Origin: Artocarpus heterophyllus
Taxonomy: Eukaryota > Streptophyta > Magnoliopsida > Rosales > Moraceae
NCBI GenBank assembly: GCA_025403435.1
Contig: CM046330.1
Coordinates: 14,530,239 to 14,594,238 of the forward strand
Direction of reading: 5' to 3'
Length of the DNA stretch: 64,000 nucleotides
Both the position numbers and the translations under genes were made by a program. Position 1 is the stretch's first letter, and every line of letters starts with the position of its first letter. Positions 1 to 64,000 of the stretch are shown here, one piece after another. Below the pieces are notes generated by a model, which saw nothing but the letters and a program-made list of their open reading frames with translations, did not search any database and had not been told where the DNA came from.

Positions 1-1960
1 CTAACGGGTATTGAGGTAATTAAATTAATTTTTAATGTATAAAAAAAAATTGCTTCATTTAAATTTATTTTATAATATTTATTTTTATCTATTTTTAAAT
101 TTTCTAAAATTCTCATATATTTATTTAGTATGATTACTAAAAAGCCTTAGAACTTCTAATAAATCTCAAAAATGTCATATTGGCATTATATGTGTTAAAG
201 TCTTTAGATGAGACATAAGGATATCTTTTCCAACTACTCTTGACCCTCATTTTCTTTATTTCCTCCGTGACATGCTGAAGCATGTCTCCTCTATAATTGT
301 TTCTATCACTTCTTTTCAAAGACTTCATCTTTTCTTCCTTTCTCTTCCACGGTTCCCACACTCTTCTTCTCATTTCTTTGCTGAAGCAAAATACTTAGAG
401 AACTTCTTCAAGGCTGCCATAAAAATCTGCCACCATCACCTCCATTTGAGCAAGAATTTCAGTCATACCGAAGTAAAGGAACCTGTTTTGAAGCCATTTC
501 AAGCTTCCAACTAACCATAATCCGAGGTTAGAATCTTATGAACAAATTTAGTCTTTCATTTATAAATTTTCTTTTATACTAAAGGATTATTCAAATTTAC
601 GTTCTTAAACCTAAGTATATGTTTGTTGCTATTTTGGAGCATATGTATGAAGTCTAAGTGTATATGCCCTAGACATAAAATTTATATTGTTAAACTTTAT
701 AATACCTCTATGGGCAGTGGTTATTTCTTGAAATTCTAAGATTAAATTAAAATAAATTTTATGAATGTAGTTGTATGTTGTGCTTTAGTTTTAATTGTCC
801 TTATGCACGCCTTAGGATCAAGGGAGTATGGAGCTAACGTTAATTGATTCCAGGATTAAGAGACTGTTGATAAGCTTGAAAGGTAGGGATTCTATTACTC
901 ATCTTTTGTGAGGTTTTTATAGAATTAAAATTGATTGTTTTGCCGCAATATATATATATATATATCTATGTTGAACTGATATTATATGTGTATCACATAT
1001 GAAACTATGACATGGACTCGTCTTGTATTGTACGGCGAGGAACATAATGAATTGACATATGTTATAAATTGAGAAGCATGGTTAGGAAAATTAACTCTAT
1101 TAATAATGATTTAATATAGAGAAATTGTGAGACATGAAAAGGGCGACGGTTACGTCCTTGGGCATGAATACCCTAAAAGGTAAAGTAGGGGGAAGGCGAT
1201 GACGCTTCCTTGGGTTGAAAGTCCCAGAACACACTGTACAGGAATCGATTTGGTGAGGACTCGGGGCTTGATGTCCCCTCACCGGAACACCCTTGGAATG
1301 TTTATAGGGTGATCAAGTGCGCCCATTTGGGTCTCGATGAGTTGAGTGATACTTAATTTAACATGGATACCTAGGAACAATGATGATTGGTAATATTTGT
1401 ATAAATGTGTAATTATGACACTTGGTAATGATTAACTACGGTATCCATAAGATGTGATCATAATAAACCTCATAATCTGAAATATGATGTGACTTACTAA
1501 CCATGCAGATTTTAATGTGGTAATGATAAAAACCTAAAGGTGGGTAATGGCTTTCTCTACTGAGCATAGTGTTGCTCATTCCCTTATGTTTATATCTTTT
1601 CAGGACTCACTAAGTGTGAGGTGGCTACGAGAAATATAGTTGAGGAAGCGATGTAACTATATTACATTGGGACTGCTCAATTGTAAAGAATGTTCTTCAT
1701 GATAATGTAAGCATCAATTGTTACTTTCTGTTACTGTATTACAATGTGTTGAGGGTTAAAATGATGATGACAACAGTTTATATTATTAAATTTAAGGTGC
1801 TACATTAAAACTGTGGTTTATTTATCGTTTATATTTTTATTTTTGAGTTGAGAGTTTTCATTTAAGTCCCGGGCAGATTTTATTTTTAAGGTTTTACTTT
1901 TATTATTTATTTTTATTTTATCTCATTAAAAACTGTTAACCCCCACATAGGGGCGTTACA
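1..1960 (+). repeat. 5' LTR of copy A (clipped at window edge)
   Basis: It matches 6210-8164 almost base for base and ends in ggggcgttaca. Bases from about 20 to 815 are the A/C-type U3. Bases 816-1960 are shared with copy B as well. A TA microsatellite at about 949-966 is longer here than in the 3' LTR. Short ORFs in the LTR recur in every copy, have no recognisable product and are treated as non-coding. Confidence 0.93.
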
Positions 1961-1967
1961 GAATTTT

Positions 1968-1980
1968 TGGTATCAGAGCC
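1968..1980 (+). other. Primer-binding site (initiator Met tRNA), copy A
   Basis: The sequence tggtatcagagcc lies 7 bases after the 5' LTR. It is the standard plant retrotransposon site complementary to the 3' end of initiator methionine tRNA, and it fixes the orientation of the element. Confidence 0.9.
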
Positions 1981-3418
1981 TAGGTTCGGTTAACCTAGGG
2001 AGTGTAGCACCACTTTAAAAAAATATATTTTTGAGATGGTTTTGAAGCTGAATTTTTATTGTCATCATCAAAATGAACCTTCACATTGATTTATACAGTC
2101 TAGAAGGATGTAACATGGAAAGGCCATAAAATGAAAATACTAATGGTTATATGAGTACAATAATTACATAGAAGGAAAGTATTAATAGTTATGAGGGAAT
2201 GATAATTATATGGAATGAGTTTATAAGTAGAATGCTTATGAGAGATTCGTATAATATTAGGATCTATAAGCATATCTAATTCGTATAAACGATGAGAAAT
2301 TCGTGTAGATACGAGGATTTAAGAGCCTTTTGTCTCGTGAAAAACAATAAGAAATATAAGGCTTGACTTATTGATTTTAAAGTTTGACATAGATATGCCA
2401 AATTTTTCGTAATTGATTCAAACCTAAGTAATGATTATGTGTGGATTCGATGGAGCACATAAGTGTCAATAACTTTTCTTGAAAGTTCTATTTATTTGAG
2501 GAATATGATATAAGTTGGGAATCATGGTATTGAATCTTGAGAGAGATAAATGTTAGACTTTTGGTCTGTTGAGACTGTGTAAAGTCTAGAATGCATGAAT
2601 CTCAAAATTGGAATATTTCGTTACGTACATTGTATTTAAGTGTATCAGTGAATCTTTTGGTTACCTAAGGTTTTGTTATATGAGGAAATTATATATTGTA
2701 TAAGTAGAATTGTGGGGATTGTAGATGTTCTTAAGTAGTAACATCAAGTGTCTTTGTTCATTGATATGGTCTATGTTGAAAGACGTAAATCGTATTGATT
2801 TCAAGGTTAGTCACATTCTAAACCCTTGGTAGCAATGATGATGAATCCATTGATAGATGTTAAGTATTATCAATAACATATGGGTGTATGCATTGTTCAA
2901 TAAGGTTTTGATTAAAACAAAATTATTTGAGTTGCTGGATCATTCAGGAAGATCCTTGTTGTCGTTAAATTAGATTTGTTGTTTATAGTTAACTTTATCT
3001 ATAGTGGGCTTTAAATTGGGTTTAAGATGTATACAAATTGGTTTTCAATTTTATGTTTGTTATTTAACTCGTTCTAAATGTGTTAAGGCCCGAAACAACC
3101 TGACCATTTTCAACTAAGAACATTTGGGCCTAGTTCAAATCTTAAATCAGTTTGATTCACACTGTCTCTCCCACGTGGTTTCTATACGTGTCATATACAG
3201 TGGTTTAATCATTGTTTACATATACGTTTACTGTGCATAGGAGCTTATTTCTCCGAGTTCACTTTTTCTCTCTTAATTTGTTATTTTCTCTCTAAATCGC
3301 AAATCCTCTTCTTTTTCATTAGAAATTCTTCTTTTCCTCTAAAAGAAGAAGGAATTCTAGGATTCTGCAATTTACTATCTTAATTTTTCCTTTCTATTTA
3401 CTCTTCTTTCATCTCATC
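1981..3418 (+). other. Non-coding leader of copy A with candidate internal promoter
   Basis: No ORF of note is present over 1.4 kb, and the same holds in copies B and C. The last 250 bases change character. A perfect G-box (CACGTG, 3172-3177) is followed by AT-rich sequence and then by a pyrimidine-rich stretch (about 3250-3415) that resembles a plant 5' UTR and leads straight to the ATG of the first ORF. This may be the promoter and leader captured with the gene cassette; the promoter role is inference. Confidence 0.5.
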
Positions 3419-3940
3419 ATGGACCCAAAGTACCAACACCTGAGAAAGTATATCCCATCACTCTCCCAAAAGATTCTTAGAAAGAAATACAAGGCTAGAA
3501 TTACTCGGTTGTGGATTCTTATGCGTTTTGGTATCCCTTGTGATGTGAGAATGTTGATAGAGGGGAAAATCCGTCCGAGTGACTTTAGTCAAGATGTCGG
3601 TTTACCAGGAACAGGTACCAGTCGTAGTGCAATGAAAAGAAGAGCTCGTGCCATCGTGGTCACTTGTAACAAATGTGGAAGACAAAATTGTAACGGTAAA
3701 TGTACTTCACCTAGTTATATGTCTACGAATAGAGAGGATAAAATAAGGTTTTGTAGGGATGGACTTTCAAAGGAGAACTTGGATAGCATCCATCCTCCTC
3801 TCCACGGTCACCCTAGTGGATATGTTCAAGGAGCTATTTTTAAACTCTGGCCTAAATTTTATACAGAAAGACAACGCCTCAGGAATATGGTATTTCTAGA
3901 TCCTGTTTGCCAAGCCATAAGAAAACTAGATGGGGAATAA
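3419..3940 (+). CDS. Basic Cys4-cluster protein of the LOG retroelement (ORF1), copy A
   Basis: The ORF has 173 codons with ATG in the context atcATGG and stop TAA. Residues 1-35 are very basic. A short segment (about 38-47, GIPCDVRMLI) precedes a Gly/Ser/Thr-rich stretch, an arginine cluster KRRAR (73-77) and then Cys83, Cys86, Cys91 and Cys95 (CX2CX4CX3C). The C-terminal 75 residues are unassigned. A gag zinc knuckle would be CX2CX4HX4C, so this is not the normal retroelement knuckle. A basic patch directly followed by a four-cysteine finger, preceded by a short hydrophobic segment, recalls the cysteine-rich nucleic-acid-binding proteins of carlaviruses; this resemblance is tentative and from memory. 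The ORF is intact in all three copies. A nucleic-acid-binding role is inferred, not shown. Confidence 0.75.
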   Translation: MDPKYQHLRKYIPSLSQKILRKKYKARITRLWILMRFGIPCDVRMLIEGKIRPSDFSQDVGLPGTGTSRSAMKRRARAIVVTCNKCGRQNCNGKCTSPSYMSTNREDKIRFCRDGLSKENLDSIHPPLHGHPSGYVQGAIFKLWPKFYTERQRLRNMVFLDPVCQAIRKLDGE

Positions 3941-4584
3941 GTCATCGCTCTATAAAGGTTATTTAGTCTTTACTTATTTGAAGCAGTTTTAGCTGATGAT
4001 TCAACAGTTTGTGTTTTTCTTTTACTCAGAATATTTGCTTTTGTGTTTGAAATAATTGTGATTATTAGATTGATACAGTAAGTGTTAATATCTTATTTAA
4101 TTTATGATTTTCTTAAATATATATATAATAAAATATATTATCTTATCAGACACGTTACATACGGTACAGTAATATGTTTGAATTTTGAAAAGCTTATCCA
4201 GATATTTCAAGATTTGTGTCTCAAATTTCAAAAGTTCTACAGTATTTGTCGTTTATATTAAATTTCTAGACTTGGTGTATATTTGTCAAAAAGTCTACAG
4301 TTGTGTCATGAGGGTCTTCTGTCGAATTGTTCTCAATTGTCAAAAGTTATACAATTAGAGTCTAATCTTTTTCAAAAAGTGAATCAGATTTTCTGTAAAC
4401 TATCAATCACCTTATCTTACTTTCTTATCCGCACAAGATTTTGTTTAAATCTTTGGATTACCTTTTCATTATCTACTCGTCTATCTCTTTAGCCCTTCTT
4501 GTATATTTCTCATCTTTAAAATCTCATGTAGAACCCGAAGTCTAAGTGGAGCAGACATTAAGCAACCACTTCTATAAACCAAAT
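3941..4584 (+). other. Spacer between ORF1 and LOG-like ORF, copy A
   Basis: This is about 640 bases of AT-rich spacer with a TATATATA run near 4119-4136. The only open frame inside it (from 4283) has no ATG start, and nothing in it is recognisable. The same spacer is present in copies B and C. It could hold a second promoter or an intron joining the two ORFs. No splice pair can be chosen from sequence alone. Confidence 0.4.
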
Positions 4585-5235
4585 ATGTCTACCTCCCAGT
4601 CCACGAAGAAAATAAAGAATGTCTGTGTCTTTTGTGGTTCCAGCCTTGGAAAAGATAAAGCTTATTTAGAAGCTGCAAATCACTTAGGGCAAGTCCTAGC
4701 ACGCAAAAAGATTAACATAATCTATGGGGGTGGTAGTATAAAAATGATGGTAAATATGGCACTAGCAGCTAGGTCTAGCGACGCTACTGATGTAAGAATT
4801 TGGCCTCATATTTCAGTTGAAGGAAACCTTTGTAAGGAAGCCATAGGTAAGGGAGAAGGAGTCAGGAGTATCCCTAAAAATTTTAAAGACATAATCTATA
4901 ATTCTGATGCTTTTATAGCATTACCTGGTGGTCTAGGTACTCTTGAGGAAATATTTATAGTTGCTTGTGGACAATTGTTGGGCTTTTATTCCAAACCTTT
5001 GGGACTGTTGAACGTAAAGGGTTTTTATGACGGTCTTTTGAAATTTCTAGATTACGCTGTGGAAGAAAACATCACTACAGAATCGGAGAGACAAATCTTT
5101 GTCACTGCTTCAACAGCTGAGGAATTGATAGATAAAATGCAAATCATACATCCAGAATCCGACACTGCAACATCCAAGCTTGAATGGGAAAGGGAAAGCC
5201 GGGAGCGGCCAATTGATTTGAATCTCCATCTGTAA
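4585..5235 (+). CDS. LOG-like: LOG-like (cytokinin riboside monophosphate phosphoribohydrolase family) protein, copy A
   Basis: LOG enzymes release active cytokinin bases from their riboside 5'-monophosphates in the cytosol. The 216-aa frame starts at the first ATG; the 13 upstream codons open with GTG and are excluded. Family marks are VCVFCGSS (13-20), YGGGSI (47-52), SDAFIALPGGLGTLEE (107-122) with the catalytic Glu at 122, and a KPLGLLN segment (about 137-143). Length is normal for the family. Oddities are that the usual GLMG after GGGSI is KMMV here, and that the segment before SDAF is about three residues shorter and lacks the HxRK arginine. Plant LOG genes have several introns; this copy has none, as expected after capture through RNA. 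Copy A has Ser77 where the other copies have Pro. It may be inactive, altered, or a dimer partner that interferes. Confidence 0.85.
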   Translation: MSTSQSTKKIKNVCVFCGSSLGKDKAYLEAANHLGQVLARKKINIIYGGGSIKMMVNMALAARSSDATDVRIWPHISVEGNLCKEAIGKGEGVRSIPKNFKDIIYNSDAFIALPGGLGTLEEIFIVACGQLLGFYSKPLGLLNVKGFYDGLLKFLDYAVEENITTESERQIFVTASTAEELIDKMQIIHPESDTATSKLEWERESRERPIDLNLHL

Positions 5236-6168
5236 TCTTTTTGTTTTATCTTTGGCATGTAGGCATGTGTGTCCGTATTTCGTGTGTTACGAATAACCGT
5301 TTGCCTTGTATTCTGTGTTTCTTGTGGTACGTTGTTGTTCAATCTTTTAGATTCATTGAGCCTAATGCCGGGATGGCTGGATACGGAGTACTTGATGCTC
5401 TCGAAACGCATCCTTCTTAAGGTCCGATCTTTTGTTTATCGATGTTTTTGTATCCTCTAAGCATGCATGATATGGATAGCTGGTATACGGAGTGCCTTGT
5501 ACTCTCGAAACGTATCTGTATTATGTTTGTAATGTGTAATATTCTGTTAATATTATGTGGAAGTACCAGAGTCAGTTATGGGGATATTCCATATGAAACA
5601 TGAGTATATTATTTGGGTTGAATGTTTGTGTCATGAGGATAGCTGTTTAATGAATAATATGTCGGGTATGTTTGCAACTCTGAGATTCCGTTTAATATCT
5701 CTATGAATAAGTTTAATGTATGGTTTTGAATATAAGTGTTTGTGATATATGTTTTATGATTATGTTTTAGTTTATTAGTTGAGGTATGAAATCAAATATA
5801 TTTGACTTTTCCTTACTCAAAAAGGAAAAGGAACCTAAAGATGAAGTATATAAAATTTCTCTGGCAATCTCCTTAAATGTGATTGTAAATCACAGTCCAT
5901 GGACAATGAAGGACTGGAATCATGATATGGTCAATATGTAGGCCTGATCAGATTCTTAGACTATTATACGGTGTTATAAGTTGAAACTTGTCAGAAATAC
6001 TCTTATTGAGGGATTTAGGAGTAAGATTTATTATGCAAGTAAATAAGTGGAGATACGATAACTTAAATTTGGAGGACAAACAACATTAACGGTTTAGACT
6101 CGGAATTGGAATCATAGTGGAATCATAATTTTTACTAGTATTGCTAGAATTGAAATTTCGAGGACGAA
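5236..6168 (+). other. 3' trailer of copy A
   Basis: No coding signal is visible. Just after the LOG-like stop, a motif of about 40 bases occurs twice with variation (about 5371-5412 and 5472-5513), each containing ctcgaaacg. The rest is AT-rich, conserved among the three copies, and leads to the polypurine tract. Confidence 0.45.
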
Positions 6169-6190
6169 ATTTCTTTAAGGGGGGTAGAGC
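6151..6190 (+). other. Polypurine tract and Tekay-like 3' signature, copy A
   Basis: The purine run aaggggggtag (6177-6187) sits directly before the 3' LTR and would prime plus-strand DNA. The bases before it (tttcgaggacgaaattt) match what I recall at the 3' end of the polyprotein region in plant Ty3/gypsy Tekay/Del chromoviruses, suggesting the element derives from that lineage. Confidence 0.8.
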
Positions 6191-8164
6191 TGTGACACCC
6201 GTTATTCTCCTAACGGGTATTGAGGTAATTAAATTAATTTTTAATGTATAAAAAAAAATTGCTTCATTTAAATTTATTTTATAATATTTATTTTTATCTA
6301 TTTTAAATTTTCTAAAATTCTCCTATATTTATTTAGTATGATTACTAAAAAGCCTTAGAACTTCTAATAAATCTCAAAAATGTCATATTGGCATTATATG
6401 TGTTAAAGTCTTTAGATGAGACATAAGGATATCTTTTCCAACTACTCTTGACCCTCATTTTCTTTATTTCCTCCGTGACATGCTGAAGCATGTCTCCTCT
6501 ATAATTGTTTCTATCACTTCTTTTCAAAGACTTCATCTTTTCTTCCTTTCTCTTCCACGGTTCCCACACTCTTCTTCTCATTTCTTTGCTGAAGCAAAAT
6601 ACTTAGAGAACTTCTTCAAGGCTGCCATAAAAATCTGCCACCATCACCTCCATTTGAGCAAGAATTTCAGTCATACCGAAGTAAAGGAACCTGTTTTGAA
6701 GCCATTTCAAGCTTCCAACTAACCATAATCCGAGGTTAGAATCTTATGAACAAATTTAGTCTTTCATTTATAAATTTTCTTTTATACTAAAGGATTATTC
6801 AAATTTACGTTCTTAAACCTAAGTATATGTTTGTTGCTATTTTGGAGCATATGTATGAAGTCTAAGTGTATATGCCCTAGACATAAAATTTATATTGTTA
6901 AACTTTATAATACCTCTATGGGCAGTGGTTATTTCTTGAAATTCTAAGATTAAATTAAAATAAATTTTATGAATGTAGTTGTATGTTGTGCTTTAGTTTT
7001 AATTGTCCTTATGCACGCCTTAGGATCAAGGGAGTATGGAGCTAACGTTAATTGATTCCAGGATTAAGAGACTGTTGATAAGCTTGAAAGGTAGGGATTC
7101 TATTACTCATCTTTTGTGAGGTTTTTATAGAATTAAAATTGATTGTTTTGCCGCAATATATATATATATCTATGTTGAACTGATATTATATGTGTATCAC
7201 ATATGAAACTATGACATGGACTCGTCTTGTATTGTACGGCGAGGAACATAATGAATTGACATATGTTATAAATTGAGAAGCATGGTTAGGAAAATTAACT
7301 CTATTAATAATGATTTAATATAGAGAAATTGTGAGACATGAAAAGGGCGACGGTTACGTCCTTGGGCATGAATACCCTAAAAGGTAAAGTAGGGGGAAGG
7401 CGATGACGCTTCCTTGGGTTGAAAGTCCCAGAACACACTGTACAGGAATCGATTTGGTGAGGACTCGGGGCTTGATGTCCCCTCATCGGAACACCCTTGG
7501 AATGTTTATAGGGTGATCAAGTGCGCCCATTTGGGTCTCGATGAGTTGAGTGATACTTAATTTAACATGGATACCTAGGAACAATGATGATTGGTAATAT
7601 TTGTATAAATGTGTAATTATGACACTTGGTAATGATTAACTACGGTATCCATAAGATGTGATCATAATAAACCTCATAATCTGAAATATGATGTGACTTA
7701 CTAACCATGCAGATTTTAATGTGGTAATGATAAAAACCTAAAGGTGGGTAATGGCTTTCTCTACTGAGCATAGTGTTGCTCATTCCCTTATGTTTATATC
7801 TTTTCAGGACTCACTAAGTGTGAGGTGGCTACGAGAAATATAGTTGAGGAAGCGATGTAACTATATTACATTGGGACTGCTCAATTGTAAAGAATGTTCT
7901 TCATGATAATGTAAGCATCAATTGTTACTTTCTGTGACTGTATTACAATGTGTTGAGGGTTAAAATGATGATGACAACAGTTTATATTATTAAATTTAAG
8001 GTGCTACATTAAAACTGTGGTTTATTTATCGTTTATATTTTTATTTTTGAGTTGAGAGTTTTCATTTAAGTCCCGGGCAAATTTTATTTTTAAGGTTTTA
8101 CTTTTATTATTTATTTTTATTTTATCTCATTAAAAACTGTTAACCCCCACATAGGGGCGTTACA
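6191..8164 (+). repeat. 3' LTR of copy A
   Basis: This LTR is 1974 bp, starts TGTGACACCC and ends GGCGTTACA, so it has TG...CA termini. It is of the A/C U3 type and lacks the 387-bp block present in copy C. It follows the polypurine tract directly. Confidence 0.93.
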
Positions 8165-9480
8165 TTGCCCTTTTCTCTTAGAATCAAGTAATTTACAAAT
8201 TTTGTTCCTTTTATCAAGATAGTAATTTGAAATACATGTAAACCTATATAATTGCTCGGTAAAGTGCGTGAATTGAAAAAAATAGACTTTTAAAAAATTG
8301 ATAAATATATTATTTTTGTCAAAACTTTAAACCTAAATTACACTTAACATGAATAACTAGGCTTGAAAAAATAGTATCTAAGCCTCATTTATAAAATGAG
8401 AGGAGTAAATTAGGTAATTTACCACTTTTTTATTACTACTATTGTATTCTATCATTATTTTTTTATTTTTTTGATGCATACCATTTCTCATAGCCAAGAA
8501 GGCCAAAATACTTTTAGATAATACATATTTACCTAATTCTAACTCAAATTATCTGAGAATAATAGTGTCTTTGTATTTTTTAAAAGTGGTATGTTTTTCA
8601 TTTTTTGTAAAAAGTAGTAAAATCTCAAAGGGAGAAGGAGGAAAACAGACCAAGCTTATAATGAAATAAAAATAATACTCTAAATATATAACAAAGTTAA
8701 TAGATAGGTCAAAAAACATAAATGCATGTTTATTAACAAGTTAAATTACTGAATTACTCCAATTTAGTTATTAACAATTCATATATATTTCTTCCTTTCT
8801 TTTTCTCTCTTCCCTCCTCGTTTCTCTCTGTTTCCCTCCCCTTTTCTCTCTCATCCTCTCCTCTGCCAGATCACCAGAGCTGTTCACGAGCGAAGATTGT
8901 AGTACCCATGCTAGAAGAAGCTGCTTGAGTCGCACGAGGAGGAGCTCCGAAGTCACGAGGCCGAAAATCAAGCGAAGCTGCCGGAGTCGAGAAGGAGAAG
9001 TTGCTATCTATGGTAGGAGAATTTGCCAGAGTCGCGGAAGGAGACGTCGTTGTTGAGGACGGAAACAGCAGCCAAAGTTGCACAGGGACAACAAAGTCGC
9101 TTGAGTTGTGGTCAGGGCTGGAGAGAAAAGAAGAGCGAGAGGAAAGGGAGAGGAGAGAGAAAGTAGATCTAGGTTTTTTTAGAGGTGATGAAGAAGATAA
9201 GATAAAATTAAGAATTTTAAGCTCATTTGGTTTCGTTTTTAAAATTTTTGTAAATATTTTTGCATGTTTTTGATGTAAAAATTTTAAAAACATTCTCAAT
9301 ACAATTCTCAAAATTTTTTTATTTTTTAAAACAAAAATATTTTTATCTATTTTAAAAATAATATAAAATAACCCCTTAAATGTTAAAAAAGAGGTAATAT
9401 GCCATATACTTTTAACATTTTTAAATTGTGATATTTACTTGCATTAATAACTATTTTGTACAATTTCACTAAAGGTGCCC
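8165..9480. other. Intergenic stretch with pyrimidine tract and MITE-like remnant
   Basis: No gene is recognised. Bases 8785-8865 are a C/T-rich tract. Bases 8870-9170 are more GC-rich with open frames on both strands, but neither looks like a known protein. Bases about 9221-9378 (gctcatttggtttcg ... aataacccc) resemble the short repeat in the glycosyltransferase intron at 27560-27716 and are probably a decayed copy of it. Confidence 0.4.
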
Positions 9481-9493
9481 CGGAGGCTTATGT

Positions 9494-9762
9494 TGGGCTA
9501 CATTTAGACCCAACAACAGTGCATGATGTCCATCACTGCACTGAGCAGATAATGGGCCACCCATCAGTGGAACTATCAGCCCTTGAAGTCCAAAAGGGAA
9601 AAAGAAAGGCCCAAGGCCGCTAGTGCAAATAACCAAAAGTTTTTTAAAACCCTAGCGTCATCAGCCTCCGTGTTCTTCTTCTTCTTCTTCGATCTTCAGA
9701 GCTGACGCGAGAGGCGAAGAAGCTAGGGCAACAGACAGAGGCGCAGACACTATTTCGTCGCC
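9494..9762 (+). promoter_or_regulatory. RPS13 promoter and 5' UTR with site II elements and telo-box
   Basis: Site II motifs are seen as TGGGCT at 9494-9499, TGGGCC at 9553-9558 and GGCCCA (reverse) at 9608-9613. A telo-box AAACCCTA lies at 9647-9654, followed by a CTT-rich leader. This combination is the known signature of plant ribosomal-protein and growth-related promoters, and it sits immediately upstream of the RPS13 ATG. Confidence 0.75.
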
Positions 9763-11668
<1,906 letters not shown>

Positions 11669-13567
11669 GTAGAAATAAGATTGGTGACAGTTTTGGTCGT
11701 TCCCGTTTATGTAACTTTTGGAGGACTTTTGTTCTTTTTGTCTTTTCATTTTTTGATACTTGATCTTAGTATCTTTTTTTTGAGTTACAAAATCTTATGC
11801 ATGAAATTCTTGGCTGTGGATTTCGATATTGAGCTAATCATATTTGTGCAAATTTCTTTTAGGTTTTTTTTTTTTTTCATTGTCTAGATGCATGATATGG
11901 GGTGGGATATCAAATAGCCCAACATTTCTCGCCTTGCATGCTTAATCTGTTATGATATTTGCCTTCAAGCTGGGTGCATTGTTCTACAATTAGGTGCGTA
12001 ATCTTTTCTTTCATTCAAAATGGTTCTGAACATTCATTTCTAACTGTATTAAACACGACGTTGTCAAAAATAATTTATAGCGTGGTTGGCAACTTTGCTC
12101 GTTCAGCTACTACATTGTAAGGGCAGGGCAGGGCATGTTTGGCATATTGTATTGTATTGTATTGTATTGTATTATGTTGTATTATATACAAAAAATGTAA
12201 TGTAATACAATACAATAAGGTGTGTCAAATAAGTTATAAAACTCTTTGATGTTGCACTATTTTGGCTCCAACTTATTAGTTATACCTACGTTTCAAAACA
12301 CTTTAAGGTTTTTCTTTTTTCTCGAAGGAAAAGGGTTTCTTAATGATATTTTATATCTTATATTTTGCGTTTATAAAATTACATTTTTGGCTTGTTGACT
12401 ATGTTTCTTGTCCCATTTTTGACCTTGAAATTTCAAAACATTACAAATTGTTGTTTTTTGTCCAATTTTTGGTCTTGGAATTTCAAAACTTTACAAATTG
12501 TTTTGAATTATGCTATTTGTTACATGTTCCTACAAATCAATTTGTGATGTCTTGGAGTTTTAGGGTAAAGAATGAGACAAGAAATATATTACGAAAGCTG
12601 AAAATGGAAAAAATATATATATATAGACAGGTAACTTTGATATATAAATATATTAAAAATAGATATGTAATTTTTGAGGTATGTTTTTAGCATTGTAGAG
12701 GTGAAAACTGTGAGTGAGTTAGAAGTTTTATTTATAGTCCGTTAGGGATTGTTGAGATGAAAGCTGTGAGTGAGTTAAAAGTTTTTTTTTTTCTTTTTTT
12801 TTAAAATATTTAGGGAATGTGGTTCAAACTATATTTTGTGGTTCTCACGACAATTGTTACAATGTTCTCTCTTTTTTTTTTTTTTTTGCTGTTTTGTTTG
12901 ATGATATTTTGGCTATTTTTAGGTCAAAATTGAGAGTAAATTTGATTCAAAGGTATTTATTTGATGTGATAAAAAAACAAAACGCATAGCTTTTCTAATA
13001 AACCTAAACAAAGGTATAAAAAAAATGTGATTTTTTTTTTTAAAAAAAAAAGAGAAATACAAACATATGTACTGATGCGAATGACTTTACCACAAAAGGA
13101 GACTTAACACAAGAAAAAACTGTTAAATACACGTGAAGCTTGAGGGATAAAATGCGAATAGCAAAGAGAATAAAACGGGTCTTCTATGAATGGGAAGGAT
13201 ATATGTTGGATGTTCGATTTCATAAATGCTAGGCGTCTATTCGTACGTACCTTCTCAAGAAAGATGGGCAACCTCTTGTGTGAGGTGAGTTTTTTTATGT
13301 ATAGCTGTTTATGCTGGTCCAAAGAGTGCTACTAAGCAAAGGATGAGCACCCCTAAGTTTTCGACAAAGCTTCGAGGTCAATCTAAAACCTCATGGGATG
13401 TTGCTCATGGAGCTAGCAGGAGCGTTGGAGTTGATAAGATTTTGTTCCAATAGGTTATTTAAATGCTCTTCAAATGACTTGAACTAGAGCCAATCCAAAC
13501 TATACCACTCAATTGTTGAAAGATGGTATATAATAGAGGCTCTTTTGACAGCACCTCATGTTTCAAA
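11669..13567. other. RPS13 3' region and AT-rich intergenic DNA
   Basis: The first 200 bases or so are presumably the RPS13 3' UTR, being T-rich. A short (ATTGT)n array at about 12145-12180 is followed closely by its partial reverse complement (tacaatacaata, near 12206-12217), giving a potential hairpin. Homopolymer T and A runs follow. Two similar stretches with gtgagtgagtta lie near 12710 and 12768. No gene is recognised. Confidence 0.5.
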
Positions 13568-16500
13568 TGTAACGACCCTATTTACGTGGCCGTTACTTAA
13601 TTTGAACATAATCATAACTTCAACATACTTTAACATAAAATGTTGAAATTTTGGAATATATATGTATTTTTTATATAGGGATTCTTGTTATATAATCCTT
13701 AACATAGAACCTGAAAGGAAATAATAACCATTTTTTTAAACTTAATTCCAAAAATCTGACACAATAATTAATTTCATAAACATGATAATAACGTAATAAT
13801 AATTATTACGTTTAACATAGTCAAAATAATTTTCTTGAAACTTCTCCTTTAAACAAAAGAATATTTGTTTAAAAACTATTACTTTTAAAACATTTCTTAA
13901 TTTAAATAAAACCATTTGAAGAAGAATTTTAAATTAAATGATGAAATAAGATCATGCTAAATGTTTTTTAAAACTTCCTTAAATCCAAACATTATAATTT
14001 CTCATAGCATAAACATCTAAACCTTCATAAAAACAACTTCGTAAAAACATATTCATAAAATTCATTTCTTAATTTAACGTAAAACTGAAACACGCATAAA
14101 CTTGTAAACTAATACTGCGAAAATATTACGAATTGCATGAGCGGTGTAGATACCCATCTCCACCATTTGTCCGCTGCTCACCACAACCCATCAATGTCAC
14201 TGACAAGTTTTCTTACCTATAGCATGAATATACTCGCTCAGCAAGTAAGAAGTCAGTCTCGCAAAACATAATTAAATATTATTTTAATAAAAATATGTAT
14301 GAACATTTTATGCTGGCTTATCAAATTGTTTTATACTTAATTATTTAAACCATAACTTATTTTGTTACTTAACTTTTCTTATCTTATAAACTTTAGTGTT
14401 CGTACTAGCTTCATTAATCATGAGATCATAACATGATACTTCCTTAGTGGAACACTTGAGATGCTTCCCTTGTAGAAGACTTGAGATGCTTCCCTTGTGA
14501 AAGACTTGAGACTATCGAACACCGAGGTCATACTTTAACTTTATTTGTGTACCTCATATCAAGAAGGCTAGTACGACACTTCCTTTTTATCTTTGTTTTA
14601 CCTTATTTTTAATTTTAGTGAGCATATCAAAGACTATCACATTATATGCAAACTTATTTGCAAATCATAACTTGTACTCTAAAACTAATTGCATAACAAA
14701 TGCAACATAAAATTATAACTTAATATGTAAAACTTTATGCATTAACAAAAAGCAAACATACTTTAAACATAATTATTGCAAATACATTGCAAATCAATAC
14801 TGCGTTCATCACTTAACATGATCATACCAACATATGACATGGCACATCATAACATAATAATTCAAATTATCATAACATAACAGCACATCATAATATACAC
14901 AATGTGACAATTCACCAATCATGCATTTTCATAATTTTTTATGAAAATATTTAAAACATTTTATTTAAAGACCGTTCATATTATAGACGAGATTCTTACT
15001 TTCCTGTACTCCGAGCTAAACAGGTTTAGTTGTATCTTGCTATATCTACAGTCTGTGAGGCATCCTCTGTAGTGCTCCTCAAGCAACCACGAATGGCTAG
15101 AAATGCTTCCTGAAGATCATACATTGCTGGAAATGTCATTCTAGACTTTGTTACTGTAGTTTGAGTCACCTCAATTTGTGTGCAGTCGGTACCAGACAAT
15201 TTTTATTAGAGTGTAATTAGCTCAAATGGAGGGCACCATCGCTTTTAGAGCATCGAAACAAGGCCGGACGCGGTCTCAAATAATTAATCGAAGGTCCGGA
15301 TCACAAAAACCCAATGTCACCATTGACCGGCGTTGACTGGCGTCAATCGGACTCTGTTGGTGGCCGAGCTTGAACCTACTTCCCCCAAACCGACCCTTCT
15401 GAGTCTAATAGTGGTGTCAATTTCACCTAATTTGGCCTCTAACATAGCAGATCAGGCTCCATAATCTAGGACAAAAATGGTGGCTTGGGTGACTGTGGTC
15501 CGGCAGTTATGGCCTGAAATTGGCCAAGGACTTTTGCTACCCATCCTCCTCTGAGTGTGACGGTATCAACGACATGCTTCAACATCTACTATATGGCCAG
15601 AATCAAGCTCACGTCGGTGGCACGTGGAGGTGGAGTTCGATCGCCACCCTCCCGTGGTGGTTTCGTGAAATTGAATGATGGGTTTTCATTTCTTAATCCC
15701 TTTGAACATGAAGGAAGCACCAATATGCAACAACGGTGGCGAAATGAGCAACATCGAGCTCTTCGCAGCTGTGCACGACTGCTGTAGATGGGTGGTGTGA
15801 CGATCCGCCTTTTCAGGTAGTTACTTTACTTACTTAAACATCATTACTTAAATAGTAATCTTACTTACTTAGTAAGAAAAATACTGAAATAATTTTTTTT
15901 TCTTTAAACGTACTTAAAACCTGTTGCAACATCTATCGCCATTCAAGTTAAGACCTCGCTCAACACTTGATTTTAAAACCATTTCAAATCGTTTCTTAAA
16001 ACTTAATAAGAAACATTTACTAAAACATAACTTAAAACTTAACATTATAATTGTATTAAACAGTTCATAAACTGAATCTTAAAACTTAGAAATATTTCTT
16101 AAACTTTGAAAACACTATATTAAATAGTAGAAAATATTTCTTTTAAACAGCGAAAACTTACTGTAGTGATATCCATACCCAAATCCTCACATCCGTCCTT
16201 CGTAGCACCCAACTCTTCTAACGGGTCCTACTGGTCACCCATAAAACTACCTACAACATGAAGAAACTTTTTATGAGCTTTCGCTTAGTAAGTTCAAACA
16301 TATTCTCACAATTTATTTAAAACATGCTTTAGAAACTTTTCTCATGGAAACCTTTTTCTTAAAACATTTTTAATAAACATTTTTCATAAACATTTTTCAT
16401 AAAACATTTCTAAAACGTTTCTCATAAACGTTTTCATAAAACATTTATGTAACGTTTTTCATAAACGCTTAATATAAAACATTCCTCAAAATGTTTTGCC

Positions 16501-19085
16501 ATAGCATATAAATGTTTCATAACAAGGAAAACCAGTAAAATCAAAATGTATGTTTCTATTTATGTTCAATTATGAGCATTATATGAACATTCTTTTCTTA
16601 TTTTAACTTTCTACCTTCGTTTCTTAACTTTCCCTATCTTACTTTAACTTTCTATCCTTATTCTTTATCTTTCCTTATCTTACTTTAATCTTTAGTGTTC
16701 GTACCAATATATTTAATCATGAGATTATAAATGTGATACTTCCATTGTGAAAGACTTAAAACCATCAAACTTTGAGGTTATGTACCTCACATCTAGGAGG
16801 TCAAACTTTAACCTACTTTTATTACCTCATAACAAGGAGGCTGGTACGATACTTTTTTTTTTTATCTTTACATTACCTTCTTAGTAACTTTAGTGAGCAT
16901 TTCAAATGCAATTACATCATACGCAACACACTTGCAAGTCATAGCTTGTACTGTCAAATCTATTGCATAACAAATGCAACTTATTGCATAACAAATGCTA
17001 CATAAAACGCAAACACATTTTGTAATTCATAACTTATACTCTAACACTTATTACATAAAAAATGCAACTTATTGCATAACAAATGCATCATATAACGCAA
17101 TCACATTTTGCAAATCATAACTTTTATTCTGAAACTTATTGCACAACAATTGCAACTTATTGCATAACAAATGCATCATAAAACTTATAACTTAAACTAT
17201 AAAACATTATGCATTGTCATAATGCAAAATATGCTTTAAATGCTTTAAATATCATAACTTGAACTTTTAAAAATATTATGCATATCAATATGCACATAGA
17301 CTTTAAACATAACAGTTGCAAATTCATTGCAAATCTTATTTTATACTTTAGAACTTTTTTGCATAATAAATGCAAATATACTTTAAAAATAACTTGCATA
17401 ACAATTGCAAATACATTTGTAAATCATATAAATAAGTATTTAAAAATCATTTACTTCATGTTGTAGGTGAAGTCTGAACTTACCCGGACTATACCTTAGC
17501 GTTCTCTATTCCATTCCTTTCTCGTTTCTTTTTCTTCCATTGGTCGGCTCATGTGTCTTGATCATACGACAACCGACTCATTAATTAACTTTCTTTTTAT
17601 TAATCCACTCGATTGATAATAAAACGTAAACATTAACTATTCTTTCTTTTTAACTTAACTTGTATACTATCGGTTTACCCTTGTCCTTTACTTAATTTTA
17701 TAACCCACCGGGTTACCTATAATTTACTTGAACATATCTTATTAAATCTCTCGTCACACATGACGGTTACGTTACCTAACGTCTTACGAAATATTTTTCA
17801 TCTAAGAACGTTATGCTAATTCGGAGTGTTCAAATCCGTTTTAGCCATTTACCTTAATAATGACGATTTTACCCTTAATAGGTTTTCGTCCATTTGGTAA
17901 CTCTATAAAACCCATTGCTTAACTTTACCGTTCCATTTCTTACATATTACGAAAAAATTCCCGTGAAGGAGCATTTTCCAACATCAGGCGTTTCAGGTCC
18001 ATTTTGGCATTTTTTCATAAAATAACCATTTTGGCATTTTTTCATAAAATAACCATTTTGGCCTTAATCACTTTTTCTTTCACTTTTTTCTTTGACTAAA
18101 TTTTGAATCCTTTAGAACTTAGCATCCTTAATTATTCACTGCCTACAGTAGTGTATAAATTCTACATTTTTTGGTGAAAAACCTAGTTTTCACACGATTT
18201 TATGGTTTGAGCCGAAATACAAAAATATTTACATTTTTGACCCCGGAACGAAAAGTGACCAATTCATATAATAACGCTTAGTTTTTCACAACGAATAAAA
18301 CTTACAAAAGCACTATGGTCGAATTCCAAACATTTCATAACGTTCTCATTTCTTGAAATTTTGTACCCAAAATTACAAAATTTCGTAAAATTCATTAACT
18401 TCTAAACTGAACAAAATTTTGGAAATTTGTCCATGTAGTCCTAACAGTTTCGATGAGTTCTACAACTTTTATGTTGTGACTTTCTTGAAATTCCAATGTT
18501 TAGGGGGACTTTTTGGCTGATTTTCAAATCTGCCGAGAATACCCTTTTTCTTTGCAATTTAGTCCCATTTCAAATTTCATCAAAACCCTTACTTTCTTCT
18601 TTCCATCATCCTGACTATCAACATAGAACATAAAATAACCATGCCATAATGCCCATATTACATGCCATGGCTTAAACATTTCATCAAACACTTAATATGC
18701 ATTAAAAACATAAACTTTTTCAAGCATAAAGTTTAGAATTTTACCTAAACTTCATCAAGCCTTTTGATCCTCCTTTGAAATTCTTGAAAACCTTCTCAAC
18801 GCCCTTGACAACATTCATAACAATCCCCATAAAAATCTCAACCAAATCATGAATAAAAACCCTTAAACATAATAGGTAAAGCTTAGGTTTTACCTTGAAA
18901 ACTCTTAAATCCTCGTGTCCTTCACTTGTTCTTATTTCCTCACATGATTTGGAGCTTGGGATTAATCAAAACTTTGAGAGGAGAGAGTATGGGGGAATGG
19001 TTTTGGGCTAGGGAAAAAATGGAGCTTTTTTTTTTTTTTTTTCCTCCTTCCTTCCTCTATTTCTTTCTTTCTTTCTTCTTTCTTT

Positions 19086-19117
<32 letters not shown>

Positions 19118-20811
19118 TTCTTTCCTTTCTTTCCTTCTTTCACGTTTCTTTTTCACGTTGGAGACCTTCCAAATGGTCTCTTATACCATTAATGTATATC
19201 CACACTTTTTCTTTTCTTTTCTTTTCTTTTCTTTTTTCTTTTTTCTTTTTAATAAAAAGGTGATCAGTCATCACCTTGGTAATCAATTAGATTACTTTGG
19301 GTGGCCAAATGTGATTGGGCCACATTAGTGGATGTAGTGGCCAAATCAAAACTTTCAAAATGTCCCACTAACTTTTTTATGTAATCCAAGTTTATACTGA
19401 CAGTATTTTTTATATACTGTCGGTATTCTTTTCTATACAGTTTATGAGGTTCCATAGCCTCTCATACTTGTTTACATTCATCACATAATATAATTCCAAT
19501 ATTATCTCACTTTGTACTGTCCAAATTTATTCTGACAGTATTTTTTCTATACTGTCGGTATATTTTCTAGACTGCTACAGTATTCCTTATTCATACATAT
19601 TCTCCAATAGTATTATTCCTATACTGCTTTAACTTAAACAGTCCAATTTCTATAATGCATAACCTTAAACAGTCTAATTCTTACACTGTATTACTTTTGT
19701 AGTGTAATTTTTATACTGTATAACTTTATTAGTGTACTTTCTTGCACTGCATTAGTCTAATACTGTATAATTTTTAATGTTCTTATACAATATTTTTCTC
19801 CTTAAACTGTATTTTTGTCTTATATAATTCTTAACTTATTACATTTTTAATGTAGTAAAAATGCTTAGGTGTTACAGGTGGAGCTCTCCGATGACTGTTG
19901 AGGTGCAACCATGGATGGGTCTTGTTCCTCTCATCTAGTGGTTGTGTAAGAAAAAGAATCACATTGATCTGATATCGGATGACGAAGTTATCTCATCGAA
20001 ACGAAATAGGTTTCTCTCCCACTTTGGCCGGCGCATGTGGCTTCCTCCAACGGTGTTGTGGGTGGCACGACACCTTGTTGGAACTAGCTCATCAAGAGCT
20101 TTCCGTTGGTGCAGGAGGAGTCGAAAACGGACATCGAAATCTTAACCGGAGTCAAAGGAGAGAGAAGGTGTAGAGAAAGTAGATAGAGAGAGAAATCTGA
20201 TTTTTTTTTTGGGATTTTCTCCCATTTTGCAACATTTTCATATATTTATAAACAATAATGCTGATCTTTAAAATCTATACTGTGTCGTGGTAGGGTTGAT
20301 CAAATTTTGATCCGTAAACTTGAAATTCCTGTAGTCATAATTGTACTCTTTAAAACTGAAAAATTCTTACTCTATTAAAAGTAATTTTATAAGCTTTAAT
20401 CTTTTATTGAACTGATATCATAATAGAATTTTCACTTAATCAAAGTAAGTTTGGAAATTCTACTTTTGTCAGATAATCTTAATTTAGATATTCTAATTAA
20501 GACTCTTATAAATGTCACTTCTTTGACTTAACAAGAAATTAATGAATTATAAACTTTTAATTTAGCACATTATATAATTATTTTAATATACTATCATAAT
20601 ATTATATTGTTACATGTATCATAAATAAAGCATATAAATTTATGTATTCATAACATTATTTATTTTTAAGGTCTTATAGCTATTAAGACCTTAAAAATTT
20701 GCGTATTAGTAACTTCTATACTTGTACTTTCCAAGCACTTAACTAAGTAATTATAAAAAAAATTTTAATTAATCACATTTATTAATTTTTGAAATTTTTT
20801 CAGTCGTTACA
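13568..20811 (-). mobile_element. Old solo LTR interrupted by a second solo LTR
   Basis: The left end is TGTAACGACCC and the right end GTCGTTACA, flanked by the perfect 5-bp duplication tcaaa (13563-13567 and 20812-20816). Without the inner insert the LTR is about 3.2 kb. Minus orientation follows from similarity to copy B: bases about 15010-15790 and 19882-20180 are a diverged version of the copy B U3. No internal coding region, primer-binding site or second LTR is present, so LTR-LTR recombination is the simplest history. Confidence 0.85.
15796..19876 (-). mobile_element. Nested solo LTR, about 4.1 kb
   Basis: It starts TGTGACGATCC, ends GTGTTACA, and is flanked by the perfect duplication ggtgg (15791-15795 and 19877-19881). 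It lies inside the older solo LTR. It contains short tandem blocks built on ttattgcataacaaatgcaa (about 16963-17185), pyrimidine microsatellites (CTTT)n at about 19050-19140 and (CTTTT)n at about 19208-19245, and recurring ctgtatta-like words near 19390-19830. A motif near the cttagtaagt segment (about 16285) is shared with the other LTRs here and suggests minus orientation. No ORF of interest is present. Confidence 0.85.
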
Positions 20812-21953
20812 TCAAAAATAAAGATGGAGAAAATTAAACTTTTTGTTTTTCCATTAATACATTTAATTTCATAAAAAAAAATACATTTTATGCAATAGTA
20901 TTATAAAAATTTTACACTATAATATATTTTTACCACGATAACATAACAACTAAAATGTTTTGGTTATAACTTAAACACAAAATTTGAAAAAAAAAATCGT
21001 AATTTTTAATGTTTTGGTCCTCAAAATCCCCAAACTACACTCCCCGTCTCACTTTCTTTTCCGTCAGTTGATGGAGTTCGCATCGTCAAAGTCCACCACT
21101 ATTCCGCCGTCCGTCGTCGCCATTGTCAGATTGTGCCAGAGAGAGAAACGAAGAAAACCAGGGGACAGAGAGAAAGACCAGCGCGGATCTGGGTTCGCAG
21201 CTAATCGACTTCGCGAGCTCCTCTTCGTCGTTGTTGGCGCAACTCTGGGCATCGTGCAGATCAGCAAACCCACTCATCGTGAAGATACTCGTAGAGGGGT
21301 ATTTTCGCCATTAAGATAATAGGAGCGAAGCTCTAGGTGTGTTAACACCGTTACTATCTGACACCGTATCGCACCGTAACAAATCGTCATCATAAAATTT
21401 CACAATTCCAATTCGTCGCCCATCACGTGTCGGGCGGAGTCGTCACCTAGTAAGCAGGCTAATTCCCCATTCATGTGGGCGTCTTTGACGTACAGCAGCA
21501 CAAGAATTCTGCGCTACTGCCCTCTTCTCCTTCCACGTGTCCCTTCTTCTCCATCCTTTCCTCGTCTCGCCATTTCTGCTCCTTTCTCTTTCATGGAAAA
21601 TACTCATACTAGCAGCAACAGCAACGTTTCTTTCTTCGCCTCATTTGCTCGCTCCAATACAAGGCTTTTTTCCCCAGAGATTTTAATTTTGAGGAAAGAA
21701 GAAGACTTTTGTTGAGGGTTTTTTTTTTTGTCGATTTTTAGTCCTCCAAGCTGAATATGAATGGTTCTCTCTAGAATTTGTTTCCGATTACAATATACCA
21801 TTTGGATTTGTCGTGAATTCCCTCCCTGCAATTTCTTCAAAACCAAAAATTGTGTGCGCGTTTTCTTCCTCAACGAAATTAGAGACTTTCTATTGGAGAT
21901 TTTCATGCTGGTTAACGTTGTGCAGTGGTGGTGGTAGAAGAAGAGATTACGAG
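20812..21953. other. Unassigned stretch upstream of the tRNA phosphotransferase pseudogene
   Basis: Bases 20812-21020 are AT-rich. Bases 21030-21720 are distinctly less AT-rich and hold several short open frames on both strands (for example a plus-strand frame from 21064 opening MEFASSKS). None is recognised. Parts of 21470-21950 may be the 5' UTR or an N-terminal extension of the following gene. Confidence 0.35.
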
Positions 21954-24465
21954 ATGAAAACTGACAGAGAAAGATCCAAAAGTCGCGGCGGCGGCGGCGG
22001 TAAAGATAAGATTGACGCACTTGGTAGATTATTGTAAGAACCAAGAACTTAGATTTCCTGTTTAATAATTATAATTACTTATGAATTTTTCATTGAATTG
22101 CAATGATATACTTGTTTTCTCGATTTAGCCTCAAATATTTAGGCTCAAATTATTTATATTCTTTTTATGTAGGACACGTATTTTACGCCATATGGCTTCT
22201 GAATTGAATCTGAATATGCGAAGTGATGGGTATGTGAAGGTTAATGATCTCTTAAAGCTTAGTTTGAAGACTTTTGCCAATATCCCATTAAGATCACACG
22301 CTGTTGACGAAATCAGGGAGGTTAGTGATTCAGAATTTCTGCTCTCTTGACTCTTTTTGAACATATTGCAGAATATACCCTGAATATTATACGAAAATCT
22401 GCAATGGCAACATCAAATATTCCTTCTTTGTGTTCTCAATTTTTATTGATAATATTCATATTTTATGAAATTGTATGCCTTCTAGAGATGCTAAAACAGG
22501 CTGGGCCTAATAGGTCGGCACGAACATGACACAACGCGATTATTAAATAATACTAGCCCATCGTGTTTATTAAATAGGTTGGGCTTGGTGCAACTTTTGA
22601 GCATGAAACAGGTTAAGGCACAATATGGTAAGGGCCCGACAAAGATATATTAAGAGCTAAAAGCTAAAAGCACTACAAAAAGCATGAACACCGGTACGGG
22701 CATGAGCACGGCCCAAGTACATGGACACGGCCCATTTATGGGCTGGGCTTGACGTAGCACGGCATAATAAATAAATGGGCTAGCCTAGGCACGGTACGAG
22801 GTAGGCTTGGGAATAAATTAAACGGGCTAGCCGGCCTATTTGACATCTTTAAATTGCCATGTTTTGGTTTAATTAGTAAAAGTGATTCTTCCATTATTTA
22901 TTAATGTTTCTCACAAACTGTCTAGTGAAAACTATTTCAGGCTGTAAGGAAAGATAACAAGCAGCGGTTTAGCCTCCCGGAAGAAAATAGAGAGCTTCTG
23001 ATACGCGCAAACTAAGGTCACACGATAACGGTGATATATACTCTCCTTTGTAATATTCTTTTGAACTTGAAATAGAAAATCCATTTAATGGAATGCCGCC
23101 TTGTTTATGGTTAACTTTCTATTAGAACACTACTTCAGCTTCGTGTTCAGTAATCATGGACGTAATACCTATTATTGTCATCCTTTTCGGTTGCATTGTT
23201 TAGGCAACCTTTTAATTTGAACTTGTTCTTGGTATAAACGTTCTAGTGTTGCATATTTTTCTTAAACAGATGTTAGACTAGGAATACTTGTATTTAGTTC
23301 TTTTTCCAATTTGTTTATGATTATCATTGTTGCAGTAGAAGCTTTATGTGACTTTTCATTTCTAACTTGCGGGCAGTTGAATCTGAAAGACTATTAAAGG
23401 CCATACTTTCAGCTGATGAAATTCCAGGTGGCTTTTTTTTAATTATTATTATTATTTTTTTTTGAAACGTTAAGTCTGCAAACGAGAGAAAACCACATGC
23501 AGTTTCATATTGAAATGACCATTTTGTTTGCCTAATTGTTTCTCTTTCCTCTTTGATTTGCAGCGTGTGTACATGGAACTTATAAGAAGAATTTGGAATC
23601 CATATTAGCGTCTGGTCTGAAACGCAGGAAAAGATTACACGTGCACTTCTCTTGTGGCTTGCCGATGGATGGGAGGGTGATTAGTCGTAATATGATTTCT
23701 AACTCTGTTTATGCATATAAAGTTATTAATATTTGAACTTCTTATCTATACCCGTCGGTTGCACCCTCTTAAAGGATGGCTAGTCATGAACAAGAGCTTG
23801 AGTCTCAGAAATTTTTTGGCTTTCTTGGGGTATATTTGTAACAATCTATCGAGGTTGGTGTAAGCTGAACTTGAGCATCCTCTTTAAAGGCCTAAATCCT
23901 CCATATCTTCTACCACATGAATCACAACCATTGATCTTTCAAGTCAAATCCGAATACCAAGATTACTCTTCTGATTGTTGATGTGATCTTTTTTATTGTC
24001 AGGCATGAGACGAGATGTGAATGTCTTGATCTTTCTTGACGTTCAAAAGGCTTTGGAAGGTAAATAGTTTGTGAAGGATAGAACTTTCAAATTTATAAGG
24101 TGTTTGGGAGTATCTAACTACCAAATAGTGTAAAGCTCTCACATGTTACAGTAAAAAGCAAAATGTTATTACAATGTAAAGCTTTCACATGCTACAGTGT
24201 TTTGAATCAAAATAAACTTCAGCCATGGTTCTTACCACATTTTTCAAACATCCTATTAATCTCATCATGAACCGGAAAATGCATGCCTTGATCCTAATTG
24301 CTTCTTCTGAATTTGATACAGAGGGAATGAGGCTATACATCTCAGACAACAAGGTAATATTTGACTGAAGGTTTTGATGGTGTTGTTCCTGTCAGGTACT
24401 TCGAAAGGATAGTATCATGGCTCTATAGACAACCCATTACTTTTTTGAGCTTTTTGGATTTGATC
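21954..24465 (+). pseudogene. TPT1: tRNA 2'-phosphotransferase (Tpt1/KptA family), disrupted
   Basis: Tpt1 removes the 2'-phosphate left at the splice junction after tRNA ligation, using NAD+. Exon-like blocks in order are 21954-22033, 22173-22320, 22941-23030, 23377-23427, 23564-23686, 24003-24059 and 24322-24465. They encode recognisable family segments: DALGRLLTRILRHM with the Arg-His pair, SDGYVKVNDLL, RFSLPEENRELLIRAN, CVHGTYKKNLESIL, LHVHFSCGLP, DVNVLIFLD, LYISDNK and TEGFDGVVPVRYF. Two clear lesions exist: TAA at 23013-23015 where the family has Gln after RAN, and one extra T in the attt run near 24358-24362 that shifts the frame before the last segment. The join 23030/23377 is also out of phase, and the C-terminus reads on past the usual end. 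Introns are kept, so this is not a retrocopy. Sequencing error is less likely with several lesions. Confidence 0.85.
22500..22850. repeat. Repeat-like block in intron 2 of the TPT1 pseudogene
   Basis: This stretch is rich in gggct, ggcccg and gcacgg words (for example gggcttggtgc, cacggccc, ggctgggctt) and has compositional contrast with its surroundings. It resembles dispersed plant repeats with GGGC/GCCC-rich composition. The family and exact ends were not determined. Confidence 0.4.
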
Positions 24466-24566
24466 AACAATGGTAGATTTTGTTTTCTTTTCTTCTCATG
24501 CTTTTTGGAACTAAGCGGCGTGATATACTTATATATACTTAAAACTCTTGAGTTGGTGAAGTGAAA

Positions 24567-25310
24567 TGACCCATACCCTTCTTCATTTGATTTTATTCTC
24601 TTTGGAATAAATTCAAAGTGAAGGAAAAGAGGAGAAAAAGAAAACAAAGAAGCATAGCTATTGTAATAACGGCTGCGGGATGCAAAATGGGAACAACTGT
24701 TGAAATTGAAAACGACATTAGGAACGGCAACAGCCACTATGGACGACGATAACTCAAAACGGTGAGAAGTGAGAACGAAAGTTTAAGAAAACAACCAGAA
24801 AAATACAGTAGCTTTGAAAACACAACTTGACTTTAAAAATGACAAGAAGCTAGAAAACGACAATTACCTGAAAAATATCGATTAAAGAAAATGACAACGA
24901 TGGGTAATAAAAGTAACAAAAACTTGAAAACAAGAACATGCTTATGTCTACATGAAAAACGACAGCGAGATGGAGAAACGACACAAATGCTGTAAGCGAC
25001 GATGACTAGAGTCGGACAACATCAATCATCAAGTCGGGGAGACGACGACTAAGTGAAAAAAAAAAGAAAAAGAAAAAACGAAGAAAGAAAACAATGACTT
25101 AAAACGCAAATACCATAAAAACGACAATAATGACAAGAATTCATAAAACGAGGATGACAATGACCTATTTCTAATTGTTTTTGAAAATGTTTTTATATAT
25201 TTTTTGAAACAAAAATTTCAAAAGCACTTTTACTATCATTTTAGAAAAATTTTCGATTTCTTAAAACAAAACCATTTTGCGAGCACACCAAACAAGTAAA
25301 TATTATGACT
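24567..25310. other. Purine-rich low-complexity DNA with a MITE-like tail
   Basis: From about 24600 to 25160 the plus strand is strongly A/G-biased and repeats variants of aaaacgacaa, like a degenerate minisatellite. From about 25165 to 25290 the sequence (ttttgaaaatgttttta ... caccaaacaagt) resembles one end of the short repeats at 9221 and 27560. No coding signal is visible. Confidence 0.4.
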
Positions 25311-25682
25311 ATTATTTGTTAAGGTATTTCTTGGATGTTTTCAAAAACAAAGTACAAAGAGAACGGGTAAACAAAAAGATTCCATTTTGTCTCATTATTA
25401 CTTACAAAACAAAATCCCAAACAGTGAATCTAAGTATTGAGATCATTGTTTAATTAGTAAGAGGAGTTTAACCTGCAAGGTTATATAGGAAATGACGTGG
25501 CCTGAATCCATTAGATGGACACGGACCGTTCCGTTTCAGAGAGACTAGACCGAGTTAGTCGACTTAAACATTGTCGTTTTACTGATCTGAAATTTATAAA
25601 TATCAGTTTCTCAGCAAAGCAAACAATCAGAAAGGATTTTAATGAAATCGGATCTCTGTGTTTCGATGGTCTCGCCGTGGAG

Positions 25683-28287
25683 ATGACGACGAGAGTGCCC
25701 AGTGGATGGCGTCGTTTTCTCATCTCTCTTCCTCTCCTTTGCCTTGTTCCCTATTTTCTCAACGGTACTTGTTACTGGGATTTTCTTTCTTTCTTTCTTT
25801 CTTGTTACTGGGATTTTCTTGCTTTCTTTCTTTCTTTTAATTTTTCTTTCCTGATTTTTGTTTCCATTAATATGCTGTGAATCTTTAGTTAAGGAATTGC
25901 GTCAGAGCAAAACGTTCGAAGATCTACCCACAAAAAAGGGCAAAAAGTTTGATCATTTGGTTCTTGGACCAGCTGCTGGTGAAGGCTTGCCCAATCGTTT
26001 ACAATGCCAAGGTTATTTTTCATATCTTATATGTCACCTGATTTTTTTTGGTTATAATAATTTGATAGTTGAAGAATTTTTCCCTAGAAATTTGGGTTTA
26101 CTGTGAAATACCGTTCTGTTAATAAATTATGATGTTATTTTCTGTTCTTCCATGGTGATTCTCTTGTGGGCGTTCTCCTTTTGGCATATTCAGCAGTTTT
26201 TATCTTTTAAAATTGTTGTTATTAATTTATTTATTTTCCAACCCAGTGAACAGGCTTTATGGAAGAACAAGAACTCTTGACTTTGTCCATATGTAGTTGG
26301 TATTTCTTATGTTTTATGTGGAGTGATATAATTTGTTGTGAATATGGTCACAAAAAAGTTCAGCGGTTAGTATTGGTTTTAGTCATCTTTTGGTTAAGGC
26401 TTCTTATTTGCTTTTATTTTTTCTAGAGCAGGCACTAAAGCTCTCAACAGGACCCATTTTTCAACCTTCTCCCATGAATCCACCTATGGAAACAACGTAG
26501 CATTTGCCACTGTCTTTGCCATATATAATTCCTCCCTCGGTGTGAGTGCAGACGAGAGGGCGTCAAACTTGGTTGTTGTTGGGAATGCTTCATATAGTAA
26601 AGAAGAGAGGTCCATGGCTATTTTGGATGCTTTTGTTAACTTCATACAGGTATAATATATACTATATTATTTGCTTCAAACATTGATTTCCTGCTTGGAA
26701 AGAGAATAGAATGTACTTGTTCAACGTGCATTTTGTTTTTAATTCTAAGTTGAAACTTCTATTTATTTAAAGTTATCATGTTACTTTTCTAGGCTAGAAG
26801 ATTGAGGTTGTGAAATATATATTGGGTTTTCAGAATGTTGAAATAGTTTTTGTTGGATGTCCCAATGTTTCTGTTTTAAGAGCGTTGATTAGACGAAGCC
26901 AAATGAATCTTACATTTTACATTATGCAGGTGACAATGCCTAAAAGCAATATATTCATTCTTACGGATCCAACATCTGATCTTTCAATTAGCAGAAATGG
27001 GGTAACTGTTTATCCAATCCAAGGTGAATATTCGCGAGACAAGTTGATGCTTCAAAGAATCAGGTCTTACATTGTAAGAGCACATTGCATACATTAATTG
27101 TTGGTAGAAGACCTATGTAGGAATAGCATGCTACTCAGTTTACTTCAATGTTTCATGTGCCTGAATGATGCCTTCTCCGCTCTGTCTCTCTAAATTGTTC
27201 TGTGATTTCTTTTCTGTTGTCATGTTAATAATTTTACAGTCTTATCATGACAGTGCTTATTTTAAAATTTATATTGCTAATGCAGGCCTTCTTAGAAGAA
27301 AGGTTTCAGGAACTTTCTCAGAGACCGGGGCATATTAGTCATTACATATTCACCGACTCGGATATAGCTGTTGTTGATGATTTGGGATGCATGTTTCATG
27401 ATTATCCAAATTTTCATCTGGCTCTCACCTTCAGGAATAACAAAGCACAGCCTCTTAATTCAGGATTCATCGCAGTGAGGGGGACTGCTGATGGCATTGT
27501 TAGGTGTGCATCGATTTCTTTTAACTTAATTTGGTTGCAATGAAACAGGAATGTATATAGGACCCGTTTGGTTTCGTTCTCAGAATTTTTAGAAATATTT
27601 TCGCATGTTTTTGAAGGCAAAATTTTAAAAACACTCTCGGTACAATTCCTAAAAAATTCTCATTTTCCAAACAAAAACCATTTTCACCTATTTTGAAAAC
27701 AATGCTAAACGGCCCCATAAGTTCTCAAACTATTTTCTGCCAACTTTAAAAGAAACCTTAGTTTCATGAACTTATATGGTATTGCAGGGCGAAGAAATTT
27801 TTACAAGAAGTACTTAAAATTTACAAATCAAAGTACATGAATGCTTCTCGAATGCTTGGGGATCAGTTAGCTCTTGCTTGGGTGGTGAAGTCTCGTCCTT
27901 CCTTTGACGCATCGAGATTTTCCAAACGACAAGCTTTTCTCGATGATGTTGGGGGCGCTTCAGTCTTATTTTTGCCCTGTGCTGTATACAATTGGACACC
28001 ACCGGAAGGTGCTGGTCAATTTCATGGAATGCCTTTAGATGTCAAGGTATTCTGTTGAAAAATCATGAGATGCTTCTTTCTATGAGAATTTTTTATGAAT
28101 GATGAAATTGGTGGTTTTTTTGCATGAATCCTCATATGTTCTCATATATTGGATATAGGTTGTTCATTTTAAAGGGTCAAGGAAACGCCTGATGCTCGAG
28201 TCTTGGAATTTTTTCGATTCCCATTCTGATATATCAGATATGTTGTGCCTTGTTTTGAAGAGTGGAAGAACGAAATATGATTTTTGA
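25683..28287 (+). CDS. Putative GT-A type glycosyltransferase, type II membrane protein
   Basis: Seven exons (25683-25764, 25889-26011, 26429-26649, 26930-27073, 27286-27503, 27788-28046 and 28159-28287) join in phase with GT...AG introns to give 391 residues. Arg-Arg followed by a hydrophobic stretch (about residues 12-26) suggests a signal anchor, hence a Golgi type II protein. The central part has a nucleotide-sugar transferase layout: FATVFAIYNSS, IFILTDP, then YIFTDSDIAVVDDLG with a DXD-like Asp-Ser-Asp at about 214-216 that would bind metal and sugar nucleotide. Later GDQLALAWVV and VVHFKGSRK are typical of such enzymes. The substrate is unknown; a cell-wall or protein glycosylation role is inference. 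In-frame ATGs upstream (25515 and others) could extend the start. No lesion is seen. Confidence 0.75.
27560..27716. mobile_element. MITE-like element in the last-but-one intron of the glycosyltransferase gene
   Basis: It is about 157 bp with near-matching inverted ends: ggacccgtttgg at the left and ctaaacggcccc at the right. The interior is AT-rich (aaatattttcgcatgttttt). Related copies are at about 9221-9378 and, reversed, at about 48092-48250. The end sequence is of the type seen in small hAT-like plant MITEs. Confidence 0.6.
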
Positions 28288-28578
28288 ATATATGAATACT
28301 TGATTTCGTTAGCTTCATTCGTGGATTATGTAATAGAAATTTGACGGGATACTTTTATTTTTGTTCAAAGAAAGAAGCTTGATTGACGTGCTTCTCAATG
28401 ATATTAGAGAAGGCAACATGTCTTAAACTCAAAAAAAAAAAAAAAGATTGGTTTTGGAACTTGAGCAAGCATTAATTTGTGATTTTTTTTAATATTAAGT
28501 AAACTGAAAAGGGGAGAGCGAAGGCTAATCCATCTTTCACTCTTAAAACATGGCATTAATTTATGATTGAAAATTGTG

Positions 28579-28696
28579 AGCCCGTTTGTTTCGTGGTTCA
28601 AATCACGGTTTGAATCATTTTGTTATAGTATTTTCTCTCATAAAAATTTAAATCTTCATTTAAATACTTTATTTAAATACTCGAACCAAACGAGCT
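28579..28696. mobile_element. Short MITE-like element downstream of the glycosyltransferase gene
   Basis: It is about 118 bp with inverted ends: gagcccgtttgtttcg at the left and cgaaccaaacgagctc at the right. The interior is AT-rich with repeated tatttaaata-like words. A relative appears to lie at about 60990-61110. Confidence 0.6.
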
Positions 28697-30300
28697 CGTA
28701 ATAGCCTCATTTTGAATGCTTTTACAATAATAGATGGCTCATTTATTGCGCAAGTGTTAATACATAGCGTTTTCAATTGTTAATTTTAAAGAAGATTGTA
28801 AGCTTTGAAATGAGTTTATTAAATAAAATTAGCAAATATTGACAAAGAATATATATAATTTGAGATTGGGTGCATATATTTACAGTTCTTATGCTACTTT
28901 TTTTACACTCCTATTTAATAAAATTTATTTATTATTATATTACCTATTAATAAAATTACTTTTAAGGACAATAGTGTTTTAAATAAATACTCATTACACA
29001 CCAATCTTAAAACATATATGTTCCTTTCTAAATAATTAGTGTATTTTTTTCAAAAGAATAAAAATAGATTTCAACATGAAAGAGTTTCCCATAAAAATAC
29101 ATATATATAGATATATATATGTGGTTTATTTTTTTTTTCAAAATCCTTGTTTTCATTATTATTTTTAAGGTATTATTGTTATATATATATATATATATTA
29201 ATTATAATTATATATCATTGTAAATTGTTTCATACATTAACAACCATAAATTGTGTGCTCTAGTAAAAAGAACAACTCTTTGATTTGATGTAAAGAACAC
29301 GATATTAAAAAAAAAAAACCTATGTTTTCCTTTGTTTTTAAGTGAAGGAAATACAATTTGTTTCGTTTATATATAAATGATTACAATTCACTACTAAAAA
29401 CTGTATTCTGAAATCCAATTTTTGGTTTAATAAAAAGGAAAAAAATTATATTAAAGAAAAACTATAGCTTAACATATAAACTGAAAAAGAAAAATGTTTG
29501 AAAAAATTGTAAGTTTATTTAATGGGTGGGTGAAAACAGAAAAACCAATTAATTTAATACTATTTAAGTATAGGAACTTTTTTGAAATTTTAGGAGGGGT
29601 GAAAGAAGTAGAATGAGGGATTGTTGAAGAAATAATGTGTAAAAAGTACAATAGAGGGTGTCAATAGAAGTACTCTTTAAGATTTGATGAGGTAGTCAAC
29701 TATTCTAGAAAGGTTACTTAAAATTAATATTAGATGTTTTAAACATGTTTACTAAATAACAGATTTTAAAAGTCCTATTTTTACGACTAAAATGTTAAAA
29801 ATATCATCGTTTTTAATTTTTTTCTCTCTCCCTTTTCTCTCTTTCTTGTCTCTCCTCTCTCTTCTGTCTCATCTGTCTGTCTCTCTCTTTCTCTTCTCTC
29901 CCCTCTTATCTATCAAATCACTCATTGCTCATTGTCGTGGTCTTTTGCTTGTCACTTGTCATCGTTGCTCATCTCTCATTGCTTGTTGCTATCGCTCCCC
30001 TGTCGCCAAACCAAATTTGCCATCGAGGACAAGAGAGAAAAGAAAGAGAAATGCCGAACTAGATTCTCAAGTTGCGACGGATTTCATTGTTACAACAACG
30101 AGAAGATGTGATTAGCTGGGAGGAAACCAAATCCTCTATTACTTGACAATAGTAGGCTTCCATCACGATTCTAGGAATGGGCGGCGACATCGTGGTAAGG
30201 GGAGGGAGAGAAAAGAGACAAACAAAGGAGTGAGAGGAAGAAGAAGAAAAAATGGGACAAAAGATCAGTTTTGTTGTTAGCAGTTTTGTCGTTATGGTAT
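28697..30300. other. AT-rich intergenic DNA before copy B
   Basis: The stretch contains AT dinucleotide runs near 29099-29122 and 29180-29200 and a pyrimidine-rich tract at 29820-29910. An open frame of 107 codons from 29792 is low complexity and unrecognised. The last five bases (ggtat) are the target duplication of copy B. Confidence 0.4.
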
Positions 30301-32690
30301 TGTAACGCCCCTATATGGGGGTTAACAGTTTTTAATGAGATAAAATAAAAATAAATAATAAAAGTAAAACCTTAAAAATAAAATTTACCCGGGACTTAAA
30401 TGAAAATTCTCAACTCAAAAATAAAAATATAAACGATAAATAAACCACAGTTTTAATGTAGCACCTTAAATTTAATAATATAAACTGTTGTCATCATCAT
30501 TTTAACCCTCAACACATTGTAATACAGTCACAGAAAGTAACAATTGATGCTTACATTATCATGAAGAACATTCTTTACAATTGAGCAGTCCCAATGTAAT
30601 ATAGCTACATCACTTCCTCAACTATATTTCTCGTAGCCACCTCACACTTAGTGAGTCCTGAAAAGATATAAACATAAGGGAATGAGCAACACTATGCTCA
30701 GTAGAGAAAGCCATTACTCACCTCTATCATTACCACATTAAAATCTGCATGGTTAGTAAGTTACATCATATTCCAGATTATGAGGTTTATTATGATCACA
30801 TCTTATGGATACCGTAGTTAATCGTTACCAAGTGTCATAATTACACATTTATACAAATATTACCAATCATCATTGTTCCTAGGTATCCATGTTAAATTGA
30901 GTATCACTCAACTCATCGAAACCCAAATGGGCGCACTTGATCACCCTATAAACATTCCAAGGGTGTTCCGGTGAGGGGACATCAAGCCCCGAGTCCTCAC
31001 CAAATCAATTCCTGTACAGTGTGTTCTGGGACTTTCAACCCAAGGAAGCGTCATCACCTTCCCCCTATTTTACCTTTTTGGGTATTCATGCCCAAGGACG
31101 TAACCGTCGCCCTCTTCATGTCTCACAATTTCTCTATATTGAATCATTATCAATAGAGTTAGTTTTCCTAACCATGCTTCTCAATTTATAACATGTGTCA
31201 ATTCATTATGTTCCTCGCCGTACAATACAAGACGAGTCCATGTCATAGTTTCATATGTGATACTCATATAATATCAGTTCAACATAGATATATATATATT
31301 GCGGTAAAACAATCAATTTTAATTCTATAAAAACCTCAGAAAAGATGAGTAATAGAATCCCTACCTTTCAAGCTTATCAACAGTCTCTTAATCCTGGAAT
31401 CAATTAACGTTAGCTCCATACTCCCTTGATCTTGAACTCCAAGCAAAACAGATCCAGTTGTATCTCGCTGTATCTACGAAGCATCCTCTGTAGTGCTCCT
31501 TGAGCGACTATGAATGGCTAGGAATGCTTCCTGGAGATCATACATTCTTGAAAACGTCATTCTGGACTCCGATACTGCTGTTTGAATCGCCTCGATTCGC
31601 GTGCAGTCGGTACCGGATGATTTTCATCGGAGTGGAATTTGCTCAAACGGAGGTCACCATTGCATCCAGAGCATCGAAACGAGTCGGGAGGCGGTCTCGG
31701 ATCTTCGATCGGAGGTCCGGATCACAAAATTCCAATTTAGCCTTTGACTGGCCGTTGACCGGCGTTGACCACCGTTGACCGGCGTTGACCGACTTTGACC
31801 GTCGTTGACCGGCGTCAATCGGGGTCCGTTGGCAGCTGGGCTCGGGCCTACCCCCCCTAAATCGACCCTTCTGAGTCCAATGGCGGGGTCAATTTCACCC
31901 AATTCTGCCTCTAACATAGCGGGTCGTGAAGTACAACGTCGGTAGAAATGGATGAGCTCCGATCTTGATTCTCCGACGATGGAAACCTGAAATTGGCTGA
32001 GGGCTTTTGCTACCCATCCTCCTATGAGCATTTCCGCTCATCCAATTTGAAGAAACGTGGCTGGGAAGAGCCAAAACGGAGACTCCCGCGGCGGTTGACG
32101 GCGGCGTTGGCCGTTCTCCGGCGAAACCGGCTCCTTCCGTGCAATTGATCGAGGGGTTTTACTCCCCTTGATCCTCTGAACTCATTGGGAGGGGTGGTGT
32201 CAATCACCTCCTCCGGCAAGGCGGAGTTCCACCATGGGGGCGGCGGTGCACGGCGGCAATAGGCGGGCGGAGCAATCCGGCGGTTGTTGAGCTGCCACCA
32301 AGGGTGGGTTTTGTTCCTCTCATCACGGTGGTCGTGTAGGAACAAGAATCACGTCGATCGGACGTCGGACGGCGAAGATATCTCGTCGGAAAGAAATGGG
32401 TTTTGCCGCCACTTTGGGCGGCGCGTGTGGTCTCCTCCGGCGGCGTTTTGGGCGGCGCGGCACCTCGTTGGACTCAGCTCGTTGAGAGCTTTCCATTGGT
32501 GCGGGAGGTGTCGAAAACGGATGCCGAAATCTCAAACGATCTTTGAGGAGAGAGAGAGAATTTTTTAGAGAGAGAAAGTAGAGAGAGAGAGAGTTTCGAA
32601 TTATGAGAGATTTTTTGATTTTTTTTTATATATATACTAGGTAATTAATCTAATTACCTTAATACCCTTAGGAGAATAACGGGTGTCACA
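30301..32690 (-). repeat. 3' LTR of copy B
   Basis: This LTR is 2390 bp. On the minus strand it runs TGTGACACCC to GGCGTTACA. The U3 unique to the B type is about 31432-32636, which is GC-rich in parts and related to the old solo LTRs at 13568-20811 and 39779-41510. Confidence 0.93.
31744..31810. promoter_or_regulatory. Phased W-box array in copy B 3' LTR U3
   Basis: Seven TTGACY cores start at 31744, 31755, 31765, 31775, 31785, 31795 and 31805. The last six are exactly 10 bp apart in a decamer repeat (ggcgttgacc-like). TTGACY is the established WRKY factor binding core. The old related solo LTR has only two at the matching place (near 15323-15340). Confidence 0.7.
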
Positions 32691-32730
32691 GCTCTACCCC
32701 CCTTAAAGAAATTTCGTCCTCGAAATTTCA
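32691..32730 (-). other. Polypurine tract and Tekay-like signature, copy B
   Basis: This is the reverse complement of the copy A arrangement: gctctaccccccttaaag followed by aaatttcgtcctcgaaa. It lies directly inside the 3' LTR. Confidence 0.8.
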
Positions 32731-33640
32731 ATTCTAGTAATACTAGTAAAAATTATGATTCCAATTCCGAGTCTAAACCGTTAATGTTGTTTGTCCTCCA
32801 AATTTAAGTTATCGTATCTCCACTTATTTACTTGCATAATAAATCTTACTATAAATTCTAAATCCCTCAATGAGAGTATTTCTGACAAGTTTCAACTTGT
32901 AACACCGTATAATAGTCTAAGAATCTGATCAGGCATACATATTGACCATACCATGATTCCAGTCCTTCATTGTCCATGGACTGTGATTTACAATCACATT
33001 TAAGGAGATTGCCAGAGAAATTTTATATACTTCATCTTTAGGTTCATTTTCCTTTTTGAGTAAGGAAAAGTCAAATATATTTGATTTCATACCTCAACTA
33101 ATAAACTAAAACATAATCATAAAACATATATCACAAACACTTTTATTCAAAACCATACATTAAACTTATTCATAGAGATATTAAACGGAATCTCAGAGTT
33201 GCAGAAAAACCCGACATATTTTTCATTAAACAGCTATCCTCATGACACAAACATTCAATCCAAATAATATACTCATATTTCATATAGAATATCCCCATAA
33301 CTGACTCTGGTACTTCCACATAATATTAACAGAATATTACACATTACAAACATGATACGGATACGTTTCGAGAGTACAAGGCACTCCGTATACCAGCTAT
33401 CCATATCATGCATGCTTAGAGCATACAAAAACATCGATAAACAAAAGATCGGACCCTAAGAAGGATGCGTTTCGAGAGCATCAAGTACTCCGTATCCAGC
33501 CATCCCCGCATTAGGCTCAATGAATGTAAAAGATTTAACAACAACGTACCACAAGAAACACAGAATACAAGGCAAACGGTTATTCGTAACACACGAAATA
33601 CGGACACACATGCCTACATGCCAAAGATAAAACAAAAAGA

Positions 33641-34291
33641 TTACAGATGGAGATTCAAATCAATTGGCCGCTCCCGGCTTTCCCTTTCCCATTCAAGCTT
33701 GGATGTTGCAGTGTCGGATTCTGGATGTATGATTTGCATTTTATCTATCAATTCCTCAGCTGTTGAAGTAGTGACAAAGATTTGTCTCTCCGATTCTGTA
33801 GTGATGTTTTCTTCCACAGCGTAATCTAGAAATTTCAAAAGACCGTCATAAAAACCATTTACATTCAGCAGTCCCAAAGGTTTGGAATAAAAGCCCAACA
33901 ATTGCCCACAAGCAACTACGAATATTTCCTCAAGAGTACCTAGACCACCAGGTAATGCTATAAAAGCATCAGAATTATAGATTATGTCTTTAAAATTTTT
34001 AGGGATACTCCTGACTCCTTCTCCCTTACCTATGGCTTCCTTATAAAGGTTTCCTTCAACTGGAATATGAGGCCAAATTCTTACATCAGTAGCGTCGCTA
34101 GACCTAGCTGCTAGTGCCATATTTACCATCATTTTTATACTACCACCCCCATAGATTATGTTAATCTTCTTGTGTGCTAGGACTTGCCCTAAGTGATTTG
34201 CAGCTTCTAAATAAGCTTTATCTTTTCCAAGGCTGGAACCACAAAAGACACAGACATTCTTTATTTTCTTCGTGGACTGGGAGGTAGACAT
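33641..34291 (-). CDS. LOG-like: LOG-like protein, copy B
   Basis: The 216-aa frame is intact, with the start chosen at the ATG that matches copy A. It keeps CVFCGSS, YGGGSI and PGGLGTLEE, and has the same loss of the HxRK segment and of GLMG. Compared with A and C it has His40, Tyr83, Val125, Asn145 and Thr175, none of which falls in the PGGxGTxxE motif. The N-terminal STSQSTKK stretch is unchanged. Transcription would run leftward, away from the B-type 5' LTR at 37044-39432, whose U3 has the W-box array. Confidence 0.85.
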   Translation of the reverse strand: MSTSQSTKKIKNVCVFCGSSLGKDKAYLEAANHLGQVLAHKKINIIYGGGSIKMMVNMALAARSSDATDVRIWPHIPVEGNLYKEAIGKGEGVRSIPKNFKDIIYNSDAFIALPGGLGTLEEIFVVACGQLLGFYSKPLGLLNVNGFYDGLLKFLDYAVEENITTESERQIFVTTSTAEELIDKMQIIHPESDTATSKLEWERESRERPIDLNLHL

Positions 34292-34934
34292 ATTTGGTTT
34301 ATAGAAGTGGTTGCTTAATGTCTGCTCCACTTAGACTTCGGGTTCTACATGAGATTTTAAAGATGAGAAATATACAAAAAGGGCTAAAGAGATAGACGAG
34401 TAGGAAATGAAAAGGTAATCCAAAGATTTAAACAAAATCTTGTGCGGATAAGAAAGTAAGATAAGGTGATTGATAGTTGATAGAAAATCTGATTCACTTT
34501 TTGAAAAAGATTAGACTCTAATTGTATAACTTTTGACAATTGAGAACAATTCGACAGAAGACCCTCATGACACAACTGTAGACTTTTTGACAAATATACA
34601 CCAAGTCTAGAAATTTAATATAAACGACAAATACTGTAGAACTTTTGAAATTTGAGACACAAATCTTGAAATATCTGGATAAGCTTTTCAAAATTCAAAT
34701 ATATTACTGTACCGTATGTGACGTGTCTGATAAGATAATATATTTTATTATATATATATTTAAGAAAATCATAAATTAAATAAGATATTAACACTTACTG
34801 TATCAATCTAATAATCACAATTATTTCAAACACAAAAGCAAATATTCTGAGTAAAAGAAAAACACAAACTGTTGAACATCAGCTAAAACTGCTTCAAATA
34901 AGTAAAGACTAAATAACCTTTATAGAGCGATGAC

Positions 34935-35456
34935 TTATTCCCCATCCAGTTTTCTTATGGCTTGGCAAACAGGATCTAGAAATACCATATTCTTGAGGCG
35001 TTGTCTTTCTATATAAAATTTAGGCCAGAGTTTAAAAATAGCTCCTTGAACATATCCACTAGGGTGACCGTGGAGAGGAGGATAGATGCTATCCAAGTTC
35101 TCCTTTGAAAGTCCATCCCTACAAAACCTTATTTTATCCTCTCTATTCGTAGACATATAACCAGGTGAAGTACATTTACCGTTACAATTTTGTCTTCCAC
35201 ATTTGTTACAAGTGACCACGATGGCACGAGCTCTTCTTTTCATTGCACTACGACTGGTACCTGTTCCTGGTAAACCGACATCTTGACTAAAGTCACTCGG
35301 ACGGATTTTCCCCTCTATTAACATTCTCACATCACAAGGGATACCAAAACGCATAAGAATCCACAACCGAGTAATTCTAGCCTTGTATTTCTTTCTGAGA
35401 ATCTTTTGGGAGAGTGATGGGAAATACTTTCTCAGGTGTTGGTATTTTGGGTCCAT
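34935..35456 (-). CDS. Basic Cys4-cluster protein (ORF1), copy B
   Basis: The frame has 173 codons and is intact. The KRRAR patch and the four cysteines (CX2CX4CX3C, 83-95) are unchanged. Differences from copy A include Phe11, Gly98, Tyr for His at about 125, Ile for Thr at about 149 and Lys for Arg at about 155. All lie outside the Cys cluster. The first ATG after the pyrimidine-rich leader is used, as in the other copies. Confidence 0.75.
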   Translation of the reverse strand: MDPKYQHLRKYFPSLSQKILRKKYKARITRLWILMRFGIPCDVRMLIEGKIRPSDFSQDVGLPGTGTSRSAMKRRARAIVVTCNKCGRQNCNGKCTSPGYMSTNREDKIRFCRDGLSKENLDSIYPPLHGHPSGYVQGAIFKLWPKFYIERQRLKNMVFLDPVCQAIRKLDGE

Positions 35457-36226
35457 GATGAGATGAAAGAAGAGTAAATAGAAAGGAAAAATTAAGATAG
35501 TAAATTGCAGAATCCTAGAATTCCTTCTTCTTTTAGAGAAAAAGAAGAATTTCTAATGAAAAAGAAGAGGATTTGCGATTTAGAGAGAAAATAACAAATT
35601 AAGAGAGAAAAAGTGAACTCGGAGAAATAAGCTCCTATGCACAGTAAACGTATATGTAAACAATGATTAAACCACTGTATATGACACGTATAGAAACCAC
35701 GTGGGAGAGACAGTGTGAATCAAACTGATTTAAGATTTGAACTAGGCCCAAATGTTCTTAGTTGAAAATGGTCAGGTTGTTTCGGGCCTTAACACATTTA
35801 GAACGAGTTAAATAACAAACATAAAATTGAAAATCAATTTGTATAAATCTTAAACCCAATTCAAAGTCCACTATAGATAAGTTAAGTATGAACAACAAAT
35901 CTAATTTAACGACAACAAGGATCTTCCTGAATGATCCAGCAACTCAAATAATTTTGTTTTAATCAAAACCTTATTGAACAATGCATACACCCATATGTTA
36001 TTCATAATACTTAACATCTATCAATGGATTCATCATCATTACTACCAAGGGTTTAGAATGCGACTAACCTTGAAATCAATACAATTTACGTCTTTCAACG
36101 TAGACCATATCAACAAACAAAGACACTTGATGTTACTACTTAAGAACATCTACAATCCCCACAATTCTACTCATACAATATATAATTTCCTCATATAACA
36201 AAACCTTAGGTAACCAAAAGATTCAC

Positions 36227-36348
36227 ATCTAAACATCTAAAACTTAAACATTTTATTGTAATTATCCAAAATTATTATAAGTGCCTTAAGTATTATGATT
36301 TACTTAAGGAAACTCCTATTGATCATTTTTCTATTGCATCTATATATA
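36227..36348. mobile_element. 122-bp insertion in the copy B leader with 9-bp duplication
   Basis: Copies A and C run straight through this site. In copy B a 122-bp AT-rich segment is inserted and flanked on both sides by aagattcac (36218-36226 and 36349-36357). A 9-bp target duplication is typical of Mutator-like elements, but no clear terminal inverted repeats are seen. Confidence 0.6.
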
Positions 36349-37023
36349 AAGATTCACTGATACACTTAAATACAATGTACGTAACAAAATATTCCAATTT
36401 TGAGATTCATGCATTCTAGACTTTACACAGTCTCAACAGACCAAAAGTCTAACATTTATCTCTCTCAAGATTCAATACCATGATTCCCAACTTATATCAT
36501 ATTCCTCAAATATATAGAACTTTTAAGAAAAGACATTGACACTTATGTGCTCCATCGAATCCACACATAATCATTACTTAGGTTTGAATCAATTACGAAA
36601 AATTTGGCATATCTATGTCAAACTTTAAAATCAATAAATCAAGCCTTATATTTCTTATTGTTTTTCACGAGACAAAAGGCTCTTAAATCCTCGTATCTAT
36701 ATGAATTTCTCATCGTTTATACGAATTAAATATGCTTATAGATCCAAATATTATACGAATCTCTCATAAGCATTCTACTTATAAACTCATTTCATATAAT
36801 TATCATTCCCTCATAACTATCAATACTTTCCTTCTATATAATTATTGTACTCATATAACCATTAGTATTTTCATTCTATGGCCTTTCCATGTTACATCCT
36901 TCTAAACTGTATAAATCAATGTGAAGGTTCATTTTGATGATGACACTGAAAATTCAGCTTCAAAACCATCTCAAAAATATATTTTTTAAAGTGGTGCTAC
37001 ACTCCCTAGGTTAACCGAACCTA

Positions 37024-37036
37024 GGCTCTGATACCA
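37024..37036 (-). other. Primer-binding site (initiator Met tRNA), copy B
   Basis: ggctctgatacca is the reverse complement of the tggtatcagagcc site in copies A and C. It is separated from the 5' LTR by the same 7 bases. Confidence 0.9.
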
Positions 37037-37043
37037 AAAATTC

Positions 37044-39432
37044 TGTAACGCCCCTATATGGGGGTTAACAGTTTTTAATGAGATAAAATAAAAATAAATA
37101 ATAAAAGTAAAACCTTAAAAATAAAATTTACCCGGGACTTAAATGAAAATTCTCAACTCAAAAATAAAAATATAAACGATAAATAAACCACAGTTTTAAT
37201 GTAGCACCTTAAATTTAATAATATAAACTGTTGTCATCATCATTTTAACCCTCAACACATTGTAATACAGTCACAGAAAGTAACAATTGATGCTTACATT
37301 ATCATGAAGAACATTCTTTACAATTGAGCAGTCCCAATGTAATATAGCTACATCACTTCCTCAACTATATTTCTCGTAGCCACCTCACACTTAGTGAGTC
37401 CTGAAAAGATATAAACATAAGGGAATGAGCAACACTATGCTCAGTAGAGAAAGCCATTACTCACCTCTATCATTACCACATTAAAATCTGCATGGTTAGT
37501 AAGTTACATCATATTCCAGATTATGAGGTTTATTATGATCACATCTTATGGATACCGTAGTTAATCGTTACCAAGTGTCATAATTACACATTTATACAAA
37601 TATTACCAATCATCATTGTTCCTAGGTATCCATGTTAAATTGAGTATCACTCAACTCATCGAAACCCAAATGGGCGCACTTGATCACCCTATAAACATTC
37701 CAAGGGTGTTCCGGTGAGGGGACATCAAGCCCCGAGTCCTCACCAAATCAATTCCTGTACAGTGTGTTCTGGGACTTTCAACCCAAGGAAGCGTCATCAC
37801 CTTCCCCCTATTTTACCTTTTTGGGTATTCATGCCCAAGGACGTAACCGTCGCCCTCTTCATGTCTTACAATTTCTCTATATTGAATCATTATCAATAGA
37901 GTTAGTTTTCCTAACCATGCTTCTCAATTTATAACATGTGTCAATTCATTATGTTCCTCGCCGTACAATACAAGACGAGTCCATGTCATAGTTTCATATG
38001 TGATACTCATATAATATCAGTTCAACATAGATATATATATATTGCGGCAAAACAATCAATTTTAATTCTATAAAAACCTCAGAAAAGATGAGTAATAGAA
38101 TCCCTACCTTTCAAGCTTATCAACAGTCTCTTAATCCTGGAATCAATTAACGTTAGCTCCATACTCCCTTGATCTTGAACTCCAAGCAAAACAGATCCAG
38201 TTGTATCTCGCTGTATCTACGAAGCATCCTCTGTAGTGCTCCTTGAGCGACTATGAATGGCTAGGAATGCTTCCTGGAGATCATACATTCTTGAAAACGT
38301 CATTCTGGACTCCGATACTGCTGTTTGAATCGCCTCGATTCGCGTGCAGTCGGTACCGGATGATTTTCATCGGAGTGGAATTTACTCAAACGGAGGTCAC
38401 CATTGCATCCAGAGCATCGAAACGAGTCAGGAGGCGGTCTCGGATCTTCGATCGGAGGTCCGGATCACAAAATTCCAATTTAGCCTTTGACTGGCCGTTG
38501 ACCGGCGTTGACCACCGTTGACCGGCGTTGACCGACTTTGACCGTCGTTGACCGGCGTCAATCGGGGTCCGTTGGCAGCTGGGCTCGGGCCTACCCCCCC
38601 TAAATCGACCCTTCTGAGTCCAATGGCGGGGTCAATTTCACCCAATTCTGCCTCTAACATAGCGGGTCGTGAAGTACAACGTCGGTAGAAATGGATGAGC
38701 TCCGATCTTGATTCTCCGACGATGGAAACCTGAAATTGGCTGAGGGCTTTTGCTACCCATCATCCTATGAGCATTTCCCCTCATCCAATTTGAAGAAACG
38801 TGGCTGGGAAGAGCCAAAACGGAGACTCCCGCGGCGGTTGACGGCGGCGTTGGCCGTTCTCCGGCGAAACCGGCTCCTTCCGTGCAATTGATCGAGGGGT
38901 TTTACTCCCCTTGATCCTCTGAACTCATTGGGAGGGGTGGTGTCAATCACCTCCTCCGGCAAGGCGGAGTTCCACCATGGGGGCGGCGGTGCACGGCGGC
39001 AATAGGCGGGCGGAGCAATCCGGCGGTTGTTGAGCTGCCACCAAGGGTGGGTTTTGTTCCTCTCATCACGGTGGTCGTGTAGGAACAAGAATCACGTCGA
39101 TCGGTCGTCGGACGGCGAAGATATCTCGTCGGAAAGAAATGGGTTTTGCCGCCACTTTAGGCGGCGCGTGTGGTCTCCTCCGGCGGTGTTTTGGGCGGCG
39201 CGGCACCTCGTTGGACTCAGCTCGTCGAGAGCTTTCCATTGGTGCAAGAGGTGTCGAAAACGGATGCCGAAATCTCAAACGATCTTTGAGGAGAGAGAGA
39301 GAATTTTTTAGATAGAGAAAGTAGAGAGAGAGAGTTTCGAATTATGAGAGATTTTCTGATTTTTTTTTTATATATATACTAGGTAATTAATCTAATTACC
39401 TTAATACCCTTAGGAGAATAACGGGTGTCACA
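37044..39432 (-). repeat. 5' LTR of copy B
   Basis: This LTR is 2389 bp, B-type, and nearly identical to 30301-32690. Its U3 (about 38168-39375) would drive the element. Differences from the partner LTR are scattered substitutions and small changes in a GA repeat near 39290-39335. Confidence 0.93.
38487..38553. promoter_or_regulatory. Phased W-box array in copy B 5' LTR U3
   Basis: TTGACY cores start at 38487, 38498, 38508, 38518, 38528, 38538 and 38548, the same seven cores as in the other LTR, the last six at exact 10-bp spacing. This array lies upstream of the transcribed interior and is the one that could matter for expression of copy B. Confidence 0.7.
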
Positions 39433-39778
39433 GGTATCTACGTGATATAGGTATTTTGGCCTACACAATTATTTAATTCAAACAACTGAATTAATATGTG
39501 AAATTTTCTAACATCTTAAAATAGTATTCATGACATTTGCTACCAATAATATATAAAATCTCAATCTTTTGCAATTTCCTCTAGATTTACTAAATTTGAT
39601 CATATGACAAAGTTTGATAAGTTTTAGGTTTTGGGATAAAAACGTTAAATCTTTAATTTATATTTATTTACTAGCTTTTCAAAAAAAAAATTTTAAGCCT
39701 AAAAATACTATTTTATTGTATGGAATCGATGTTGGTCAAGTATAAATGTCTTATAATTAGAGGCTACTAGGGAGACAC
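39433..39778. other. AT-rich spacer between copy B and the next solo LTR
   Basis: About 350 bases with no gene signal. It begins with the ggtat target duplication of copy B. Confidence 0.5.
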
Positions 39779-41510
39779 TGTAACGCCTTAACCCCGATGG
39801 GGCCCACTTGACGGTGCCCTTGCCATAGTTGGGTCTTACACTCATTATTCATACATGTTGTCTCTTGTGGGCACCTAGTGGCCCTCATGGATTTATTCGC
39901 GTCCCACGACACTTGAATCCAAGTACTCCCTCCTTATAAGGTTCTTAAGTCAAATGTTGGTACCAATTGACTTTCAAAATCAACTGGTGGGAGCCGAAGT
40001 TTCAACATCACTAACCACCAAAGCCATCCTACGCGCCCTTGTAGGTGGTCGGACTTCGGCGAATCTTGGGTTTCATGATTCCAACCTTCAATCGTCGATC
40101 TAATACCAGCACCGGATTCGTTTTGATGTTTAAACATGATGGTGTCCTTTGTTCGAGCTAATTCTACTCCGTTGAAAATCATCTGATACCCACTGCATGT
40201 AGATCGAGGCGAGGTGGATCGGAGTAACAGAGTCTTGAATGACATTTCCAACAATAGGCAATCTCCAAAGAGGATTCTTAGCCATCCACGGTCATTGTAG
40301 GACAATTCTCAAGGATGCTTTATGACTGTAGAAACAACGAGATCCAACTAAAACCGCTTAGCTTAGAATCCAAGTAAATAGGAACCTCGCCTATCGTATG
40401 AACAATTTAAAAGTAAATTGTTTTACATGTTTTCATAAAAATTATGAAATGTATGTTCAATGATTTGTCACGCCATGTTATATTATGATGTGTTGTTATG
40501 TTATGTTATGTTATGACACAACATACTATGTTATGCGAAGTCATGTTGTGTCACGCAGTTATGATATGATTATGATTTATTATGTTTATGTCATACCATG
40601 TCATGTTATATTGTGATTATGTCATAATTAGTATATGATGCATGCAGTAATAAATTGTATTGCTTAACAAATAAGACATGACAAGTTAAGGGTGTCGTAC
40701 CAACCTCTCGACCTACGGGGAGGTATTATGTTAAGTTAATTTTTAGTTTGATCTCGGTATTATTAGGAACCTCACGAACCCTAACATCCTAAGGATCGTG
40801 CTCAACTGGTTCGAAATCCCAGGCCCGTTTAGTATGATAAGTTAAGTTTCAAATAATTAAGCATAAAACAAGTCGTTAAGCAAGCATAAAATGTTCATGC
40901 ATGTTTTATTAAATGTTTTTCAATTATATTTTGCGAGTTTAACTTCCTACTTGCTGAACAAAGCTTATTTAAGTATGTTCATGTTGTAAGTAAGAAACTT
41001 GTCCATGACACTTAATGGACAATAGTAGCTGGCAGACGAATGGTGGAGATGGAATGGATATCGCTCACGAAAATTGGAAATTCTGCATTATTATTTTATT
41101 AAAGTATGTACTTATGAATAATTAAATGATATTACGCAAGTATGTTTTAGAAACCAAGGTTGTAATCATACAACATTAGTTTAAAAAGTTTATGATTTTT
41201 TTTTTAAATTAAGAAAGGATTTAAAATAAATAGTTTTAAATAATTATTTTATGATTAAAAGAATAAGTTTTATGAAATTATTTTATTACATATTATGAAA
41301 TTATTATTATGTTGAATGTAATAATTATTATTACATTATTATCACGCATTAAGAAATTAGTATTTTTTTTGAAAAGAAATACATTAAGAAATTATTATCA
41401 AGATTTCGTTTTAGAAAAAAATTATTATGCAATTTATATACTTAATCTTAAAATATGTTTAAATTTAGATTATGTAGTTAAGTAACGGCCACGTAAGTAG
41501 GGCTGTTACA
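39779..41510 (+). mobile_element. Solo LTR related to the LOG element family
   Basis: It starts TGTAACGCC, ends GGCTGTTACA and is 1732 bp. The flanks gacac (39774-39778) and ggcac (41511-41515) are a target duplication with one mismatch, as expected of an older insertion. Bases about 40050-40310 match, reversed and diverged, the copy B U3, which sets plus orientation. The final 40 bases are the reverse complement of the left end of the 13568 solo LTR. A ttatg-rich stretch lies at about 40480-40620. Confidence 0.75.
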
Positions 41511-42479
41511 GGCACCACCTCTCGTCCTCTAGTTACTTTTGGACACTCTAGATTAGGACTTCCAAGCAACCAATGCCGTTTTGTCTCTTTGTTGGTGCTT
41601 CCTTGGTTGTCAGTTGAATACCGATAAACATACAGAGACCAGATTCTGTAAATACAAAGAAATTAAGTCCACGTGTCAAAGTGATTCATTGGTTATCCTA
41701 TGTAATTTAAAGTTGAATACTATTTCATATTCCCCTTCAATATTTCACTCAAAACACATTGGAGCTATAAAGTATTTGATCAATTTTTTTTTTTCATAAT
41801 TTTAATAAAATTTGATTTATCTTGTAAATTTTCAGAGAGTGCTTGAATAAAATTTCCAAGAATACTGAAATGGGATTTCCATGATTACAAATGCTAAAAT
41901 GGAACTTCCAATTCTATTATTTTGTGTAATTTTACACAATAATTAATATATATATACACACACACACACTAAAAACTTATACACTAAAAACTCTGGATTT
42001 TCATTCTACAATTTTAGTCCATTGCCTGTTAATCGTGGTTCTTGCTCTTTAACAACATAACATGCCTACTTATAGTAATTGTAATAAGAAGAGATATTAG
42101 TTTATACGATGTGGTACTTGTCTGTAATGACTAGAAAAAACATCATTAATAAAACCTACTATTTAATTGGGTTTAATTAATGAATTTACTCTTAAAATTG
42201 TAACTTTTGTAAAATTATGATAATATGTAAATAAGCAGTATTAATTGAATATTACACTGTGAATGTGATGCCATGTTGGATATTTTTAATACAAATTTTA
42301 TGAGTTTAATTACTCAAAAATTTATAAATAATATTCATAAAATAAATTTTATATCACAATTAATTACAAAATTATGATACAAACAAATGGGCACTTAGAA
42401 TATGAGTAAGACATAAAGTCCACCGAAACCCAACCTAGTGTAAAAAGGAGGCCGACACAGTACAAGTATATTGTTAAGT
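41511..42479. other. AT-rich intergenic DNA
   Basis: No gene or clear repeat boundary was found. There is a short CA/TA run near 41950-41970. Confidence 0.4.
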
Positions 42480-44746
42480 GAAAATGCAGATATGAAAAAT
42501 GTTACGTTTGGCCTTCAAAAGTAAACTAAAGGCCAGTAAAATAGTTTACACAGTCTAAGGTTACGAGTTTGCACTGATTTGACCATGGTAGTGTTGGAAA
42601 AATACTGAGTGGTGAAAAATTATATAGTGTAAATTTTTTTTGGGCCACTAAGTGGACACCCAATAAAATCCTATTGGGCCCCCACATCACAAAAAGTGGC
42701 CTAATCACAATTTGCCATCTAGCAAGCCCATTAAATTGTTGATGAGTCACCATAGTTAAGATAAGCTTGAATTAATTATGAAACAAGCCAAAATCACTCT
42801 TATTTTCTTCCTCACCCACTCGGCAGCCCTTGGAGAACCATTCAAGAAAATTTTTCCAAACTCAAAATCTTGCACAAATTGACCCCAACCAAATTCAAGA
42901 AGCATAGGTTAAAGGATTTCTTCAAAATTGAGGTAAAACCTAGACTTTTTTCAAGTTTTCTTAAGGTTTTTCATGGGTTAAGGAGGGATTTGATTCAAGG
43001 TGATTTTTACATGAAAAATGCTTCGGAAATAGCTTCAAAGGAGTCCTTGGAAGGCCTGAGGCACAAAATCTCTATTTGGGTAAGTTTTAAACCCTTAAAC
43101 TTGAATTTATGTATTTTTTGTTTTGATCTTTATTATTTCTAAAGCATGTGATGTTTTTAGGCAAAGTTTTGATTATATTCCATGAGTATGTGACTTATAA
43201 TATGATGGTATTGTCAAAATTATGGGTTGTTGATGCAAAACCGTAGTTTATGCAAAGTATGTTATTTTTGTAATTTTATGGTTAAGTTTTGCAAAAATGG
43301 TATTTTGGTATAGAAAAGGTTTGGACAAGGGGTGAATCTGTTTATGCAGTGGCTAGAAGGTAGTTTTAAAATGGATTTTTACAAAAATAGCCTAAGGACT
43401 AAATTGAAAGAAAAAGCTTTCCCTCGGCAGATTTAAAAAAAATGCCCAAAAACACCCCCAAACAGTGAGAATTTAAGAAAAGTTAAAACATAAAAGTTGT
43501 AGATCTCGATGAAAAGTTAAAACATGAAAGTTGCCCATATAACCAGAACCGCTTCAGAATGTTTCAAAAGGGAAAAAGTAATGATTAGAAAGATTCCCGC
43601 TTTTTGTTAGAAACGATAAGGTAAAGTTAGATAGAAATAAGAAAAACCAGTGGTTTCTAGAGTTGTATATAGTTATGCAACTTAGTTCATTAATTAACGA
43701 TCACTTTGTGTTGAAACATAGTGCATATTGGCTAATGGCTTTGAAATTAGCCTACAGGATCCTAGAAGTTTAAGACAGAGGAAAATCAAGGTTGAATTAC
43801 CCGACGTTCGAATCAAGTAAGTACCCATCCTACCTACAGTATGGAATCATAGGTATAGAGTGTGACATGTGAATATGTATACCTGTGTATATAACAAAGT
43901 GTATACCTGTGTGTATGCTATGATATGAGTATCTATAAGTATGTTGGTGTATACCTGTGTCTATATTATATGGTATACTGGTGTGTATGTTAACCTATAC
44001 CTGTAAGTATAAAAGTATGTACCAGTGTGTCTATTTCGTACAAGAGTATTTATGTATGGTGTATAACATGCATTTGTCACTTCATGCATGGTATGTTAAC
44101 CATAATAATTGAGCTGGTAATTATGTCACCAGAAATTAAGAAAGGTGTCATACCGACTCCTGACTCAAGAGGAGTTCAAGGATATAGTATGGTCATGGTG
44201 TTACATAGACCTAAGTGCGCAATGGTACAAACACTTGGGCCATAGTTAAAGATAAGAAATGAAAATGATAAAGAAGGTTTATAAGAAAGCATAAATGGTT
44301 CATGCATTTTATTGAATGTGCATGTGGGTAATATGGGACTTACTGGGCGTAAGCTCATTAAGTATTTCATGCTGTAGGTATTTCTACTAAAAGGTCAGAA
44401 CCAAGTCACTGATGAGCTGGCAGAGGGTAATGAGTAATGAGCAGAATGGGTATGGATGCTGTCACAGTTACGTTTCTACTACTGTATATTTTAAACTTGT
44501 TTTCTTTGAATGTGCTATGTAAGAGCTGAACATATTTAGGTATATCAAAACCTTTCTCGAGAATATTTAGCAACAATATTGAAAAAGGGAGTGTGTTATG
44601 TAAATATATGTATCTGTTTACACCTGATGAGTTGCTAAACTTCACATGAATGACTTGTCTTTTAAAAAAAAAAAATCTGAGTTTTACACCTATACGTAAG
44701 TATGAAAAAAGTCTTTCACAGCCTGCAAAAAAGGCGGGTTGTGACA
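42480..44746 (+). repeat. Probable LTR remnant with defined 3' end only
   Basis: The 3' end ggcgggttgtgaca at about 44733-44746 and the segment ttactgggcgtaagctcatt (near 44340) fit the pattern of the other LTRs in the window. Bases 43850-44050 repeat gtatacctgtgtgtat-like units. The 5' boundary and a target duplication could not be fixed, so the start given is approximate. The 90-codon frame at 42870-43142 is unrecognised. Confidence 0.4.
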
Positions 44747-45047
44747 TTGTTAGAGTTGGTTGGCATATGAAACTACAAAATAAACAGCCTAATACTCGCC
44801 TTAGAGACGTTCACAAAATAAGGCCTACAGTTTCACCTTAGGGATGCTTATGATTGTGAAAGAGTTACAACAAGTTTGGATTACTAATTCGAACTAAAAA
44901 TATTGTAGCAATTAGAAAACACTAAATCATCTCAATTGAGCCAAAATAGTGACTCCAAACGGGTTATACAATTAGTTTAGTTAGGATGCATTTGACTAAC
45001 AATTACCTAAACGCAATTGTTCTTGTTCTGAATATCTTTGCTTGTGT
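44747..45047. other. Left flank of the copia element
   Basis: This is a 300-base stretch with no recognised feature. Confidence 0.4.
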
Positions 45048-45492
45048 TGCTACAGTTGGCAAATAATTAGGTTCTCAATGTCTGATGTGTCAACATTAGA
45101 TAGGGTGGAGGTTTATTTTGATTGAGTGACATGTATTCATTGGATTGGGTAGCTTGTATAAGGCCACTCTTATAAGGCCAATTAAGGAAGATATAAATAT
45201 ATATGAGAGGATGAGAAAAATATATACGTTTTCCATTAAGAAAGGAGAGTCTTCTTCCTAGAAAGAGAAAAGAGAGCTCTAAGAGAACTTTGTAAAAGGC
45301 AAAGAGTATGCAATTTTTCCATTAGTGAAGCTTAATGAAAGTTGTGATGAGTTTCCCAAGAAGATGTATATCAAATTGATCGAACCTCTATAAATTTTGT
45401 GTCTCCTCTTTTGTGGTTGTGTTCTTATTGTTTCTTGAGTGCTCTTCCTGAGTTTTCTGTGCTTATACCTAGGATTGGCTCCTACTTTCACA
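45048..45492 (+). repeat. 5' LTR of the copia element
   Basis: It begins tgctacagttgg, ends ctttcaca and is about 445 bp. Its first half matches 60694-60930. The primer-binding site follows within 3 bases. Confidence 0.75.
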
Positions 45493-45495
45493 AAT

Positions 45496-45509
45496 TGGCA
45501 TCAGAGCCA
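45496..45509 (+). other. Primer-binding site of the copia element
   Basis: tggcatcagagcca is a one-base variant of the initiator Met tRNA complement and is common in plant copia elements. Confidence 0.85.
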
Positions 45510-45934
45510 GAATTCTTGATCAGAATGGGTACAGCAAAGTTCGACATTGAAAAATTCACACGGAAAAATGACTTTGGACTCTAGAGATTGAAGATGAGGG
45601 CTTTGCTGGTTTAACAAGGTTTGGAAGATGCTCTCGCTGGTGACAACAATCTGCCGACGTCGCTAACTGAAAAAAAAGAAGGAAAGATCTCCTCTCAAAG
45701 GCCCACAGTGCTTTGATTTTTTGCCTTGGAGACAAGGTGCTGAGAGAAATGTCGAAAGAAAAGAGCGCTATAGCAATTTGGGCGAAATTGGAAAGTTTGT
45801 ACATGACTAAATCTCTAGCAAATCGTCTCTTTCTGAAACAGAGATTATATGCCTTCAGAATGCCACCAGGGAAATCTGTTGAAGACCATCTAGATGACTT
45901 CAACAAGACCATATTGGATCTTGAAAATATAGAC

Positions 45935-47926
45935 TGTTGGAAACAAAGTGCGCAGCGGAATTTTTAAAATTTTTCATCAGAGTATTTTCTAAAACACAAG
46001 TTTGACATGTTATATGTATAAATTAAACAGATCTTACTAACCTCAGTGTGCCGAAGAACCTCCGCGACCTGTGTAGAGAAGTAACGTTCCAGAAGAGCCT
46101 CAACCAACTGGTCTTCTTTGCTATTCTCTATCCACAACCGGAGTGAGTGTGGGCTCACACGTACAGCTCTTCCACCGGTGACTCTCCTTCCAACCAATAG
46201 AGAGAACCCAAAGCTAGTGTTCGTGATTTGTGAACAAAAGCTCTCAGGGAGTTTTCAGATGCTCACTAGAAGAGTATCACTCTTAATCTCTCAAATTGAT
46301 CTGAGTAAATCATTAGACTCACTCCCTTTTTTATACCTATTGGTCCTAGGGTCAGTCCATATCAGATTTGGTCTCAAAAAATCAAAACAGAATCAAGTTC
46401 GGATCAATATCTGATAAGATACGCGTGAAAACGCGTAATCTTATGTGCGCTGATAGGCAGGCCGAACAGGCCAGTTCGGCAGGCCGAACTGTCGAGAAAA
46501 AATCTCCACGAATCTTTTATTTTCCACCCGAGATTCTAAAGGATAAAGTCTCAGTTTTGATTCAAATAGCCCAATAGAAAAGATATCTGATCAAAACAAA
46601 CTTTATCAAGATAATCTCTAAGAAAATAAATCAATTCACAATAATTCTACAAGTTTATCTTGTTCTAATTGTCCAAAATTAAAACAACCGATAAACAGAC
46701 AAGAATTATCCGAACGCAATAATTCAACAAGTTCATCTTGAACTAATTTTCTTACAAAATTAATTCAACCAATAAACAGACATGAATTATTTGATTCTTA
46801 TAAATTTTAAACCAATCTGATAAATCTGACATAAGTCACCAATTATTGAAAAAGCACGTCGTGTCGTTACATGACTTTGTGAGCTAGCAAAGGGGACCAA
46901 AATGGACCTATAAAGTTTAAGCTCATGATAATTATGAAACCCAATATCCCAGATATACATTTCACAATCATCAACTCCAACGCTACTCCATTAAAAGCTT
47001 GGAGCTGCACTCTCGAACTTTATAGAATTACGTAGCTCGTGTAGCTAAGTCTCCATGACATATCATAGTGTATTGCATCCCCATATGATCATCCATAATC
47101 AGCTTAAGGACAAGTTCTGTCTTACTTTCTCGATTATTTTTATCTTACGTTTCATTGTCTCACCATTAGAAAAATTACCATCCAAAGATAGTATACAATT
47201 CGGTTACACCTATGTATCCAAAAAGTTGAGCGCTCCAGTTTTCCAATTACAGGACAACGCATATAAGAGGATATCATTACTCCTAAAGAGGAGCTATGGA
47301 TTCTATATCCATGAATAACAAGTCTACACTATCAAGAGTCATGCCTCCAACGTACCGGCATGCATGCCACTATAGAGATGTGGGAGTCACCTATTTGTAC
47401 ATCAAAAGACACAAGTCGAGACAACGGGCCCATTATTTATCTCAGGATTAAGATACAATACAAATGATTGTCTAAAGTGAATCGATTTGCCAAGACAGAA
47501 TTATTAATCCAAATCAATTCACTTTATGTCCCGATCCAACACATCGTCACTTATGACAACGCGCCAATGTTTCTATTCACGGAGTCCAACTCCGATGGCA
47601 AAGACAAACCATCTCCCAAAAGGGATATAGACAACATAACAATCTTTACATGAATAAAGCGCCCAACTTTATTCCCTCGATTGCGGATCATATATTTTAG
47701 ACCATCACCTTAAGAGTCGTGTCTACCGCATAATCATCTCATCATATGCCCAACTCTTAAGGTTTAGACTGACAGTCTCATACTACTGTTTGCTTATCAT
47801 ACATTCAACGAATATGAACGTAAAGAGGACAATATTTGGTATATATAAATAAATAAATTCTTTATTGATAAAAATGTCTCTAAAAACGTATTACATTTTT
47901 ACTCCTTAGAGCATACATGTCTAACA
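45935..47926. mobile_element. Solo LTR inside the copia gag
   Basis: It is 1992 bp, starts TGTTGGAAAC and ends GTCTAACA, with the perfect target duplication tagac at 45930-45934 and 47927-47931. It splits the gag reading text exactly. The short ORFs inside it are not recognised. Its family differs from the LOG elements. Confidence 0.88.
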
Positions 47927-48091
47927 TAGACATCAAGCTGGAAGATAAAGATCAAGCCCTTCTCTTGTTAAGATCCCTTCCATATACGTATGAGAATTTT
48001 AAAGATACAATGCTTTATGGCCGAGAATCTCTAACGCTGGAAGAGGTACAATTTGTAATTATGTCTAAAGAATTGAACAAGAAAACTAATG

Positions 48092-48250
48092 GGTTGTTTG
48101 ATATTGTTTTTAAAATAGGCGAAAATGTTTTTGTTTTAGAAAATGAGAATTTTTGGAGAATTATGCTAAGAGTGTTTTTAAATTTTTTGCCTCAAAAAGT
48201 GTGTGAAAATATTTTTAAAAATTATGAGAACAAAAACAAACGAGGTCTAA
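48092..48250. mobile_element. MITE-like repeat inside the copia gag
   Basis: It is a reversed relative of 27560-27716. The left end is gggttgtttgatattg and the right end aaacaaacgaggtc. It replaces gag coding text with AT-rich sequence. The boundaries are good to within a few bases only. Confidence 0.55.
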
Positions 48251-50908
48251 TTCTACTGAGAATTTTGGGGATGGGTTAGTGGCTACTAAACAGAAATCAA
48301 ACAAAAGGGACTTCAAGAAAAACAAGAAAGTACAAAAGGATAAGGCTGAAAAACGTTGCTTTATCTGTCATAAATCAGGACATTTCAAAAATAAATGCTT
48401 AGAGAAGAAAAGAAAGTAGTTCAGTAAGGATCTTGGTGAAGTTGATGTAATCTCGGATGGTTATGAGAGTGCTGAGGTTTTGATGATAGCAGATAAGTCA
48501 GAAGAAAATGACTGGGTCCTAGACCCAAGATGCTCCTTTCACATGTGCCCAAACAAGGCGTGGTTCTGTCAATACAAGAGTATAGACGGTGGACAAGTCA
48601 TTCTTGGCAACAATCAACAGTACTCAGTTGAAGGCATTGGCTCGGTGAAGTTGAAGATTTCAAATGGGACTGTTAAAGTTCTTTAAGAAGTAAGACATGT
48701 GCCTGATCTAAAGAGAAACTTGATTTCACTTGGAATGTTAGATTCATCAGGATGTAGTTTCAAGGCTCAAGGTGGAGTTCTAAAGGTTCTGAGGGGGTCA
48801 ATGGTTATCTTGAAAGGAAGCTTGCAACATGGTTTGTACATATTTCAGGGAAAGGTGGAGAGAGGATTTACAGATGCAACAACATGGAGGAAGATGACAA
48901 AGTCAACTTTGTGGCACAACAGATTAGGACATATAAATGAAAGAGGTCTTAATGAACTAAGCAAATAGGGACTTCTAGGAGGTGATAAAGTAATCAAATT
49001 AGATTTCTGTGAGCATTGTATATTTGGAAAGGCACATAGAGTTAAATTTGGTACTATAATACATAGATCGAAGGGGACTCTTGATTACATCCATTCTGAC
49101 TTATGGGGGGCATCAAGAATTGCATCTCATGTTGGGGCCAGATATTTCTTGACCTTAATTGATGACTATTCAAGAAGATTATGGGTTTACATCTTAAAGA
49201 ACAAGAATGATGTCTTTGAAATTTTTAAGAAATGGAAGGTCCTTGTTGAAACTCAAACAGAGAAAAAGGTTAAAAGACTTAGAACAGATAATGGGCTGGA
49301 ATTCTATAGTGATTGGTTTAATTAGTATTGTGGAGAATGTGGGATTTCAAGGCTCTTAACAGTGAGGAAAACCCCTCAATAGAATGGTCTTGCAAAAAGA
49401 ATGAAAAAGACTATACTGGAGAGGGTCATATGTATGTTATCTATTGGTGGGATGCCCAAAACAATTTGGGCAGAAACTGTGGTTACAGCTAGTTTTCTAA
49501 TAAATAGGTGCCCCCTTTATCTGCAATTGGGTTTAAAACACCAATGGAAATATGGTCTGGTCATCCAGCAAAATATGAAATTTTAAAGACTTTTGGGTGT
49601 ATAGCCTATACATATGCAAACAAAGAGAAACTTGAACCAAGAGCCAAGAAATGTGTTTTCCTTGGCTATCTTGAGGGAGTCAAAGGTTACAAGTTATGAT
49701 GTGTTGAGGTAGGGTACCCCAAGACTCTTGTTAGCAGAGATGTGTTCTTTAATGAGGATTATTCTACAAAGAGATTAAGGAGTTGCAGATAGAGGAAAAA
49801 GACAAATCTCCATACAGTTATAGTTTGGAACTTGAGGTGGAGCAAGAAAATGCAACCGACCATACCGAAGTCACTACAAATGAGGATTATGACATTGATG
49901 AAGAACTTCAGGCAAGAGAAGAACCAGCACAACAAGATTCCAGGAACTACAATTTGGTAAGAGACAGACATAAGAGGAATATAAGACCTCTTGAGAGGTA
50001 TGGGGTTTGATGAAATGATTTCTTATGCATTTACAACTGCAACAAATTTAAGTCAAATGGAGCCATCAACCTATTCCCAGGCAATCTAATGTAAAGAAGC
50101 TGATAAGTGGATAGGTGCTATGGAAGAAGAGTATCAATCCTTACAGAAAAACAAAACCTGGGATTTGGTTGACAAACCAAAGGGGCAGAATTGGTAGGAT
50201 GTAAATGGATATTCAAACTAAAGGAAGGAATTCTAAGAGTTCAGTCACCAAGATTGAAAGCCAGATTAGTGGCTAAAGGATACACTCAAAGGGAGGGTAT
50301 TGATTACACATAAGTGTTCTTTCCTGTGGTAAAATATAGCTCCATTAGATTGTTATTGGCTATAGTGGCAAGTCAAAATCTTGAATTAGAGCAGTTGGAT
50401 GTTCAAACTACTTTCCTCCATGTGAATTAGAAGAAAGAATATTCATGACACAACCAAAAGGTTTTGAAGTTAAAGGGTAGGAAGACAAGGCGTGCCTCCT
50501 TAAAAATTCATTGTATGGGTTGAAGCAATCACCTAGACAATGCTATAAAAGTTTTGACATCTTTATGGATAAGGCAGGATTCACAAGAAGCCTTTATGAT
50601 AGCTGTGTTTACTTCAAAGTTGCCAATTCAGGTTCTTTCATCTATTTGTTACTTTATGTAGATGATATGCTTATAGCTTCTAAAGATAAGCATGAAATTG
50701 ATATGGTTAAGCAACAATTACATGATAAATTTGAAATGAAAGATTTGGGGTGTGCTAAATGTATGCAAGGTCAGATGAAACAGGTCAGATGAAACCTTAT
50801 TTTTATCTCAAAGAAAATACTTAAGGACGGTACTAGATAAGTTTAAAATGGACAATGCCAAAACAGTTAAGACTCCTTTGGCTCAACATTTTAAACTATC
50901 AGTATGTC

Positions 50909-53271
50909 TGTGACACCCGTTATTCTCCTAACGGGTATTGAGGTAATTAAATTAATTTTTAATGTATAAAAAAAAAATTGCTTCATTTAAATTTATTTTA
51001 TAATATTTATTTTTATCTATTTTTAAATTTTCTAAAATTCTCCTATATTTATTTAGTATGATTACTAAAAAGCCTTAGAACTTCTAATAAATCTCAAAAA
51101 TGTCATATTGGCATTATGTGTGTTAAAGTCTTTAGATGAGACATAAGGATATCTTTTCCAACTACTCTTGACCCTCATTTTCTTTATTTCCTCCGTGACA
51201 TGCTTCAACATGTCTCCTCTATAATTGTTTCCATCACTTCTCTTCAAAGACTTCATCTTTTCTTCCTTTCTCTTCCACGGTTCCCACACTCTTCTTCTCA
51301 TTTCTTTGCTGAAGCAAAATACTTAGAGAACTTCTTCAAGGCAGCCATAAAAATCAGCCACCATCACCTCCATTTGAGCAAGAATTTCAGTCATACCGAA
51401 GTAAAGGAACCTGTTTTGAAGCCATTTCAAGCTTCCAACTAACCATAATCCGAGGTTAGAATCTTATGAACAAATTTAGTCTTTCATTTATAAATTTTCT
51501 TTTATACTAAAGGATTATTCAAATTTGCGTTCTTAAACCTAAGTATATGTTTGTTGCTATTTTGGAGCATATGTATGAAGTCTAAGTGTATATGCCCTAG
51601 ACAGAAAATTTATATTGTTAAACTTTGTAATACCTCTATGGGCAGTGGTTATTTCTTGAAATTCTAAGATTAAATTAAAATGAATTTTATGAATTGGTTT
51701 GCATATTTGAAAAGTAGCATCCTAGGCTTTCTAACGAGCTATCATAAACCTAAATCGGAGTTGTATTTTATTTTCTAAGAATTATTCAATTTTTGTATTG
51801 GAAACTAGTAAATCTGCCAGTTTGTTATGGTATACCAGCTGCTAACCTGAACCAAGAACCCATCTTTGCTCACCACCTAATTCTTTAATGTCTTGCAACC
51901 TTTCCAATATTATCCTAAGTGATTGATGAATCTTATTAGGGACTAAAACATATAGATTACTTGTTCACATTTTATATTGTGTTAAGACAAAAATTGTTTA
52001 CTGTGGTATTCAAAAGAGATTTATATAAAAGCTTTAATGGCATACTAGTAAGATAGGTTTACACATGATTTATTTATGAATGTAGTTGTATGTTGTGCTT
52101 TAGTTTTAATTGTCCTTATGCACGCCTTAGGATCAAGGGAGTATGGAGCTAACGTTAATTGATTCCAGGATTAAAAGATTGTTGATAAGCTTGAAAGGTA
52201 GGGATTCTATTACTCATCTTTTGTGAGGTTTTTATAGAATTAAAATTGATTGTTTTGCCGCAATATATATATATCTATGTTGAACTGATATTATATGATT
52301 ATCACATATGAAACTATGACATGGACTCGTCTTGTATTGTACGGCGAGGAACATAATGAATTTACACATGTTATAAATTGAGAAGCATGGTTAGGAAAAC
52401 TAACTCTATTGATAATGATTCAATATAGAGAAATTGTAAGACATGAAGAGGGCGACGGTTACGTCCTTGGGCATGAATACCCTAAAAGGTAAAATAGGGG
52501 GAAGGCGATGACGCTTCCTTGGGTTGAAAGTCCCAGAACACACTGTACAGGAATCGACTTGGTGAGGACTCGGGGCTTGATGTCCCCTCACCGGAACACC
52601 CTTGGAATGTTTATAGGGTGATCAAGTGCGCCTATTTGGGTCTCGATGAGTTGAGTGATACTCTATTTAACATGGATACCTAGGAACAATGATGATTGGT
52701 AATATTTGCATAAATGTGTAATTATGACACTTGGTAATGATTAACTACGGTATCCATAAGATGTGATCATAATAAACCTCATAATCTGGAATATGATGTA
52801 ACCTACTAACCATGCAGGTTTTAATGTGGTAATGATAAAAACCTAAAGGTAAGTAATGGTTTTCTCTACTGAGCATAGTGTTGCTCATTCCCTTATGTTT
52901 ATATCTTTTCAGGACTCACTAAGTGTGAGGTGGCTACGAGAAATATAGTTGAGGAAGTGATGTAGCTATATTACATTGGGACTGCTTCAATCGTTGAGAA
53001 TGTTCTTCATGATAATGTAAGCATCAATTGTTACTTTCTGTGACTGTATTACAATGTGTTGAGGGTTAAAATGATGATGACAACAGTTTATATTATTAAA
53101 TTTAAGGTGATACATTTAAAACTGTGGTTTATTTATCGTTTATATTTTTATTTTTGAGTTGAGAGTTTTCATTTAAGTCCCGGGCAAATTTTATTTTTAA
53201 GGTTTTACTTTTATTATTTATTTTTATTTTATCTCACTAAAAACTGTTAACCCCCACATAGGGGCGTTACA
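50909..53271 (+). repeat. 5' LTR of copy C
   Basis: This LTR is 2363 bp, TGTGACACCC to GGCGTTACA. Relative to copy A it has an extra block 51694-52080. That block and the adjoining sequence share the short direct repeat ttatgaat, so copy A could have lost it by slippage or template jumping. Confidence 0.93.
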
Positions 53272-53278
53272 GAATTTT

Positions 53279-53291
53279 TGGTATCAGAGCC
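53279..53291 (+). other. Primer-binding site (initiator Met tRNA), copy C
   Basis: tggtatcagagcc lies 7 bases after the 5' LTR, as in copies A and B. Confidence 0.9.
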
Positions 53292-54768
53292 TAGGTTCGG
53301 TTAACCTAGGGAGTGTAGCACCACTTTAAAAAAATATATTTTTGAGATGGTTTTGAAGCTGAATTTTCATTGTCATCATCAAAATGAACCTTCACATTGA
53401 TTTATACAGTCTAGAAGGATGTAACATGGAAAGGCCATAGAATGAAAATATCAATAGTTATATGAGTACAATAATTATATAGAAGGAAAGTATTAATAGT
53501 TATGAGGGAATGATAATTATATGGAATGAGTTTATAAGTAGAATGCTTATGAGAGATTCGTATAATATTAGGATCTATAAGCATATCTAATTCGTATAAA
53601 CGATGAGATATTCGTGTAGATACGAGGATTTAAGAGCCTTTTGTCTCGTGAAAAACAATAAAAAATATATATATATAAGGCTTGATTTATTGATTTTAAA
53701 GTTTGACATAGATATGCCAAATTTTTCGTAATTGCTTCAAACCTAAGTAATGATTATGTGTGGATTCGATGGAGCACATAAGTGTCAATGTCTTTTCTTA
53801 AAAGTTCTATATATTTGAGGAATATGATATAAGTTGGGAATCATGGTATTGAATCTTGAGATAGATAAATGTTAGACTTTTGGTCTGTTGAGACTGTGTA
53901 AAGTCTAGAATGCATGAATCTCAAAATTGGAATATTTTGTTACGTACATTGTATTTAAGTGTATCAGTGAATCTTTTGGTTACCTAAGGTTTTGTTATAT
54001 GAGGAAATTATATATTGTATGAGTAGAATTGTGGGGATTGTAGATGTTCTTAAGTAGTAACATCTAGTGTCTTTGTTCATTGATATGGTCTACGTTGAAA
54101 GACGTAAATCGTATTGATTTCAAGGTTAGTCGCATTCTAAACCCTTGGTAGTAATGATGATGAATCCATTGATAGATGTTAAGTATTATGAATAACATAT
54201 GGGTGTATGCATTGTTCAATAAGGTTTTGATTAAAACAAAATCATTTGAGTTGCTGGAAGATTGTGTTGTTATGAAATGATTTTAAATATCATTCAGGAA
54301 GATCCTTGTTGTCGTTAAATTAGATTTGTTGTTTATAGTTAACTTTATCTATAGTGGGCTTTGAATTGAGTTTAAGATTCATACAAATTGGTTTTCAATT
54401 TTATGTTTGTTATTTAACTCGTTCTAAATGTGTTAAGGCCCGAAACAACCTGACCATTTTCAACTTAGAACATTTGGGCCTAGTTCAAATCTTAAATCAG
54501 TTTGATTCACACTGTCTCTCCCACGTGGTCTCTATACGTGTCATATACAGTGGTTTAATTATTGTTTACATATACGTTTACTGTGCGTAAGACCTTATTT
54601 CTCCGAGTTCACTTTTTCTCTCTTAATTTGTTATTTTTTCTCTAAATCGCAAATCCTCTTCTTTTTCATTAAAAATTCTTCTTTTCCTCTAAAAGAAGAA
54701 GGAATTCTAGGATTCTGCAATTTACTATCTTAATTTTTCCTTTCTATTTACTCTTCTTTCATCTCATC

Positions 54769-55290
54769 ATGGACCCAAAGTACCAACACATGAGAAAGTA
54801 TTTCCCATCACTCTCCCAAAAGATTCTCAGAAAGAAATATAAGGCTAGAATTACTCGGTTGTGGATTCTTATGCGTTTTGGTATCCCTTGTGATGTGAGA
54901 ATGTTGATAGAGGGGAAAATCCGTCCGAGTGACTTTAGTCAAGATGTCGGTTTACCAGGAACAGGTACCAGTCGTAGTGCAATGAAAAGAAGAGCTCGTG
55001 CCATCGTGGTCACTTGTAACAAATGTGGAAGACAAAATTGTAACGGTAAATGTACTTCACCTGGTTATATGTCTACGAATAGAGAGGATAAAATAAGGTT
55101 TTGTAGGGATGGACTTTCAAAGGAGAACTTGGATAGCATCCATCCTCCTCTCCACGGTCACCCTAGTGGATATGTTCAAGGAGCTATTTTTAAACTCTGG
55201 CCTAAATTTTATACAGAAAGACAACGCCTCAGGAATATGGTATTTCTAGATCCTGTTTGTCAAGCCATAAGAAAACTGGATGGGGAATAA
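54769..55290 (+). CDS. Basic Cys4-cluster protein (ORF1), copy C
   Basis: The frame has 173 codons and is intact. It has Met8 where A and B have Leu, and Phe11 and Gly98 as in B. The arginine patch at 73-77 and the Cys83/86/91/95 cluster are unchanged. The pyrimidine-rich leader and G-box upstream (near 54521-54526) are conserved. Function is unknown; nucleic-acid binding is inferred from the basic patch and Cys cluster. Confidence 0.75.
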   Translation: MDPKYQHMRKYFPSLSQKILRKKYKARITRLWILMRFGIPCDVRMLIEGKIRPSDFSQDVGLPGTGTSRSAMKRRARAIVVTCNKCGRQNCNGKCTSPGYMSTNREDKIRFCRDGLSKENLDSIHPPLHGHPSGYVQGAIFKLWPKFYTERQRLRNMVFLDPVCQAIRKLDGE

Positions 55291-55933
55291 GTCTTCGCTC
55301 TATAAAGGTTATTTAGTCTTTACTTATTTGAAGCAGTTTTAGCTGATGTTCAACAGTTTGTGTTTTTCTTTTACTCAAAATATTTGCTTTTGTGTTTGAA
55401 ATAATTGTGATTATTAGATTGATACAGTAAGTGTTAATATCTTATTTAATTTATGATTTTCTTAAATATATATATAATAAAATATATTATCTTATCATAC
55501 ACGTTACATACGGTACAGTAATATGTTTGAATTTTGAAAAGCTTATCCAGATATTTCAAGATTTGTGTCTCAAATTTCAAAAGTTCTACAGTATTTGTCG
55601 TTTATATTAAATTTTTAGACTTGGTGTATATTTGTCAAAAAGTCTACAGTTGTGTCAAGAGGGTCTTCTGTCGAATTGTTCTCAATTGTCAAAAGTTATA
55701 CAATTAGAGTCTAATCTTTTTCAAAAAGTGAATCAGATTTTCTGTAAACTATCAATCACCTTATCTTACTTTCTTATCCGCACAAGATTTTGTTTAAATC
55801 TTTGGATTACTTTTTCATTACCTACTCGTCTATCTCTTTAGCCCTTTTTGTATATTTCTCATCTTTAAAAACTCATGTAGAACCCGAAGTCTAAGTGGAG
55901 CAGACATTAAGCAACCACTTCTTTAAACCAAAT

Positions 55934-56584
55934 ATGTCTACCTCCCAGTCCACGAAGAAAATAAAGAATGTCTGTGTCTTTTGTGGTTCCAGCCTTGGAA
56001 AAGATAAAGCTTATTTAGAAGCTGCAAATCACTTAGGGCAAGTCCTAGCACGCAAGAAGATTAACATAATCTATGGGGGTGGTAGTATAAAAATGATGGT
56101 AAATATGGCACTAGCAGCTAGGTCTAGCGACGCTACTGATGTAAAAATTTGGCCTCATATTCCAGTTGAAGGAAACCTTTGTAAGGAAGCCATAAGTAAG
56201 GGAGAAGGAGTCAGGAGTATCCCTAAAAATTTTAAAGACATAATCTATAATTCTGATGCTTTTATAGCATTACCTGGTGGTCTAGGTACTCTTGAGGAAA
56301 TATTTATAGTTGCTTGTAGGCAATTGTTGGGCTTTTATTCCAAACCTTTGGGTCTGCTGAACGTAAAGGGTTTTTATGACGGTCTTTTGAAATTTCTAGA
56401 TTACGCTGTGGAAGAAAACATCACTACAGAATCGGAGAGACAAATCTTTGTTACTGCTTCAACAGCTGAGGAATTGATAGATAAAATGCAAATCATACAT
56501 CTAGAATCCGACACTACAACATCCAAGCTTGAATGGGAAAGGGAAAGCCGGGAGCGGCCAATTGATTTGAATCTCCATCTGTAA
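55934..56584 (+). CDS. LOG-like: LOG-like protein, copy C
   Basis: The 216-aa frame is intact from the conserved ATG. It keeps CVFCGSS, YGGGSI and PGGLGTLEE, with the same missing HxRK segment. Private changes are Lys71, Ser88, Arg129, Leu190 and Thr195; Arg129 replaces Gly just after the PGGxGTxxE helix and could affect folding. Another change (Tyr to Phe) lies upstream of the ATG and is not coding. Confidence 0.83.
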   Translation: MSTSQSTKKIKNVCVFCGSSLGKDKAYLEAANHLGQVLARKKINIIYGGGSIKMMVNMALAARSSDATDVKIWPHIPVEGNLCKEAISKGEGVRSIPKNFKDIIYNSDAFIALPGGLGTLEEIFIVACRQLLGFYSKPLGLLNVKGFYDGLLKFLDYAVEENITTESERQIFVTASTAEELIDKMQIIHLESDTTTSKLEWERESRERPIDLNLHL

Positions 56585-57498
56585 TCTTTTTGTTTTATCT
56601 TTGGCATGTAGGCATGTGTGTCCGTATTTCGTGTGTTACGAATAACCATTTGCCTTGTATTCTGTGTTTCTTGTGGTACGTTGTTGTTCAATCTTTTAGA
56701 TTCATTGAGCCTAATGCCGGGATGGCTGGATACGGAGTACTTGATGCTCTCGAAACGCATCCTTCTTAAGGTCCGATCTTTTGTTTATCGATGTTTTTGT
56801 ATCCTCTAAGCATGCATGATATGGATAGCTGAGTACGGAGTGCCTTGTACTCTCGAAACGTATCCGTATCATGTTTGTAATGTGTAATATTCTGTTAATA
56901 TTATGTGGAAGTACCAGAGTCAGTTATGGGGATATTCCATATGAAATATGAGTATATTATTTGGGTTGAATGTTTGTGTCATGAGGATAGCTGTTTAATG
57001 AAAAATATGTCGGGTATGTTTGCAACTCTGAGATTCCGTTTAATATCTCTATGAGTAAGTTTAATATATAGTTTTGAATAAAAGTGTTTGTGATATATGT
57101 TTTATGATTATGTTTTAGTTTATTAGTTGAGGTATGAAATCAAATATATTTGACTTTTCCTTACTCAAAAAGGAAAAGGAACCTAAAGATGAAGTATATA
57201 AAATTTCTCTGGCAATCTCCTTAAATGTGATTGTAAATCACAGTCCATGGACAATGAAGGACTGGAATCATGGTATGGTCAATATGTATGCCTGATCAGA
57301 TTCTTAGACTATTACACGGTGTTATAAGTTGAAACTTGTCAGAAATACTCTCATTGAGGGATTTAGGAGTAAGATTTATTATGCAAGTAAATGAGTGGAG
57401 ATACGATAACTTAAATTTGGAGGACAAACAACATTAACGGTTTAGACTCGGAATTGGAATCATAATGGAATTAAAATTTTTACTAGTATTGCTAGAAT

Positions 57499-57538
57499 TG
57501 AAATTTCGAGGACGAAATTTCTTTAAGGGGGGTAGAGC
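57499..57538 (+). other. Polypurine tract and Tekay-like signature, copy C
   Basis: The arrangement is the same as in copy A: cgaggacgaaatttc, then the purine run aaggggggtag, directly before the 3' LTR. Confidence 0.8.
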
Positions 57539-59899
57539 TGTGACACCCGTTATTCTCCTAACGGGTATTGAGGTAATTAAATTAATTTTTAATGTATAAA
57601 AAAAAAATTGCTTCATTTAAATTTATTTTATAATATTTATTTTTATCTATTTTTAAATTTTCTAAAATTCTCCTATATTTATTTAGTATGATTACTAAAA
57701 AGCCTTAGAACTTCTAATAAATCTCAAAAATGTCATATTGGCATTATGTGTGTTAAAGTCTTTAGATGAGACATAAGGATATCTTTTCCAACTACTCTTG
57801 ACCCTCATTTTCTTTATTTCCTCCGTGACATGCTTCAACATGTCTCCTCTATAATTGTTTCCATCACTTCTCTTCAAAGACTTCATCTTTTCTTCCTTTC
57901 TCTTCCACGGTTCCCACACTCTTCTTCTCATTTCTTTGCTGAAGCAAAATACTTAGAGAACTTCTTCAAGGCAGCCATAAAAATCAGCCACCATCACCTC
58001 CATTTGAGCAAGAATTTCAGTCATACCGAAGTAAAGGAACCTGTTTTGAAGCCATTTCAAGCTTCCAACTAACCATAATCCGAGGTTAGAATCTTATGAA
58101 CAAATTTAGTCTTTCATTTATAAATTTTCTTTTATACTAAAGGATTATTCAAATTTGCGTTCTTAAACCTAAGTATATGTTTGTTGCTATTTTGGAGCAT
58201 ATGTATGAAGTCTAAGTGTATATGCCCTAGACAGAAAATTTATATTGTTAAACTTTGTAATACCTCTATGGGCAGTGGTTATTTCTTGAAATTCTAAGAT
58301 TAAATTAAAATGAATTTTATGAATTGGTTTGCATATTTGAAAAGTAGCATCCTAGGCTTTCTAACGAGCTATCATAAACCTAAATCGGAGTTGTATTTTA
58401 TTTTCTAAGAATTATTCAATTTTTGTATTGGAAACTAGTAAATCTGCCAGTTTGTTATGGTATACCAGCTGCTAACCTGAACCAAGAACCCATCTTTGCT
58501 CACCACCTAATTCTTTAATGTCTTGCAACCTTTCCAATATTATCCTAAGTGATTGATGAATCTTATTAGGGACTAAAACATATAGATTACTTGTTCACAT
58601 TTTATATTGTGTTAAGACAAAAATTGTTTACTGTGGTATTCAAAAGAGATTTATATAAAAGCTTTAATGGCATACTAGTAAGATAGGTTTACACATGATT
58701 TATTTATGAATGTAGTTGTATGTTGTGCTTTAGTTTTAATTGTCCTTATGCACGCCTTAGGATCAAGGGAGTATGGAGCTAACGTTAATTGATTCCAGGA
58801 TTAAAAGATTGTTGATAAGCTTGAAAGGTAGGGATTCTATTACTCATCTTTTGTGAGGTTTTTATAGAATTAAAATTGATTGTTTTGCCGCAATATATAT
58901 ATCTATGTTGAACTGATATTATATGATTATCACATATGAAACTATGACATGGACTCGTCTTGTATTGTACGGCGAGGAACATAATGAATTTACACATGTT
59001 ATAAATTGAGAAGCATGGTTAGGAAAACTAACTCTATTGATAATGATTCAATATAGAGAAATTGTAAGACATGAAGAGGGCGACGGTTACGTCCTTGGAC
59101 ATGAATACCCTAAAAGGTAAAATAGGGGGAAGGCGATGACGCTTCCTTGGGTTGAAAGTCCCAGAACACACTGTACAGGAATCGATTTGGTGAGGACTCG
59201 GGGCTTGATGTCCCCTCACCGGAACACCCTTGGAATGTTTATAGGGTGATCAAGTGCGCCCATTTGGGTCTCGATGAGTTGAGTGATACTCTATTTAACA
59301 TGGATACCTAGGAACAATGATGATTGGTAATATTTGCATAAATGTGTAATTATGACACTTGGTAATGATTAACTACGGTATCCATAAGATGTGATCATAA
59401 TAAACCTCATAATCTGGAATATGATGTAACCTACTAATCATGCAGGTTTTAATGTGGTAATGATAAAAACCTAAAGGTGAGTAATGGTTTTCTCTACTGA
59501 GCATAGTGTTGCTCATACCCTTATGTTTATATCTTTTCAGGACTCACTAAGTGTGAGGTGGCTACGAGAAATATAGTTGAGGAAGTGATGTAACTATATT
59601 ACATTGGGACTGCTTCAATCGTTGAGAATGTTCTTCATGATAATGTAAGCATCAATTGTTACTTTCTGTGACTGTATTACAATGTGTTGAGGGTTAAAAT
59701 GATGATGACAACAGTTTATATTATTAAATTTAAGGTGCTACATTTAAAACTGTGGTTTATTTATCGTTTATATTTTTATTTTTGAGTTGAGAGTTTTCAT
59801 TTAAGTCCCGAGCAAATTTTATTTTTAAGGTTTTACTTTTATTATTTATTTTTATTTTATCTCACTAAAAACTGTTAACCCCCACATAGGGGCGTTACA
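57539..59899 (+). repeat. 3' LTR of copy C
   Basis: This LTR is 2361 bp and carries the same 387-bp extra block as the 5' LTR, so the block was already in the parent element. It ends at the duplicated atgtc. Confidence 0.93.
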
Positions 59900-60677
59900 A
59901 TGTCAGTCCCCAAAGGATAACCATAAAACTGCACAAATGGTAGGAATACCTTATTCCAATGCTATGGGTAGTATTATGTACTCCATGGTCTGTACAAGAC
60001 CTGACCTAGCCCATGTAGTTAGTGTAGTGAGTAGGTTCATGTCTAAACTAGGTAGGGAGCATTGGAAAGTAGTTAAGTGGATATTAAGGTATCTCTAAGG
60101 AACAGTAGGCATTGGGTTACTGTATGGAAGTCTGAATGGATCTACTAATGAAATTGAGGGATTTGTGGATTCTGATTATGCTGGTGATATTGATAGTAGG
60201 AAATCTCTCACAGGTTATATCTTTTAATTTGGTAGAAGCACCATAAGCTTGAAAGCAAACTTACAACCTATAGTTGCACTTTCATCCACAGAAGCAGAAT
60301 ATATTGCTGCAACTAAAGCAGTAAAAGAGGCTTTGTGGCTCAAGGGTCTAGCATCTGAGTTGGGTTTCAAGCAGGAGTATGTGAAGATAAGCTGTGATAA
60401 CCAAAGTGCTATACATTTGAGCAAGAATCAAATGTACCATGAAAGAACCAAGCATATAAATATAAGACTGTACTTCATCAGAGATATTATAGCCAGCAAT
60501 CAAGTGAAGATTTAGAAGGTTCCAACAGAGGAGAATCCAGCAGATATGTTTACTAAAGCACTGCCAGCAGCCAAGTTCAAGTACTGCTTGGACTTGGTAT
60601 AGGTTATTGGGAACTAGCAAAGGCCCGTTTAGGGCCACATGGGGAATGAACAACTGGAAGGCTAACGAACTATTGCC

Positions 60678-60690
60678 AAAGGTGGAGATT
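60678..60690 (+). other. Polypurine tract of the copia element
   Basis: The purine-rich aaaggtggagatt lies just before the copia 3' LTR. Confidence 0.7.
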
Positions 60691-60693
60691 TCT

Positions 60694-60955
60694 TGCTACA
60701 GATGGCAAATAAGTAGGTTCTCAATGTCTATTGTGTCAACATTAGATAGGGTGGAGGTTTATTTTGTTTGAGTGGCATGTATTCATTAGATTGGGTAGCT
60801 TATACTAAGGCCACTCTTATAAGACCAATTAAGGAAGATATAAATATATCCGAGAGAAGAGAAAAATGTATACATTTTTCATTAAGAAAGGAGAGTCTTC
60901 TTCCTAGAAAGAAAAAAAAGAGCATTGAGAGAATTCTGTAAAGAGCATTGTAGAG
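60694..60955 (+). repeat. Copia 3' LTR, partial
   Basis: It matches the first half of 45048-45492 with many substitutions and stops matching at about 60930-60955. No right target duplication can be seen. Confidence 0.65.
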
Positions 60956-60984
60956 TCATTTTCATATCTCTACCAGTGTGTTCT

Positions 60985-61112
60985 TTTCGATAAATTTTTT
61001 GCCGTTATATTTTTTTTATAAATTCAACCACAATTTAAATCTTTTTATTATAATATTTTTTCTTAAAAAATTTAAATTTTTGTTCAAACTTATGAACCAA
61101 ACGAGCCATTTT
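60985..61112. mobile_element. MITE-like remnant
   Basis: It ends in gaaccaaacgagcc and has an AT-rich interior (tttaaatctttttattata) like the element at 28579-28696. The left end is not clear. Confidence 0.4.
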
Positions 61113-63001
61113 TTTGGTTACTGAAAACAATGAAATGGATTAACGACTTGATAATTGCAGTATAAATGTATGCTTCTAAGCACAGTAATAAGGCCATTTT
61201 ATCATTTTGCCCTTAGCCGTGGTAAAACAAACGATATTCGTCTCTATGCTAAAGTTCTTTGTCTACGTTACTAAAGTTGCTTATTCAGTCCAATGGCTGA
61301 TTATATGTACTTTCAGATGACGCTAATTGTAGTATATGTACTTACTTTCACTTAAGGTAGTGCCCATTATACAATGAAACGAAGTCTAATTCATGCTGAA
61401 GGTAGGAACAGATTTCAAGTCTCTTTGGTGATAAAGGATTTTAGCAGCTGAAGCAGTTAGTCACAAGACTGAGTTTGGCTTGGCAGGATTTGTTAACTCT
61501 AGGAAGAATGCCCACTAGAGAAATTAAATGATTACAAAGTTCATCCCCACTTCATAAAAATACGGACAAAATCATCAGCTTCCAAGAATTTCTACATCTG
61601 GCACTCTTAACTTAAAGAATGTGTGTCCTGATCCTCTTTGGTGAATAAGAATAGAACTACAGAAATTAAATGATTTAATAAAAAAACTACTTCCAAAAAT
61701 GGCAAAATCAAAAAAGGTCCCCTACAGAAATCTGCAGGTCGCTTCGCCAAAGAAGAGAAGAATATTGATGGCAGTGATGATGTACATAGAAGTCAATAAG
61801 AAAGGTCTCTTAGAAGTCAGTATCAAGAAAAGGAACAAAACCAAATAAAGAGTGAATCATACCCTCTAAATAGAAAAAGGAGATGTGTGCATAATAACAT
61901 AAAATCAGAAACAAATGAATCGTCTTTTCCTTTTCTTTTTTTCTTTGTGGATGAAGAATACCACATTTCAGCTTGAAGGTTTTGGATTGCATAGTAAACT
62001 ATTGTTCAAGTTTAAGCTGTCCATTTAAGGGGATTGAACAAATGGGCATTACTCTACAAAAGGTTTCTTCTATCCTTGGCAAACTCAGTTCTCAACGGTC
62101 ACATTTCTCGAATCATTCCGTTCCCTGGAATACAACCACAAAATACAATTCTTCCACGAATATAGTAAAACTTATGCAACAAATATGTCATGTGTGAAGT
62201 GAATAAGACAACATAGAGGAAACGAAAACTCTAAAAGTAGAAGCAACATAAAAAGAATGATCTGATCCTCGTCATCTCTAGCAAGCAAAACAAAAAGGCA
62301 TGCTGATTTAGATTCACAAGTAAGCTGGTCTGAAAAGGAATAAGTGCTAGGCAAGAGAGTAGCCTGTAGAAGATACACAAAACCTCAAAATTGCAGCCCA
62401 AGTAATTAAAGAACACAAATAATACAACATTCCATTTACTTATAATAAATAATCATATCAGTCCCATTACACACAAAAAAGCCAACAGCAGTTCTCTCAT
62501 TCAATTTCATCTAATAGTAAAAACAGTGAGAAAAGAACAATTGTAAACTACGGTGTGCTATTTTATTGAATCTCATGGCAATGATACATGTCCACCAATC
62601 AGCAGCATCTGCTCTATTAGTCGTGAAATTCTACAATAACCAAAAGCTACAACAATTACATTCCAAATGAATAATAAGAAGAAAAAGAGATAAAGATGGT
62701 CTTCAATTTCTTCCCTTTTTTTTAAATACATATCTGAGCTGGGAAGTTGCCATCAAACAATGTCTGATATCCAACGTCCATCATCGTCAACCCACAAAAC
62801 TTCTTCAGTTTATAGGACACACAACAAGGTCCTCCCAATATTGGCATCGTTACTAAGAGAGAAATGTTTAGAGATTAATATGAAAGAAAGAAAGAAAGAA
62901 ACAATCATAATAATTGGTAATGAACGAGAATTCATGGAGGAATGTGGATCCAACAACCATATCAGCACAACTCAAAAAGATTTTTTTTTTTTTTTGGAGG
63001 G
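61113..63001. other. Region 3' of the UDP-glucuronate epimerase gene
   Basis: No coding gene is recognised. The right part (about 62550-63001) is probably the 3' UTR of the minus-strand epimerase. It includes a (gaaa)n run near 62885-62900 and a 15-base T run near 62983-62995. Open frames around 61973-62416 look random. Confidence 0.4.
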
Positions 63002-63758
63002 TCAGCTAGCAGCCTTCTTCCCGCCAGAATAATAACTGAGATACCACCTCACAAACTTCTTCAAACCAGTCTGCAAATCAGTAGTGGGCTTGTACCCAAG
63101 CTCCCTTTGAGCCAAACTAATATTAGCATGAGTAAACTGAACATCGCCATTCCTCGGCAACTTCATTATCTTTCTCTTCGCCTTCACTTTCAACAGCCTC
63201 TCCAAAATGCTGACCAAATCTGAAACTGGCACGGGAGAAGTATTCCCCAAATTGAACACCCTCAACTGCGCCGGCCCCTTCTTCTTCCCCCCACTCCCGG
63301 TACTCTTCTCTGCGGTATCCAACGCAGCCAAACACCCTTTCACAATATCATCAATGTAGGTGAAATCCCTTGCGACCGTCCCATGATTTGCGGCTTCAAA
63401 GATCGAAATTGCCTTCCCTTTCAAAATATCCCTAGTGAAAAAGAAATAAGCCATGTCTGGCCTTCCCCAAGGGCCATAAACAGTAAAAAACCTCAACCCG
63501 GTTAGTGAGAGTCCATAAATATGATTATAAGTGTGTGCAATCTCTTCACCAGCCTTCTTAGTAGCCGCATAGAGACTCGCAGGCTGGTCCGTCCGGTCCC
63601 TTTCCGAGAAGGGAACTTTAGTATTAAGTCCATAAACAGAGCTAGATGATGCCCAAACAATCGCAGGCTGTGGATTAACCTCCTTACAAACCTCAAGAAG
63701 ATTAACTAAACCAGCTATATTGCTATGAACATAAGAGCTGGGATTTTCCATGGCGTAC
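63002..63758 (-). CDS. GAE: UDP-glucuronate 4-epimerase, C-terminal exon (partial)
   Basis: GAE enzymes are Golgi type II membrane proteins that interconvert UDP-glucuronate and UDP-galacturonate, the donor for pectin. This exon encodes about 250 residues from RYAMENPSSYVHSN to SGGKKAAS, almost collinear with plant GAEs. Visible marks are the short-chain dehydrogenase serines SSSSVYG, the catalytic Tyr and Lys in YAATKK, the segment LRFFTVYGPWGRPDMA, and RDFTYIDDIV. The N-terminal membrane anchor and the GxxGxxG NAD site are missing because they lie to the right. On the minus strand the exon is preceded by tactgtag, a good acceptor, and the upstream frame no longer resembles GAE. Many GAE genes lack introns, so this intron is unusual but plausible. 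Confidence 0.92.
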
Positions 63759-64000
63759 CTACAGTAGCCAAGGATCATGAGTTCAACCAAAATTTTAATC
63801 CAAAATTACAATGCACCTATAATTTAATATATATTTTTTTTCAAACTGTATTTTCTTCATCGATACTAACCTTACAACAAGTTCAATTCAATATTAATAA
63901 TTTCGGTATATTAGAATACACAAAAATTACAAATGCCACTAAAGCTTACAACAGAGCTTAATTCACCACTTAAAGCTTTGAGTTCTTATTATAGTAAAAA
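63759..64000 (-). other. Probable intron upstream of the GAE exon
   Basis: It is AT-rich and non-coding on the minus strand, and ends in the acceptor tactgtag. The donor and the first exon are outside the window. Confidence 0.5.

Follow-up and report, generated by a model that had tools for sequence, protein, structure and literature searches.

A young LTR retrotransposon family of Artocarpus heterophyllus without gag-pol carries a LOG-fold gene and a putative relative of flexivirus nucleic-acid-binding protein genes

The window, a stretch of 64,000 nucleotides of Artocarpus heterophyllus DNA, contains three copies (A, B, and C) of an LTR retrotransposon, as the first-pass annotation had observed (Table 1). 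The LTR ends are of the TG...CA type (TGTGACACC...GTTACA), and the LTR pairs are 99.4-100% identical in 17 of the 19 copies examined. The primer-binding site TGGTATCAGAGCC, which we take to be of the initiator Met-tRNA type, follows the 5' LTR, a polypurine tract precedes the 3' LTR, and A, B, and C each keep two uninterrupted ORFs, of 173 and 216 aa; the primer site, tract, and two-ORF cassette claimed as common to the three copies were all located. The LTRs, also said to be common, are indeed paired and near-identical within each copy, but self-BLAST showed that the 5' half in B is of another type than in A and C. Copy A had been placed at 1..8164; its 3' end stands, but its true start lies ahead of the window. 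The perfect 5-bp target site duplications (TSDs) of B and C were verified, and A has one likewise, which was beyond the earlier view and becomes visible only when 100 bases of sequence beyond the window (L021) are added.

Table 1. Features of the three element copies in the window. LTR identities leave gaps uncounted; BLAST with gaps counted gives 99.5, 99.3, and 99.5% for A, B, and C. Element ends are from self-BLAST and boundary search.
Feature	Coordinates	Strand	Remarks
Element A, 5' LTR through 3' LTR	1..8164	+	First 19 bases precede the window; TSD TTGCC/TTGCC
Element B	30301..39432	-	TSD ATACC at 30296..30300 and 39433..39437
Element C	50909..59899	+	TSD ATGTC at 50904..50908 and 59900..59904; sits in a copia RT/RNaseH frame
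LTRs of A	3' LTR 6191..8164; 5' LTR up to 1960	+	Pair 99.80% identical
LTRs of B	3' LTR 30301..32690; 5' LTR 37044..39432	-	Pair 99.41% identical
LTRs of C	3' LTR 57539..59899; 5' LTR 50909..53271	+	Pair 99.62% identical
Primer-binding site of A	1968..1980	+	TGGTATCAGAGCC
Primer-binding site of B	37024..37036	-	
Primer-binding site of C	53279..53291	+	
Polypurine tract region of A	6160..6190	+	
Polypurine tract region of B	32691..32721	-	
Polypurine tract region of C	57508..57538	+	
ORF1 of A	3419..3940	+	173 aa; putatively flexivirus NABP-like (basic run and C-x2-C-x4-C-x3-C)
ORF1 of B	34935..35456	-	
ORF1 of C	54769..55290	+	
ORF2 of A	4585..5235	+	216 aa; LOG-like, Asn in place of catalytic Arg
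ORF2 of B	33641..34291	-	
ORF2 of C	55934..56584	+	

Among the 17 copies whose LTRs are paired, 14 have an exact 5-bp TSD: the three in the window and 11 of the 14 fetched from elsewhere, the TSDs of L025, L026, and L032 being inexact. The 14 exact TSDs are mutually different. Element C splits a copia reading frame, which is restored at the empty site. Segmental duplication was ruled out, since the outer flanks of the 17 copies (200 bp each, only 81 for the left flank of A) have no cross-copy match and the exact TSDs all differ. Paired LTRs, differing TSDs, unshared flanks, and the restored copia frame together bear out the proposal that the cassette moved within the element. The copies are nearly identical (LTR K2P 0-0.006), and at least 150 of the LOG-like ORFs in the 985-Mb host genome are intact: all 150 scored matches, the best-ranked by score among 6120 first-look candidates, are full length and free of stops.

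No gag, protease, reverse transcriptase (RT), RNase H, or integrase domain was found by Pfam at E≤1 in ORF1, ORF2, or the other frames of C, namely all 21 other stop-to-stop frames of at least 50 aa touching the interior and all 8 in the 5' LTR, where the sole matches are three at E 0.1-0.21, far under the cut-off. This rules out a gag-pol hidden in those frames and agrees with the earlier statement that no replication proteins are encoded; the interior thus lacks the set of domains by which an autonomous Ty3/gypsy or copia element is recognized. We conclude that the family is non-autonomous: an LTR retrotransposon of high copy number and very young age that lacks gag-pol. LARDs are non-autonomous LTR elements with long LTRs, a non-coding interior of more than 4 kb, no gag-pol, and presumed mobilization in trans. 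The window family resembles them in its long LTRs, its interior of more than 4 kb, its absent gag-pol, and its presumed trans-mobilization, whereas it holds two ORFs that appear to be under selection and so falls outside the LARD definition. The polypurine-tract motif is merely reminiscent of chromovirus-like Ty3/gypsy elements; the family has no pol.

ORF2 matches PF03641 (E 6.7e-22) and also LDcluster4, a SLOG family profile of Pfam; its best PDB match is At2g37210, and the PGGxGTxEE motif is present in A, B, and C, which upholds the naming of this cargo gene as LOG-like. The first-pass annotation went on to suggest that an expressed copy would produce active cytokinin and could alter growth, so that the element would gain from stimulated cell division. 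The retained fold and motif are in keeping with such an enzyme, as is the catalytic Arg of its relatives, which 112 of the 121 tree rows retain. In the window copies, however, this residue (Arg99; the positions compared are those named for CgLOG) is replaced by Asn, Glu122 is retained, and the prenyl-site residues Met96, His97, Lys100, Glu125, and Trp129 are lost. Lys100 is retained in just 13 of the 121 rows, and the prenyl-binding site is therefore altered in most relatives too. Because Arg99 and all five of these prenyl-site residues are missing, cytokinin activation by the window ORF2 is unlikely as judged from its sequence, and we give very little credence to an active enzyme that benefits the element. 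A scan of IMG/VR for LOG confirmed 19 of 45 stretches in viral contigs, with best-segment identities of 25-62%, the high values being short pieces.

ORF2 would have originated as a captured plant LOG. The prenyl-site Lys is mostly lost in its clade, and the catalytic Arg would have been lost later in the window family, as in a few scattered relatives; the protein would now be retained as a nucleotide-phosphate-binding, non-catalytic partner. SLOG domains elsewhere bind ADP-ribose-derived nucleotide signals. A more specific role, in which ORF2 would act as a sponge that blunts host immune signaling by such nucleotides and ORF1 on RNA silencing, is consistent with the kept phosphate-binding loop, the lost catalytic Arg, and the LDcluster4 match, but such nucleotides are only candidate ligands and we consider this role quite unlikely.

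ORF1, which had been left unnamed, is the more unusual half of the cassette. Its four-Cys finger and basic run are nearly invariant across 126 aligned rows. A total of 855 relatives were found in plants at E≤0.01; among the 120 matches listed, most of them nameless, the named ones are from Populus, Xanthoceras, Acer, Hibiscus, Rhamnella, and Orobanche, and none has a virus name. One search gave 15 matches at E≤1, 14 of which carried a precomputed PF01623 assignment, and when Pfam was run on 126 family members at E≤0.001, PF05515 and PF01623 were each found in 97. One relative (P0149) exceeds both curated cut-offs with 33.8 and 28.5 bits, and the match spans residues 39-125 and 39-121, about 85 residues that extend past the finger. 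The window ORF1 itself has no match to either profile at E≤0.001 and lies under the curated cut-offs (16.5 bits vs 23, and 11.5 vs 20.9), which only relatives pass.

The AlphaFold model of ORF1 was poor with 17 input sequences (pLDDT 50) and reached pLDDT 82 with the alignment of 126. When this model was searched against BFVD, 17 of the first 20 matches were named as nucleic-acid- or RNA-binding protein, NBP, or RNA silencing suppressor, and the 18 named viruses among these 20 are presumably all flexiviruses; the best match has E 0.017 and TM 0.39/0.47 (query TM below 0.5), and none reaches E≤0.001. Nothing useful was found for ORF1 in PDB by sequence, nor any match by fold, and 0 of 54 pattern stretches were confirmed in an IMG/VR scan. 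From profile matches and predicted structure taken together, ORF1 appears to be a basic zinc-finger protein, one of a plant family akin to the flexivirus (carlavirus-type) nucleic-acid-binding proteins (NABPs). The likeness to these Cys-rich proteins (PF01623 and PF05515; p12, as partly described in PMC7588395) lies in the profile matches of the relatives, the predicted fold neighbors, and the basic run with its Cys finger; the window ORF1 differs in being sub-threshold in Pfam, in being housed in a DNA element, and in having a putative function. According to the same source, p12 of chrysanthemum virus B is a transcriptional activator in the nucleus and a silencing suppressor in the cytoplasm (PMC7588395).

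Whether ORF1 came from a virus is a separate matter. It may belong to a plant-born zinc-finger family that is convergent on, or ancestral to, the viral NABPs and was never virus-derived. The named relatives in many plants, the missing virus names among the 120 matches listed, and the remoteness of the likeness to viruses all fit such an origin, but the Pfam match of the relatives continues past the finger over some 85 residues, and the first 20 matches of the predicted structure are almost all one kind of viral protein. On balance we regard a plant-born ORF1 as somewhat doubtful.

Six other loci of the same genome were examined, and in all six ORF1 adjoins LOG with order and orientation kept. 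Five of them (L057-L061) form one subfamily with 91-93% DNA identity, so the cassette is known from only two subfamilies besides that of the window. The ORF1 frame is interrupted in three of the six, and a finger Cys is changed in two (L057 and L061). The sixth cassette (L062) is flanked by short repeats (81%, L063) that do not resemble LTRs. One of the six lies in a second framework (L064/L065), which has an LTR pair of 92.5%, the primer site TGGCGCCGTTGCT, a gag (PF03732), an aspartic protease (PF13650), and, by eye, the TSD ATGAA; neither an RT nor an integrase frame was seen in it. We take TGGCGCCGTTGCT to be of the Asp-tRNA type and the framework to be Athila-type. The cassette therefore predates the window element, being present in two divergent subfamilies, one of them in a second LTR framework with gag and protease. 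In another species, a LOG (P0050) and an ORF1 (P0149) are both on contigs of 8723, a hint of linkage for which chance is not negligible.

Within the family, ORF1 has a pN/pS of 0.31, with a synonymous excess over neutral simulation (P=0.0016). Between subfamilies, dN/dS by Nei-Gojobori count is 0.16-0.20 for ORF1 and 0.24-0.35 for ORF2 at a dS of about 0.8 or more, the values for the most distant subfamilies being rough because dS exceeds 1. These ratios indicate purifying selection on both cassette genes. Since the copies are nearly identical, little can be read from frames staying open within the family, and the within-family conservation of ORF2 is biased because the 19 copies were picked by their ORF2 match. 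Could the cassette be a passenger, two host-derived genes without function that are open merely through the youth of the copies? The near-identity of the copies would allow it; stops in ORF1 (0 seen vs 1.9 expected under neutrality, P=0.15) are not significantly depleted, and the non-coding inter-ORF spacer is about as conserved as ORF1 (1.3% vs 1.5% divergence). The synonymous excess, the low dN/dS between subfamilies, and the kept order and orientation in six of six loci of two other subfamilies speak against a passenger, an already disfavored reading that we think highly unlikely.

A role for ORF1 as a replication accessory deserves more weight. A nucleocapsid-like ORF1 would package or chaperone the element RNA into helper particles and not act against silencing, and ORF2 would be structural or assisting. 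The near-invariant finger and basic run suit this role. So does the lack of a gag in the window element, and a related element in another framework has the cassette next to a gag and a protease. The C-x2-C-x4-C-x3-C spacing, however, differs from that of the retroviral CCHC knuckle, the cassette in L064 adjoins a gag that already has its own CCHC knuckle (by eye), and the nearest predicted structural neighbors of ORF1 are viral NABPs and suppressors. We consider the accessory role rather unlikely.

Our preferred explanation, to which we give about an even chance, is a non-autonomous retrotransposon that uses a virus-type RNA-binding, anti-silencing gene together with a dead LOG-fold partner; its structure is as described above, and its function would be as follows. 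The element RNA would be copied and integrated by enzymes of autonomous Ty3/gypsy elements, and the ORF1 protein would bind nucleic acid and shield this RNA, most probably through a weakening of RNA silencing in the host, by analogy with its viral relatives; it may act on host transcription too. The cassette occurs in two LTR frameworks with a putatively virus-type ORF1 and a LOG-fold partner, and it may therefore be a selfish fitness module that fits different LTR elements. More tentatively, a "stealth cassette" of a flexivirus-type silencing suppressor and a LOG fold turned from enzyme to ligand binder could be spreading through plant genomes in this way, and some "LOG-like" gene models (e.g., Populus LOGL10) could be its members; we see this as possible.

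The first-pass annotation knew of no plant LTR element with a LOG cargo, but PMC9289625, with reference to Steinbauerova et al. (2011), already reports a YgdH/LOG domain in Ty3/gypsy elements from two species of Citrus and, at a looser filter, from Populus trichocarpa. These are likewise plant LTR retrotransposons with a LOG-family domain. They were found via their RT, whereas the window family has no gag-pol, and section 12 of PMC9289625 mentions neither an NABP partner nor active-site loss. The same source describes Ty3/gypsy elements of two Phalaenopsis orchids that carry an AlkB-type m6A RNA demethylase domain. These retrotransposons, too, captured an RNA-related domain, and one of a type that plant viruses also seem to carry; those elements bear RT and a single domain, whereas the window family has a two-gene cassette and lacks gag-pol. 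VANC of VANDAL elements is a plant transposable-element protein that counters host silencing, and its likeness to ORF1 is at most in the putative role; VANC proteins differ in being sequence-specific (PMC5735166, PMC10398659, in the parts available). CsFRLS1 of cucumber is another case of flexivirus-related sequence in the nuclear DNA of a plant (PMC3136472, in part), but it is an endogenous replicase-like sequence, and ORF1 is instead a conserved gene of an element. No retrotransposon with a carlavirus-type nucleic-acid-binding protein was found in the open-licence literature, where the closest search listed only a paper on viral proteases, and the word carlavirus is absent from PMC7264820, PMC11963269, and PMC6317226.

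If the stealth-cassette reading is true, the window family would, as far as the open-licence literature shows, be the first among LTR retrotransposons to use a virus-type silencing suppressor. How retrotransposons persist against plant RNA silencing is an open question, and here a very recently active family carries an apparently selected, putative relative of viral proteins, of which at least one is known to suppress silencing. Element copies that do not act as cytokinin enzymes, or have ceased to do so, may swell the "LOG" gene families of plant genomes. The family would also be a DNA-borne reservoir for tracing the origin of the flexivirus cysteine-rich protein.

Three LTR elements with the structure proposed in the first-pass annotation (A, B, and C) were found in the window by self-comparison and border search. 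The K2P distances of their LTR pairs are 0.002–0.006. The primer site TGGTATCAGAGCC follows the 5' LTR in all three, and the same purine-rich tract precedes the 3' LTR. The 5' half of the B LTRs is unlike that of the A and C LTRs, A and C carry no B-type 5' half, and a single interior is common to both LTR types; one interior appears to have been combined with different LTR subtypes by exchange. Removal of C and one copy of its target site duplication (TSD) joins the flanks in a single copia RT/RNaseH frame, so that the insertion of C was precise; the upstream part of this frame matches RVT_2, and the downstream part alone gave no RVT_2 match. The proposal that no replication proteins are encoded was borne out by a Pfam scan of the C frames: apart from ORF1 and ORF2, all frames of at least 50 aa touching the interior (21) or lying in the 5' LTR (8) were free of retrotransposon domains.

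Features of the window and of neighboring or related stretches of the same genome (L handles, own coordinates); LTR identities computed without counting gaps
Feature	Position	Strand	Remarks
Element A	19 bases before window start to 8164	+	TSD TTGCC; LTR pair 99.80%
Element B	30301-39432	-	TSD ATACC; LTR pair 99.41%
Element C	50909-59899	+	TSD ATGTC; LTR pair 99.62%
Older LTR-like pieces	15002-15555, 19877-20193, 40076-40374		68-76% similar to 5' half of B LTRs
Matching stretches	13568-15267 and 40112-41510		68-74%; LTR-end-like motif at 13568-13582
Copia element (gag, integrase, RT pieces)	47884-50900 and 59905-60098	+	Split by C
Another copia-type gag	45671-45964
Host-gene-like, NAD-dependent epimerase	63002-63778	-	PF01370
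Host-gene-like, exon-like frames	26798-28058	+	No Pfam match in two scanned; B lies ~2 kb beyond
Copy L032	1-374; 374-9393		5' LTR directly preceded by another interior end
Replication-factor-A C-terminal-like frame in L063	1209-1577		PF08646, below cut-off; ~2.6 kb from L062 cassette
RT, RNase H, integrase (Pfam) element in L067	1386-6081	-	Adjoins L058 cassette, opposite strand

The family is mobile and has undergone a recent burst. A search of the 985-Mb assembly (334 contigs; window at G000:C4:14530239-14594238) with ORF2 gave at least 150 scored places among 6120 candidates, all 150 full length and stop-free; because these are the best-scoring 150, their number is a minimum and the sample is biased. 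The copia elements, LOG-type genes, and primer sites fit a plant genome. Our copy set of 19 comprised A, B, C, and 16 of the ORF2 matches, the 16 being spread over 13 contigs. Both LTRs are present in 17 (L024 is nested or rearranged, and L027 runs off its stretch), with LTR identities of 99.4–100%. Exact 5-bp TSDs, all different, were found in 14 of these 17 (exceptions: L025, L026, and L032), and no flank matched another in the 200 bp outside each paired-LTR copy (81 for the left of A). L032 looks like a tandem LTR-interior-LTR array produced by recombination. ORF1 has no internal stop in any of the 19 copies; L022 ORF1 and L028 ORF2 were each one final base short in the BLAST cut.

The window ORF1 had no Pfam match at E ≤ 0.001, and its direct scan remained below threshold (Viral_NABP, 16.5 bits against a cut-off of 23; Carla_C4, 11.5 against 20.9). 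PF01623 was precomputed on 14 of its first 15 relatives, and a profile search gave 855 relatives at E ≤ 0.01, the best 120 of which are mostly unnamed, the named sources being Populus, Xanthoceras, Hibiscus, Acer, Rhamnella, and Orobanche. Of 126 family members, 97 matched PF05515 and 97 matched PF01623 with E ≤ 0.001, and one relative (P0149) exceeded both curated cut-offs over a matched stretch of 83 residues. Some relatives represent clusters of hundreds of sequences (P0155, 566; P0188, 315), as one would expect of repeats. A KRR run and Cys83, 86, 91, and 95 are among the nearly invariant positions. The AlphaFold model (pLDDT 82) had no structural neighbor in the PDB. The names given to the top 20 BFVD matches are nucleic-acid- or RNA-binding protein, NBP, or RNA silencing suppressor for 17 and "15kDa protein" for one, with two lacking a name; by their taxonomy, all 18 viruses that are named presumably belong to the flexiviruses. 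None of the BFVD matches reached an E-value below 0.001. Among carlaviruses, p12 of chrysanthemum virus B is a protein of the kind named in these matches and is described as a transcriptional activator and silencing suppressor (PMC7588395).

As a LOG-like protein, ORF2 matched PF03641 (E 6.7e-22) and the PDB structure of At2g37210 (E 5.4e-41), and is ~40–49% identical to named proteins of Populus, Xanthoceras, Reevesia, and Diplodiscus. One study gives Arg99 and Glu122 as catalytic in CgLOG, and Met96, His97, Lys100, Glu125, and Trp129 as the plant-type prenyl site (PMC4979012). In A, B, and C, both Glu of PGGxGTxEE are kept, Arg99 is replaced by Asn, and the prenyl-site positions are Ile, Pro, Phe, Ile or Val, and Gly or Arg, respectively. 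The earlier suggestion that an expressed copy could alter growth through active cytokinin is made unlikely by the loss of the catalytic Arg and the prenyl-site residues. For a FastTree phylogeny of 121 proteins, we combined 113 database proteins (those of 195–245 aa among the 119 of P0002–P0120), six own-genome loci, A, and C, leaving out B. Arg occupies the catalytic column in 112 rows; the others have Lys (4), Gln (2), Pro (1), or Asn (2), the two Asn rows being A and C, which alone lack Arg among the eight own-genome rows. Judged from this alignment, loss of the catalytic Arg is rare, yet it also occurs outside the window family. Of the 121 rows, only 13 retain Lys100, and 115 retain Trp129. 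All eight LOGs from elements of this genome fall into a single clade (support 0.997), nested in a large clade which contains Populus "LOGL10" gene models and is separated from Musa LOG1-like proteins by a long branch. Four Populus proteins of the large clade (P0005, P0007, P0016, and P0039; three named LOGL10) lack Lys100; these cytokinin-enzyme models may represent copies of elements that were annotated as belonging to the host. A plant LOG would have been captured long ago, the prenyl-site Lys disappearing early and the catalytic Arg later in the window family.

The cassette is conserved beyond this family. A canonical Musa LOG (P0117) gave at least 150 matches in the assembly among 5633 candidates (44–51% identity; 116 of the 150 listed stop-free). 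In all of the best six, in which linkage was checked (L057–L062), an ORF1 relative lies upstream on the same strand as the LOG. L057–L061 form one subfamily (91–93% DNA identity), so that the six loci add only two subfamilies to that of the window. L057, L060, and L062 have a wholly open ORF1 frame, that of L058, L059, and L061 is interrupted, and a finger Cys is changed in L057 and L061. Extended as L064–L066, L057 proved to be a complete LTR element unlike those of the window (LTRs 92.5% identical; primer site TGGCGCCGTTGCT; TSD ATGAA, read from printed junctions), encoding gag (PF03732), an aspartic protease (PF13650), then ORF1 and LOG; inspection by eye of its open frames from ~100 aa upward, with Pfam run on three frames, showed no RT or integrase. 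At the DNA level, its similarity to the window element is confined to the two ORFs and one 27-bp stretch; that of the L062 subfamily extends to the inter-ORF spacer and to sequence downstream of both ORFs. Enzymes such as RT, RNase H, and integrase do exist in the genome, because the L067 element beside L058 has them. The gag-like frame of this element has no Pfam match, its DNA is 66–67% identical to the L064 gag and protease, and its leader is 75% identical to that of L064; this arrangement suggests a rearrangement between elements. As a helper with the window's LTRs, the L067 element was rejected.

Both ORFs have been under selection. Within the family, ORF1 shows 19 synonymous and 22 non-synonymous changes against a neutral expectation of 10.0/29.1 (P 0.0016), and ORF2, by which the copies were chosen, 14/14 against 8.2/18.8 (P 0.011). 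Pairs of copies differ on average by 2.4% upstream (n = 16), 2.0% downstream (n = 18), and 1.5, 1.3, and 0.7% in ORF1, the inter-ORF spacer, and ORF2 (n = 19 each); a simple reading of these raw values is weakened because divergence in the spacer does not exceed that in ORF1. Between subfamilies (dS 0.8–2.1; loci with broken or unstarted frames left out), dN/dS was 0.16–0.20 for ORF1 (A, C, L057, L060, L062) and 0.24–0.35 for ORF2 (A, C, L057, L058, L059, L061, L062), and A versus C gave 0.21 and 0.35. The higher ratios within L057–L061 (0.34–0.75) are expected of decaying copies.

The LOG cargo had been put forward as undescribed in plant LTR elements; an earlier report already places LOG domains in plant Ty3/gypsy elements (PMC9289625). 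In the open-licence literature searched, we found no virus-type NABP partner of LOG, no two-gene cassette shared by two LTR frameworks, and no dead LOG active site in an element. The data establish mobility, a recent burst, conservation of the cassette, selection, and the disappearance of catalytic and prenyl-site residues from the LOG. We propose that the window family would be mobilized in trans, that ORF1 may act as an RNA-binding anti-silencing protein, and that ORF2 is probably a non-catalytic nucleotide-phosphate binder. The silencing step is the weakest link, and for the mechanism as a whole we consider the chances about even. This bold reading of the cassette is testable.
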